A program made the position numbers and the translations under genes. Below, one piece after another: positions 1 through 64,000 of a stretch of 64,000 bases of DNA. Every line of letters starts with the position of its first letter. Positions within the stretch are counted from its first letter, which is position 1. The notes under the pieces were generated by a model that worked only from the letters and a program-made list of their open reading frames with translations, was not told the DNA's origin and did not search any database. Origin of the DNA: Warburgia ugandensis (Eukaryota; Streptophyta; Magnoliopsida; Canellales; Canellaceae); NCBI GenBank assembly GCA_035236585.1, contig CP141127.1, forward strand, positions 51,830,001-51,894,000, in the 5' to 3' direction.

Positions 1-366
1 CCAGAATGGCGGTGATTTCTCCTCCAATCACCGCCATTCTAGAACCCTCTAGAGGTTGAAGATGAAGGGGTGCCCGTATCAAAATGGGCCCCTGTGTTTT
101 GCATGTTAAACCGTTTTTGTAAAATTTATAGTTTTGCCCCTGAACTTCAAAGGGCCATATCTTGCTCATTTTAACTCCGTTTTGGGTGATTTTGGTCTCG
201 TTGAATTCCTTTTTTTGAGATGCATCTAATGGAACCATTTTTAGGACCAAATTCCTGGGTTCAGTCAAGGTGAATAGTGAAATGACTAAAATGCCCTTAT
301 CTTCAAAAATTGATCTTTTCATTGCTAAACATGGAGTTTCAATATTACAAAATTGGAGTCATTACA
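1..366 (-). mobile_element. Family A LTR fragment (5' end of LTR, reverse orientation)
   Basis: Read on the minus strand this begins TGTAATGACTCC at position 366 and follows the first ~365 bp of the LTRs of the complete element at 18041 and 25291. It includes the AACGGAGTTAAAATGAGCAAG stretch and the GGTGCCCGTTTTGATACGG stretch in slightly altered form. The window cuts it, so whether it is a solo LTR or the end of a full element cannot be seen. It ends exactly at the LTR terminus and abuts family B LTR sequence at 367, as expected of an insertion into that LTR. Confidence 0.8.
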
Positions 367-774
367 TATATACTCACCCTATCCTTAACATTTTTCAGGA
401 TAGTTTCACGTACAAATAGAAGACGCCTCAGGAGATATTAGTGCTACGAGCAAGTGAATAAACAAAGGAGACAACTATACATGTGAGTAAACTCTCTACC
501 CTTTGGACATGTATTTGTATTTATTTACAATTGGGCTGTGTGTTGTGACTGGATAGACTTGGGAAAAAACGTTTATGATTTTTGAAGTTTTTCAAAAACT
601 ACTTTGGTTGTTGTGAAAGCAAATGACACTCGGTGTTTTCAAAATGAGTTTAAAACAAAAGATTTTTCGCTGCATTGCATGGTTTTTATAAAATAGTTTT
701 CAAATAGGGATGCATCCCGCCTTAGGAATTAGATATTGCATTTAGAAATGCATGAGAAAACCTGGGTCGTCAGA
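367..774 (+). mobile_element. Family B LTR, 3' portion (copy 1, 5' LTR remnant)
   Basis: This is the reverse complement of the sequence starting at 9448, 17158, 32252 and 38515, the terminal ~410 bp of the family B LTR. It ends in AACCTGGGTCGTCAGA, where other copies end in CGTCACA or similar, so the terminal bases are mutated. It is followed two bases later by a primer-binding site, which fixes it as the 3' end of a 5' LTR. The rest of this LTR is missing because the family A LTR fragment joins it at 366/367. Confidence 0.8.
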
Positions 775-776
775 GT

Positions 777-788
777 TGGTATCAGAGC
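777..788 (+). other. Primer-binding site, tRNA-iMet type (family B copy 1)
   Basis: TGGTATCAGAGC lies two bases after the LTR end. It is complementary to the 3' end of plant initiator methionine tRNA and is the usual minus-strand primer site of plant gypsy and copia elements. Confidence 0.9.
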
Positions 789-2530
789 CCAGGTTTTATC
801 CTTTCACAGCCAGTCCAGCATGTCCAAGGGTCAGAGACAATAGAGAAAATCAAGACGAAGTAGTATAAATAGAAGTAGTAGAGATGACTACTTCTATTTG
901 AGGATTACAATATTAATGCTCAAGGCACGTCACCATAAACAAATAGGTGAAAAAGGAGATGGGTTTAGCAAATACTTAGATATTGGATGGCTTAAATCTT
1001 ATCAATAAGGATTGTTGTGCAGTGGTGCAAAGATGAAATCTCATATAAGGATCATATTATGATGAGAATGAATGAATGAAGATGATTAATGGACTTGTTA
1101 GTAGATAGTGCTGACCTGCAATAAAGTAATCTCATCAAAGGTGAGAAAATTGAAGAACCTAGGTGACTATCTTACCATCATAAAGAATATCAGAATATGA
1201 GTACACTATCACAAGGATATGATATGAGTATGATAGGGGATGTAAAAGACAGACTTTGAGGAGATTTTGATGATAATCTAAGGGGGATGAGAATGCAAGA
1301 TGATATTAGGAAATAACTGTGGCTTGTACTAGATCACAAAGGTATGGATCCTGAAGGACTTATCTTTGGATACCTTCATTTGAGTCTCATGAAGAGTAAA
1401 GTGATATCGAATAATAACTACCTGAGTATTATGGAGCAAATCAGACGATGTGTACAAGTGACATATTATGCGATTAAGAGAAACATAACATGCATATGAT
1501 AGGGAAATGAATTCGACCGAGTTATCAAAAGATTTTGATGATAATACTCGGATGATAATAGATTGATCCTAACATGGACTTGTAAGAAAAGTATAGCATC
1601 ATCAAAACGTCAATGTCATTATTAAGACATTGTATGAATTTTATTGAGGCTATAGGCAATTGAGGATTTCAATGAGCTTAAGATAGTTTAGAATTTCTTA
1701 AAAGCATTCAATTTATCATATATGTTACGTAAAGGAATAGATGAAGTATCAATTATATGCAACAAAGCATATAGAGACATTGATCCAGGTAGACCAAATG
1801 AGGATTTTGAAGAAAAGAGAGAAAGAGATAGAGATGTAACGATAAGTATTCGATGAATATTAAATATTCAGAAAGAAAAAGGTTATGACGTTATTGAGGA
1901 AAGAATAGATTCATAGAAATCTTTCATCTTGAATCATCTGGGAAGATAAACCAATCAACTTCAAAGGAATGATGATAGATGAGTTGGTGATCTTATTATA
2001 AAAGAGATAAAGCATATGGGATTTGAGACATTGAATAGAGTATCGAATTTCAGGAAATTATGCAAGAAATCTTGGAAGAGGAATGGTGACCAACTAGAAA
2101 TTAAATTCTACAAATGGTTTGATGCCTATATCAATTATTGTAATTAGAATCTTATTAGATCCATTAGCTTATAAGGAACACCAATGGATATAGTCCATAA
2201 CAAGAAAAAAATAATTTGGTGATACCCTACCTTGCCACTACATGAGTAAATAAAGTATATTGAAAAAGGAATTAAGCCGGGACAGTGACTTGTCCATTTA
2301 ACAAGTAGGGTACCATCAAGGCTCAAATTGAGGTCTTACTATCATACGTTGGAAGACCAAAAATCTTAAGACCATTATTTAGTCATTACCTTTAGAGTAC
2401 TGTTGACTAAATAAAGGTATCCCACCTAATTAATTAAGTATATACTCAGAGGGATATTATAAGTATTTGGACATGAGTTTTACCTAAAAGAAGTTACTTG
2501 TCAGACTAAGTCATTTGAGGGTATGAGGTC

Positions 2531-2574
2531 AGTTGATTAGGCCACATCATGGAGTTGATTAGGCCACATCATGG
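2531..2574 (+). repeat. 22-bp direct duplication inside family B internal region
   Basis: AGTTGATTAGGCCACATCATGG occurs twice in tandem. The same duplication is present in the other two internal regions at 7627-7670 and 30455-30498, so it predates the separation of these copies. Confidence 0.9.
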
Positions 2575-3777
2575 AGGAGCTATGAGTACGATGAGGACAG
2601 TAGCAACTGAGATAGGAGCAAAAAAATAAGAAGTGATCTAAACCAATGTGAAAGATTTTCCAAAATAGATACCATGACAAACCATAAAAATCACTGTGGG
2701 TCTGAAAGATGCTGCTAACTTGGATTGAAAAGAAAGGTAGATAAGTACCGATCACTTTAGAGACCCTTGAGCTTATGACAAAGATATATCTAGAAAGAGA
2801 TCAATAGGTAATCAAATAAAGTCTTTCTATATGTCTACGACAATGTTCCATGCTTACCTGAGTATTTTTCAAATTTGATGATTTAACAGCTTCAACATAA
2901 CTTGATGTAGTAGCTATTGAACGAGAACTGCTATTGTAAGCTAATTATGAGGAGGCACTTGAAGGATAAAATTTGAGGAATTGAGAAAATCACTACTTAT
3001 ACCTCCTGACAATGTAGACTGCATGGTTGACAATAAAGCCTTGATAAAAGATTAAACAATATATTGACATGGGGGATGAAAGGATAAAAGGTGAGATGGC
3101 TAGCACACTATAAGGTGAAGAATTAATGTTACATTGCCTTTAGACAAATAGTTAGTTGTTATGTGCATATACCAAGTACGAAAAATCAATTGAAGGAATT
3201 TCCTAAGGACTAACCCTACTGGATTGACTATAGAACTTTTGGACTGAAAGGTTACGAAGAAAACCATCAAGCAAAGAAAGGACAAAGAGGATGATGACAA
3301 AGGATTCAACCATGACCTAGTAAGGGTACTCGGTTATGAATAGACTTTTTGCATAAATGAGAACATTATTGGAAATCCTAATGACAAATTGATGTGAATA
3401 GTGAGATAGGCCTCTGGACGAGAACATTTGACCCATGATGATAAATCGAACATTAACATTTGACATGAGTTTGGATAAAATCTTCATGGGGAAAAGCGTT
3501 TAATGAATTCAATAATTATGAAATTGGATATAGAGTTAAGACATTTTACTTTCAGTATATAAGGACCTCGATGGAAGATGCTACTAATTGGCTTTCATTT
3601 TGAATGTAACTTTGGTCGAGGAATCAAGTCACATATGGAAAATGACAGACAGTTGAAATTCGAAGTTAATCAAGGGTTTAGCTATAGAGCACATGATACC
3701 ATGTCAGATATTGAAGTTATCTAAGAGACAAAATACCTTGAAGATGATAATTTATGGAATTTTGAGGACGAAATTCT

Positions 3778-3793
3778 TTTAAGGGGGTAATAA
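3778..3793 (+). other. Polypurine tract, family B copy 1
   Basis: TTTAAGGGGGTAATAA directly precedes the LTR start TGTAATGCCC. The preceding GAGGACGAAATTC box is a common context in gypsy elements; a similar one precedes the 3' LTR of family A at 25265-25290. Confidence 0.85.
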
Positions 3794-3908
3794 TGTAATG
3801 CCCGAGCAATTTACGCTAAATTGGACATTCTATAGGAAATGAACTGAGTTAAATGTTTCACTTTATTTAAAATAGTAAATAAAGGAATTTTTTATGAAAC
3901 TTGGTACC

Positions 3909-4015
3909 ATTAGATTCTACTCGAAAAATGGAATCCAACGCCTCAAAGAACACCAAAAACGGAGTTCGTATGAAGAAGTTATGGCTGTTTAAAGATCAGG
4001 GGCAGTTCTGTAATT
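3909..4015 (+). other. U3 module homologous to the satellite core
   Basis: Running from ATTAGATTCTACTCG to CTGTAATT, this 107-bp stretch aligns without gaps to satellite positions 13878-13984 at about 78% identity by hand count. Bases 3927-3953 match the A monomer at 15389-15415 in 26 of 27 positions. It lies upstream of the TATA box. A diverged form is found at about 18175-18290 in the family A LTR. Confidence 0.75.
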
Positions 4016-4172
4016 TAAACAGAAAAACGAAAAAGAACGAAAAACGCAGGGGACCGTTTTGATAACGGCACCCCCTATCGTATTCCTCCTCAGATTTCTC
4101 CAGAAACCCTCAAATCTCGATTTTTCCAGAGACATCTGCCACCGCCATTGAGGGGCACCGCCTTCTCCCCCC

Positions 4173-4180
4173 TATAAAAG
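4173..4180 (+). promoter_or_regulatory. LTR TATA box (family B copy 1)
   Basis: TATAAAAG lies ~380 bp inside the LTR. It is conserved in reverse at 5534-5541, 11816-11823 and, with one extra A, 40819-40827, which supports it as the element's promoter. Confidence 0.7.
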
Positions 4181-4774
4181 CCCCATCTCCCCCCTCACGA
4201 AAACACGGTTTCTAGCGACTTTGGGACTGGGGTTTCTGGCAAAAACTGGAAACTCATCTCAACCCAGTTCCCTCTGCATTTTCCAGCAACGGCCAAGCCC
4301 AAGTCAGGCCGTCCATTGCCATTTTCCCCATGACCCTCTCTTCTTTCCAGTCTTGGTAACGGGGTTTCCCCCTTCTTCGAGTTTTTCGGCGAGCAGGCGC
4401 ACCCATTGGGAAAAGGGCATCCCTAGGCTAACCAGGTAAGCTGTTCTTCCTTTTTTCTCTGTTTTGGTCCCCCCAGGCCAAGATCCATGCTAGATCTGGC
4501 CTATTCCCCAGCCATTTTTTCCAGCCGGAGAAGACGAAGTCGGTTCAGCCGCCCTTGCACGAACCAGGCGTCCCAAGGACGCCATGCACCACCTGCGCCT
4601 AGGACTGGGTCCCTGGGACGGGTTCCAGGTGTACGACAATGCATACACTGTCCCAGGTGCGGCCTTCGGGTGTGTGTGCGACATGGGGCACGGGTCCTAG
4701 CTCAACCAGGATGCACGAGGTGCCCTGGAAGCTGAGACACGCCATGTTACACCAAAGGTGCGTCCGTGGGATGA

Positions 4775-5927
4775 CACGCATGTCTCAGTTCCCAGGACAC
4801 CCGTGCATCCTGGTTGAACTGCGACCGCCTCACGTGCGTGCATGCCCAAAGGCTGTGCCAGGGATCGCGTTTCTCATGCGCTCATGCATGCTCAAGTGAC
4901 GCGCTATAACGCGCATCATCGCACGGACGCACCTTTGGTGTAGCATGGCGCGTCTCAGCTCCCAGGGCACCCTGTGCATCCTGTCAAGCCAGGACCCGTG
5001 GCCCATGTCGCGCGCACACCCAAAGGCCGCACCTAGGACAGTGTACGCACTGTCGTACACCCTGAACCCATCCCAGGGACCCTGTCCCAGGCGTACATGG
5101 AGCATGGCGTCCCTGGGACGCCTTGTTCGTGCGGGGCCGGCCCAAGCCGGCTTGGAGCATTTTTCGGCCAGGAAACCCAGTTGGAAAACGGCTGGGAAAA
5201 GACCAGATCCGGCATGGATCTGGCCTAGGGGAACCAAACAGAGAGAAAGAAGGGGGAAACGACTTACCTAAGTAGCTTAGGAGCGCCTATTGCCGGTGGT
5301 GCGTTTCCCTCTGCCGGAAATCCATGTTTGTCGGAACCCACGAAGGGGAAAACCCCAATGCCAGATCGGAACAAGAGGAGAGAGGGGAATGGGGAGAATG
5401 GCCGGCCCGACTAGGGCCTGGCCGTTGCCGGAAACATGCAGAGAGATGGGTTTGAGACGGGTTTCTGGTTTTTGCCGGAAACCCCAGTCCCAAAATCGCC
5501 GGAAACCGTGTTTTTGGAGAGGGCAATATGGGGCTTTTATAGAGGGGAGAAGGCGGTGCCCCTCAATGGTGGTGCCGCCTTGGCGGTGGCAGATTTCTCT
5601 CAAAAAATCAGGATTTGAGGATTTCTGGAGAAATCTGAGGAGGAAGACGACAGGGGGTGTCCTGCGTTTTTGTTCTTTTTTGTTTTTCTGTTTATTTTAC
5701 AAAACTGCCCCTGATCTTTAAATGACCGTAACTTCTTCATACGAACTCCGTTTTCGACGTTCTTTGAGGCGTTGGATTCCATTTGTTGAGTAGAATCTAA
5801 TGGTAGCAAGTTTCCTCAAAAATTCCTTTGTTTACTATTTTAAATAAAGTGAAACATTTAACTCAGTTCATTTCCTATAGAATGTCTAATTTTTGTTAAG
5901 AATAGCGTAAATTGCTCGGGTATTACA
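4775..5927 (-). mobile_element. Family B 3' LTR, truncated (copy 2, reverse)
   Basis: Read on the minus strand it starts TGTAATACCCGAGC at 5927, next to a reversed polypurine tract, and runs for ~1150 bp to the junction with copy 1. It matches 11073-12226 closely. TATA box in reverse at 5534-5541. The short open frames here come from the GC-rich LTR core and show no protein family signature. Confidence 0.8.
5534..5541 (-). promoter_or_regulatory. LTR TATA box (copy 2, 3' LTR)
   Basis: CTTTTATA on the plus strand reads TATAAAAG on the minus strand. It sits at the same LTR offset as 4173-4180. Confidence 0.65.
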
Positions 5928-5941
5928 TTATTACCCCCTTA
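5928..5941 (-). other. Polypurine tract, family B copy 2 (reverse)
   Basis: TTATTACCCCCTTA reads TAAGGGGGTAATAA on the minus strand, identical in core to 3780-3793 and directly adjoining the LTR start. Confidence 0.85.
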
Positions 5942-7626
5942 AAAGAATTTCGTCCTCGAAATTCCATAAATTATCATCTTCAAGGTATTTTGTCATTTAA
6001 ATAACTTCTTAGTGAATGCATTCCCCTCTTTAGGAATCAAATCTAGGCTCAACCTCAATTTATTATTTTTATTGTTCCTTCTACAAGGCCTTACCTAGAA
6101 GGGCCGCTTTCGCTATGTACTCTGATGCATACTCTCATACGTGTCAGTTTAACAATACTGATTTCTAACTGTAACTCATCTTTCTCAAAATCCTTAGATG
6201 CTTATACTTTTCTCATCATGTATAGGATAGTCTCCTGTAGGATCATGCTTCTTTATTCATGTATAAATTACTCCATACTTCTTTGAGATCATATGACCTT
6301 ACTTCTCCTATTTCATAGGATAATCCTTTTTCTTCTTAACTTCCATCTAGTGATCTCTTCATCATCCACATCTCCTTCTAATGGTTGGTGAGAATCCAAA
6401 AATTTTACCTTCTTTCTATTGTGTCTAAATTTGCTCCTTATCTTTTATATTTGTCCCCAAGATACTTCAATAATTGACATGGTATCATGTGCTCTACAGC
6501 CAAACCCTTGATTAACTTTGAATTTCAACTGTCTGTCGTTTTCCATATGTGACTTTATTCCTCGACCAAAGTTACATTCAAAATAAAATCATGAAAGCCA
6601 ATTAGTAGCATCTTCGATTGAGGACCTTATCATATACTGAAAGTAAAATGTCCTAACTCTATATCCAGCTTCATAATTATTGAATTCATTAAACGCTTTT
6701 CTTCGTGAAGATTTTATCCAAGCTCATGTCAAATGTTAATAGTCGATTCATCATCATGGGTCAAATGTTCTCATCCAGAGGCCTTATTTCACTGTTCACA
6801 TCAATTTGTCATTAGGATTTTCCAATAATGTTCACATTTATGCAAGGCAAAAAGTCTCTTATAACCGAGTACCCATACTAGGTCATGGTTGAATCCTTTG
6901 TCATCATCCTCTTTGTCCTTTCTTTGCCTGATGGTTTCCTTCGTAACCTTTCAGTCCAAAAGTTCTATCCTCAATCCAGTAGGGTTAGTCCTTAGGAAAT
7001 TCCTTCACTTGATTTTTTGTACTTGGTATATGCTCATAACAACTAACTATTTGTCTAAAGGCAACATAACATTAAATCTTCACCTTATAGTGTGCTAGCC
7101 ATCTCACCTTTTCTCCTTCCATTCCCTATGTCAATATATTGTTCAATCTTTTATTAAGGCTTTATCCTTAACCATGCAGTATGTATTGTCAATAGGCATT
7201 CTCATAAGTAATGATTTTCTTAATTCCTCAAATTTTATCTTTCAAGTGCCTCCTCATACTTAGCTTATAATAGCAGTTCTCATTCAATAGCTACTACATC
7301 AAGTTATGCTGAAGCTCTTAAATCAATTTTGAAAAACACTCAGGTAAGCATAAAACATTTTCTTAGACATAGAAAGACTTTATTTGATTACCTATTGATC
7401 TCTTTCCAGATATATCTATGTCATAAGCTCAAGGGTCTCTAAAGTGATTGGTACTTATCTACCTTTCTTTCAATCCAAGTCAGCAATATTTTTCAGACCC
7501 AAAGTAATTTCTTCACTTTGTCATGGTAGCCACTAAGGTTTGAAAAATCTTTCACATTGGTTTAGATCACTTCTTATTTTTGCTCCTTTCTCAGTTGCTA
7601 CTGTCCTCATCGTACTTGTAGCTCCT

Positions 7627-7670
7627 TCATGATGTGGCCTAATCAACTCCATGATGTGGCCTAATCAACT
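7627..7670 (-). repeat. 22-bp direct duplication (copy 2)
   Basis: This is the reverse-strand counterpart of 2531-2574, with CATGATGTGGCCTAATCAACT present twice. Confidence 0.9.
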
Positions 7671-9433
7671 GACCTCATCCCCTCAAATGACTTAGTCTAA
7701 CAGGTAACTTCTTTTAGGTAAAACTCATGTCCAAATACTTATAATATCCCTTTGAGTATATAACTTTGACTACTAACTCATAGATACCAACATACTTGAT
7801 TAATTAGGGTGGGATACCTTTATTTAGTCAACAGTACTTTAAAGGTAATGACTAAATAATGGTCTTAAGATATTTGCTCTTCCAATCTATGATAGCAAGA
7901 CCTCTATTTGATCCTTGATGGTACCCTACTTGCTAAATGGGCAAGTCACTATCTCGGCTTAATTCCTTTTTCAATATACTTTATTGGCAAGGTGGGATAT
8001 CACCAAATTTTCCTTTTTATGGATTATATCCATTGGTGTTCCCCATAAGCTAATGGATCTGATAAGAATCTAATTGTAATAATTGATCTCAAACCATTTG
8101 TAGAATTTAATTCTAGTTGGTCACCATTCCTCTTTGAAAATTTCTTGTCGCATAATCTCCTGAAATTCGATACTCTACTCAAAGTCTTAAACCCATATGC
8201 TTTCTTTCTTTTATACTCTTTTACAATAAGATCACCAACTCATCTATCATCATTCCTTTGCATTTGTTTGATCTACCTTCCTATAGGATTCAAGATGATA
8301 GAATTGTATGTATCTCCATAAGGTCATGATCTTCTTCTTTTGAATATTCAATATTCCTTGAATACTGATAGTTACATCTCTATCTCTTTCTCTCTTTTCT
8401 TCAAAATCCTCATTTTTGTCTACCTAGATCAATGTCTTTTGTTGCATATAATCGATACTACATCTACTCCTTTACTTAACAGATATGATAAACTGAATGC
8501 TTCTCAGAAATTCTAAACTGTCTTAAGATCATTGAAATCCTCAGTTGCCTGTAGCCCCAATAAAATTCATACAATGTCTTAATAATGACATTGTTGTTTT
8601 GATCATACTATACTTTTCTTACAAGTTCATGTTAGGATCAATCTATTATCATCCTTAGTATGATCATCAAAATCTTTTGATAACACGGTCGAATTCATTC
8701 CCCTATCATATTCGTGTTATGTTTCTCTTAACCGCATAATATGTCACTTGTACACATTGTTTGATTTGCTCCATAATACGCAGGTAGTTATTATTTGATA
8801 GCACTTCACTCTTCATGAGACTCCAATGAAGGTATCCAAAATTGAGCTAAGTCTTTCAGGATTCATAGCTTTGTGACCTAGTACGAGTCACAGTTATCTC
8901 CTAATATCATCTTGCATTCTCATCCCTCTTAGATTATCATCAAAATTTTCTCAAAGTCTATCTTTTACATTCCCTATGATACTCATATCATATCCCTTGT
9001 GATAGTGTGCTCATATTCTGATATTCTTTAAGATAGCCATCTAGGTTCTTTGATTTTCTCACCTTTGATGAGATTACATTATTGCAGGTAAGAACCATCT
9101 ACTAACAAGTTCACTAACATCCTCATTCCTCATTCTCATAATATGATCCATATATGAATTTTTTATATTTGCACCACACAACAATCCTTAATCCTTAAGT
9201 CGTCTTAGACTAGATTTTGGATAAGGGTTGCACTATCCTCTGCCTAATTATTTGTTAGACCAAGCTGTGTTTCACCTATTTATTTATGGTGAACTGCCTT
9301 GTGCATTAATATTGTAATCCTCAATTGGAAGTATTCATCTCTACTACTCCTATTTATACTACTTCTCCTTGATTTTCTCTATTGCCTATGACCCTTGGAC
9401 ATGCTGGACTGGCTGTGAAAGGATAAAACCTGG

Positions 9434-9445
9434 GCTCTGATACCA
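9434..9445 (-). other. Primer-binding site, tRNA-iMet type (copy 2)
   Basis: GCTCTGATACCA is the reverse complement of TGGTATCAGAGC. Two bases separate it from the LTR terminus TGTGACAACC at 9448. Confidence 0.9.
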
Positions 9446-10327
9446 ACTGTGACAACCCGGGTTTTCTCATGCATTTTTAAATTCAATATCTAATTCCTAA
9501 GGCGGGATGCATACTTATTTGAAAACCATTTTATAAAAACCATGCAATGCAGCGAAAAATCTTTTGTTCTAAACTCATTTTGAAAACCCCGAGTGTCATT
9601 TGCTTTCACAACAGTCAAAGTAGTTTTTGAAAAACTTCAGAAATCATAAATGTCTTTCCCCAGGTCTATCCAGTCACATCACACAGCCCAACTGTAAATA
9701 AATACAAATACATGTCCAAAGGGTAGAGAGTTTACTCACATGTATAGTTGTCTCCTTTGTTTATTCACTTGCTCGTAGCACTAATATCTCTTGAGGCGTC
9801 TTCTATTTGTAAGTGGAACTATCCTGAAAAATGTTAAGGATTGGGTGAGTATATACTATACTCAGTAGGAGTCTATCACTACTAGTTTTACAATGCATGC
9901 TATGTTTAAAATCATATGCTCTTTAAAACATGTGCATGTTCGAACAATCATGTTCAATATCGATATTAAAAGCCACTATCAAATTGGAATACTAACGACT
10001 TAAAGAAACAACATAATCCAAGTCGAAAGTATCATATATCATAAACATAATGATATGCATAAGATGCTCAACTGAATCCAACTCATGGATATCTGGTATG
10101 GTAGGGTCAACCAACCTCATGTCATGCCATATGCCATATGCCCAAATATGCCCACGACCTCACCGCCGTGTGGTCCCCGGGTACTTGAGGACACTCGGTC
10201 ATAGCCTCCACGGGGCATATGACACATCTTTGTCGTAAATCATGCAATTTATGCAATCGGTTGCAAAACATGCATGCAATGCATAAAATCTGCTCGTGCT
10301 AGTCTCGCATTCAAAGTCATAACCCTG

Positions 10328-10375
10328 CCTAGAAGCCTGACAGCCTAGAAGCCTGCCAGCCTAGACGCTTGTCAG
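10328..10375. repeat. 16-bp minisatellite, three copies
   Basis: CCTAGAAGCCTGACAG, then CCTAGAAGCCTGCCAG, then CCTAGACGCTTGTCAG. Absent from the other family B LTRs. Confidence 0.9.
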
Positions 10376-10383
10376 CTCTCTCT

Positions 10384-10439
10384 GGCCCGCCCTCATTGGC
10401 CTGCCCTCATCGACCCGCCCTCATCAGCCCGCCCTCATC
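10384..10439. repeat. 14-bp minisatellite, four copies
   Basis: Four GC-rich units of the form GGCCCGCCCTCATC, each differing at one or two bases, lie just after the 16-bp repeat and again are private to this LTR copy. Confidence 0.9.
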
Positions 10440-10660
10440 GGCCAAGGTTACACTTATCATGCAGACAAGCAAAAACCTCTTTTTCAAAACCTGTCCTCTT
10501 TGGGTCCCTCACAACTGCCTATCCAGCACCTTTTACGCACTCCAGCGTCTTTTGGTAACCCTCAAGGACATGCAATTTTTCAAGAACTCAATACTCACAA
10601 ATCATGCAATATATGCAATTGTTTGCAAAACATATCTATGCATAATGTATTTGTCATATG

Positions 10661-10716
10661 CATGCTGAATTTGTTTATAAGATTAAGTCATGCTGAATTC
10701 GTTTATAAGATTAAGT
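10661..10716. repeat. 28-bp tandem duplication in LTR
   Basis: The unit starts CATGCTGAATTTGTTTATAA and occurs twice, with one C/T difference. Other copies have a single, shorter version (for example near 28249). Confidence 0.8.
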
Positions 10717-11815
10717 CATGCTAAACAAGTCATATAACTTAAACTTAAAACGTGCAGTCTTAAAACAATCATGGCTTTTTTTAAAACTCTAGTAGCGATA
10801 GAGCACCTACCTCGAAGTCTCCTAGAGTCGCATCCTTCATCACTCAACCTGTCCCTGGGTCTCATTTATAAACTCCTAGGTACGAATGGATATAAGGAGT
10901 CCTTATCAATTTCAATCTATTTAGACATTAAATCGCTAGATCTGCCTTTTAGGGTTCATGGGTCCTTGCCTAATTCATTGTTAGGCTGGATCCTATGATG
11001 TGGATCTACTATTCCATGGCTATCTCTGTAAATTGTCCTCTAATCCTAACTTTAAAGTCTCATTGGGTCCACATGTCCCAGTTCCTAGGACACCCGTGCA
11101 TCCTGGTTGAACTGTGACTGCCTCACATGCGTGTGTGCCCAAAGGCTGTGCCACAGACCGCGTTTTTCCCATGCACATGCATGCTCAAGTGACGTGCTAT
11201 AATGCGCATCATCGCACAGACGCACCTTTGGTGTAGCATGGCGCGTCTCAGCTCCCAGGGCACCCTGTGCATCCTGGTCGAGTCAGGACCCGTGGCCCAT
11301 GTCACGCGCACATCCGAAGGCCGTACCTGGGATAGTGTACGCATTGTCAGATGCCCGGAACCCATCCCAGGGACCCTGTCCCAGGCGTACGTGGAGCATG
11401 GGATCCTTGGGACGCCTTGTTCGTGCAGGGCCGCCTAAGCCGGCTTGGAGCATTTCCCGACTAGGAAACACAGCTAGAAAATGGCTGGGAAAAGACTAGA
11501 TCTGGCCTAGGGGAAGCAAACGGAGAGAAAGAAGGGGGAAACGACTTACCTAAGTAGCTTAGGAGCGCCTATTGCAGGTGGTACGTTTCCCTCTGCCGAA
11601 AATCCATGTTTGTCAGAACCCACGAAGGGGAAAACCCCAATGCCATACCGAAACAAGAGGAGAGAGGGGAATGGGGAGAATGGCCGGCCCGACTAGGGCC
11701 TGGCCGTTGCCGGAAACATGCAGAGAGATGGGTTTGAGACAGGTTTCCAATTTTTGCCGGAAACCCCTGTCCCAAAATCGCCGAAAACTATGTTTTTGGA
11801 GAGGGGGATATGGGC

Positions 11816-11823
11816 CTTTTATA
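11816..11823 (-). promoter_or_regulatory. LTR TATA box (copy 2, 5' LTR)
   Basis: CTTTTATA here reads TATAAAAG on the minus strand, ~400 bp from the LTR start. It would drive the genomic transcript of copy 2 toward lower coordinates. Confidence 0.65.
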
Positions 11824-12226
11824 GAGGGGAGAAGGCGGTGCCCCACAATGGCTGTGCCGCCATGGCGGTGGCAGATTTCTCTCGAAAAATCAGGATTTGA
11901 GGGTTTCTGGAGAAATCTAAGGAGGAAGATGACAGGGCATGCCGTTATCAAAACGGCCCCCTGCATTTTTGTTCTTTTTCATTTTTCTGTTTAATTTACA
12001 AAACTGCCCCGGATCTTTAAATGACCGTAACTTCATCATACGAACTCCATTTTTGGCGTTCTTTGAGGCGTTGGATTCCATTTTTTGAGTAGAATCTAAT
12101 GGTACCAAGTTTCCTCAAAATTTTCTTCATTTACTATTTTAAATAAAGTGAAACATTTAAATCAGTTCATTTCCTATAGAATGTCCAATTTTTTGTTAAA
12201 AATAGCGTAAATTGCTTGGGTATTAC

Positions 12227-15200
12227 TACCCACCTCCAGTCACAATTTGTTACATTGGGAAATAATGTACCTACCTAAATTATAAACTCCAATTTTGAAG
12301 ATTGGATAGAACAAAAAGCTGAAAGTCTTATAAATTTTAATTTTAGAAGATAGAATTTGTTGATAATATTGACATAATTACATTCTATTCAAAAAATGGA
12401 GTCCAATGTCAAAAAGAAAACTGAAAATGGAGTTCGGATGAAAAAGTTATGAACATTTGAATATGAAGGGCATTTTAGAAATTAATAAAAGGATTCAAAA
12501 CGCATGGGCCATTTGAATATGAAGGGCACTTTTAAAGATGAAGGGCATTTAAGTAATTTAAAGATAGAAAAATGGATTCAAAATGCATGGGGACATTTTG
12601 ATAACAACACCCTCCCTTTGTCGCTACATCTGCACCACATCTGCACCCCATTGCGTAGGGAAAGACGATAGGCGGTTGCGATGCCCACCTCTTGTCACTG
12701 TTTGCACCGTTGGGAAGTAATGTACCCAATTTTAAGGTGCTATTTGGAAGATTGGATTAAATAGGAGGATGAATGTTTTATAAAGATTGAATTAAGAATT
12801 TGTTAATGGAATCCAACGGCTCAAAGAAGACTAAAAACAAAGTTCGTATAAAAATTTATGAGCATTTGATGTTGAAGGTTATTTTGGAAATCAAAAGATT
12901 CAAAAAAAAAAAGATTCAAAATGTAGGTAGGCTATCACGTCTCCCCCAAGAAAGAAGGTAGGCTATCATGCTACCCACCTCCAGTCACAATTTGTAACGT
13001 TGAGAAATAATGTAACTACCTAAATTATAAAGTCCTATTTGGAAGATTGGATTGAACAGGAAGATGAATGTCATATAAATTTTAATTTTAGAAGATATAA
13101 TTTTTTGATAATATTCACATAATTAGATTCTGTTCAAAAAATGGATTCCAATGTCACAAAGAACACTGAAAATGGAGTTCAGATGAAAAAGTTATGAACA
13201 TTTGAATATGAAGGGCATTTTAGAAATTAAAATAAAAAAGGATTCAAAACACATGGGGCCATTTGAATATGAAGGGTATTTAAGTAATTAAAAGATAAAA
13301 AAAAAGGATACAAAATGCATGGGGACATTTTGATAACAACACCCTCCCTTTGCCTTTGCATCTGCACCCCATTGTGCAAGGAAAGATGATAGGCGGTCGC
13401 GATGCCCACCTCTTGTCACAGTTTGTAGCGTTGGGAAGCAATGTAACTACCCCAATTTTAAGGTCCTATTTGGAAGATTGGATTAAATAGGAGGATGAAT
13501 GTTTTATAAAGATTGAATTAAGAATTTGCTAATGTAGTCCAATGGCTCAAAGAACATTGAAAACAAAGATCGTATGAAAAATTTATGAGCATTTGATGTT
13601 GAAGGTCATTTTAGTAATCAAAAGATTCAAAAAAAAAAAAAAGGAGCAAAAATGTAGGGAGCATTTTGATGATGACACCCTCCCTCCATCTCACATCCCC
13701 CCCTAGAAAGAAGGTAGGCTATCATTCTACCCACCTCCAGTCACAGTTTGTTACATTGGGAAATAATGTTACTACATACATTATAAAGTCCTATTTGGAA
13801 GATTGGATCTAATAGGAAGATGAATGTGTTATAAATTTTAATTTTAGAAGATAGAATTTGTTAATAATATTCACATAATTAGATTCTATTCAAAAAATGG
13901 AGTCCAATGTCACAAAGAACATTGAAAATGGAGTTCGGATGAAAAAGTTATGAACATTTGAATATGAAGGGCATTTTAGAAATTAAAATAAAAAAGGATT
14001 CAAAATGCATGGGGACATTTGAATATAAGGATTACAAAAAAAAGGATTCAAAATGCATAGAAACATTTTGATAACAACACCCTCCCTTTGTCTCTACATC
14101 TGCCCCACATCTGCACCCCATTGCGTAGGGAAAGGTGATAGGCGGTCACGATGCACGCCTCTTGTCACAGTTTCTAGTGTTGGGAAGTGATGTAACTACC
14201 CCAATTTTAAGGTCCTATTTGGAAGATTGGATTAAATAGGAGGATGAATGTTTTATATAGATTGAATTAAAAATTTGCTAATGGAATCCAATGGCTCAAA
14301 GAAGACTGATAACAGAGTTCGTATAAAAAATTTATGAGCATTTGATGTTGAAGGTTATTTTGGTAATCAAAAGATTCAAAAAAAAAAAAAAAGATTCAAA
14401 ATGTAGGGAGCATTTTTGATGATGACACTCTCCCTTTGTCTCCGCATCTGCACCACATCTGCACCCTATTGCGCAAGGAAAGACGATAGCCAGTCGCGAT
14501 GCCCACCTCTTGTCACTGTTTGCAGCATTGGGAAGGAATGTAACTACCCCAACTTTTAGGTCCTACTTGGAAGATTAGATAAAATAGGAGGATGAAAGTT
14601 TTATAAAGATTGAATTAAGAATTTGTTAATGGAATCCAACGGCTCAAAGAACACTAAAAACAGAGTTCGTATAAAAAATTTATGAGCATTTTATGTTGAA
14701 GGTCATTTTGGAAATCAAAAGATTCAAAAAAAAAAAAAAGAGTAAAAATGTAGGGAGCATTTTGATGATGACACCCTCCCTCCATCTCATGTCTCCCCCA
14801 AGAAAGAAGGTAGGCTATCATGCTACCCACCTCTAGTCACAATTTGTTACGTTGAGAAATAATGTAACTACCTAAATTATAAAGTCCTATTTGGAAGATT
14901 TGAATGAACAGGAAGATGAAAGTCTTATGTATTTTAATTTTAGAAAATAGAATTTGTTCATAATATTCACATAATTAGATTCTATTCAAAGAATGGAGAC
15001 CAATGTCACAAAGAACACTGAAAATGGAGTTCGGATGAAAAAGTTATGAACATTTGAATATGGAGGGCATTTTAGAAATTCAACGAAAAAAGATTCAAAA
15101 AGCATGGGGCCATTTCAATATGAAGGGCATTTAAGTAATTAAAATATTAAAAAAAAAAAAAAAGCATTCAAAATGCATGGATCCATTTTGATAACAACAC

Positions 15201-17152
15201 CCTCCCTTTGTCTCCGCATCTGCACCCCATTGCGCAGGGAAAGATGATAGGCGGTCGCGATGCCCACCTCTTGTCACTGTGTGTAGCATTGGAAAGAAAT
15301 GTAACTACCCCAATTTTAAGGTCCTATTTGGAAGAGTGGATTAAATAGGAGGATGAATGTTTTATAAAGATTGAATTAAGAATTTGTTAATGGAATCCAA
15401 CGGCTCAAAGAACACTGAAAAAAGAGTTTGTATAAAATATTTATGAGCATTCGATGTTGCAGGTTATTTTGGTAATCAAAAGATTCAAAAAAAAAAAAAA
15501 GGAGTCAAAAGGTAGGAAACATTTTGATGATGAAACCCTCGCTCCATCTCACGCCTCCCCCAAGAAAGAAGGTAGGCTAACATGCTGCACACCTCCAGTC
15601 ACAGTTTGTTACGTTGGGAAATAATGTAACTACCTAAATTATAACCTCCTATTTTAAAGATTGGATTGAACAGAAAGATGAATGTCTTATAAATTTTAAT
15701 TTTAAAAGATAGATTTTGTTGACAATATTCACATAATTACATTCTATTCAAAAAATGGAGTCTAATGTCACAAAGAACACTGAAAATGGAGTTCGGATGA
15801 AAAAGTTATGAACATTTGAATATGAAGGGCATATCGGAAATTAAAAAAAGGATTCAAAATGCATTGGGCCATTTTCATAACAACACCCTCCCTTTGTCTC
15901 TTCCTCTGCACCACATCTGCACCCCATTGCGTAGGGAAAGACAATAGGCGGTCGCGATGCCCACGTCTTGTCATTGTTTGCAGCATTGGGAAGCAATGTA
16001 ACTAACCCAATTTTAAGGCCCCATTTGGAAGATTGGATTAAATAGGAGGATGAATGTTTTATAAAGATTGAATTAAGAATTTGTTAAAGGAATCCAACAG
16101 CTCAAAGAAGACTGAAAACAGAGTTCGTATAAAAAAATTTATGAGCATTTGATGTTGAAGGTCATTTCTTGTAATCAAAAGATTCAAACAAAAAAAAAAG
16201 GGAGTCACAATGTGGGAAGCATTTTGATGATGACACCCTCCCTCCATCTCACGTCTCCCCCAAGAAAGAAGGTAGGCTATCACGCTACCCACTTCCAGTC
16301 ACAGTTTGTTATGTTGAGAAATAATGTAGAACCTAAATTATAAAGTCCTATTTGGAAGATGAAAGTCTTATAAATTTTAATTTTAGAAGATAGAATTTGT
16401 TGATAATATTCACATAATTAGATTCTATTCACAAAAATGAAGTCCAATGTCACAAAGAACATTGAAAATGGAGTTCGGATGAAAAAGTTATGAACATTTG
16501 AATTTGAAGGGCATTTTAGAAATAAAAATAAAAAAGCATTGAAAACGCATGGGGCCATTTGAATATGAAGGGCACTTTTAAAGTTGAATGGCATTTAAGT
16601 AATTAAGAGATTTAAAAAAAAAAAAGCGTACAAAATCCATGGGGCCATTTTGATAACAACACCCTCCCTTTGTCTCTGTATCTGCACCACATCTGCACCC
16701 CATTGCGCAGGGAAAGACGATAGGCGGTCGCGATGCCCACCTCTTGTCACTGTTTGCAATGTTGGGAAGTAATGTAACTACCCCAATTTTAAGGTCCTAT
16801 TTGGAAGATTGGATTAAATAGGACGATGAATGTTTTATAAAGATTGAATTAACAATTTGCTAATGGAGTCCAATGGCTCAATGAACACTGAAAACAGAGA
16901 TCATATAAAAAATTTATGAGCATTTGAGGTTGAAGGTCATTTTGGTAAGCAAAAGATTAAAAAAAAAAAAAAAGGAGCCAAAATGTAGGGAGCATTTTGA
17001 TGATGACACCATCCCTCCATCTCACGTCTCCCCCTAGATAGAAGGTAGACTATCATTCTACCCACCTCCAGTCAGAGTTTGTTACATTGGGAAATAATGT
17101 TGCTACAAAAATTATAAAGTCCTATTTGGAAGATTGGATCTAATAAGAAGAT
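12227..17152 (+). repeat. Satellite array, left part (~780-bp dimer, about 7 units)
   Basis: This is tandem DNA of two related monomers. Monomer A (~330 bp) starts around CCTATTTGGAAGATTGGATTAAAT and contains TGGAATCCAACGGCTC, a poly-A tract and GCATTTTGATGATGACACCC. Monomer B (~420-450 bp) contains TGGAGTCCAATGTCACAAAG, AGGGCATTTTAGAAATT and CCATTTTGATAACAACACCC. A-monomer anchors (GGAATCCAAC or similar) lie near 12806, 13535, 14280, 14628, 15388, 16087 and 16862. Most intervals are 700-780 bp, but 14280 to 14628 is only ~350 bp (hybrid unit). The array is cut on the left by the family B LTR and interrupted on the right by the insertion at 17158. There is no coding content. Confidence 0.9.
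14280..14628 (+). repeat. Hybrid short satellite unit (A joined to B tail)
   Basis: Two A-type anchors are only ~350 bp apart. The first starts as monomer A, but after the poly-A tract and GATGATGACACTC it continues as the end of monomer B (CTTTGTCTCCGCATCTGCACC). This is consistent with unequal exchange at the homologous CATTTTGAT block shared by both monomers. Confidence 0.7.
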
Positions 17153-17157
17153 GAATG
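17153..17157. repeat. Target-site duplication GAATG (left)
   Basis: GAATG lies directly before the LTR terminus TGTGATGACC at 17158. The same five bases follow the LTR end at 41203, and the satellite consensus AGATGAATGTCTTATAAA has one copy at this place. So the whole 17158-41203 block goes back to one insertion into the satellite. Confidence 0.9.
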
Positions 17158-18040
17158 TGTGATGACCCGGGTTTTCTCATGCATTTTTAAATGCAATATC
17201 TAATTCCTAAGGCGAGATGCATCCCTATTTGAAAACCATTTTATAAAAACCATGCAATGCAGCGGAAAATCTTTGGTTTTAAACTCATTATGAAAACCCC
17301 GAGTGCCATTTTCTTTCACAACAATCAAAGTAGTTCTTGAAAAACTTTAGAAATCATAAATGTTTTTCCCTAGGACTATCCAGTCACAGCACATAGCCCA
17401 ACTGTAAATAAATACAAATACATATCCCAAGGGTAGAGAGTTTACTTACATGTATAATTCTCCTTTTTTATTCACTTGCTCGTAGCACTAATATCTCCTG
17501 AGGCGTCTTCTATTTGTGAGTGGAACAATCCTGAAAAATGTTAAGGATAGGGTGAGTATATACTATACTCAGTAGGAGTCTATCACTACTAGTTTTACAA
17601 TGCATGCTATGTTTAAAATCATATGCTCTTTAAAACATGTGCATGTTCGAACAATCATGTTCAATATCGATATTAAAAACCACTGTCGAATTGGAATACT
17701 GACGACTTAAAGAAAGAGCATAATCCAAGTCGAAAGTATCATATATCGTAAACATAATGATATGCATAAGATGCTTAACTGAATCCAACTCATGGATATA
17801 TGGTATGGAATGGTCGACCAACCCCATGTCATGCCATATGTAATGCAAGTAAATCCACGAAACCATAGGGCCCAACTATGCCCACGACCTCACCGCCGTG
17901 TGGTCCCCAGGCACCTGAGGACACTCGGTCATAGCCTCCACGGGGCATATGACACATCGACCCAGTGGCGTGACACCATTGGTAGCCCCCTGTACCACAT
18001 GCAGTCGACGTAGGGACGTTGCCCTTTTTGGGTGTGGTAC
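17158..18040 (-). mobile_element. Family B 3' LTR, first part (copy 3, reverse)
   Basis: It starts TGTGATGACCCGGGTTTTCT and aligns with 9448-10230 and 38515-39400. It is interrupted at 18040 by the family A element and continues at 27957. Confidence 0.9.
18036..18040. repeat. Target-site duplication GGTAC (left, family A element)
   Basis: GGTAC precedes the LTR start TGTGATGACT and recurs at 27952-27956 after the LTR end. Undisturbed family B LTRs read GCGTGGTACCCATTCC or GCATGGTACCCATTCC here (39395 and 33125), with one copy of GGTAC. Confidence 0.95.
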
Positions 18041-18466
18041 TGTGATGACTCCAATTTTGTAATATTGAAATTCCAAGTTTAGCAATGAAAAGTTCAATTT
18101 TAAAGAAAAGGGCATTTTGGTCATTTCACTAGTCTCCTTAACTAAACCCAGGAATTTAGTCCTAAAATTGGTTCCATTAGATGCGTCTCGGAAAAAGGAA
18201 TCCAACAAGACCAAAATCACCCAAAACGGAGTTAAAATGAGCAAGATATGGCCCTTTGAAGTTCAGGGGCAAAACTGTAAATTTCACAAAACGACTTAAC
18301 CTGAAAAACACAGGTGCCCGTTTTGATACGGGCACCCCGTCATCTTCAACCTCCTAGAGGTTTCTGGAACAGCAGTGTTTCAAGAAGAAACCACCGCCAT
18401 TCTAGAGGGTTCCCCACCGCCATTCAAAGGCGGTTAGAACCCCTCCAGAACCCTCTGTAAAAGCTC

Positions 18467-18474
18467 TATAAATA
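18467..18474 (+). promoter_or_regulatory. LTR TATA box (family A 5' LTR)
   Basis: TATAAATA lies ~426 bp inside the LTR within GCTCTATAAATAGAGCTC, a small palindrome. It is identical at 25717-25724 in the 3' LTR. It is the likely promoter of the genomic RNA. Confidence 0.75.
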
Positions 18475-20134
18475 GAGCTCTTGGGTGCCTCTAATGGTAG
18501 CTGAAAAGCCTTGGAGAAAACTAGTCGTGAAGCAGTGACCAAGGGGGGAAAACGTAGAGAGAAAACCACCCACGAAGTAGGTATACTCCGAAACTCCCCA
18601 AACCCATCTCACCCATAGTCCTAGGCTCAGTTTCCCTAGGTTTTTCCATGAAAAACCATGGAGAATAGGCCTCCAGGAGAGCCACAAAGACCCCTGGGAC
18701 GTCCCCAGGCCGCACTGGTTCGAACCAGGGTGACCTGAGGACGACCCAGGTCACTAACAAGCGGGACGATCCAATAGGACCGTCCCACGTCGATGCAGGT
18801 CGACACCGTTTGAAAAACCAAACGGACGCGCTTGCTAAAGAGAAGGACGTGCAGAGTTGTATCGCGCGTCTACAGACGCGCCCGCTGAGGCGCACGCCGC
18901 ATACACGCAGCGCACTAGTGAAGCGTCATTTTTTTGGTTTCTTAAGGATGCTGGGCGCACGTCGCAGACGCGTAGCGCCCTAGCATTCCTCTTTTTTTTT
19001 TGTCTTTAAGACTATATGTACATACAATGTTAAAACGCTTATAACTTGAGATCTAGAGCTCCGATTGAGGCCCCGCAAAAGGCATTGTGTCCATATCGAC
19101 GACGCGGACACATACAAACCATAAAATCCCTGATCAAGGCCCAATCAAAGGAGAGCATGACCCTTAGAATAGGATGATGGCGCTGACCACTAGAACTTTG
19201 GAAAACTGAGAATACCAAGGTTTAATTAGGACCTTGGGACACCCATAGGCATAGGGATGGACCCCTAATGCCTAAGTAATGTGACCCAACTGCTTTAAAC
19301 CCATCAAAGATAGGTTAAACTAACCTTGAGTCCCCAAAGCATGTTCAGGAGCGTACGAGGATAAAGGGGTTAACGTGACCTAGTCAGGTAGGTGCTCTAT
19401 CACTATTAGATTCTTTTAAAAGAACTATTGTTATTTGAGAACATATGTTTTGGATATATGACTTGATTTTCATGTGATTTGTATGAATAAATTCAGCATG
19501 CATGTTAAATGCTTTGTACATAGGCATGTTTTGGAATGACTGCATATACATTATGCACATACATGTGTTGCAAACAAGTGCATGCATTGCATGATTTACG
19601 TACTTGCAAAAGATTGCATGTCCTTGAGGGTTGCCAAAAGACGCTGGAGTGCCGAGGGCTAGGTCGTTGTGAGGGACCCAAAAGAGGACAAGTTTTAACA
19701 AAAGGTTTTGACTTATCTTATGTGATTTGGGCAAGTAAGCCCGTGGGTGCTATGCCGAGGGGTCTGGGTTGGCCACCCGGCCTCTACCACTAATAGGTGG
19801 ATGGGTACCACGCCCAAAAAGAGGCAAGTCCCTACGTCGACTGCATGTGGTACAGGGGGCTACCACTGGTGTCACGGCACTGGGTCGGCGTGTCATAGGC
19901 CCCGTGGAGGCTATGACCAAGTGTCCTCAGGTACCCGGGGACCACACGGTGAGGAGGTCGTGGGCATAGTGGACCCTATGGTTTAATGTGCATTTCATGT
20001 AGCATGATATGAAGTTGGTCGACCATACCATACTAGGGGTCCATGAGTTGGACTCCATGAGGCATCTATTGCATATCATGATGTTATCATATATATGATA
20101 CTTTAACTTTTGGAATTAGGTGATCTTTTAAGTT

Positions 20135-20268
20135 ATTTTGAATTTCAGTTGATTATGGATTCTTATACTGATGTTGAACTCGAGTATTCAACCATACGCA
20201 TATTTTGAATTTCAGTTGATTATGGATTCTTATACCAATATTGAACTCGAGTATTCAAAAATACGCAT
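20135..20268 (+). repeat. 67-bp tandem duplication in 5' LTR
   Basis: Two units start ATTTTGAATTTCAGTTGATT, at 20135 and 20202, with a few differences. The 3' LTR has the same pair at 27380-27513, so it belonged to the parent element. Confidence 0.9.
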
Positions 20269-20708
20269 GTTTTGAATGAATGAGCATATGATTTTAAAAC
20301 ATCTCATGCATTTATAAAACTAGTAGTGATAGGCCCTACTGAGTATATTATATACTCACCCAATCCCCAATACTTTTTAGATACAAAGTAAATACCTAAG
20401 GGCAAGGGACATTTGCACTAGGAGGCACAGGCCAAGCACAAGTAAGTAGACCCCTATCTTATCTTTCAATGTTACTTGATTGTAGTTACTCTCTAATAGC
20501 TAGGGCTGTGACTAACACTTTCTTGGGAACATTATTGATTTAAAACTTTGCCATGACTAAATAGATTGAGAATGTGTTTCACACTCGGGGTTTTTATGAA
20601 AGGTTGTTTTCCAAATGAAAAAGAATTTCATGAATTTCATATTTATAAAACAAGAGATCTCGCCTTTTTATCAACATTGCATCACTTAAAAACCCAGGTC
20701 GTGACAGT

Positions 20709-20720
20709 TGGTATCAGAGC
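20709..20720 (+). other. Primer-binding site, tRNA-iMet type (family A)
   Basis: TGGTATCAGAGC lies two bases after the LTR end. It is the same site and spacing as in family B. Confidence 0.95.
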
Positions 20721-20846
20721 ACAGTTTAATGTTACTCACAGCCCAGTTATGAGGAGACTAACTTATAATCAAGTTTCATCCATGAAAGAGAAAGGGGTAA
20801 TAGGATAACACAAACTAAGATTTGGTGAATTGCCTTATGATTACAG

Positions 20847-21866
20847 ATGCCTAGAAAGAAGGGAAGCAAGGCTCCAAGACCTGAAGCCCCACCAGTGGAC
20901 TCCACTGGGTTGGGCAACGGAATGGCTGAGTTATTTCAGCAATTCTTACAGAACATGGGACAATACATGAATAGTCATAGCCAAACTCCTACCCCCCGAG
21001 ATCCTTCCCCTGATAAAACATTAGACAGGACTGAGGTTCAGTTAGAAAGGTTTCAGAAACTAGCTCCCTCATTCACAGGAGAAGATGAAGCATCCATAGC
21101 TGAAAAATGGTTAATTGATATTGAAAAGATATTTAAGGCCATGAACATAGCTGAGGATAGAAAAGTACCCATGGCCACATTTGTGTTTAGAGGAGAGGCT
21201 ACCTTTTGGTGGGAAACAGCAGAAAGAACTTATTTTGATCAACAAGAAACAATAGGATGGGAAGAGTTTAAAAAGGTCTTTAATGACAAATATTATCCTA
21301 AACATATAAGGAAACAAAAGGAAAAGGATTTATGGACTTAGAACAAGGAAATATGACCGTCCAACAGTATGAAAGTAAATTCATCAGCCTCCGAAGATTT
21401 GCACCCCGTGCTTGTGCTGATGAAGAAGATGCAGCTGAAAGATTTGTAGACGGACTCAACCCAGGACTCAGGAACAGAGTTCTAGGTTTCCAACCTCCCA
21501 CAGTAGCCAAAGCAGTAGAGATGGCCTCCCTATATGAAAAAGATTATCAAAGGAACTAGGCAATAAGGGAAACTAAGAACATCAACACTATGAAGAACAA
21601 AGGAAAGAGACCCTTTCAGTCATCTGGACCTAGGCCACCGTTCAAGAAGCCGTTTGAAAACAAAGGAAGAAGACCATACTGGAAGGCATGCCCTAGGTGT
21701 AACAGAAACCATCCAGGCAAACCATGTCCCACTTCCAACATCACTTGTTATAGTTGTGGAGAATTAGGACATTTTTCTAGCAACTGTCCAAAAAGGAAAG
21801 TGCAAGAGCATCAAGTTCCAAAAAGCCAAGGACGTGTCTTTGCCCTGACTTCCAGTCAAGCCCAAA
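20847..21866 (+). pseudogene. gag: Broken gag (capsid and nucleocapsid)
   Basis: The start is MPRKKGSK at 20847. The first 164 codons hold the gag/retrotransposon capsid region (LERFQKLAPSFTGEDEA, AEKWLIDIEKIF, WWETAERTYF, WEEFKKVFNDKYYP), typical of plant gypsy capsids. A 1-bp loss near 21325-21331 shifts the frame; the continuation MDLEQGNMTVQQYESKF starts at 21332. A TAG at 21557-21559 interrupts it, probably from CAG. The nucleocapsid part has a CPRCNRNHPGKPC knuckle and then a classical CCHC knuckle CYSCGELGHFSSNC at 21746-21787. A 1-bp gain near 21866 returns the frame to that of pol. The product would assemble the virus-like particle and bind RNA; this copy cannot make it intact. Confidence 0.9.
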
Positions 21867-22380
21867 GCATCAAACGCAGTCGTTGAAGGTATTCTTTCTA
21901 TCTATGATACACCTGCAAAAGTTCTATTTGATACAGGCTCCACTCATTCTTTCATATCCCAGGAATTTGCATCATCCTTGGACATTATACCACAGGACCT
22001 AGACTTCACTCTAGAAGTCATGACTCCTGTAGGCTAGGCACTCCCCACTTATTCTTATCTCCAGGATGTCCCCATATTGGTTAAGGACCATTTGTTACAT
22101 GCCAACCTTATCCACTTAGATATGAATGACTTCGACATCATCCTAGGTATGGACTGGCTAGCCTTTCATCAAGCCTTTGTTGATTGTCGTCAGAAGTGTG
22201 TCACTTTTACCCTACCTAATGGAGACACTTTCACCCTCCAAGGAAGAAAGGATTATTCTGGAGCATGTGTTATCTCTGTCATGAAAGCAGTTAAACACAT
22301 TGCTCAAGGATGCCCCTTCTTCTTAGCCAAGATAGAATCCGTCAAGAATCCCCAACCAAAGCTTGAGAATGTCGAGGTTG
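21867..22380 (+). pseudogene. pol: Aspartic protease region of pol (interrupted)
   Basis: In the pol frame the sequence reads ASNAVVEGILSIYDTPAKVLFDTGSTHSFIS in effect, with the catalytic DTG at 21930-21938. The downstream FDIILGMDWL motif near 22127 is typical of plant gypsy proteases. A TAG at 22035-22037 interrupts it. This enzyme would cleave the Gag-Pol precursor. It is fused in frame with reverse transcriptase downstream, as usual for the family. Confidence 0.88.
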
Positions 22381-23120
22381 TTCGAGAATTCCCTGATGTA
22401 TTCCCGGAGGACTTACCAGGTCTACCTCCACCAAGGGAAATTGAGTTCATCATTGACCTTATACCCGGTACTTCCCCCATTTCCAAAGCTCCTTACTGAA
22501 TGGCTCCTGCAGAACTAAGGGAACTAAAGACACAGTTACAGGAACTACTTGACAAAGGGTTCATACGACCTAGTGTGTCTCCGTGGGGAGCTCCAGTCCT
22601 TTTTGTTAAGAAAAAGGATGGCTCGATGAGATTGTGCGTAGACTATCGGATGCTAAATAGGGTCACCATTAAAAATAAGTACCCTCTTCCCCGAATTGAT
22701 GATCTTTTTGATCAACTTCAGTCAGCTAGAGTCTTCTCTAAGATTGATCTACGATCAGGGTACCATCAACTTTGAGTTAGAGAAGAAGATATCCCCAAGA
22801 CAGCCTTCAGGACTCGATACGGCCATTATGAATTCAGAGTGATGTCCTTTGGTTTGACTAATGCTCCAGCCGCGTTTATGGATCTCATGAATAGGGTGTT
22901 CAAGGAGTACTTAGATAAATTCATCATAGTGTTTGTGGATGATATATTAATATATTCTGAAACTCTTGAAGACCATGTAGAACATTTAAGGATAACATTA
23001 AGCACCCTACGAGCACACAAGCTATATGCAAAATTCAGTAAATGTGAATTTTGGCTGGAAAAGGTTAATTTCTTAGGACACATTATATCTCAAGATGGCA
23101 TAGCAGTTGACCCTACTAAG
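22381..23120 (+). pseudogene. pol: Reverse transcriptase domain (two stops)
   Basis: It opens with FPDVFPEDLPGLPP and the [25 protein letters not shown] region. It then has [37 protein letters not shown] and the catalytic FVDDILIYS box, with its first aspartate at 22938-22940. A TGA at 22497-22499 stands where the family has arginine in PYRMAP, and a TGA at 22773-22775 where arginine follows HQL. Both are one C-to-T change from CGA. Without them the domain looks full length. Confidence 0.93.
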
Positions 23121-23720
23121 GTTGAAACAGTACAAAACTGGGAAAGACCTAAGACGGTCACAGAAATAAGAAGCTTCTTAGGACTTGTTGGATATTACAG
23201 AAGATTCATCGAAGGTTTTTCACAAATGGCTTTACCTCTAACTAAGCTAACCAGGAAAGACACAAGATTTGAATGGACTGATAAATGTGAGGAAAGCTTC
23301 CAAGAACTAAAAAGAAGGTTGACTATCACACCTGTCCTTACCTTACCATCAGGAAGTGGCAAATTTGAGATATATAGTGATGCCTCGCAACAAGGGCTAG
23401 GCTGCGTACTTATGCAACATGGGAAGGTGATCGCTTATGCTTCTCGACAACTCAAGAAGCATGAAGTCAATTACCCAACCCATGACTTGGAATTAGCAGC
23501 CATAGTCTTTGCCTTGCGAATATGGAGACATTATTTATATGGGGAAAAGTTTGAAGTTTTTACAGATCACAAGAGTCTTAAATATATCTTTTCCCAACAA
23601 GACTTAAACATGCGACAAAGAAGATGGATGGAATACTTAAAAGACTATGACTTCTCCATTCATTATCACCCTGGAAAAGCTAATGTGGTAGCTGATGCAT
23701 TAAGGAGAAAAACCCAAGGG
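23121..23720 (+). pseudogene. pol: RNase H domain and connection
   Basis: After the connection ([18 protein letters not shown]) the RNase H reads [18 protein letters not shown], with the catalytic aspartate at 23379-23381. It continues with [23 protein letters not shown] (catalytic glutamate) and [14 protein letters not shown] (aspartate), and closes with [16 protein letters not shown]. The usual serine before RK is arginine here. No stop falls within this part. It would degrade the RNA strand during reverse transcription. Confidence 0.93.
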
Positions 23721-25106
23721 ATGTGTGCAAGTTTATTAACCAAGAGATGGAAACTACTACAAGAAGTAATCACATGGAAACTAGACATAAGTAAGCACAA
23801 GATCATTATGGCAGGTCTAACAATAAAATCGACTGTTAATGAAAAAGTTAAGCAAGAACAGAAAGGAGATCCAAATATACAAGCTTCCATAGGAAAACCA
23901 GGATTTACAAAAAAGGAAGATGGTAGCATTTACATGCAAGGAAGATTAGTGGTACCAGCTAATGAAGAGTTAAGAAAAGAAATTTTAAAAGAGGCTCATC
24001 GGTCCAAGTATACAATACACCCAGGAGGGACTAAGATGTATCAGGACTTAAAGAAACAATATTGGTGGGATGGTATGAAAAGAGACATAGGGGAATTTGT
24101 GGCAAAGTGTTTAACATGTCAACAAGTAAAGGCTGAACATCAAAGACCTGCAGGATTGTTACAACTCCTTGAGTTACCCGAATGGAAATGGGACCATATC
24201 ACAATGGACTTCAGCGTAGGGCTACCCAAGACCTCTAAGGGTCATGACATGATTTGGGTGATTGTTGATAGATTAACTAAGACAGCCCATTTCCTTCCTA
24301 TACGCCATACCCAATCCACTGACAGCCTATCTCAGCTATACATCAAAGAGATAGTAAGTCTACATGGTATACCCCTTAGTATCACTTCAGATAGGGATAG
24401 CCGCTTCACCTCACAACTCTGGAAGTCCATCCAAAAATCCTTAGGATCTTCCTTGAACTTTAGCATAGCCTTCCATCCATAGACCGATGGACAGTCAGAG
24501 TGCACAATCCAGATAGTCGAAGATATGTTACGAACTTGTGCCCTTGATTGGAAGCAAAGTTGGGATGAAAACCTACCACTAGTCGAGTTTGCGTACAACA
24601 ATAGCTTTCAGTCAAGCATTGGCATGGCTCCATACGAGGCGCTCTATGGGATACCTTGTCGATCACCCACCAGTTGGAGTGAAGTTGGAGAATCCAAGGT
24701 GCTCCAGTCCGAGCTGGTAGAGCAATGTGCCGAGAAGGTCAGACTCATAAGAAGCCGCCTCCTCACAGCTCAAAGCCACCAAAAGAGCTATGCTGATCGA
24801 AGGAGGAGACCATTGGAGTTCGACGTAGGAGAGCACGTTTTCCTGAAGATATCTCCCACTAAAGGAGTTATGAGGTTCGGTATCAAAGGCAAGCTTAGTC
24901 CGCGTTACATAGGAACTTTCAAAATCCTGGAAAAAGTGGGAAAAGTGGCCTACAGGATCGCGCTACCCCCTCAGCTATCCGAAGTGCATAACGTATTCCA
25001 TGTGTCTATGCTAAGGAGGTATGTGCCTGACCCCGCTCATGTCATCGACCAGGTACCCATAGAGATGACGGAGGATCTCAGATTAGAGACAAGACCAGTT
25101 GAGATT
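23721..25106 (+). pseudogene. pol: Integrase (HHCC, DD35E, GPY/F-like), one internal stop
   Basis: The zinc-binding part has histidines at 23997 and 24018 and cysteines at 24108 and 24117 (H-x6-H-x29-C-x2-C). The catalytic triad is aspartate 24207 (TMDFS), aspartate 24390 (SDRDSRF) and glutamate 24498 (GQSE), with 35 residues between the last two. A TAG at 24480-24482 replaces the glutamine of the HPQTDGQSE motif (CAG to TAG). The residue after GQSE is cysteine where the family usually has arginine (CGC to TGC would explain it). The C-terminal part has GKLSPRYIGTFKILEKVG, a GPY/F-like module, and VHNVFHVSMLRRYVPDP. It would insert the cDNA into the genome. Confidence 0.93.
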
Positions 25107-25241
25107 TAGGATCATAAGAATAAGAAGCTGTGGAACAAGGACATGCCCTTAATCAAAGTTCTATGGAGAAATGCGCACATGGAAGAAGAAACTTGGGAAC
25201 CGGAGTCAGAAATGCAAGAAAAGTACCCCGAGATCTTTTGA
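25107..25241 (+). pseudogene. pol: C-terminal chromodomain of integrase, behind a stop
   Basis: After a TAG at 25107-25109 the frame continues to TGA at 25239-25241. It contains KVLWRNAHMEEETWEPESEM, the aromatic-rich chromodomain signature (LW, TWEPE) of chromovirus integrases. In this family the chromodomain is thought to guide integration to heterochromatin, which fits the satellite surroundings. Confidence 0.88.
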
Positions 25242-25277
25242 CTGTATATAGTAGAATTTTGGGGGCGAAATTCCCCT

Positions 25278-25290
25278 AAGGGGGTAAGAA
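25278..25290 (+). other. Polypurine tract (family A)
   Basis: AAGGGGGTAAGAA lies immediately before the 3' LTR. It is nearly the same as the family B tract AAGGGGGTAATAA. Confidence 0.9.
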
Positions 25291-25716
25291 TGTAATGACT
25301 CCAATTTTGTAATATTGAAATTCCAAGTTTAGCAATGAAAAGTTCAATTTTAAAGAAAAGGGCATTTTGGTCATTTCACTAGTTGCCTTAACTAAACCTA
25401 GGAATTTAGTCCTAAAAGTGGTTCCCTTAGATGCGTCTCGGAAAAAGGAATCCAACAAGACCAAAATCACCCAAAACGGAGTTAAAATGAGCAAGATATG
25501 GCCCTTTGAAGTTCAGGGGCAAAACTGTAAATTTCACAAAACGACTTAACCTCAAAAACACAGGTGCCCGTTTTGATACGGGCACCCCATCGTCTTCAAC
25601 CTCCTAGAGGTTTCTGGAACGGCGGTGTTTCAAGAAGAAACCACCGCCATTCTAGAGGGTTCCCCAGCACCATTCAAAGGCGGTTAGAACCCCTCTAGAA
25701 CCCTCTGTAAAAGCTC

Positions 25717-25724
25717 TATAAATA
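25717..25724 (+). promoter_or_regulatory. LTR TATA box (family A 3' LTR)
   Basis: This is TATAAATA in the same palindromic context as at 18467. In this position it could start read-out transcription into the flanking family B LTR. Confidence 0.65.
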
Positions 25725-27379
25725 GAGCTCCTGGGTGCCTCTAATGGCAGCCCAAAAGCCTTGGAGAAAACCAGTCGTGAAGCAGTGACCAAGGGGGGAA
25801 AACGTGGAGAGAAAACCACCCACGAAGCAGGTATACTCCAAAACTCCGCAAACCCACCTCACCCATAGTCCTAGGCTCAGTTTCCCTAGGTTTTTCCATG
25901 AAAAACCATGGAGAATAGGCCTCCAGGAGAGCCACAAAGACCCCTGGGACGTCCCCAGGCCGCACTGGTTCGACAGGGTCAAACTAGGGTGACCTGAGGA
26001 TGACCCAGGTCACTAACAAGCAGGAAGATCCAATAGGACTGTCCCACGTCGACGCAGGTCGACGCCGTTTGAAAAACCAAACGGGCGCGTCCGTGGACGC
26101 GCCCCTAAAGAGAAGGACGTGCGGAGTTGTATGCGCGCGCCGCAGACACGCAGCGCACTAGCGAAGCGTCATTTTTTTGGTTTCTTAAGGATGCTGGGTG
26201 CACGTCGTAGACGCGCAGCGCCCTAGCATTCCTCTTCTTTTTTTTGTCTTTAAGACTATATGTACACACAATGTTAAAACGCTTATAACTTGAGATCTAG
26301 AGCTCCAATTGAGGCGCCGCAAAAGGCGTTGTGTATGTATCGACGACATGGAAACATACAAACCATAAAATCCCTTATCAAAGCCCAATAAAAGGAGGAC
26401 ATGACCCTTAGAATAGGATGATGGCGCGTGACCACTAGAACTTTGGAAAACTGAGAATACCAAGGCCTAATTAGGACCTTGGGACACCCATAGGCATAGG
26501 GATGGACCCCTAATGCCTAAGTAATGAGACCCAACTGCTCTAAACCCCTCAAAGATAGGTTAAACTAACCTTGAGTCCCCAAACCATGTTCAGGAGTGTA
26601 CGAGGACAAAGGGGTTAACGCGACCTAGTCAGGTAGGTGCTCTATCACTATTAGATTCTTTTAAAAGAACTATTGTTATTTGAGAACATATGTTTTGGAT
26701 ATATGACTTGATTTGCATGTGATTTGTATGAATAAATTCAGCATGCATGTTAAATGCGTTGTACTTAGCCATGTTTTGGAATGACTGCATATACATTATG
26801 CACATACATGTGTTGCAAACAAGTGCATGCATTGCATGATTTACGTACTTGCAAAAGATTGCATGTCCTTGAGGGTTGCCAAAAGACGCTGGAGTGCCGA
26901 GGGCCAGGCAGTTGTGAGGGACCCAAAAGAGGACAAGTTTTAACAAAAGGTTTTGACTTATCTTATGTGATTTGGGCAAGTAAGCCCGTGGGTGCTATGC
27001 CGAGGGGTCTGGGTTGGCCACCCGGCCTCTACCACTAATAGGTGGATGGGTACCACGCCCAAAAAGAGGCAAGTCCCTATGTCGACTGCATGTGGTACAG
27101 GGGGCTACCACTGGTGTCACGGCACTGGGTCGGCGTGTCATAGGCCCCGTGGAGGCTATGACCAAGTGTCCTCAGGTACCCGGGGACCACACGGCGAGGT
27201 GGTCGTGGGCATAGTGGACCCTATGGTTTGATGTGCATTTCATGTAGCATGATATGAGGTTGGTCGACCATACCATACTAGGGGTCCATGAGTTGGACTC
27301 CATGAGGCATCTATTGCATATCATGATGTTATCATATATATGATACTTTAACTTTTGGAATTATGTGATCTTTTAAGTT

Positions 27380-27513
27380 ATTTTGAATTTCAGTTGATTA
27401 TGGATTCTTATACTGATGTTGAACTCGAGTATTCAACCATACGCATATTTTGAATTTCAGTTGATTATGGATTCTTATACCAATATTGAACTCGAGTATT
27501 CAAAAATACGCAT
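27380..27513 (+). repeat. 67-bp tandem duplication in 3' LTR
   Basis: This is the counterpart of 20135-20268, with units starting at 27380 and 27447. Confidence 0.9.
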
Positions 27514-27951
27514 GTTTTGAATGAATGAGCATATGATTTTAAAACATCTCATGCATTTATAAAACTAGTAGTGATAGGCCATACTGAGTATATTATATAC
27601 TCACGCAATCCCCAATATTTTTCAGATACAAAGTAAATACCTAAGGGCAAGGGACATTTGCACTAGGAGGCACAGGCCAAGCACAAGTAAATAGACCCCT
27701 ATCTTATCTTTCAATGTTATTTGATTGTAGTTACTCTCTAATAGCTGGGGCTGTGACTAACACTTTCTTGGGAACATTATTGATTTAAAACTTTGCCATG
27801 ACTAAATAGATTGAGAATGTGTTTCACACTCGGGGTTTTTATGAAAGGTTGTTTTCCAAATGAAAAAGAATTTCATGAATTTTATATTTATAAAACAAGA
27901 GATCTCGCCTTTTTATCAACATTGCATCACTTAAAAACCCGGGTCGTGACA

Positions 27952-27956
27952 GGTAC
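27952..27956. repeat. Target-site duplication GGTAC (right, family A element)
   Basis: It matches 18036-18040 exactly. Confidence 0.95.
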
Positions 27957-28877
27957 CCATTCCACCTAATAGTGGTAGAGGCTAGACGCCAACTCAGACC
28001 TCTCGTCATAGCGCCCACAAGCTTATTAACCCAAATCATATAAGATCAAACAACCAAAAACCTCTTTGTCAAAACCTGTCCTCTTTGGGTCCCTCACAAC
28101 TGCCTACCCAGCGTCTTTTGGGCAGTCTAACGTCTTTTGGTAACCCTCAAGGACATGCAATTTTTTTCAAGAACTCAATGCTCACAAATCATGCAATATA
28201 TGCAATTGTTTGCAAACCATGTCTATGCATAATGTATTTATCATATGTATGCCGAATTAAGTCACGCTAGTCATATACTTATACTTAAAACATGCATTTT
28301 CAAAACAATCATGGCTCTTTTAAAAAGTCTAGTAGCGATAGAGCACCTACCTCAAAGTCTCCTAGAGTTGCGTCCTTTATCACTCAACCCATCCCTGGGT
28401 CTCATTTATAAACTCCTGGGCATGAATGGATACAAGGAGTCCTTATCAATTTCAATCTATTTAGACATTAGATCGCTAGATCTGCCTTTAGGGTCCATGG
28501 TCCTTACCTAATTCATTTGTCAGGCTAGATCCTATGATATGGATCTACTATTCAATAGTTAAACTCTGTAAATTGTCCTCTGATCCTAACTTTAAAGTCT
28601 CATTAGGTCCGTGTGTCCCAGTTCCCAGGACACCCGTGCATCCTGGTTGAACCGCGATCGCCTCACGTGCGTACGTGCCGAAAGACCGTGCCAGGGACAG
28701 CGTTTTGCACGCGCACATGCATGCTCAAGCGACACGCTATGACGCGCATCATGGATGGCATCGCACGGACGTACCTTTGGTGTAACATGGCGCGTCTCAG
28801 CTCTCAGGGCACCTCGTGCATCCTGGTCGAGCCAGGATCCATGCCCCATGTCACGCGCGCACCCGAAGGCCGCACCT
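27957..28877 (-). mobile_element. Family B 3' LTR, second part (copy 3, reverse, truncated)
   Basis: It continues the LTR broken at 18040 (CCATTCCACCTAATAGTGG onward, as at 39408). It stops at about 28877 in CCGAAGGCCGCACCT, where the sequence jumps to the internal region equivalent to 6030. The last ~0.9 kb of LTR, the polypurine tract and ~0.1 kb of interior are deleted. Confidence 0.85.
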
Positions 28878-30454
28878 TAGGAATCAATTCTAGGCTCAAC
28901 CTCAATTTATCATTTTTATTGTTCCATCTACAAGGCCTTACCTATAAGGGCCACTTTCGCTGCGTACTCTGATGCATACTCCCATGCATGCCAGTTTAAC
29001 AATACCGGTTTCTAGCGGTAATTCATCTATCTCAAAATCCTTAGATGCCTATACTTTTGTCATCATGTATAGGATAGTCTCCTCGTAGGCTCATACTTCT
29101 TTATTCATGCATAAATTACTCCATACTTCTTTGAGATCATATGATCTTCTTTCTCATAGTCCTTTTTGAATATCATAGGATAATCCCTTTTTCTTCTTGT
29201 CTTTCATCTAGTGATCTCTTCATCATCCACATCTCCTTCTAATGTTTGGTTATATGTCATTCGTAAGAGTCCAACTAAATTACCTTCTTTCTATTGTGTC
29301 TAACTTTGCTTCTTATCTTTCATATTTGTTCCCAAGATACTTCAATAACTGACATGGTATCATGTGCTCTATAGCCAAACCCTTGATTAACTTCGAATTT
29401 TCAACTGTCTGTCATTTTCCATATGTGACTTGATTCCTCGACCAAAGCTACATAAAATCATGGAAGCCAATTAGTAACATCTTTCATCGAGGACATTATC
29501 ATATAGTGAAAGTAAAATGTCCTTACTCTATATCCAGTTTCATAATTATTAAATTCTTTAAACGCTTTTCTCATGTCAAATGTTAATGGTCAATTCATCA
29601 TCATGGGTCAAATGTTCTTGTCCAGAGGCTTATGTCACTATTCACATCAATTTGTCATTAGGATTTTCAATAATGTTCCCATTTATGTAAAGCAAAAAGT
29701 CTCTTATTCATAATCTAGCACCCTTACTAGGTCATGGTTGAATCCTTTGTCATCATCCTCTTTGTCCTTTCTTTTCTTGATAGTTTTCTTTGTAACCTTT
29801 CAGCCCAAAAGTTCTATACTCAATCCAGTAGGGTTAGTCCTTAGGAAATTCCTTCAATTGATTTTTCGTACTTGGTATATGCTCATAACGACTAACTTTT
29901 TCTCTAAAGGCAATGTAACATCACATCTCACCTTATATTGTGCTGACCACCTCAACTTTTCTTCTTCTATTCCCTATATCAATATGTTGTTCAATCTTTT
30001 ATCAAGGCTTTATCGTCAATCATGCAGTCTGTATTGTCAGGAGGTATCCTCATAAGTAGTGATTTTCAAGTGTTCCCTCATACTTAGCTTATAAAAATAA
30101 TTCTCCTTCAATGACGATTATATCAAATTGTACTGAAGTTGTTAACTCAACAAGTTTAACAACACTCAGGTAAGCATAAAACATTTTCTTAGACATAGAA
30201 AGACTTTATTTGATTACCTATTGATCTCTTTCCAGATATATCTATATCATAAGCTCAAGGGCCTCTAAAGTGATCAGTACTTATTTGCCTTCCTTTTTAA
30301 TCCAAGTTGGCAGCATCTTTCAGTCTCAAAGTAATTTCTATGGTTTGTTATGGTATCTATTTAGGTTTGGAAAAATTTGTCTCACTGGTGGAGATCGTTC
30401 CTTATTTTTGCTTATGTCTCAATTGTTACTGTATTTATTGTACTTGTAGCTCCT

Positions 30455-30498
30455 CCATGATGTGGCCTAATCAACTTCATGATGTGGCCTAACCAACT
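30455..30498 (-). repeat. 22-bp direct duplication (copy 3)
   Basis: This is the counterpart of 2531-2574 and 7627-7670. Confidence 0.85.
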
Positions 30499-32237
30499 GA
30501 CCTCATACCCTCAAGTGACTTAGTCTAATAAGTAACTTCTTTTAGGTAGAACTCATGTCCAAATACTTATAATATCCCTTTGAGTATATAACTTCGACTA
30601 CTAACTCATAGATACTAACATACTTGATTAATTAGGGTGGGATACCTTTATTTAGTACTCTAAAGGTAATGACTAAATAATGGTCTTAAGATTTCAGGTC
30701 TTCCAATCTAGGATAGTAAGACCCCAATTTGATCCTTGATGGTACCCTACTTGCTAAATGGACAAGTCACTGTCCTGGCTTAATTCCTTTTTCAATATAC
30801 TTTATTGGCAAGGTGGGATATTACCAAATTTTTCTTTTTATGGATTATATTCATTGGTGTTCCCCATAAGCTAATGGATCAGATAAGAATCTAATTGTAA
30901 TAATTGATATCAAACCATTTGTAGAATTTAATTTCTAGTTGGTCATCATTCTTCTTTGGAAATTTCTTGTCGCATAATCCCCTGAAATTCAATACTCTAC
31001 TCAAAGTCTTAAAGCCCATATGCTTTCTCTCTTTTATACTCTTTTACAATAAGATCACCAACTCATCTAGTATTATTGCTTCGTATTGTTTGGTTTACCT
31101 TCCTATAGGATTCAAGATGAAAGATTTGTATGTATCTTTATAGAGTCATGATCTTCTTATTTTGACTATTCAATATTCATTGAATACTTATAGTTACATC
31201 TCTATCTCTTTCTCTCTTTTCTTCAAAATCCTCATTTGGTCTACCTGGATCAATATCTCTATATGCTTTGTTGCATATAATTGATACTTCATCATAAACT
31301 AAATGCTTCTCAGAAATTCTAAACTGTCTTAAGATCATTGAAATCCTCTATTGCCTATAGCCTCAATAAAATTCATACAATGTCTTAATAATGGCATTGA
31401 CATTTTGGTCATGCTATACTTTTCTTACAAGTTCATGTTAGGATCAATCTATTATCACAGATCTATCATCCCCAATATTATCGTCAAAAATCTTTTGATA
31501 ACTCTATCGAATTCATTTCCCATCATATTCGTGTTATGTTTCTCTTAATCACATGATATGTCACTCGTATACATCTTCTTATTTCCTCCATAATACTCAG
31601 GTAGTTACTATTCGATCGCACTTCACTCTTCATAAGATTCCAATTAAGGTATCAAAATTTGAGCTAAGTCCTTTAGGATCCATTCCTTTGTGATCTAGTA
31701 CGAGTCACAGTTATCCCCTAGTATCATCTTGCATTCTCATCCTTCTTGGATTATCATCAAAATCTTCTCAAAGTCTGTCTTTTACATCCCTTATCATACT
31801 CACATCATATCCCTTGTGATAGTGTGCTCATATTATGATATTCTTTATGATGGTAAGGTAGCTATCTAGGTTCTTCGATGTTCTCATCTTTGGTGAGATT
31901 GATCTATTACAGGTCAAAACTATCTACTAACAAGTCCACTAACATCTTCATTCATCATTCTCACCATAATATGATCATTATATGAGTTTTTATGTCTGCA
32001 CTACTGCACAACAATCCTTAATGATAAGATTTAAGACACCCAATATCTAAGTATTGACTAGACCCATCTCCTTTTTCACCTATTTGTTTATGGTGAAAGG
32101 CCTTGAGCATTAATATTGTAATCTTCAAACAGAAGTAGTCATCTCTACTACTCCTATTTATACTACTTCTTCTTGATTTTCTCTATTGTCTATGACCCTT
32201 GGACATGCTGGACTGGTTGTGAAAGGATAAAACCTGG

Positions 32238-32249
32238 GCTCTGATACCA
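32238..32249 (-). other. Primer-binding site, tRNA-iMet type (copy 3)
   Basis: GCTCTGATACCA lies two bases before the LTR terminus TGTGACGACC at 32252. Confidence 0.9.
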
Positions 32250-32251
32250 AC

Positions 32252-34014
32252 TGTGACGACCCGGGTTTTCTCATGCATTTTTAAATGCAATATCTAATTC
32301 CTAAGGCGGGATGCATCCCTATTTGAAAACCATTTTATAAAAACCATGCAATGTAGCGAAAAATCTTTGGTTTTAAACTCATTTTGAAAACCCCGAGTGT
32401 CATTTGCTTCCACAACAATCAAAGTAGTTTTTTAAAAACTTCAGAAATCATAAATGTTTTTCCCCAAGTCTATCTAGTCATAGCACAGCCCAACTATAAA
32501 TAAATACAAATACATGTCCAAAGGGTAGAGAGTTTACTTACATGTATAATTCTCCTTTATTATTCACTTGCTCATAGCACTAATATCTCCTGAGGCGTCT
32601 TCTATTTGTGAGAGGAACTATCCTAAAAAATGTTAAGGATAGGGTGAGTATATACTATACTCGGTAGGAGTCTATCACTACTAGTTTTACAATGCATGCT
32701 ATGTTTAAAATCATATGCTCTTTAAAACATGTCCATGTTCGAACAATCATGTTCAATATCGATATTAAAAACCACTGTCGAATTGGAATACTGACGACTT
32801 AAAGAAATAGCATAATCCAAGTCGAAAGTATCATATATCATAAACATAATGATATGCATAAGATGCTCAACTGAATCAAACTCATAGATATATGGTATGG
32901 TATGGTCGACCAACCCTATGTCATGCCATATGCAATGCAAGTAAATCCACGAAACCATAGGGCCCAACTATGCCCACGACCTTGCCGCCGTGTGGTCCCC
33001 AAGTCCTGAGGACACTCGGTCATAGCCTCCATGGGGCATATGACACATCCACCCAGTGCCGTGACACCAGTGGTAGCCCTCTATACCACATGTAGTCGAC
33101 GTAGGGACGTTGCCCTTTTTGGGCATGGTACCCATTCCACCTAATAGTGGTAGAGGCTGAAGGCCAACCCAAACCTCTCGGCATAGCGCTCACGAGCTTA
33201 TTAGCCCAAATCATATAAGATCAAACAAGCGAAAACCTCTTTTTCAAAACCTGACCTCTTTGGGTCCCTCACAACTGCCTACCCAGGGTCTTTTGGGCAC
33301 TCCAATGTCTTTTGGTAACCCTCAAGGACATGCAATTTTTTTCAAGAACTCAATGCTCACAAATCATGCAATATATGCAATTGTTTGCAAACCATGTCTA
33401 TGCATAATGTATTTATCATATGTACGCTGAATTAAGTCACGCTAGTCATATACTTATGCTTAAAACATGCATTTTGAAGACAATCATGGCTCTTTTAAAA
33501 AGTCTAGTAGCGATAGAGCACCTACCTCAAAGTCTCCTGGAGTCGCGTCCTTTATCACTCAACCCGTCCCTGGGTCTCATTTATAAACTCCTAGGTATGA
33601 ATGGATACAAGGAGTCCTTATCAATTTCAATCTATTTATACATTAGATCGCTAGATCTGCCTTTAGGGTTCATGGTCCTTGCCTAATTCATTTGTCAAGC
33701 TAGATCCTATGATATGGATCTACTATTCAATAATTAAACTCTGTAAATTGTCCTCTGATCCTAACTTTAAAGTCTCATTAGGTTAGCGTGTCCCAGTTCC
33801 CAGGACATCCGTGCATCCTGGTTGAACTGTGACCGCCTCATGTGCGTGCGCGCCCAAAGGCTGTGCCAAGGACCGCGTTTTGCAGGCGCACATGCATGCT
33901 CAAGCGACACGCTATGACACGCATCCTAGATGGCATTGCACAGACGGACCTCTGGTGTAACATGGCGCGTCTCAGCTCCCAGGGCACCTCGTGCATCCTG
34001 GTCGAGCCAGGAGC
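32252..34014 (-). mobile_element. Family B 5' LTR, first part (copy 3, reverse)
   Basis: It starts TGTGACGACCCGGG and is colinear with 38515-40280. It is interrupted after GAGCCAGGAGC by the family C LTR and continues at 38421. Confidence 0.88.
34010..34014. repeat. Target-site duplication GGAGC (left, family C LTR)
   Basis: It pairs with GGACC at 38421-38425. Other family B LTRs read GCCAGGACCCGTG here (4990, 40275), so the left copy carries one later substitution. Confidence 0.8.
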
Positions 34015-36559
34015 TGTGATGACCCGGGTTTTTGAAACACATTTTGTAATATATTTTTCAAAGGCAAGGGCATCCCCTTAGTAAAAAAAATTCACAAAAT
34101 AAAGCAGCGAAAATTATTTTATTTTAAAACTTGTTTTGAAAACCCAAGTAACCACTTCATACATAACATAAGTACAATTTGTGTACAAAATAAAATTCCA
34201 TTAAAGGAATATGATTTTATTAAACTTGCAGGATCCATCAAGTGGTTCACAGTACACAACCCATTGTATCCTTACAATACTTGTCCAAATACACAATTCA
34301 AATTACAAAGTTCTAAATACAATACATGCTCTCTATACAATGTTTCAAGGGATATACCCTTATTACTTATTCTTCACTAGTTCTTCAAGTCTTGAGCTCC
34401 TAAGTCTCCTTCTCTGTATCTGAGATATTGTAAACATTCGAACATTTATAATATCTCAGCAAGCTATGCTTGGTAGGGGATAAGAATGTAAGTTATTGAT
34501 AGTAAAATCTCAATATTCAACTATCCCATAATTCATTCTATCATAAACACATTCACAGACCACTATTATTTATATGAACATCTCATTTCCTTATCATTTG
34601 TGTTCACCTTTATACATACATAGTATAAAAGAACAAATCTGTTAAAATTGTAAAAATAATCAATAATCATTTCCATACAAAACTGATCAACTCCTTTCAT
34701 TATAGGAGATTTGTATTTCAGCCAGTTACTATATTGGGATTTTCCCTTCTTGGGAAAAATATTGGTAATATACAATTACTTGGCATTTCATCATGCCATC
34801 CCTTAAGGCATTTCACTATGCTAATTTCATATGCATCATAATGCAAAATAATCAAGGACTACTATGCTTGCAGTCTGATCCATACAGCGCGCCTGGATAA
34901 CTGTTCAATAATCCACTTATACCATTTTCAGTGAAAATTACAATATCCATGTCCATATGGGAGGACCATGGCTGTCATAGTGGTGGCCTTCCCATAATTG
35001 CCCCACCCGACTTTTAACCTTTCTTAGGCTTGGTATTCAATGTCATCAAGTTTTAGAGAGTGGGTGGCCAAACCCTCTTAACTCTCCTAGCATAGCATCC
35101 CTAGGCCTATGCCTGTTTAAAACAAAACTACAAGCCTCCAAGCTTGTATGTAAAATAATACTTATACATATCAGACTATCTGTCTGTTTATCTAGGGCTG
35201 GAATATTTTCTACTTTCCTATTCACTTAGGGTTGTTCTCAATTCTCAACTTGACCATTTAATACTTATTTTCCTCATCATTTGGTTGGATCATATTTCAA
35301 TTTGAGGTATTTACCTTAATATATTGGTATCATACATGTCAATACTTCAAAACATAAGATCATGTATTAAACATGTATCTTCATGTAATAATCCACCTAC
35401 CTCAATAACGTATTCTTACTCCTTGAAATCTGTCATAGTCTCGATCAACATATATCTGTCAAATCATATGTATAATGTCATTTTTCTAATCAAGGGTACC
35501 TACTACATGGTCTTTTGATCATCCTTATGGAGGATGATCTGAATCTTTCTTCCTTGAATATCATATATCCATGGGTTTAATATCATCTATACAAATACTA
35601 GCTATATCATACATAACAATCTAATTTACATTGGTGTTTCTTTTTCCTTATTGTTTTTTATCATACAAGATCTCATCTTGTTTGATCATGCTTATCTCAC
35701 TTACTATTTTTATTAGGGTTAGATAATTTGCTATCTTTTTATGTTCTTATTATTATTCAACCAGTTAGTGTCTTACTTGGTCGAAGATAATTTATTTCTT
35801 CCTATCACTAGACAACTCCTCTTTATTTCAGGATGACTAGTACCTACCAGTTAAAGTCTGCTCAAGAAGTGGTTAATACAACCCTCATGTAAGGAGGCGT
35901 TTAGACCTCTCTTACGTCAATGGGAGGTGAGGGAAAAGTACTTGGCTCTTGTATACCCCCTATAACCACAATGTTCAGAGTACACTGGAGTGGTACTAGC
36001 TCAACCTTTGACAAGGTTCCTATGAGCTCTTTACCTTAAGTCCCTTCTCTAATTGATTTTAATTAATTTCCATGGATATGCATAATGTTATCCATGGATG
36101 TTCATTATTTTCCTACTTTGGGCCAAGGAATTGGTAAACCATTCCTATATTGTTCTGCTAACTATAACCCTTATTAAGTCAAAATCATTCATTCATCTTA
36201 GTTGTCCATGAATCTCTATATTTCATTAGTTTACATTTTTGGTGATTTATGCTCCTTATATCTTAACAACTACTTAACAATTGAATAAAATTTGACAACA
36301 AGTAAATCATCAACTTGAAAGCATAAATCAAATATAAGTTTAACAACTATATACTAACATTCTTCCTATGAATGTAACTTAAGTTAGTGAATAAAACTAA
36401 CATGATCCTAAGTTATGAAACACATCTTTTATCATAATGAAATCATGTTTAAATCCTAATTTACACTAACATGATCCTAAGATAATCAAATCTACTAACA
36501 AATTACTTATTTAGGGCATATCATACTAAAATTTAAAGATTACACTATCATGCTTTTTA

Positions 36560-36665
36560 ACTTAGAGCATAAATCACATTTACACTTTTATATCCAATAA
36601 AAGACAATTAAAACTTAGAACATAAATCACATTTACACTTCTATATCCAATAAAAGACAATTAAA
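36560..36665. repeat. 53-bp tandem duplication in family C LTR
   Basis: Two units start ACTTAGAGCATAAATCACAT (second ACTTAGAACATAAATCACAT), at 36560 and 36613, differing at a couple of bases. Confidence 0.9.
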
Positions 36666-37866
36666 ATAATTTTATTAAGATTATTATAAACCTTTAAATA
36701 TGATCCAACCATTAGATCTTAAGTGTTTTCCTTTAGATTAAGGGTTTTAATTACCTTTAGGGCTTTTAATCCATTAAGATCTAAAAATCATATCCACTTG
36801 ATTTTGTCACATTTCATCCATGATCTAACTGGATTCCATCATAATATCATCCCTTTAATCCATCCCAAGGATCTGATCATACTTGATCTCATTGATCAAG
36901 TGGGTCCCTTTGTATTTTTAGGGTTTTTCTACCATAAAGGGTAGATCCCCTAATTTATCCCAGATCTGTCCAAATTAACCATAGATATTACTTTATTATA
37001 GTATTATATCATTATTAAAATAAATTTTCAAGATCTGATCACCTCAGATCTTGAAGATCTTAGAAATCGGACACTTATTTCCAAAATACAGAATAATTTA
37101 GGAATAATTTTTAAAAATATTATGACTTCATTAGAAACTAGACATTACAAGATTTCCATAGCTTCTTTCCGATCTTAATTTGGAGTTCATATGACTCCAC
37201 AATCTTAAATTGAAGTTTACAGCCGTTCCTAGGGTCCATATTTGATCTGAGCCAAATAGAACTAATCTCTCTCAATTGAGGGTCCAAACCATCTTAGATT
37301 TTCTTACAAAATGTACCCTAGGGTTTTTTTACCCTTCTGGATCGATTGGAAAGCTCAGAATTTCCATCTGAGCTCTCCATCACCATGAATTGAAGGCTAT
37401 GGTATTTACTTTATTTTTACCATTTTTCATTCAAATTAAATTACAGAAAAAAAAAATTAGACTAAACCATAATAAATATGTATGGGAAGTAGTTCCACCA
37501 ACCTGATTGGAGAAAAAACATATATTTGATGCTCAATTTGAGAGAATTACTGGTTGATGATAATATAGCCCGATTGTCCACGTTTTTGTGATTTTCTGTT
37601 GTTGGAACTATTGGATCTTGAAATTGATTTAGGGATTTTGTATATACTATTGTATAGGAGGTTATGGACGGTGGAATTTATCAGATTCTACTTGAAAAGG
37701 AGTGCCTAATTGAATTTAGGTCTCTTGTTCCACTTAGAAAGAGGAGAGAGAAATAAGAAAAATAGAGATTGGGGAGGGATGAATGAGAATTTGGGGCTGA
37801 AACTCCAGGGAAGATTTGGAAATTTTGTGGCTAAGGTTGTGAAAAATTTTGGAAATTTTTGGGACA

Positions 37867-37874
37867 TATTTATA
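37867..37874 (-). promoter_or_regulatory. Putative TATA box of family C LTR
   Basis: TATTTATA reads TATAAATA on the minus strand, in GGCTATAAATATGTCCC. It is ~550 bp from the inferred LTR start at 38420, comparable with ~380 and ~426 bp in families B and A. This supports the assigned orientation. Confidence 0.5.
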
Positions 37875-38420
37875 GCCAAATTTGAATTTTTAATTATTTC
37901 TTTTAATAAGATATTTTATTACTTTAGAATTTTTTATTATAAGTGCATTCTCCATTCTCCACTACATTCTCCACTACCAGAAATAATGCACTAAGCAATT
38001 ATTGTTACTTCTAGAATGTTGACCCACTTTTTATGTGAAAAGACGTTTTTGCCTTTTGAACTCCAAAATTGGAGAATAATAGGCAATATTTGTCCGAACT
38101 CGGAATCGAGCGTACTTAGTGGTGTTGGAATCGTATTTCTAAGTACTTCATGAATATTGAGGTCTTATTTCTTGGATATGGAATATGGGTAAAATTACCA
38201 TTTTACCCCCAAATGGAGAAAATTAAGGAATTTTCATTTTAACTCAGAATTGAACGTCCTTAATGTTGTTTTAATTAGTTTTTTAAGCACATCCATAATT
38301 CATGATATAATCTCCATAAAAAGAGAATTTTCAATAACCTAATATTCTAGCCTAGAATTTTTAAAAATTCAAACTTTATTAATTTGCCTTAATAAGTTAC
38401 AAAAATTTGGGGTCATTACA

Positions 38421-38425
38421 GGACC
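38421..38425. repeat. Target-site duplication GGACC (right, family C LTR)
   Basis: It matches the undisturbed target sequence and differs by one base from the left copy GGAGC. Confidence 0.8.
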
Positions 38426-38514
38426 TGTGCCCCATGTCGCGCTCACACCCGAAGGCCGCACCTAGGACAGTGTACGCATTGTCGTATGCTCGGAAACCAT
38501 CCCAGGGACCCTGT
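38421..38514 (-). mobile_element. Family B 5' LTR, second part (copy 3, reverse, truncated)
   Basis: It continues the LTR broken at 34014 (GGACCTGTGCCCCATGTCGC), starting with the right-hand duplication GGACC at 38421-38425. It ends at ATCCCAGGGACCCTG, where other copies go on with TCCCAGGCG. A new complete LTR starts at the next base. Confidence 0.85.
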
Positions 38515-41203
38515 GTGATGACCCAAATTTTCCCATGCATTTTTAAATGCAAGATCTAAATTCCTAAGGCAGGATGCATCCCTATTTGAAAACCATTTTA
38601 TACAAACCATGCAATGCAGCAGAAAATCTTTGGTTTTAAACTCATTTTGAAAACCTCGAGTGTCATTTGCTTTCACAACAATCAAAGTAGTTTTTGAAAA
38701 ACATCAGAAATCACAATTGTTTTTCCCCAGGTCTATCCAGTCACAGCACACAGCCTAACTGTAAATAAATACAAATACATGTCCAAAGGATAGAGAGTTT
38801 ACTTACATGTATAATTGTCTCCTTTTGTATTCACTTACTCGTAGCACTAATATCTCCTGAGGCGTCTTCTATTTGTGCGTGGAACTATCCTGAAAATTGT
38901 TAAGGATAGGGTGAGTATATACTATACTCAGTAGGAGTCCATCACTACTAGTTTTACAATGCATGGTATGTTTAAAATCATATGCTCTTTAAAACATGTG
39001 CATGTTCGAACAATCATGTTCAATATCGATATTAAAAACCACTGTCGAATTGGAATACTGACAACTTAAAGAAATAGCATAATCCAAGTCGAAAGTATCA
39101 TATATCATAAACATAATGATAAGCATAAGATGCTCAACTGAATCCAACTCATGGATATCTGGTATGGTATGGTTGACCAACCTCATGTCATGCCATATGC
39201 AATGCAAGTAAATCCATGAAAACATTGGGCCCAAATTATACCCACGACCTCGTCGCTGTGTGGTCCCCGGGTACCTAAGCACACTCAGTCATAGCCTCCA
39301 CGGGGCATATGACACATCGACCCAGTGCCGTGACACCAGTGGTAGCTCCCTGTACAACATGCAGTTGACGTAGGGACGTTGCCCTTTTTGGGCGTGGTAC
39401 CCATTCCACCTAATAGTGGTAGAGGCTGGAGGCCAACCCAGACCTCTCGGCATAGCGCCCACAAGCTTATTAGCCCAAATCATATAAGATCAAACAAGCG
39501 AAAACCTCTTTTTCAAAACGTGTCCTCTTTGGGTCCCTCACAACTGCCTGGCCCTCACAACTGCCTACCCAGTGTCTTTTGGTAACTCTCAAGGACATGC
39601 AATTTTTTTCAAGAACTCAATGCTCACAAATCATGCAATATATGCAATTGTTGGCAAACCATGTCTATGCATAATGTATTTATCATATGTACGCTGAATT
39701 AAGTCACGTTAGTCATATACTTATACTTAAAACATGCATTTTCAAAACAATCATGGCTCTTTTAAAAAGTCTAGTAGCGATAGAGCACCTACCTCAAAGT
39801 CTCCTGGAGTCGCGTCCTTTATCACTCAACCCGTCCCTGGGTCTCATTTATAAACTCCTTGGTATGAATGGATACAAGGAGTCCTTATCGATATCAATCT
39901 ATTTAGACATTAGATCGCTAGATCTGCCTTTAGGGTCCATGGTCCTTGCCTAATTCATTTGTCAGGCTAGATCCTATGATATGGATCTACTATTCAATAG
40001 TTAAACTCTGTAAATTGTCCTCTGATCCTAACTTTAAAGTCTCATTTGGTCCGCGTGTACCAGTTCCCACTACACCCATGCATCTTGGTTGAACCGTGAC
40101 TGCCTCACGTGCGTGCGTGCCCAAAGGTCGTGCTAGGGACTGCATTTTGCACGCGCACATGCATGCTCCAGCGGCACACTATGACGCACATCCTGAATGG
40201 CATCGCATGGACGCACCTTTGGTGTAACATGGCACGTCTCAGCTCCCAAAGCACCTCGTGCATCCTGGTCGAGCCAGGACCCGTGCCCCATGTCGCGCGC
40301 GCACCCGAAGGCCACACCTGGGATAGTGTACGCACTGTCGTACGCTCGAAACCCATTCCAGGGACCCTATCCCAGGCGTACGTGGAGCATGGCGTCCCTG
40401 GGCCCCTTGTTCATGCAGGGCCAGCTAGAACTAGTCTTTGAGTGTTTTTCGACCAACAAATTCGGCTGGAAAACGTCTGGGAACGCTAGATCCAGCATGG
40501 ATCTAGCCTAAAAGGGGGAAGAAGCTAATAGGGAGGGAAGGACGGCTTACCTGGGCAGCCATGGAGCGCCTATCGCCTATGGTGGACCCCTCATTTTGGT
40601 TCTGAAACCCTTTGTCGCCAGAAAACTCGATGAAGGTAAGATCCCAATGTCGTGCAAGGCCAGAACAAGAGAAGAGATAGGAATGGGGAGACGGGAATGG
40701 TCGGCCTGACTTGGGCTGGCCATTGCCGAAAGCTCAAGGAACTGGGTTTCCGATTTTTTCCGGAAACCCCAGTCCTAAATGACCACAAAATCACATTTTT
40801 GGAGAGGGGGAGATGGGGCTTTTTATAGCCCTGCTATGGCGGTGCCACCATTGGCGGTGGCAGAAACCTCTGGAAATGGAATTTCTGGAGAAGTCTAGAG
40901 GAGGAAGATGATGGGGTGCCGTTATAAAAATGGCCCCCTGTGTTTTCTGCCTTTTTCGTTTTTTTGTTTAATTTACAAAAATACCCCTAATCTTTAAACG
41001 GCCGTAACTTCTTCATACGAACTCCGTTTTTGGTGTTCTTTGAGATGTTGGATTCCATTTTTCGAGTAGAATCTAACGGTACTAAGTTCTTTCACAAAAT
41101 AATTCATTTACTATTTTTAATAAAGTGAAACATTTAACTCAATTCATTTCCTATAGAATGTCCAATTTTTGTTAAACATAGCGTAAATTGCTCGAGCATT
41201 ACA
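38515..41203 (-). mobile_element. Complete family B LTR (reverse), ~2.69 kb
   Basis: It runs from TGTGATGACCCAAATT to CTCGAGCATTACA and is followed by GAATG, the outer target-site duplication, and then satellite. It adjoins a truncated family B LTR on the left with no duplication of the bases CCCTG. It keeps every LTR section, including the TATA box at 40819-40827 in reverse and the satellite-like U3 module (around 40980-41090 in reverse). Confidence 0.88.
40819..40827 (-). promoter_or_regulatory. LTR TATA box (rightmost family B LTR)
   Basis: CTTTTTATA on the plus strand reads TATAAAAAG on the minus strand. Same LTR offset as the other copies. Confidence 0.6.
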
Positions 41204-41208
41204 GAATG
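41204..41208. repeat. Target-site duplication GAATG (right)
   Basis: It pairs with 17153-17157. The satellite continues with TCTTATAAATTTTAAG in the phase lost at 17157. Confidence 0.9.
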
Positions 41209-44200
41209 TCTTATAAATTTTAAGTATAGAACATATAATTTGTTGATAATATTCACATAATTAGATTATATTCAAAAAATGGAGTCCAATGTCACAAAGA
41301 ACACTAAAAATGGAGTTCGGATGAAAAAGTTATGAACATTTGAATTTGAAGGATATTTTAGAAATTAAAATAAAAAAGGATTCAAAACACATGGGGCCAT
41401 TTGAATATGAAGGGCATTTAAGTAATTAAAAGATAAAAAACAAGGATTCAAAATGCATGGATCCATTTTGATAACAACACCCTCCCTTTGTCTCTGCATC
41501 TGCACCACATCTGCACCCCATTGCGCAGGGAAAGACGATGGGCAGTCCCGATGCCCACCTCTTGTCACTGTTTGCAACGTTGGGAAGGAATGTAACTACC
41601 CTAATTTTGAGGTCCTACTTGGAAGATTGGATAAAATAGGATGAATGTTTTATAAAGATTGAATTAAGAATTTGTTAATGGAATCCAATGGCTCAAAGAA
41701 CACTAAAAACAGAGTTCGTATAAAAAATTTATGAGCATTTTATGTTGAAGGTCATTTTGGAAATCAAAAGATTCAAAAAAAAAAAAAAGGACTCAAAATG
41801 TAGGTAGCATTTTGATGATGACAACCTCCCTCCATCTCACGTCCCCCCTAAGAAAGAAGGTAGACTATCATGCTGCCCACCTCTAGTCACAGTTTGTTAC
41901 GTTCAGAAATAATGTAGAACCTAAATTATAAAGTCCTATTTGGAAGATTGGATTGAATAGGAATATGAAAGTCTTATAAATTTTAATTTTAGAAGATAGA
42001 TTTTTTTTATAAAATTCACATAATTATATTCTATTCAAAGAATGGAGACCAATGTCACAAAGAACACTGAAAATGGAGTTCGGATGAAAGAGTTATGAAC
42101 GTTTGAATATGAAAGGCATATCATAAATTAAAATAAGGATTCAAAACTCATGGGGACATTTAAATATGAAGGGCACTTTTAAAGATCAAGGGCATTTAAG
42201 TAATTAAAAGATAAAAAATTAAAAAAAAAAAAAGGATTCAAAATGCATGGGGCCATTTTCATAACAACACCCTCCCTTTATCTCTGCATCTGCACCACAT
42301 CTGCACCCCATTGCACAGGGAAAGACGATAGGCGGTCCTGATTCCCACCTCTTGTCACTGTTTGCAGCGTTGGGAAGGAATGTAACTACCCTAATTTTGA
42401 GGTCCTACTTGGAAGATTCGATAAAATAGGAGGATGAATGTTTTATAAAGATTGAATTAAGAATTTGTTAATGGAATCCAACGGCTCAAAGCAAACTGAA
42501 AACAGAGTTCGTATAAAAAATTTATGAGCATTTGATGTTGAAGGTTATTTTTGTAATCGAAAGATTCAAAAAAAAAAAAGATTCAAAATGTAGGCAGCAT
42601 TTTGATGATGACACCCTCCCTCCATCTCACGTCTCCCCTAAGATAGAACGTAGGCTATCACGCTACCCACCTCCAGTCACAATTTGTTAAGTTGAGAAAT
42701 AATGTAGAACCTAAATTATAAAGTCCTATCTGGAAGATTGGATTGAACAGGAAGATGAAAGTCTTATAAATTTTAATTTTAGAAGATAGAATTTTTTGAT
42801 AATATTCACATAATTAGATTCTATTGAAAGAATGGAGACCAATGTCACAAAGAACATTGAAAATGGAGTTCGGATGAAAAAGTTATGAACATTTGAATAT
42901 GAAGGGCATTTAAGTAATTAAAAGATAAGAAAAAAAGGGATTCAAAATGCATGGAGCCATTTTCATAACAACACTCTCCCTTTGTCTGTGCATTTGCACC
43001 CCATTGCGCAGGGAAAGACGGTAGGCAGTCGCAATACCCACCTCTTGTCACTATTTGCAGCATAGGGAAGCAATGTAACTACCCCAATTTTAAGGTCCTA
43101 TTTGGAAGAGTGGATTAAATAGGAGGATGAATGTTTTATAAAGATTGAATCAAGAATTTGATAATGGAATCCAACGGCTCAAAGAAGACAGAAAAAAGAG
43201 TTTGTATAAAATATTTATGAGCATTTGATGTTGAAAGTTATTTTAGTAATCAAAAGATTCAAAAAAAAAAAAGAGGAGTCAAAATGTAGGAAACATTTTG
43301 ATGATGAAACCCTCCCTCCATCTCACGTCTCCCCCATGAAAGAAGGTAGGCTAACATGCTGCCCACCTCCAGTCACAGTTTGTTACGTTGGGAAATAATG
43401 TAACTACCTAAATTATAAACTCCTATTTTTAAGATTGGATTGAACGAAAAGATGAATGTCTTATAAATTTTAATTGTATAAGATAGAATTTGTTGATAAT
43501 ATTCACATAATTACAATCTATTCAAAAAATGGAGTCCAATGTCACAAAGAACACTGAAAATGGAGTTCGGATGAAAAAGTTATGAACATTTGAATTTGAA
43601 GAGCATTTTAGAAATTAAAATAAAAAAGGATTCAAAACACAAGGGGCCATTTGAATATGAAGGGCATTTAAGTAATTAAAAGATAAAAAACAAGGATTCA
43701 AAATGCATGGATCCATTTTGATAATAACACCCTCCCTTTGTCTCTGCATCTGCACTACATCTGCACCCCATTGCGCAGGGAAAGACGATAGGCGGTCCCG
43801 ATGCCCACCTCTTATCACTGTTTGCAGCATTGGGAAGGAATGTAACTACCCTAATTTTGAGGTCCTACTTGGAAGATTCGATAAAATAGGAGGATGAATG
43901 TTTTATAAAGATTGAATTAAGACTTTGTTAATGGAATCCAACAGCTCAAAGCAGACTGAAAACAGAGTTCATGCAAAAACTTTATGAGCATTTGATGTTG
44001 AAGGTTATTTTTGTAATCAAAAGATTCAAAAAAAAAAAACAAAAAAGATTCAAAATGTAGGCCGCATTTTGATGATGACACCCTCCCTCCATCTCACGTC
44101 TCCCCTAAGATAGAACGTAGGCTATCACGCTACCCACCTCCAGTCACAATTTGTTAAGTTGAGAAATAATGTAGAACCTAAATTATAAAGTCCTATCTGG

Positions 44201-46100
44201 AAGATTGGATTGAACAGGAAGATGAACGTCTTATAAATTTTAATTTTAGAAGATAGAATTTTTTGATAATATTCACATAATTAGATTCTATTGAAAGAAT
44301 GGAGACCAATGTCACAAAGAACACTGAAAATGGAGTTGGGATGAAAAAGTTATGAACATTTGAATTTGAAGGGCATTTTAGAAATAAAAAAAAAAGGATT
44401 CAAAATGCATGGGGCCATTTTCATAACAACACCCTCCCTTTGTCTCTACATCTTCACCACATCTGCACCCCATTGCAGAGGGAAAGGCGATAGGCGGTCA
44501 CGATGCCCCTCTTGTCACTGTTTGTAGTGTTGGGAAGTAATGTCACTACCCCAATTTTAAGGTCCTATTTGGAAGATTGGATTAAATAGGAGGATGAATG
44601 CTTTATAAAGATTGAATTAAGAATTTGTTAATGGAATCCAACGGCACAAAGAAGACTAAAAACAGAGTTCGTATAAAAATTTTATCAGCATTTGATGTTG
44701 AAGGTTATTTTTGTAATCGAAAGATTCAAAAAAAAAAAGATTCAAAATGTAGGCAGCATTTTGATGATGACACCCTCCCTCCATCTCACGTCTCCCCTAA
44801 GATAGAACGTAGGCTATCACGCTACCCACCTCCAGTCACAATTTGTTAAGTTGAGAAATAATGTAGAACCTAAATTATAAAGTCCTATCTGGAAGATTGG
44901 ATTGAACAGGAAGATGAAAGTCTTATAAATTTTAATTTTAGAAGATAGAATTTTTTGATAATATTCACATAATTAGATTCTATTGAAAGAATGGAGACCA
45001 ATGTCACAAAGAACATTGAAAATGGAGTTCGGATGAAAAAGTTATGAACATTTGAATATGAAGGGCATTTAAGAAATTAAAATAAAAAAAGGATTCAAAA
45101 CTCATGGGGCCATTTGAATATGAAGGGCATTTAAGTAATTAAAAGATAAGAAAAAAAAGGGATTCAAAATGCATGGAGCCATTTTCATAACAACACTCTC
45201 CCTTTGTCTGTGCATTTGCACCCCATTGCGCAGGGAAAGACGGTAGGCGGTCGCGATACCCACCTCTTGTCACTATTTGCAGCATAGGGAATCAATGTAA
45301 CTACCCCAATTTTAAGGTCCTATTTGGAAGAGTGGATTAATTAGGAGGATGAATGTTTTATAAAGATTGAATTAAGAATTTGATAATGGAATCCAACGGC
45401 TCAAAGAAGACAGAAAAAAGAGTTTGTATAAAATATTTATGAGCATTTGATGTTGAAGGTCATTTTTGTAATTAAAAGATTCAAAAAAAAAATAAAAAAA
45501 GGGAGTCACGATGTAGGAAGCATTTGGATGATGACACCCTCCCTCCATCTCACGTCTCCCCCAAGAAAGAACGTAGGCTATCATGCTAACCACCTCCAGT
45601 CACAGTTTGTTATGTTGAGAAATAATGTAACTACCTAAATTATAAAGTCATATTTGGAAGATTGGATTGAATAGGAAGATGAAATTCTTATATATTTTAA
45701 TTTTAGAAGATAGAATTTGTTGGTAATATTCACATAATTAGATTCTATTGAAAGAATGGACACCAATGTCACAAAGAACGCTAAAAATGGAGTTGGGATG
45801 AAAAAGTTATGAACATTTGATTATGAATGGCATTTTAGAAATAAAAATAAAAATGGTTTTAAAACGCATGGCGCCATTTGATTATGAAGGGCACTTTTAA
45901 AGATGAAGGGCATTTAATTAATTAAAAGATAAAACAAAGGATTCAAAATGCATGGGGCCATTTTTATAACAACACCCTCCCTTTGTCTCTGCATCTGCAC
46001 CACATCCACACCCTAATGCGCAAGGAAAGATGACTGGCGGTCGCGATGCCCACCACTTGTCACTGTTTGCAGCGTGGGGAAGTAATGTAACTTCCCAAAA
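41209..46100 (+). repeat. Satellite block with irregular unit lengths
   Basis: Units of 694-792 bp. Sections recur at non-adjacent places: CTAAGATAGAACGTAGGCTATC with AATTTGTTAAGTTGAG occurs near 42640, 44110 and 44800. The 41340-41640 stretch (CACATGGGGCC... AAACAAGGATTC) is nearly repeated at 43590-43890, three units away. Confidence 0.75.
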
Positions 46101-49100
46101 TTTTAAGGTCCTATTTGGAAGATTGGATTAAATAAGAGGATGAATGTTTTATAAAGATTGAATTAAAAATTTGCTTATGGAATCCAACGGCTCAAAGAAC
46201 ACTGTAAACAGAATTCGTATAAAAAATTTATGACCATTCGATATTGAAGGTCATTTTTGAAATTAAAAGATTCAAAAAAAACAAAAAAGGGAGTCACAAT
46301 GTAGGAAGCATTTTGATGATGACACCCTCCCTCCATCTCACGTCTCCCCCAAGAAAGAACGTAGGCTATCATGCTACCCACCTCCAGTCACAGTTTGTTA
46401 CGTTGAGAAATAATGTAGAATCTAAATTAAAAAGTCCTATTTGGAACACTGGATTGAATAAGAAGATGAATGTCGTACAAATTTTAAGATAGAATTTGTT
46501 GATAATATTCACACAATTAGATTCTATTCAAAAAAATGGAGTACAATGTCACAAAGAACACTGAAAATGGAGTGCGGATGAAAAAGTTATGAACATTTGA
46601 ATATGAATGGCATTTTAGAAATAAAAATAAAAATGCTTTTAAAACGCATGGCGCCATTTGATTATGAAGGGCACTTTTAAAGATGAAGGGCATTTAATTA
46701 ATTAAAAGATAAAACAAAGGATTCAAAATGCATGGGGCCATTTTTATAACAACACCCTCCCTTTGTCTCTGCATCTGCACCACATCCACACCCTAATGCC
46801 CAAGGAAAGATGACTGGCGGTCACGATGCCCACCACTTATCACTGTTTGCAGTGTGGGGAAATAATGTAACTTCCCAAAATTTTAAGGTCCTATTTGGAA
46901 GATTGGATTAAATAAGAGGATGAATGTTTTATAAAGATTGAATTAAAAATTTGCTTATGGAATCCAACGGCTCAAAGAACACTGTAAACAGAATTCGTAT
47001 AAAAAATTTATGACCATTCGATATTGAAGGTCATTTTTGAAATTAAAAGATTCAAAAAAAACAAAAAAGGGAGTCACAATGTAGGAAGCATTTTGATGAT
47101 GACACCCTCCCTCCATCACACGTCTCCCCCAAGAAAGAACGTAGGCTATCATGCTACCCACCTCCAGTCACAGTTTGTTACGTTGAGAAATAATGTAGAA
47201 TCTAAATTAAAAAGTCCTATTTGGAACACTGGATTGAACAGGAAGATGAATGTCGTACAAATTTTAAGATAGAATTTGTTGATAATATTCACATAATTAG
47301 AGTCTATTCAAAAAAATGGAGTCCAATATCACAAAGAACACTGAAAATTGAGTTCGGATGAAAAAGTTATGAACATTTGAATATGAACGGCATTTTAGAA
47401 ATAAAAAGTAAAATGGTTTTAAAACGAATGGGGCCATTTGATTATGTAGGGCACTTTTAAAGATGATGGGAATTTAAGTAATTAAAAGATAAAACAATGG
47501 ATTCAAAATGCATGGGGCCATTTTGGTAACAACACCCTCCCTTCGTCTCTGCATCTGCACCACATCTACACCCTAATGCGCAAGGAAAGATGACAGGCGG
47601 TCGCGATGCCCACCTCTTGTCACTGTTTGCTGCGTGGGGAAGTAATGTAACTTCCCAAAATTTTATGGTCCTATTTTGATGATTGGATTAAATAAGAGGA
47701 TGAATGTTTTATAAAGATTGAATTAAAAATTTGCTTATGGAATCCAACGGCTCAAAGAACACTGTAAACAGAATTCGTATAAAAAATTTATGACCATTCG
47801 ATATTGAAGGTCATTTTTGAAATTAAAAGATTCAAAAAAAACAAAAAAGGGAGTCACAATGTAGGAAGCATTTTGATGATGACACCCTCCCTCCATCTCA
47901 CGTCTCCCCCAAGAAAGAACGTAGGCTATCATGCTACCCACCTCCAGTCACAGTTTGTTACGTTGAGAAATAATGTAGAATCTAAATTAAAAAGTCCTAT
48001 TTGGAACACTGGATTGAACAGGAAGATGAATGTCGTACAAATTTTAAGATAGAATTTGTTGATAATATTCACATAATTAGAGTCTATTCAAAAAAATGGA
48101 GTCCAATGTCACAAAGAACACTGAAAATTGAGTTCGGATGAAAAAGTTATGAACATTTGAATATGAACGGCATTTTTGAGAAATAAAAAGTAAAATGCTT
48201 TTAAAACGCATGGGGCCATTTGATTATGTAGGGCACTTTTAAAGATGACGGGAATTTAAGTAATTAAAAGATAAAACAAAGGATTCAAAATGCATGGGGC
48301 CATTTTGGTAACAACACCCTCCCTTTATCTCTGCATCTGCACCACATCTACATCCCAATGCGCAAGGAAAGATGACAGGCGGTCGCGATGCCCACCTCTT
48401 GTCACTGTTTGCAGCGTGGGGAAGTAATGTAACTCCCCCAATTTTAAGGTCCTATTTGGAAGATTGGATTAAATAAGAGGATGATTGTTTTATAAAGATT
48501 GAATTAAAAATTTGCTTATGAAATCCAACGGCTCAAAGAACACTGTAAACAGAGTTCGTATAAAAAATTTATGACCATTCGATATTGAAGGTCATTTTTG
48601 AAATTAAAAGATTCAAAAACAACAAAAAAGGGAGTCACAATGTAGGAAGCATTTTGATGATGACACCCTCCCTCCATCTCACGTCTCCCCCAAGAAAGAA
48701 CGTAGGCCATCATGCTTCCCACCTCCAGTCACAGTTTGTTACGTTGAGAAATAATGTAGAATCTAAATTAAAAAGTCCTATTTGGAACACTGGATTGAAC
48801 AGGAAGATGAATTTCGTACAAATTTTAAGATAGAATTTGTTGATAATATTCACATAATTAGAGTCTATTCAAAAAAATGGAGTCCAGTGTCACAAAGAAA
48901 ACTGAAAATTGAGTTCGGATGAAAAAGTTATGAACATTTGAATATGAACGGCATTTTAGAAATAAAAAGTAAAATGGTTTTAAAACGCATGGGGCCATTT
49001 GATTATGTAGGGAACTTTTAAAGATGATGGGAATTTAAGTAATTAAAAGATAAAACAAAGGATTCAAAATGCATGGGGCCATTTTGGTAACAACACCCTC

Positions 49101-50300
49101 CCTTTATCTCTGCATCTGCACCACATCTACATCCCAATGCGCAAGGAAAGATGACAGGCGGTCGCGATGCCCACCTCTTGTCACTGTTTGCAGCATGGGG
49201 AAGTAATGTAACTCCCCCAATTTTAAGGTCCTATTTGGAAGATTGGATTAAATAAGAGGATGAATGTTTTATAAAGATTGAATTAAAAATTTGCTTATGG
49301 AATCCAACGGCTCAAAGAACACTGTAAACAGAGTTCGTATAAAAAATTTATGACCATTCGATATTGAAGGTCATTTTTGAAATTAAAAGATTCAAAAAAA
49401 ACAAAAAAGGGAGTCACAATGTAGGAAGCATTTTGATGATGACACCCTCCCTACATCTCACGTCTCCCCCAAGAAAGAACGTAGGCCATCATGCTTCCCA
49501 CCTCCAGTCACAGTTTGTTACGTTGAGAAATAATGTAGAATCTAAATTAAAAAGTCCTATTTGGAACACTGGATTGAACAGGAAGATGAATGTCGTACAA
49601 ATTTTAAGGTAGAATTTGTTGATAATATTCACATAATTAGAGTCTATTTAAAAAAATGCAGTCCAATGTCACAAAGAACACTGAAAATTGAGTTCGGATG
49701 AAAAAGTTATGAACATTTGAATATGAACGGTATTTAAGAAATAAAAAGTAAAATGGTTTTAAAACGCATGGGGCCATTTGATTATGTAGGGCACTTTTAA
49801 AGATGATGGGAATTTAAGTAATTAAAAGAGAAAACAATGGATTCAAAATGCATGGGGCCATTTTGGTAACAACACCCTCCCTTTATCTCTGCATCTGCAC
49901 CACATCTACATCCCAATGCGCAAGGAAAGATGACAGGCGGTCGCGATGCCCACCTCTTGTCACTGTTTGCAGCGTGGGGAAGTAATGTAACTCCCCCAAT
50001 TTTAAGGTCCTATTTGGAAGATTGGATTAAATAAGAGGATGAATGTTTTATAAAGATTGAATTAAAAATTTGCTTATGGAATCCAACGGCTCAAAGAACA
50101 CTGTAAACAGAGTTCGTATAAAAAATTTATGACCATTCGATATTGAAGGTCATTTTTGAAATTAAAAGATTCAAAAAAAAAAAAAAGGGAGTCACAATGT
50201 AGGATGCATTTTGATGATGACACCCTCCCTCCATCTCAAATCTCCCCCAAGAAAGAGCGTAGACTATCATGCTACCCACCTCCAGTCACAGTTTGTTACG
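46101..50300 (+). repeat. Homogenised satellite block (five to six near-identical 780-bp units)
   Basis: Unit length is constant at 779-781 bp. Long stretches such as 46130-46330 and 46910-47110 are identical apart from a few bases. Shared private marks are GGAACACTGGATTGAA, GTCGTACAAATTTTAAG and AAAAAAAACAAAAAAGGG. This points to recent local amplification or conversion. Confidence 0.8.
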
Positions 50301-53300
50301 TTGAGAAATAATGTAGAATCTAAATTAAAAAGTCCTATTTGGAACACTAGATTGAACAGGAAGATGAATGTCGTACAAATTTTAAGATAGAATTTGTTGA
50401 TAATATTCACATAATTAGAGTCTATTCAAAAAAATGGAGTCCAATGTCACAAAGAACACTGAAAATTGAGTTCGGATGAAAAAGTTATGAACATTTGAAT
50501 ATGAACGGCATTTTAGAAATAAAAAGTAAAATGGTTTTAAAACGCATGGGGCCATTTGATTATGAAGGGCACCTTTAAAGATGATGGGAATTTAAGTAAT
50601 TAAAAGATAAAACAAAGGATTCAAAATGCATGGGGCCATTTTCGTAACAACACCCTCCCTTTGTCTCTGCATCTGCACCACATCTACACCCTAATGCGCA
50701 AGGAAAGGTGAGAGGCAGTCGCGATGCCCACCTCTTGTCACTTTTTGCAACGTGGGGAAGTAATGTAACTTCCCCAATTTTAAGGTCCTATTTGGAAGAT
50801 TGGATTAAATAAGAGGATGAATGTTTTATAAAGATTGAATTAAAAATTTGCTTAAGGAATCCAGCGGCTCATAGAACACTGTAAACAGTGTTCGTATAAA
50901 AAATTTATGACCATTCAATATTGAAGGTCATTTTTGAAATTAAAAGATTAAAAAAAAAACAAAAAAGGGAGTCACAATGTAGGAAGCATTTTGATGATGA
51001 CACCCTCCCTCCATCTCACATCTCCCCCAAGAAAGAACGTAGGCTATCATGCTACCCACCTCCTGTCACAGTTTGTTACGTTGAGAAATAATGTAGAATC
51101 TAAATTAAAAAGTCCTATTTGGAAGACTGGACTGAACAGGAAGATGAATGTCGTACAAATTTTAAGATAGAATTTGTTGATAATATTCACATAATTAGAT
51201 TCTATTCAAAAAAATGGAGTACAATGTCACAAAGAACACTGAAAATGGAGTTCGGATGAAAAAGTTATGAACATTTGAATATGAATGGCATTTTAGAAAT
51301 AAAAATAAAAATGGTTTTAAAACGCATGGCGCCATTTGATTATGAAGGGCACTTTTAAAGATGAATGGGATTTAATTAATTAAAAGATAAAACAAAGGAT
51401 TCAAAATGCATGGGGCCATTTTGATAACAGCACCCTCCCTTTGTCTCTAAATCTACACCACATCTGCACCCCAATGCGCAACGAAAGATGATAGGCGATC
51501 GCGATGCCCACCTCTTGTCCCTATTTGCAGCGTGGGGAAGTAATGTAACTTCCCCAATTTTAAGGTCCTATTTGGAAGATTGGATTAAATAAGAGGATGA
51601 ATCTTTTATAAAGATTGAATCAAAAATTTTCTAATGGAATCCAACGGTTAAAATAACACTGTAAACAGAGTTCGTATAAAAAATTTATGAGCATTTGATA
51701 TTGAAGGTCATTTTTGAAATCAAAAGATTCAGAAGAAAAAACAAAATGGAAGTCGCAATGTAGGAAGCATTTTGATGATGACGCCCTCGCTTCATCTCAC
51801 GTCTCCCCCAAGAAAGAAGGTAGGCTATCACGCTACCCCCCTCCAGTCACAGTTTGTTACGTTGAGAAATAATGTAGAACCTAAATTATAAAGTCCTATC
51901 TGGAAGATTGGATTGAACAGGAAGATGAATGTCTTATAAATTTTAATTTTAGAAGATAGAATTTGTTGATAAAATTCACATAATTAGATTCTATTCAAAA
52001 AAAATGAAGTCCAATGTCACAAAGAACACTCAAAATGGAGTTGGGATGAAAAAGTTATAAACATTTGAATTTGAAGGGCATTTTAGAAATTAAAATAAAA
52101 AAATGATTCAAAACACATGGGGCCATTTGAATTAGAAGGGCATTTAAGCAATTAAAAGATAAAAGAAAGGATTAAAAATGCATGGAGCCATTTTGATAAC
52201 AACACCCTCCCTTTGTCTCAGCATCTGCACCCCATCTGCACCCCATTGCGCAGGGAAAGACGATAGGCGGTCCCGATGCCCACCTCTTGTCACTGTTTGC
52301 AGCGTGGGGAAGTAATGTAACTTCCCCAATTTTATGGTTCTATTTGGAAGATTGGATTAAATAGGAGGATGAATGGTTTATAAAGATTGAATTAAGAATT
52401 TGCTAATGGAATCCAATGGCTCAAAGAACACTGTAAACAGAGTTCGTATAAAAAAATTTATGAGCATTTGATGTTGAAGCTCATTTTTGTAATTAAAAGA
52501 TTCAAAATAAAAATAAAAAAAGGGAGTCATGATGTAGGAAGCATTTTGATGATGACACCCTCCCTCCATCTCACGTCTCCCCCAAGAAAGAAGGTAGGCT
52601 ATCATGCTACCCACCTCCAGTCACAGTTTGTTATGTTGAGAAATAATGTAACTACCTAAATTATAAAGTCATATTTGGAAGATTGGATTGAATAGGAAGA
52701 TGAAATTCTTATATATTTTAATTTTAGAAGATCGAATTTGTTGATAATATTCACATAATTAGATTCTATTGAAAGAATGGACACCAATGTCACAAAGAAC
52801 GCTGAAAATGGAGTTGGGATGAAAAAGTTATGAACATTTGAATATGAAGGGCATATCAGAAATTAAAATAAGGATTCAAAACTCATGGGGCCATTTCAAA
52901 ATGAAGGGCACCTTTAAAGATGAAGGGCATTTAAGTAATTAACAGATAAAAAAAAAAGGATTCAAAATGCACGGGGCCATTTTCATAACGACACCCTCCC
53001 TTTGTCTTTGCATCTGCACCACATCTGCACCCCATTGCATAGGGAAAGGCAATAGGCGGTCACGATGCCCACCTCTTGTCACTGTTTGTAGTGTTGGGAA
53101 GTAATGTAACTACCCCAATTTTAAGGTCGTATTTTGAAGATTGGATTAAATAGGAGGATGAATGTTTTATAAAGATTGAATTAAGAATTTGTTAATGGAA
53201 TCCAATGGCTCAAAGAAGACTGAAAACAGAGTTCGTATAAAAAAAAATTTGAGCATTTGATGTTGAAGGTCATTTTTGTAATTAAAAGATTCAAAAAAAA

Positions 53301-54035
53301 AAATAAAAAAAGGGAGTCACGATGTAGGAAGCATTTGGATGATGACACCCACCCTCCATCTCACGTCTCCCCCAAGAAAGAACGTAGGCTATCATGCTAC
53401 CCACCTCCAGTCACAGTTTGTTATGTTGAGAAATAATGTAACTACCTAAATTATAAAGTCATATTTGGAAGATTGGATTGAATAGGAAGATGAAATTCTT
53501 ATATATTTTAATTTTAGAAGATAGAATTTGTTGGTAATATTCACATAATTAGATTCTATTGAAAGAATGGACACCAATGTCACAAAGAACGCTAAAAATG
53601 GAGTTGGGATGAAAAAGTTATGAACATTTGAATATGAAGGGCATATCAGAAATTAAAATAAGGATTCAAAACTCATGGGGCCATTTCAAAATGAAGGGAA
53701 CCTTTAAAGATCAAGGGCATTTATGTAATTAACAGATAAAAAAAAAGGATTCAAAATGCACAGGGCCATTTTCATAACGACACCCTCCCTTTGTCTTTGC
53801 ATCTGCACCACTTCTGCACCCCATTGCATAGGGAAAGGCGATAGGCGGTCACGATGCCCACCTCTTGTCACTGTTTGTAGCATTGGGAAGTAATGTAACT
53901 ACCCCAATTTTAAGGTCCTATTCGGAAGATTGGATTAAATAGGAGGATGAATGTTTTATAAAGATAGAATTAAGAATTTGTTAATGGAATCCAACGGCTC
54001 AAAGAAGACTGAAAACAGAGTTCGTATAAAAAATT

Positions 54036-54060
54036 TATGAGCATTTTGATGATTAAAGCC
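54036..54060 (+). repeat. Deletion scar in a satellite unit
   Basis: TTTATGAGCATTTTGATGATTAAAG joins the start of the AGCATTTGATGTTGAAGG block directly to the GCATTTTGATGATGACACC block. About 110 bp including the poly-A tract are missing. The two source blocks share AGCATTT, so slippage or microhomology-mediated loss is likely. Confidence 0.7.
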
Positions 54061-55589
54061 TCCCTCCATCTCACGTCTCCCCCACTAAAGAAGGTAGGCT
54101 ATGACGCTACCCACCTCCAGTCACAGTTTGTTACGTTGAGAATGAATGTAACTGCCTAAATTAGAAAGTCCTATTTGCAACATTGGATTGAACAAGAAGA
54201 TGAATGTCTTATAAATTTTAATTTTAGAAGATAGAATTAGTTGATAATATTCACATAATTAGATTCTATTCAAAAAATGGAGTCCAATGTCACAAAGAAA
54301 ACTGAAAATGGAGTTCGGACGAAAAAGTTATGAACATTTGAATGTGAAGGGCATTTTTGAAATTAAAACAAAAATGGGTTCAAAACGCATGGGGCCGTTT
54401 GATTATGAAGGGCACTTTTAAAGATGAAGGGAATTTTTGCAATTAAAAGATAAAAAAAGGATTCAAAATGCATGGGGCCATTTTCATAACAACACCCTGC
54501 CTTTGTCTTTGCATCTGCACGACATCTGCACCCCAATGCGCAGGGAAAGATGATAGGTAGTCGCGATGCCCACCCCTTGTCACTGTTTGCAGCGTGGGGA
54601 AGTAATGTAACTTTCCCAATTTTATGGTCCTATTTGGAAGATTGGATTAAATAGGAGGATGAATGGTTTATAAAGATTGAATTAAGAATTTGCTAATGGA
54701 ATCCAATGGCTCAAAGAACACTGTAAACAGAGTTTGTATAAAAAATTTATGAGCATTTGATGTTCAAGGTCATTTTTGTAATCAAAAGATTCAAAAAAAA
54801 AAAAAAAGGGAGTCACAATGTAGGAAGCATTTTGATGATGACACCCTCCCTCCATCTCACGTCTCCCCCAAGAAAGAACGTAGGCTATCATGCTACCCAC
54901 CTCCAGTCACAGTTTGTTACGTTGAGAAATAATGTAGAATCTAAATTAAAAAGTCCTATTTGGAAGACTGGATTGAACAAGAAGATGAATGTCGTACAAA
55001 TTTTAAAATAGAATTTGTTGATAATATTCACATAATTAGATTCTATTCAAAAAAATGGAGTACAATGTCACAAAGAACACTGAAAATGGAGTTCGGATGA
55101 AAAAGTTAAGAACATTTGAATATGAATGGCATTTTAGTAATAAAAATAAAAATGGTTTTAAAACGCATGGCGCCATTTGATTATGAAGGGCACTTTTAAA
55201 GATGAAGGGCATTTAATTAATTAAAAGATAAAAAAAGGATTCAAAATGCATGGGGCCATTTTGATAACAGCACCCTCCCTTTGTCTCTAAATCTACACCA
55301 CATCTGCACCCCAATGCGCAACGAAAGATGCTAGGCAGTCGCGGTGCCCACCTCTTGTCACTATTTGTAGCATGGGGAAGTAATGTAACTTCCCCAATTT
55401 TAAGGTCCTATTTGGAAGATTGGATTAAATAAGAGGATGAATGTTTTATAAAGATTGAATTAAAAATTTGCTAATGGAATCCAATGGTTCAAATAACACT
55501 GTAAACAGAGTTCGTATAAAAAATTTATGAGCATTTGATATTGAAGGTCATTTTTGAAATCAAAAGATTCAAAAAAAAAAAAAAAAAAG

Positions 55590-58500
55590 GAAGTCGCAAT
55601 GTAGGAAGCATTTTGATGATGACACCCTCGCTTCATCTCACCTCTCCCCCAAGAAAGAAGGTAGGCTATCATGCTACCCACCTCCAGTCACAGTTTGTTA
55701 CGTTGAAAATCAATGTAACTGCCTAAATTTTAAAGTCCTATTTCCATGAATTGGATTGAGCAAGAAGATGAATGTCTTACAAATTTTAATTTTAGAAGAT
55801 AGAATTTGTTGATAATATTCACATAATTAGATTCTATTCAAAAAATGGAGTCCAGTGTCACAAAGAACACTGAAAATGGAGTTCGGATGAAAAAGTTATG
55901 AACATTTGAATATGAAGGGCTTTTTTGAAATTAAAACAAAAATGGGTTCAAAACGCATGGGGCCATTTGATTATGAAGGGCACTTTTAAAGATGAAGGGA
56001 ATTTGTGCAATTAAAAAATAAAAAAAAGGGTTCAAAATGCATGGGGCCATTTTCATAACAACACCCTCCCTTTGTCTCTGCATCTGCACGGCATCTGCAC
56101 CCCAACGCGCAGGGAAAGATGATAGGTAGTCGCGATGCCCACCTCTTGTCACTGTTTGCAGCATGGGGTAGTAATGTTACTTCCCCAATTTTATGGTCCT
56201 ATTTGGAAGATTGGATTAAATAGGAGGATGAATGGTTCATAAAGATTGAATTAAGAATTTGCTAATGGAATCCAACGGCTCAAAGACACACTGAAAACGG
56301 AGTTCGTATAAAAATTTTTTAGCCATTTTATGTTGAAGGTCATTTTGGAAATCAAAAGATTCAAAGAAAAATAAAAGGAGTCAAAATGTAGGGAGCATTT
56401 TGATGATGACACCCTCCCTCCATCTCACGTCTCCCCCCAAGAAAGAAGGTAGGCTATGATGCTACCCACCACCAGTCACAGTTTGTTACGTTGAGAATCA
56501 ATGTAACTGCCTAAATTATAAAGTCCTATTTCCATGAATCGGATTGAACAAGAAGATGAATGTCATATAAATTTTAATTTTAGAAGATATAATTTGTTGA
56601 TAATATTCACATAATTAGATTCTATTCTAAAAATGGAGTCCAGTGTCACAAAGAACACTGAAAATGGAGTTCGGATGAAAAAGTTATGAACATCTGAATA
56701 TGAAGGGCATTTTTGAAATAAAAATAAAAATGGTTTTAAAACGCATGGCGCTATTTGATTATGAAGGGCACTTTTAAAGATGAAGGGCATTTAATCAATT
56801 AAAAGATAAAACAAAGGATTCAAAATGCATGGGGCCATTTTCATAACAGAACCCTCCCTTTGTCTCTAAATCTACACCACATCTGCACCCCAATGCGCAA
56901 CGAAAGATGATAGGCAGTCGCGATGCCCACCTCTTGTCACTGTTTGTAGCATGGGGAAGTAATGTAACTTCCCCAATTTTAAGGTCCTATTTGGAAGATT
57001 GGATTAAATAAGAGGATGATTGTTTTATAAAGATTGAATTAAAAATCTGCTTATGGAATCCAACGGCTCAAAGAACACTGTAAACAAAGTTCGTATAAAA
57101 TATTTATGACCATTCGATATTGACGGTCATTTTTGAAATTAAAAGATTAAAAAAAAAAAAAAAAAAAAAAGGGAGTCACAATGTAGGATGCATTTTGATG
57201 ATGACACCCTCCCTCCATCTCACATCTCCCCCAAGAAAGAGCGTAGACTATCATGCTACCCACCTCCAGTCACAGTTTGTTACGTTGAGAAATAATGTAG
57301 AATCTAAATTAAAAAGTCCTATTTGGAAGACTGGATTGAACAATAAGATGAATGACGTACAAATTTTAAGATAGAATTTGTTGATAATATTCACACAATT
57401 AGATTCTATTCAAAAAAATGGAGTAAAATGTCACAAAGAACACTGAAAATGGAGTTCGGATGAAAAAGTTATGAACATCTGAATATGAAGGGCATTTTTG
57501 AAATAAAAAGTAAAATGGTTTTAAAACGCATGGCGCTATTTGATTATGAAGGGCACTTTTAAAGATGATGGGAATTTAGGCAATTAAAAGATAAAACAAA
57601 GGATTCAAAATGCATGGGACCATTTTGGTAACAACACTCTCCCTTTGTCTCTACATCTGCACCACATCTACACCCTAATGCGCAAGGAAAGATGACAGGC
57701 GGTCACAATGCCCACCTCTTGTCACTGTTTGCAGCGTGGGGAAGTAATGTAACTTCCCCAATTTTACGGTCCTATTTGGAAGATTGGTTTAAATAAGAGG
57801 ATGAGTGTTTTATAAAGATTGAATTAAAAATTTGCTTATGGAATCCAACGGCTCAAAGAACACTGTAAACAGAGTTCGTATAAAAAATTAATGACCATTC
57901 GATATTGAAGGTCATTTTTGAAATTAAAAGATTAAAAAAAAAAAAAAAGGAGTCACAATGTAGGAAGCATTTTAATGATGACACCCTCCCTCCATCTCAC
58001 ATCTCCCCCAAGAAAGAGCGTAGACTATCATGCAACCCACCTCCAGTCACAGTTTGTTACGTTGAGAAATAATGTAGAATCTAAATTAAAAAGTCCTATT
58101 TGGAAGACTGGATTGAACAAGAAGATGAATGTCGTACAAATTTTAAGATAGAATTTGTTGATAATATTCACACAATTAGATTCTATTCAAAAAAAATGGA
58201 GTACAATGTCACAAAGAACACTGAAAATGGAGTTCGGATGAAAAAGTTATGAACATTTGAATATGAATGGCATTTTAGTAATAAAAATAAAAATGGTTTT
58301 AAAACGCATGGCGCCTTTTGATTATGAAGGGCTCTTTTAAAGATGAAGGGCATTTAATTAATTAAAAGATAAAACAAAGGATTCAAAATGCATGGGGCCA
58401 TTTTGATAACTGCACCCTCCCTTTGTCTCTAAATCTACACCACATCTGCACCCCAATGCGCAACGAAAGATGATAGGCAGTCGCGATGCCCACCTCTTGT

Positions 58501-61500
58501 CACTGTTTGTAGCATGGGGAAGTAATGTAACTTTCCCAATTTTAAGGTCCTATTTGGAAGATTGGATTAAATAAGAGGATGAATTATTTATAAAGATTGA
58601 ATTAAAAATTTCCTTATGGAATCCAACGGGTCAAAGAACACTGTAAACAGAGTTCGTATAAAAAATTTATGCCCATTCGATATTAAAGGTCATTTTTGAA
58701 ATTAAAAGATTCAAAAAAAACAAAAAAGGGAGTCGCAATGTAGGAAGCATTTTGATGATGACACCCTCCCTCCATCTCACGTCTCCCCCAAGAAAGAACG
58801 TAGGCTATCATGCTACCCACCTCTAGTCACAGTTTGTTACGTTGAAAATCAATGTAACTGCCTAAATTATAAAGTCCTATTTCCATGAATTGGATTGAAC
58901 AAGAAGATAAATGTCTTATAAATTTTAATTTTAGAAGATAGAATTTGTTGATAATATTCACATAATTAGATTCTATTCAAAAATTGGAGTCCAGTGTCAC
59001 AAAGAACACTGAAAATGGAGTTCAGATGAAAAAGTTATGAACATTTGAATATGAAGGGCATTTTTGAAATTAAAATAAAAATGGGTTGAAAACGCATGGG
59101 GCCGTTTGATTATGAAGGGCACTTTTAAAGATGATGGGAATTTAAGTAATTAAAAGATTAAACAAAGGATTCAAAATGCATGGGCCATTTTCATAACAAC
59201 ACCCTCCCTTTGTCTCTGCATCTTCAGGACATCTCCACCCCAATGCGCAGGGAAAGGCGATAGGCAGTCGCGATGCCCACCTCCTGCCACTGTTTGCAGC
59301 ATGGGGAAGTAATGTTTCTTCCTCAATTTTATGGTCCTATTTGGAAGATTGGATTAAATAGGAGGATGAATGGTTCATAAAGATTGAATTAAGAATTTGC
59401 TAACGGAATCCAACAGCTCAAAGAACACTGAAAACAGAGTTCGTATAAAAAATTTATAAGCATTTTATGTTGAAGGTCATTTTGGAAATCAAAAGATTCA
59501 AAGAAAAATAAAAGGAGTCAAAATGTAGGGAGCATTTTGATGATGACACCCTCCCTCCATCTCACGCCTCCCCACAAGAAAGAAGGTAGGCTATGATGCT
59601 ACCCACCTCCAGTCACAGTTTGTTACGTTGAGAATCAATGTAACTGCCTAAATTATAAAGTCCTATTTGCAACATTGGATTGAACAAGAAGATGAATGTC
59701 GTATAAATTTTAATTTTTGAAGATAGAATTTGTTGATAATATTCACATAATTAGATTCTATTCAAAAAATGGAGTCCAATGTCACAAAGAACACTGAAAA
59801 TGGAGTTCGGATGAAAAAGTTAAGAACATTTGAATATGAAGGGCATTTTTGAAATTAAAATAAAAATGGGTTCAAAACGCATGGGGCCGTTTGATTATGA
59901 AGGGCACTTTTAAAGATGATGGGAATTTAAATTATTAAAAGATTAAACAAAGGATTCAAAATGCATGGGGCCATTTTGGTAACAACACCCTCCCTTTGTC
60001 ACTGTTTGCAGCGTGGGGAAAGATGACAGGCGGTCGCGATGCCCAGCTCTTGTCACTGTTTGCAGCTTGGGGAAGTAATGTAACTTACCCAATTTTAAGG
60101 TCCTATTTGGAATATTGGATTAAATAAGAGGATGAATGTTTTATAAAGATTGAATTAAAAATTTGCTTATGGAATCCAACGGCTCAAAGAACACTGTAAA
60201 CAGAGTTCGTATAAAAAATTTATGACCATTCGATATTGAAGGTCATTTTTGAAATTAAAAGATTCAAAAAAAACAAAAAAGGGAGTCACAATGTAGGAAG
60301 CATTTTGATGATGACACCCTCCCTCCATCTCACATCTCCCCCAAGAAAGATCGTAGGCTATCATGCTACCCACCTCCAGTCATAGTTTGTTATGTTGAGA
60401 AATAATGTAGAATCTAAATTAAAAAGTCCTATTTGGAACACTGGATTGAACAAGAAGATGAATGTCGTACAAATTTTAAGATAGAATTTGTTGATAATAT
60501 TCACATAATTAGAGTCTATTAAAAAAAATGGAGTCCAATGTCACAAAGAACACTGAAAATTGAGTTCGGATGAAAAAGTTATGAACATTTGAATATGAAC
60601 GGCATTTTAGAAATAAAAAGTAAAATGGTTTTAAAACGCATGGGGCCATTTGATTATGTAGGGCACTTTTAAAGATGATGGGAATTTAAGTAATTAAAAC
60701 ATAAAACAAAGGATTCAAAATGCATGGGGCCATTTTGGTAACAACACTCTCCCTTTGTCTCTGCATCTGCACCACATCTACACCCTAATGCGCAAGGAAA
60801 GATGGCAGGCGGTCGCGATGCCCACCTCTTGTCACTGTTTGCAGCGTGGGGAAGTAATGTAACTTCCCAAAATTTTATGGTCCTATTTGGAAGATTGGAT
60901 TAAATAAGAGGATGAGTGTTCTATAAAGATTGAATTAAAAATTTGCTTATGGAATCCAACGGCTCAAAGAACACTGTAAACAGAGTTCGTATAAAAAATT
61001 TATGCCCATTCGATATTGAAGGTCATTTTCGAAATTAAAAGATTCAAAAAAAACAAAAAAGGGAGTCACAATGTGGGAAGCATTTTGATGATGACACCCT
61101 CCCTCCATCTCACGTCTCCCCCAAGAAAGAACGTAGGCTATCATGCTACCCACCTCCAGTCACAGTTTGTTACGTTGAGAAATAATGTAGAATCTAAATT
61201 AAAAAGTCCTATTTGGAACACTGGATTGAACAGGAAGATGAATGTCGTACAAATTTTAAGATAGAATTTGTTGATAATATTCACATAATTAGAGCCTATT
61301 CAAAAAAATGGAGTCCAATGTCACAAACAACACTGAAAATTGAGTTCGGATGAAAAAGTTATGAACATTCGAATATGAACGGCATTTTAGAAATAAAAAG
61401 TAAAATGGTTTTAAAACGCATGGGGCCATTTGATTATGTAGGGCACTTTTAAAGATGATGGGAATTTAAGTAATTAAAACATAAAACAAAGGATTCAAAA

Positions 61501-64000
61501 TGCATGGGGCCATTTTGGTAACAACACCCTCCCTTTGTCTCTGCATCTGCACCACATCTACACCCTAATGCGCAAGGAAAGATGACAGGCGGTCGCGATG
61601 CCCACCTCTTGTCACTGTTTGCAGCGTGGGGAAGTAATGTAACTTCCCCAATTTTAAGGTCCTATTTGGAATATTGGATTAAATAAGAGGATGAGTGTTC
61701 TATAAAGATTGAATTAAAAATTTGCTTATGGAATCCAACGGCTCAAATAACACGGTAAACAGAGTTCGTATAACAAATTTATGAGCATTTGATATTGAAG
61801 GTCATTTTTGAAATCAAAAGATTCAAAAAAAAAAAAAAGGAAGTCGCAATGTAGGAGGCATTTTGATGATGACACCCTCGCTTCATCTCACGTCTCCCCC
61901 AAGAAAGAAGGTAGGCTATCAGGCTACCCACCTCCAGTCACAGTTTGTTACGTTGAAAATCAATGTAACAGCCTAAATTATAAAGTCCTATTTCCATGAA
62001 TTGGATTGAACAAGAAGATGAATGTCTTATAAATTTTAATTTTAGAAGATAGAATTTGTTGATAATATTCACATAATAGGATTCTATTCAAAAAATGGAG
62101 TCCAGTGTCACAAAGAACACAGAAAATGGAGTTCGGATGAAAAAGTTATGAACATTTGAATATGAGGGGCATTTTTGAAATTAAAACAAAAATGGGTTCA
62201 AAACGCAAGGGGCCGTTTGATTATGAAGGGCACTTTTAAAGATGAAGGGAATTTATGCAATTAAAAGATTAAAAAAGGATTCAAAATGCATGGGGCCATT
62301 TTCATAACAACACCCTCCCTTTGTCTCTGCATCTGCAGGACATCTGCACCCCAATGCGCAGGGAAAGGAGATAGGCAGTCGCGATGCCCACCTCTTGCCA
62401 CTGTTTGCAGCATGGGGAGGTAATGTTACTCCCCCAATTTTACGGTCTTATTTGGAAGATTGGATTAAATAGGAGGATGAATGGTTCATAATGATTGAAT
62501 TAAGAATTTGCAAATGGAATCCAACGGCTCAAAGAACACTGAAAACAGAGTTCGTATAAAAAATTTATAAGCATTTTATGTTGAAGGTGATTTTGGAAAT
62601 CAAAAGATTCAAAGAAAAATAAAAGGTGTCAAAATGTAGGGAGCATTTTGATGATGACACCCTCCCTCCATCTCACGTCTCCCCCCAAGAAAGAAGGTAG
62701 GCTATGATGCTACCCACCTCCAATCACAGTTTGTTACGTTGAGAATCTATGTAACTGCCTAAATTATAAAGTCCTATTTGCAACATTGGATTGAACAAGA
62801 AGATGAATGTCGTATAAATTTTAATTTTAGAAGATAGAATTTGTTGATAATATTCACATAATTAGATTCTATTCAAAAAATGGATTCAAAATGTCACAAA
62901 GAACACTGAAAATGGAGTTCGGATGAAAAAGTTATGAACATCTGAATATGAAGGGCATTTTTGAAATAAAAAGTAAAATGGTTTTAAAACGCATGGCGCT
63001 ATTTGATTATGAAGGGCACTTTTAAAGATGATGGGAATTTAGGCAATTAAAAGATAAAACAAAGGATTCAAAATGCATGGGGCCATTTTGATAACAGTAC
63101 CCTCCCTTTGTCTCTAAATCTACACCACATCTGCACCCCAATGCGCAACGAAAGCTGATAGGCAGTCACGATGCCCACCTCTTGTCACTATTTGTAGCGT
63201 GGGGAAGTAATGTAACTTGCCCAATTTTCAGGTCCTATTTGGAAGATTAGATTAAATAAGAGGATGAATGTTTTATAAAGATTGAATTAAAAATTTGCTA
63301 ATGGAATCCAATGGTTCAAATAACACTGTAAACAGAGTTCGTATAAGAAATTTATGAGCATTTGATATTGAAGGTCATTTTTGAAATCAAAAGATTCAAA
63401 AAAAAAAAAAGGAAGTCGCAATGTAGGAAGCATTTTGATGATGACACCCTCGCTTCATCTCACGTCTCCCCCAAGAAAGAAGGTAGGCTATCATGCTACC
63501 CACCTCCAGTCACAGTTTGTTACATTGAAAATCAATGTAACTGCCTAAATTATAAAGTCCTATTTCCATGAATTGGATTGAACAAGAAGATGAATGTCTT
63601 ATAAATTTTAATTTTAGAAGATATAATTTGTTGATAATATTCACATAATTAGATTCTATTCAAAAAATGGAGTCCAGTGTCACAAAGAACACTGAAAATG
63701 GAGTTCGGATGAAAAAGTTATGAACATTTGAATATGAAGGGCATTTTTGAAATTAAAACAAAAATGGGTTCAAAATGCATGGGGCCGTTTGATTATGAAG
63801 GGCACATTTAAAGATGAAGGGAATTTATGCAATTAAAAGATAAAAAAAAGGATTCAAAATGCATGGGGCCATTTTCATAACAACACCCTCCCTTTGTCTC
63901 TGCATCAGCAAGACATCTGCACCCCAATGCGCAGGGAAAGGCGATAGGCAGTCGCGATGCCCACCTCTTGCCACTGTTTGCAGCATGGGGAAGTAATGTT
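55590..64000 (+). repeat. Satellite block with ~3.1-kb higher-order period (four dimers)
   Basis: Variant marks repeat every fourth dimer. AAGTCGCAATG (or GAGTCGCAATG) occurs at about 55592, 58732 and 61842. AAAGAAAAATAAAAGG occurs at about 56363, 59505 and 62610. The CTATTTCCATGAATTGG variant occurs near 55740, 58880 and 61990. Steps are about 3105-3145 bp. The pattern is not perfect: the variant also occurs near 56530 and 63560. Confidence 0.65.
59995..60025 (+). repeat. Template-switch-like scar in a satellite unit
   Basis: After CTCCCTTTGTC the expected TCTGCATCTGCACC segment is replaced by ACTGTTTGCAGCGTGGGGA, a stretch that belongs ~60 bp further on and occurs there again. TTGTCACTGTTTGCAGC is thus present twice within one unit. 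Confidence 0.75.

Follow-up and report, generated by a model that had tools for sequence, protein, structure and literature searches.

The question raised by this locus is where its satellite came from. The window, that is, the whole stretch of 64,000 nucleotides of the Warburgia ugandensis contig that was analysed, carries A and B satellite monomers with a dimer period of about 780 bp, and a first-pass annotation had proposed that they were made from U3 sequence of gypsy LTRs. The 36 A-type and 36 B-type cores lie on one strand in two stretches (27.7 kb), and these 72 same-strand cores form the long head-to-tail array expected of an LTR-derived plant satellite. The span given with that proposal was 12227-64000; a composite insertion lies between the two stretches and the span is therefore only partly satellite:

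12226-17157, forward strand: satellite array, first stretch, A/B monomers, both ends falling within monomers
17158-41203, no strand assigned: composite insertion of nested LTR elements dividing one satellite array, TSD GAATG
41204-64000, forward strand: satellite array, second stretch, opening with the other GAATG copy and running past the window end

The GAATG copies are located at 17153-17157 (the last five bases of the first stretch) and 41204-41208, and joining the flanks of the insertion (one base short) gave one continuous B monomer. The earlier proposal that related elements entered the array later is supported.

Three LTR families were found in the window, together with copies of a block resembling the satellite (E-values are those of the A or B monomer models, except for family C):

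59-254, reverse strand: satellite-like block within the third family A LTR, which the window start truncates (B, 1e-12; A, 8e-6)
3794-4776, forward strand: family B LTR, shortened copy, polypurine tract immediately upstream
3885-4097, forward strand: its satellite-like block (A, 1e-20)
4779-5927, reverse strand: family B LTR, shortened copy
5661-5860, reverse strand: its satellite-like block (B, 1e-21)
9448-12225, reverse strand: family B LTR of nearly full length (2778 bp), first bases missing at the satellite junction
11926-12107, reverse strand: its satellite-like block (A, 4e-18; B, 4e-20)
18041-27951, forward strand: family A element, chromodomain Ty3/gypsy, LTRs 18041-20706 and 25291-27951, TSD GGTAC
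18152-18337, forward strand: satellite-like block within the 5' LTR of this element (B, 8e-9)
25427-25582, forward strand: satellite-like block within the 3' LTR of the family A element (B, 3e-7)
34015-38420, reverse strand: solo LTR of family C spanning about 4.4 kb (TG..CA; flanks GGAGC/GGACC)
38049-38149, reverse strand: family C module copy 2, the better match (E 0.0083)
38195-38293, reverse strand: family C module copy 1, 68% identical to copy 2
38514-41203, reverse strand: family B LTR, full length (2690 bp)
40894-41077, reverse strand: its satellite-like block (A, 2e-19; B, 3e-19)

The two LTRs of the family A element are 95% alike. Its gag-pol gave Pfam matches to gag, RVP_2, RT, RNase H, Integrase_H2C2 and SH3, with rve scoring under its Pfam cut-off, and a chromodomain follows at the integrase end as a 43-residue piece after a stop (Chromo, E 2.1e-5; its 24.8 bits fall short of the 25.1 cut-off). 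From the LTR ends and the domain order we take family A to belong to the Del/Tekay lineage. The pol ORF has many relatives in plants and no close one: of 8000 hits, the 120 listed reach an identity of at most 72%, across 48% of the query. In viral_contigs it found no relative. Family B has LTRs of about 2.7 kb, and its PBS (TTGGTATCAGAGC, directly after the 3' end of the LTR at 9448-12225) and PPT resemble those of family A. A tblastn comparison with four family A ORFs gave no match, and no Pfam domain was detected in the 8 ORFs tested, but the copies of the family are old and broken. The family may be LARD-like (non-autonomous). The family C LTR is probably solo because a second LTR copy is absent.

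The similarity from which the LTR proposal started was recounted. The ungapped alignment of 13878-13984 with 3909-4015 has exactly 83 of 107 identical positions and that of 15389-15415 with 3927-3953 exactly 26 of 27; block order is the same in LTR and satellite, and the strand matches too. When 300 letter-shuffled cores were each placed, ungapped, at their best position within the LTR at 3794-4776, the maximum was 52/107 (mean 44.5). The diverged copy reported for family A was found at the matching LTR place at 18152-18337, with further copies at 25427-25582 and 254-70. A model of the block was built from 7 LTR copies and used to score 70 monomers, 2 of the 72 cores being left uncut at stretch ends; all 70 scored between 30.7 and 82.2 bits while reversed monomers scored at most 0.4. 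Conversely, the best matches of the monomer models had E 9e-17 to 1e-22 in each of the four family B LTRs, while for the three LTR pieces of family A the range was 6e-5 to 1e-13; the other matches in the window had E of at least 0.11, the best of them being the family C module. A block of about 200 bases is homologous across LTR families A and B and the 70 monomers, and each monomer thus shares about 200 bases with LTRs of the same genome. Within the window the block is confined to LTRs and satellite and lies on the LTR strand. A pattern of the block had no match in viral_contigs, and its 4 matches in genome_contigs, to bacterial records, were taken as chance; no plant LTR was retrieved from either collection, and the sequence words of the block were not found in the literature searched.

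The claim that the monomer consists of LTR sequence stands for about half of it. Monomers are 293-429 bases long, and the remainder beyond the block, nearly half, is without LTR match in the window and mostly without match elsewhere in it. In 32 of 35 B monomers about 70 bases are duplicated inside the block, and A monomers lack about 40 bases of it. A and B are also alike over about 71 bases just upstream of the block (60/71). The proposal that both descend from one ancestral monomer is supported. The first ~40 of these bases match no LTR of the window and the last ~30 align weakly with one LTR per monomer model. As this stretch is largely without LTR match, the LTR block was probably just a part of the ancestral unit by the time A and B separated.

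In the LTRs, the block forms a conserved, bounded island, which speaks for it as a fixed component of them. Between the LTR A starting at 18041 and the LTR B starting at 41203, identity is 0.67-0.72 at LTR positions 101-300 and 0.39-0.54 over the rest of the first 1.4 kb (surrounding U3 near 45%). The homology between LTRA and LTRB stops about where that between LTR and satellite stops; a movable cassette would also fit this pattern. The position upstream of the promoter was borne out, a CTATAAA box lying about 65-175 bases downstream of the block in 7/7 LTRs long enough; within its first 700 bases each of 7 LTRs has a single TATAWA, which follows at 377-427 (A and B) or 546 (C). The LTRs have the ~40-base stretch missing from A and are without the duplication of B. 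Outside the block, LTRs of families A and B look mosaic: at LTR 1701-1900, the copy starting at 41203 is 0.87-0.90 identical to family A and 0.55-0.58 to the copy of its own family starting at 12225.

As far as block sequence goes, the satellite is nearest to family B. Mean block identity is 0.698 for LTRB-satB and 0.658 for LTRB-satA (to LTRA, 0.576 for satB and 0.543 for satA). LTRA and LTRB differ at 43 consensus columns; of these, satA agrees with LTRB at 26 and with LTRA at 6, and satB at 27 and 7. Over a gapless 49-base core (68 of 77 block rows usable), LTRB-satA (0.80) and LTRB-satB (0.775) exceed LTRB-LTRA (0.70). Monomers had been expected to nest inside the LTR tree. Instead, a single branch divided the 7 LTR blocks from the 70 monomers in an unrooted tree (support 100/99, the bootstrap being not fully settled); one well-supported branch between the two sets agrees with a single exchange event between LTR and satellite. 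The LTRs of the window are at least 30% diverged from the satellite over the block and are therefore cousins of the parent and not, as the annotation had it, the parent itself.

The family C LTR is very diverged; close to the position known from A and B, a portion of the block stands in it twice, in tandem. The module match alone is weak (6.9 bits), but 0/2000 dinucleotide shuffles scored as high, and a reverse search from the module recovered the block in register (for monomers A, monomers B and LTRs alike, 0/150 column-permuted controls reached the score). Core identity of the two modules to A/B LTRs and monomers is 0.52-0.61 over the 49 bases. Since the satellite is nearer to LTRB than this, the block seems to have had a history in LTRs before its link with the satellite arose.

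Combined, these data favour, with a probability of roughly three in four, an origin of the satellite from a DNA segment with the U3 block of a Del/Tekay-like chromovirus LTR, from a member related to family B. Of the LTR origin as first proposed, the significant homology and the closeness to family B are retained and the nesting of monomers in the LTR tree is not. The direction from LTR to satellite would follow from the presence of the block in three LTR families and from LTRs without the A deletion or the B duplication. The reverse, in which the satellite or its ancestor is older and the ancestor of A/B LTRs took a piece of it into U3 near the 5' end and spread it, appears unlikely. It draws on the unrooted tree, on the island-like shape of the shared stretch and on family C as outgroup, with which all five attachment points are compatible (p-AU 0.20-0.70), a root on the satellite side among them, the best-scoring lying on satellite A under both models. 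However, the block precedes the TATA box and lies close to the LTR start in three LTR families, the family B block is closer to the satellite than to family C, and, with neither A's deletion nor B's duplication in the LTRs, capture would have to precede the A/B split.

Still less probable is a common third source, an independent repeat or promoter cassette recombined among LTR families and also taken by the satellite; the about equal island ends in the two comparisons and the mosaic LTRs of both families would suit it, but the copies seen within the window all belong to LTRs or satellite and run on the LTR strand. AT-rich look-alikes, conceivable in a window of 63% A+T with a partly A-rich block, have a negligible probability given the reversed monomers (at most 0.4 bits against 30.7-82.2) and the shuffled cores (at most 52 against 83 of 107), and chance similarity was rejected on both controls.

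Under the LTR origin, the block would long have stood upstream of the promoter in these LTRs, and one of its copies, with flanking DNA, would have become a tandem repeat through unequal recombination or circle copying. An ancestral unit of about 330-400 bases may then have split into A, which lost about 40 block bases, and B, which in most copies gained the ~70-base duplication; the A-B pair would have become the repeating unit, and relatives of the parent element would later have inserted in the array.

Satellite births from LTRs are already known in plants, as the annotation had noted, and in animals, with Sobo, CRM4TR and RPCS being LTR- and U3-derived; PgDel2/Pg167TR of ginseng, considered as a possible parallel, was set aside because no statement of such a link appeared in the literature searched. 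Table 1 of PMC9659126 gives Sobo, St3-58, St3-238, St18 and St3-294 of potato species as related to LTRs, and these are likewise plant satellites tied to LTR retrotransposons. In the part of PMC3648361 on such repeats, the Sobo monomer is a 4.7 kb composite of LTR, satellite and genomic DNA, whereas here a ~780-base dimer holds the U3 block alone and the LTRs are clearly diverged. The same part traces the maize repeats CRM1TR and CRM4TR to LTR and UTR sequence of chromoviruses, a similar source, and describes later LTR retrotransposon insertions in CRM1TR arrays, as seen here. These repeats are 97-98% alike their living parents, in contrast to a block identity of about 66-70% here. CRM4TR also starts in U3 and includes the TATA box, which follows about 395 nt after its start (CRM1TR is described there as without the box); here the unit ends before the TATA box, and by eye neither consensus, A or B, shows a TATAWA downstream of the block. 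RPCS of Ctenomys has a short U3-related monomer of 348 bp, but it is a rodent, retroviral case whose monomer is reported there with a TATA box and other LTR signals. The Ogre-derived satellites of Lathyrus sativus also come from part of a retrotransposon, although from short tandem arrays downstream of gag-pol and not from U3; their direction is likewise discussed, being argued in the relevant part of PMC7004042 from repeats of two other species.

The present satellite is a fairly clean, old example added to several already listed. It is tied to a defined LTR part, the one directly preceding the promoter, and both of its monomer types lie alongside three LTR families. Should LTRs of other plants turn out to carry the block, this would reveal which LTR parts become satellites and make the birth datable. 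A doubtful but possible reading is that the block is a promoter-upstream regulatory module kept by chromovirus LTRs during U3 turnover and prone to tandem duplication in U3. If so, satellites would be seeded by enhancer-like modules and not by random LTR pieces, and the arrays would be rich in binding sites or small-RNA targets common to living elements. The AAGTTATG part of the block may resemble a soybean centromere satellite.

The satellite, a dimer repeat of about 780 bp composed of monomer types A and B (satA and satB), shares a block of about 200 bases, including a 107-base core, with the U3, upstream of the putative promoter, of retrotransposon LTRs of families A and B (LTRA and LTRB); a family C LTR (LTR C) carries a doubled, diverged module with weak similarity to it. 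The features concerned are the following.

3794-4776: family B LTR, shortened copy
4779-5927: family B LTR, shortened copy
9448-12225, minus strand: family B LTR, about 2.7 kb
12226-17157, cores on the plus strand: satellite array, first stretch (core model matches)
18041-27951: family A element, chromodomain Ty3/gypsy (LTRs, target-site duplication, PBS, purine tract, Pfam domains)
34015-38420, minus strand: family C LTR, apparently solo, about 4.4 kb
38049-38293, minus strand: doubled, diverged U3 module in the family C solo LTR
38514-41203, minus strand: family B LTR, about 2.7 kb
41204-64000, cores on the plus strand: satellite array, second stretch (core model matches)

The similarity between LTRs and satellite is real. 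The first-pass annotation had counted 83 of 107 identical positions, without gaps, between the satellite core and a family B LTR, and 26 of 27 between monomer A and the LTR; both counts were exact on recount. Among 300 shuffled versions of the core, the highest count was 52/107. The LTR that it placed at 3794-4772 does belong to family B and is one of the shortened copies. Profile models of monomers A and B hit the block in each of the four family B LTRs as well as in the three family A LTR pieces. In the reverse direction, a model of these seven LTR blocks scored each of 70 monomers at 30.7-82.2 bits, compared to at most 0.4 bits for reversed monomers. Outside the block, neither monomer model had a match of E below 0.1 to non-satellite DNA in the window (next came E 0.11, in the family C module), and homology is therefore limited to LTR positions ~90-310, or about 200 bases per monomer, with a weakly aligned edge extending to position 68 in one copy.

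The core model identified 72 cores in the array, all on the plus strand (36 of A type and 36 of B type), that alternate with the single exception of one A-A pair. The final core of each stretch, having no next core, was excluded, leaving the 70 monomers, of 293-372 bases for A and 332-429 bases for B (consensus lengths 364 and 420). The two stretches were once a single array, because GAATG is present on both sides of the nested-element block that separates them (17158-41203) and the joined flanks, one base short, read as one continuous B monomer. At 12225/12226 a family B LTR adjoins the satellite without its expected initial TG, and this junction is thus not a clean insertion end. Among the matches listed, the relatives of the pol ORF from named organisms are plant proteins; judged by sequence, the window is plant-like DNA.

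Within the LTRs, the block is a conserved island. When the family A 5' LTR (copy 18041) was aligned with a family B LTR (copy 41203), identity was 0.67-0.72 at positions 101-300 vs 0.39-0.54 over the remainder of the first 1.4 kb, and rose again to 0.65-0.90 at 1401-2300. The first-pass description of the block as promoter-upstream is supported by a single TATAWA, in a CTATAAA context, in the first 700 bases of all seven LTRs that extend this far; at positions 377-403 (family B), 427 (family A) and 546 (family C), it would place the promoter ~65-175 bases downstream of the block. By eye, no TATAWA was found downstream of the block in the A or B satellite consensus.

The satellite is closest to family B. 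Over 158 block columns, mean identity was 0.698 for LTRB-satB and 0.658 for LTRB-satA, compared to 0.576 for LTRA-satB and 0.543 for LTRA-satA (LTRA-LTRB, 0.697; satA-satB, 0.685). The LTRA and LTRB consensuses differ at 43 columns; of these, satA is LTRB-like at 26 and LTRA-like at 6, and satB at 27 and 7, respectively. In a gapless 49-base core comparison, which anchored 68 of 77 rows and dropped 8/35 A and 1/35 B monomers, satellite-LTRB identities (0.80 and 0.775) exceeded LTRA-LTRB (0.70), and LTRA-satellite values were 0.62-0.63.

LTR C carries two tandem copies of the module (127-225 and 271-371 in LTR coordinates), which are 68% identical. The better copy matched the A+B block model at E 0.0083 (6.9 bits), a score matched by none of 2000 dinucleotide shuffles of the 500-base stretch at the LTR C start. 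A model of the two copies aligned in register with the block of monomers and of LTRs alike, and for each set all 150 column-permuted controls scored below the real sequences. In the 49-base core, identity of the two modules to LTRA, LTRB, satA and satB was 0.52-0.61; LTR C also has a third GAGTT site, outside the module, for which it was 0.37-0.45. The homology, weak by score, is yet consistent in position, strand and register, which suggests a long-standing place for the block in these LTRs and the occurrence of tandem doubling within U3. The doubled module may picture the first duplication step.

The direction of transfer was addressed with a maximum-likelihood tree of 77 rows, for which the first-pass annotation had named monomers nesting inside the LTR family as the supporting outcome. 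A branch with support 100/99 separates the 7 LTR blocks from the 70 monomers (the bootstrap had not fully settled). LTRA, satA and satB are each set apart by a branch of their own. LTRB is not: its place is between LTRA and the satellite, and only 2% of 200 bootstrap trees have a branch that isolates it. Read as a history, the tree shows a single exchange between LTRs and satellite that may have run either way. With the two C modules added as outgroup, five attachment points were all retained (p-AU 0.20-0.70). Attachment on satA scored slightly better than the rest, which runs against transfer from LTR to satellite. That direction is argued for indirectly: three LTR families carry the block near the LTR start, upstream of the putative promoter; LTRB is less similar to LTR C than to the satellite; and the LTRs possess a ~40-base stretch missing from monomer A and are without the internal duplication present in 32/35 B monomers (second match 6.9-42.6 bits, 31/32 at 22.4 or more). 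The three B monomers without it (starts 15636, 42713 and 44180; 332 bases) branch off first among the B monomers in the tree; they may represent either the ancestral state or a secondary loss of the duplication.

Just upstream of the block, A and B have ~71 bases in common (60/71 identical), and some downstream sequence is also common to both. The first ~40 of these 71 bases had no LTR match within the window, and the last ~30 gave a low-confidence LTR alignment, in one copy per monomer model. Before A and B split, the ancestral unit therefore probably already comprised more than the LTR block, the additional part being perhaps fast-changing LTR DNA, perhaps host DNA. The first steps would have been unequal exchange, or else amplification by way of a circle. 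The best reading is that a family-B-like chromovirus LTR supplied the promoter-upstream block around which an old satellite was built, and that relatives of the parent element later re-entered the array. Of the original proposal, a U3-derived satellite split into A and B and amplified as a dimer, part is supported: the homology, the position of the block upstream of the putative promoter and the closeness to LTRB stand; on direction the tree is silent.

Satellites of this kind are already known. As here, LTR- or U3-related sequences are found in Sobo and several potato repeats, listed among LTR-derived plant satellites in a 2022 review (PMC9659126), in maize CRM4TR, which begins in U3, and in the rodent RPCS satellite, which resembles a U3 region (PMC3648361); many satellites are described as arising from retrotransposon tandem repeats in a study that treats the same question of direction, argued from related species (PMC7004042). 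Among the open-licence PMC papers listed, none was found to describe a U3 block that is both conserved among LTR families and present in a satellite.

The family A element has LTRs of 2.66 kb, 95% alike, a GGTAC target-site duplication, the PBS TTGGTATCAGAGC, a purine tract ahead of the 3' LTR, and Pfam domains for gag, protease, RT, RNase H, integrase zinc finger and SH3; a chromodomain piece sits behind a stop codon. Family B shares the PBS and purine tract. It looks non-autonomous, since no stretch of it matched any of four family A ORFs, and a Pfam check of eight ORFs gave no domain. Its internal region of ~3.4 kb (5928-9447 and 28877-32251) is ~85-87% kept between copies, with matches extending into the LTRs, and has no recognised coding domain; family B is possibly a LARD-like non-autonomous element. 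The tandem family B LTR pieces at 28877-41203 resemble the outcome of recombination between elements. There, a partial LTR (32252-34018 plus 38419-38513), interrupted by the solo LTR C, directly adjoins the full LTR 38514-41203. At LTR positions 1701-1900, the latter is 87-90% like family A (18041-20707) and just 55-58% like its family B relative 9448-12225. The LTRs thus look like mosaics, suggesting template switching between families.
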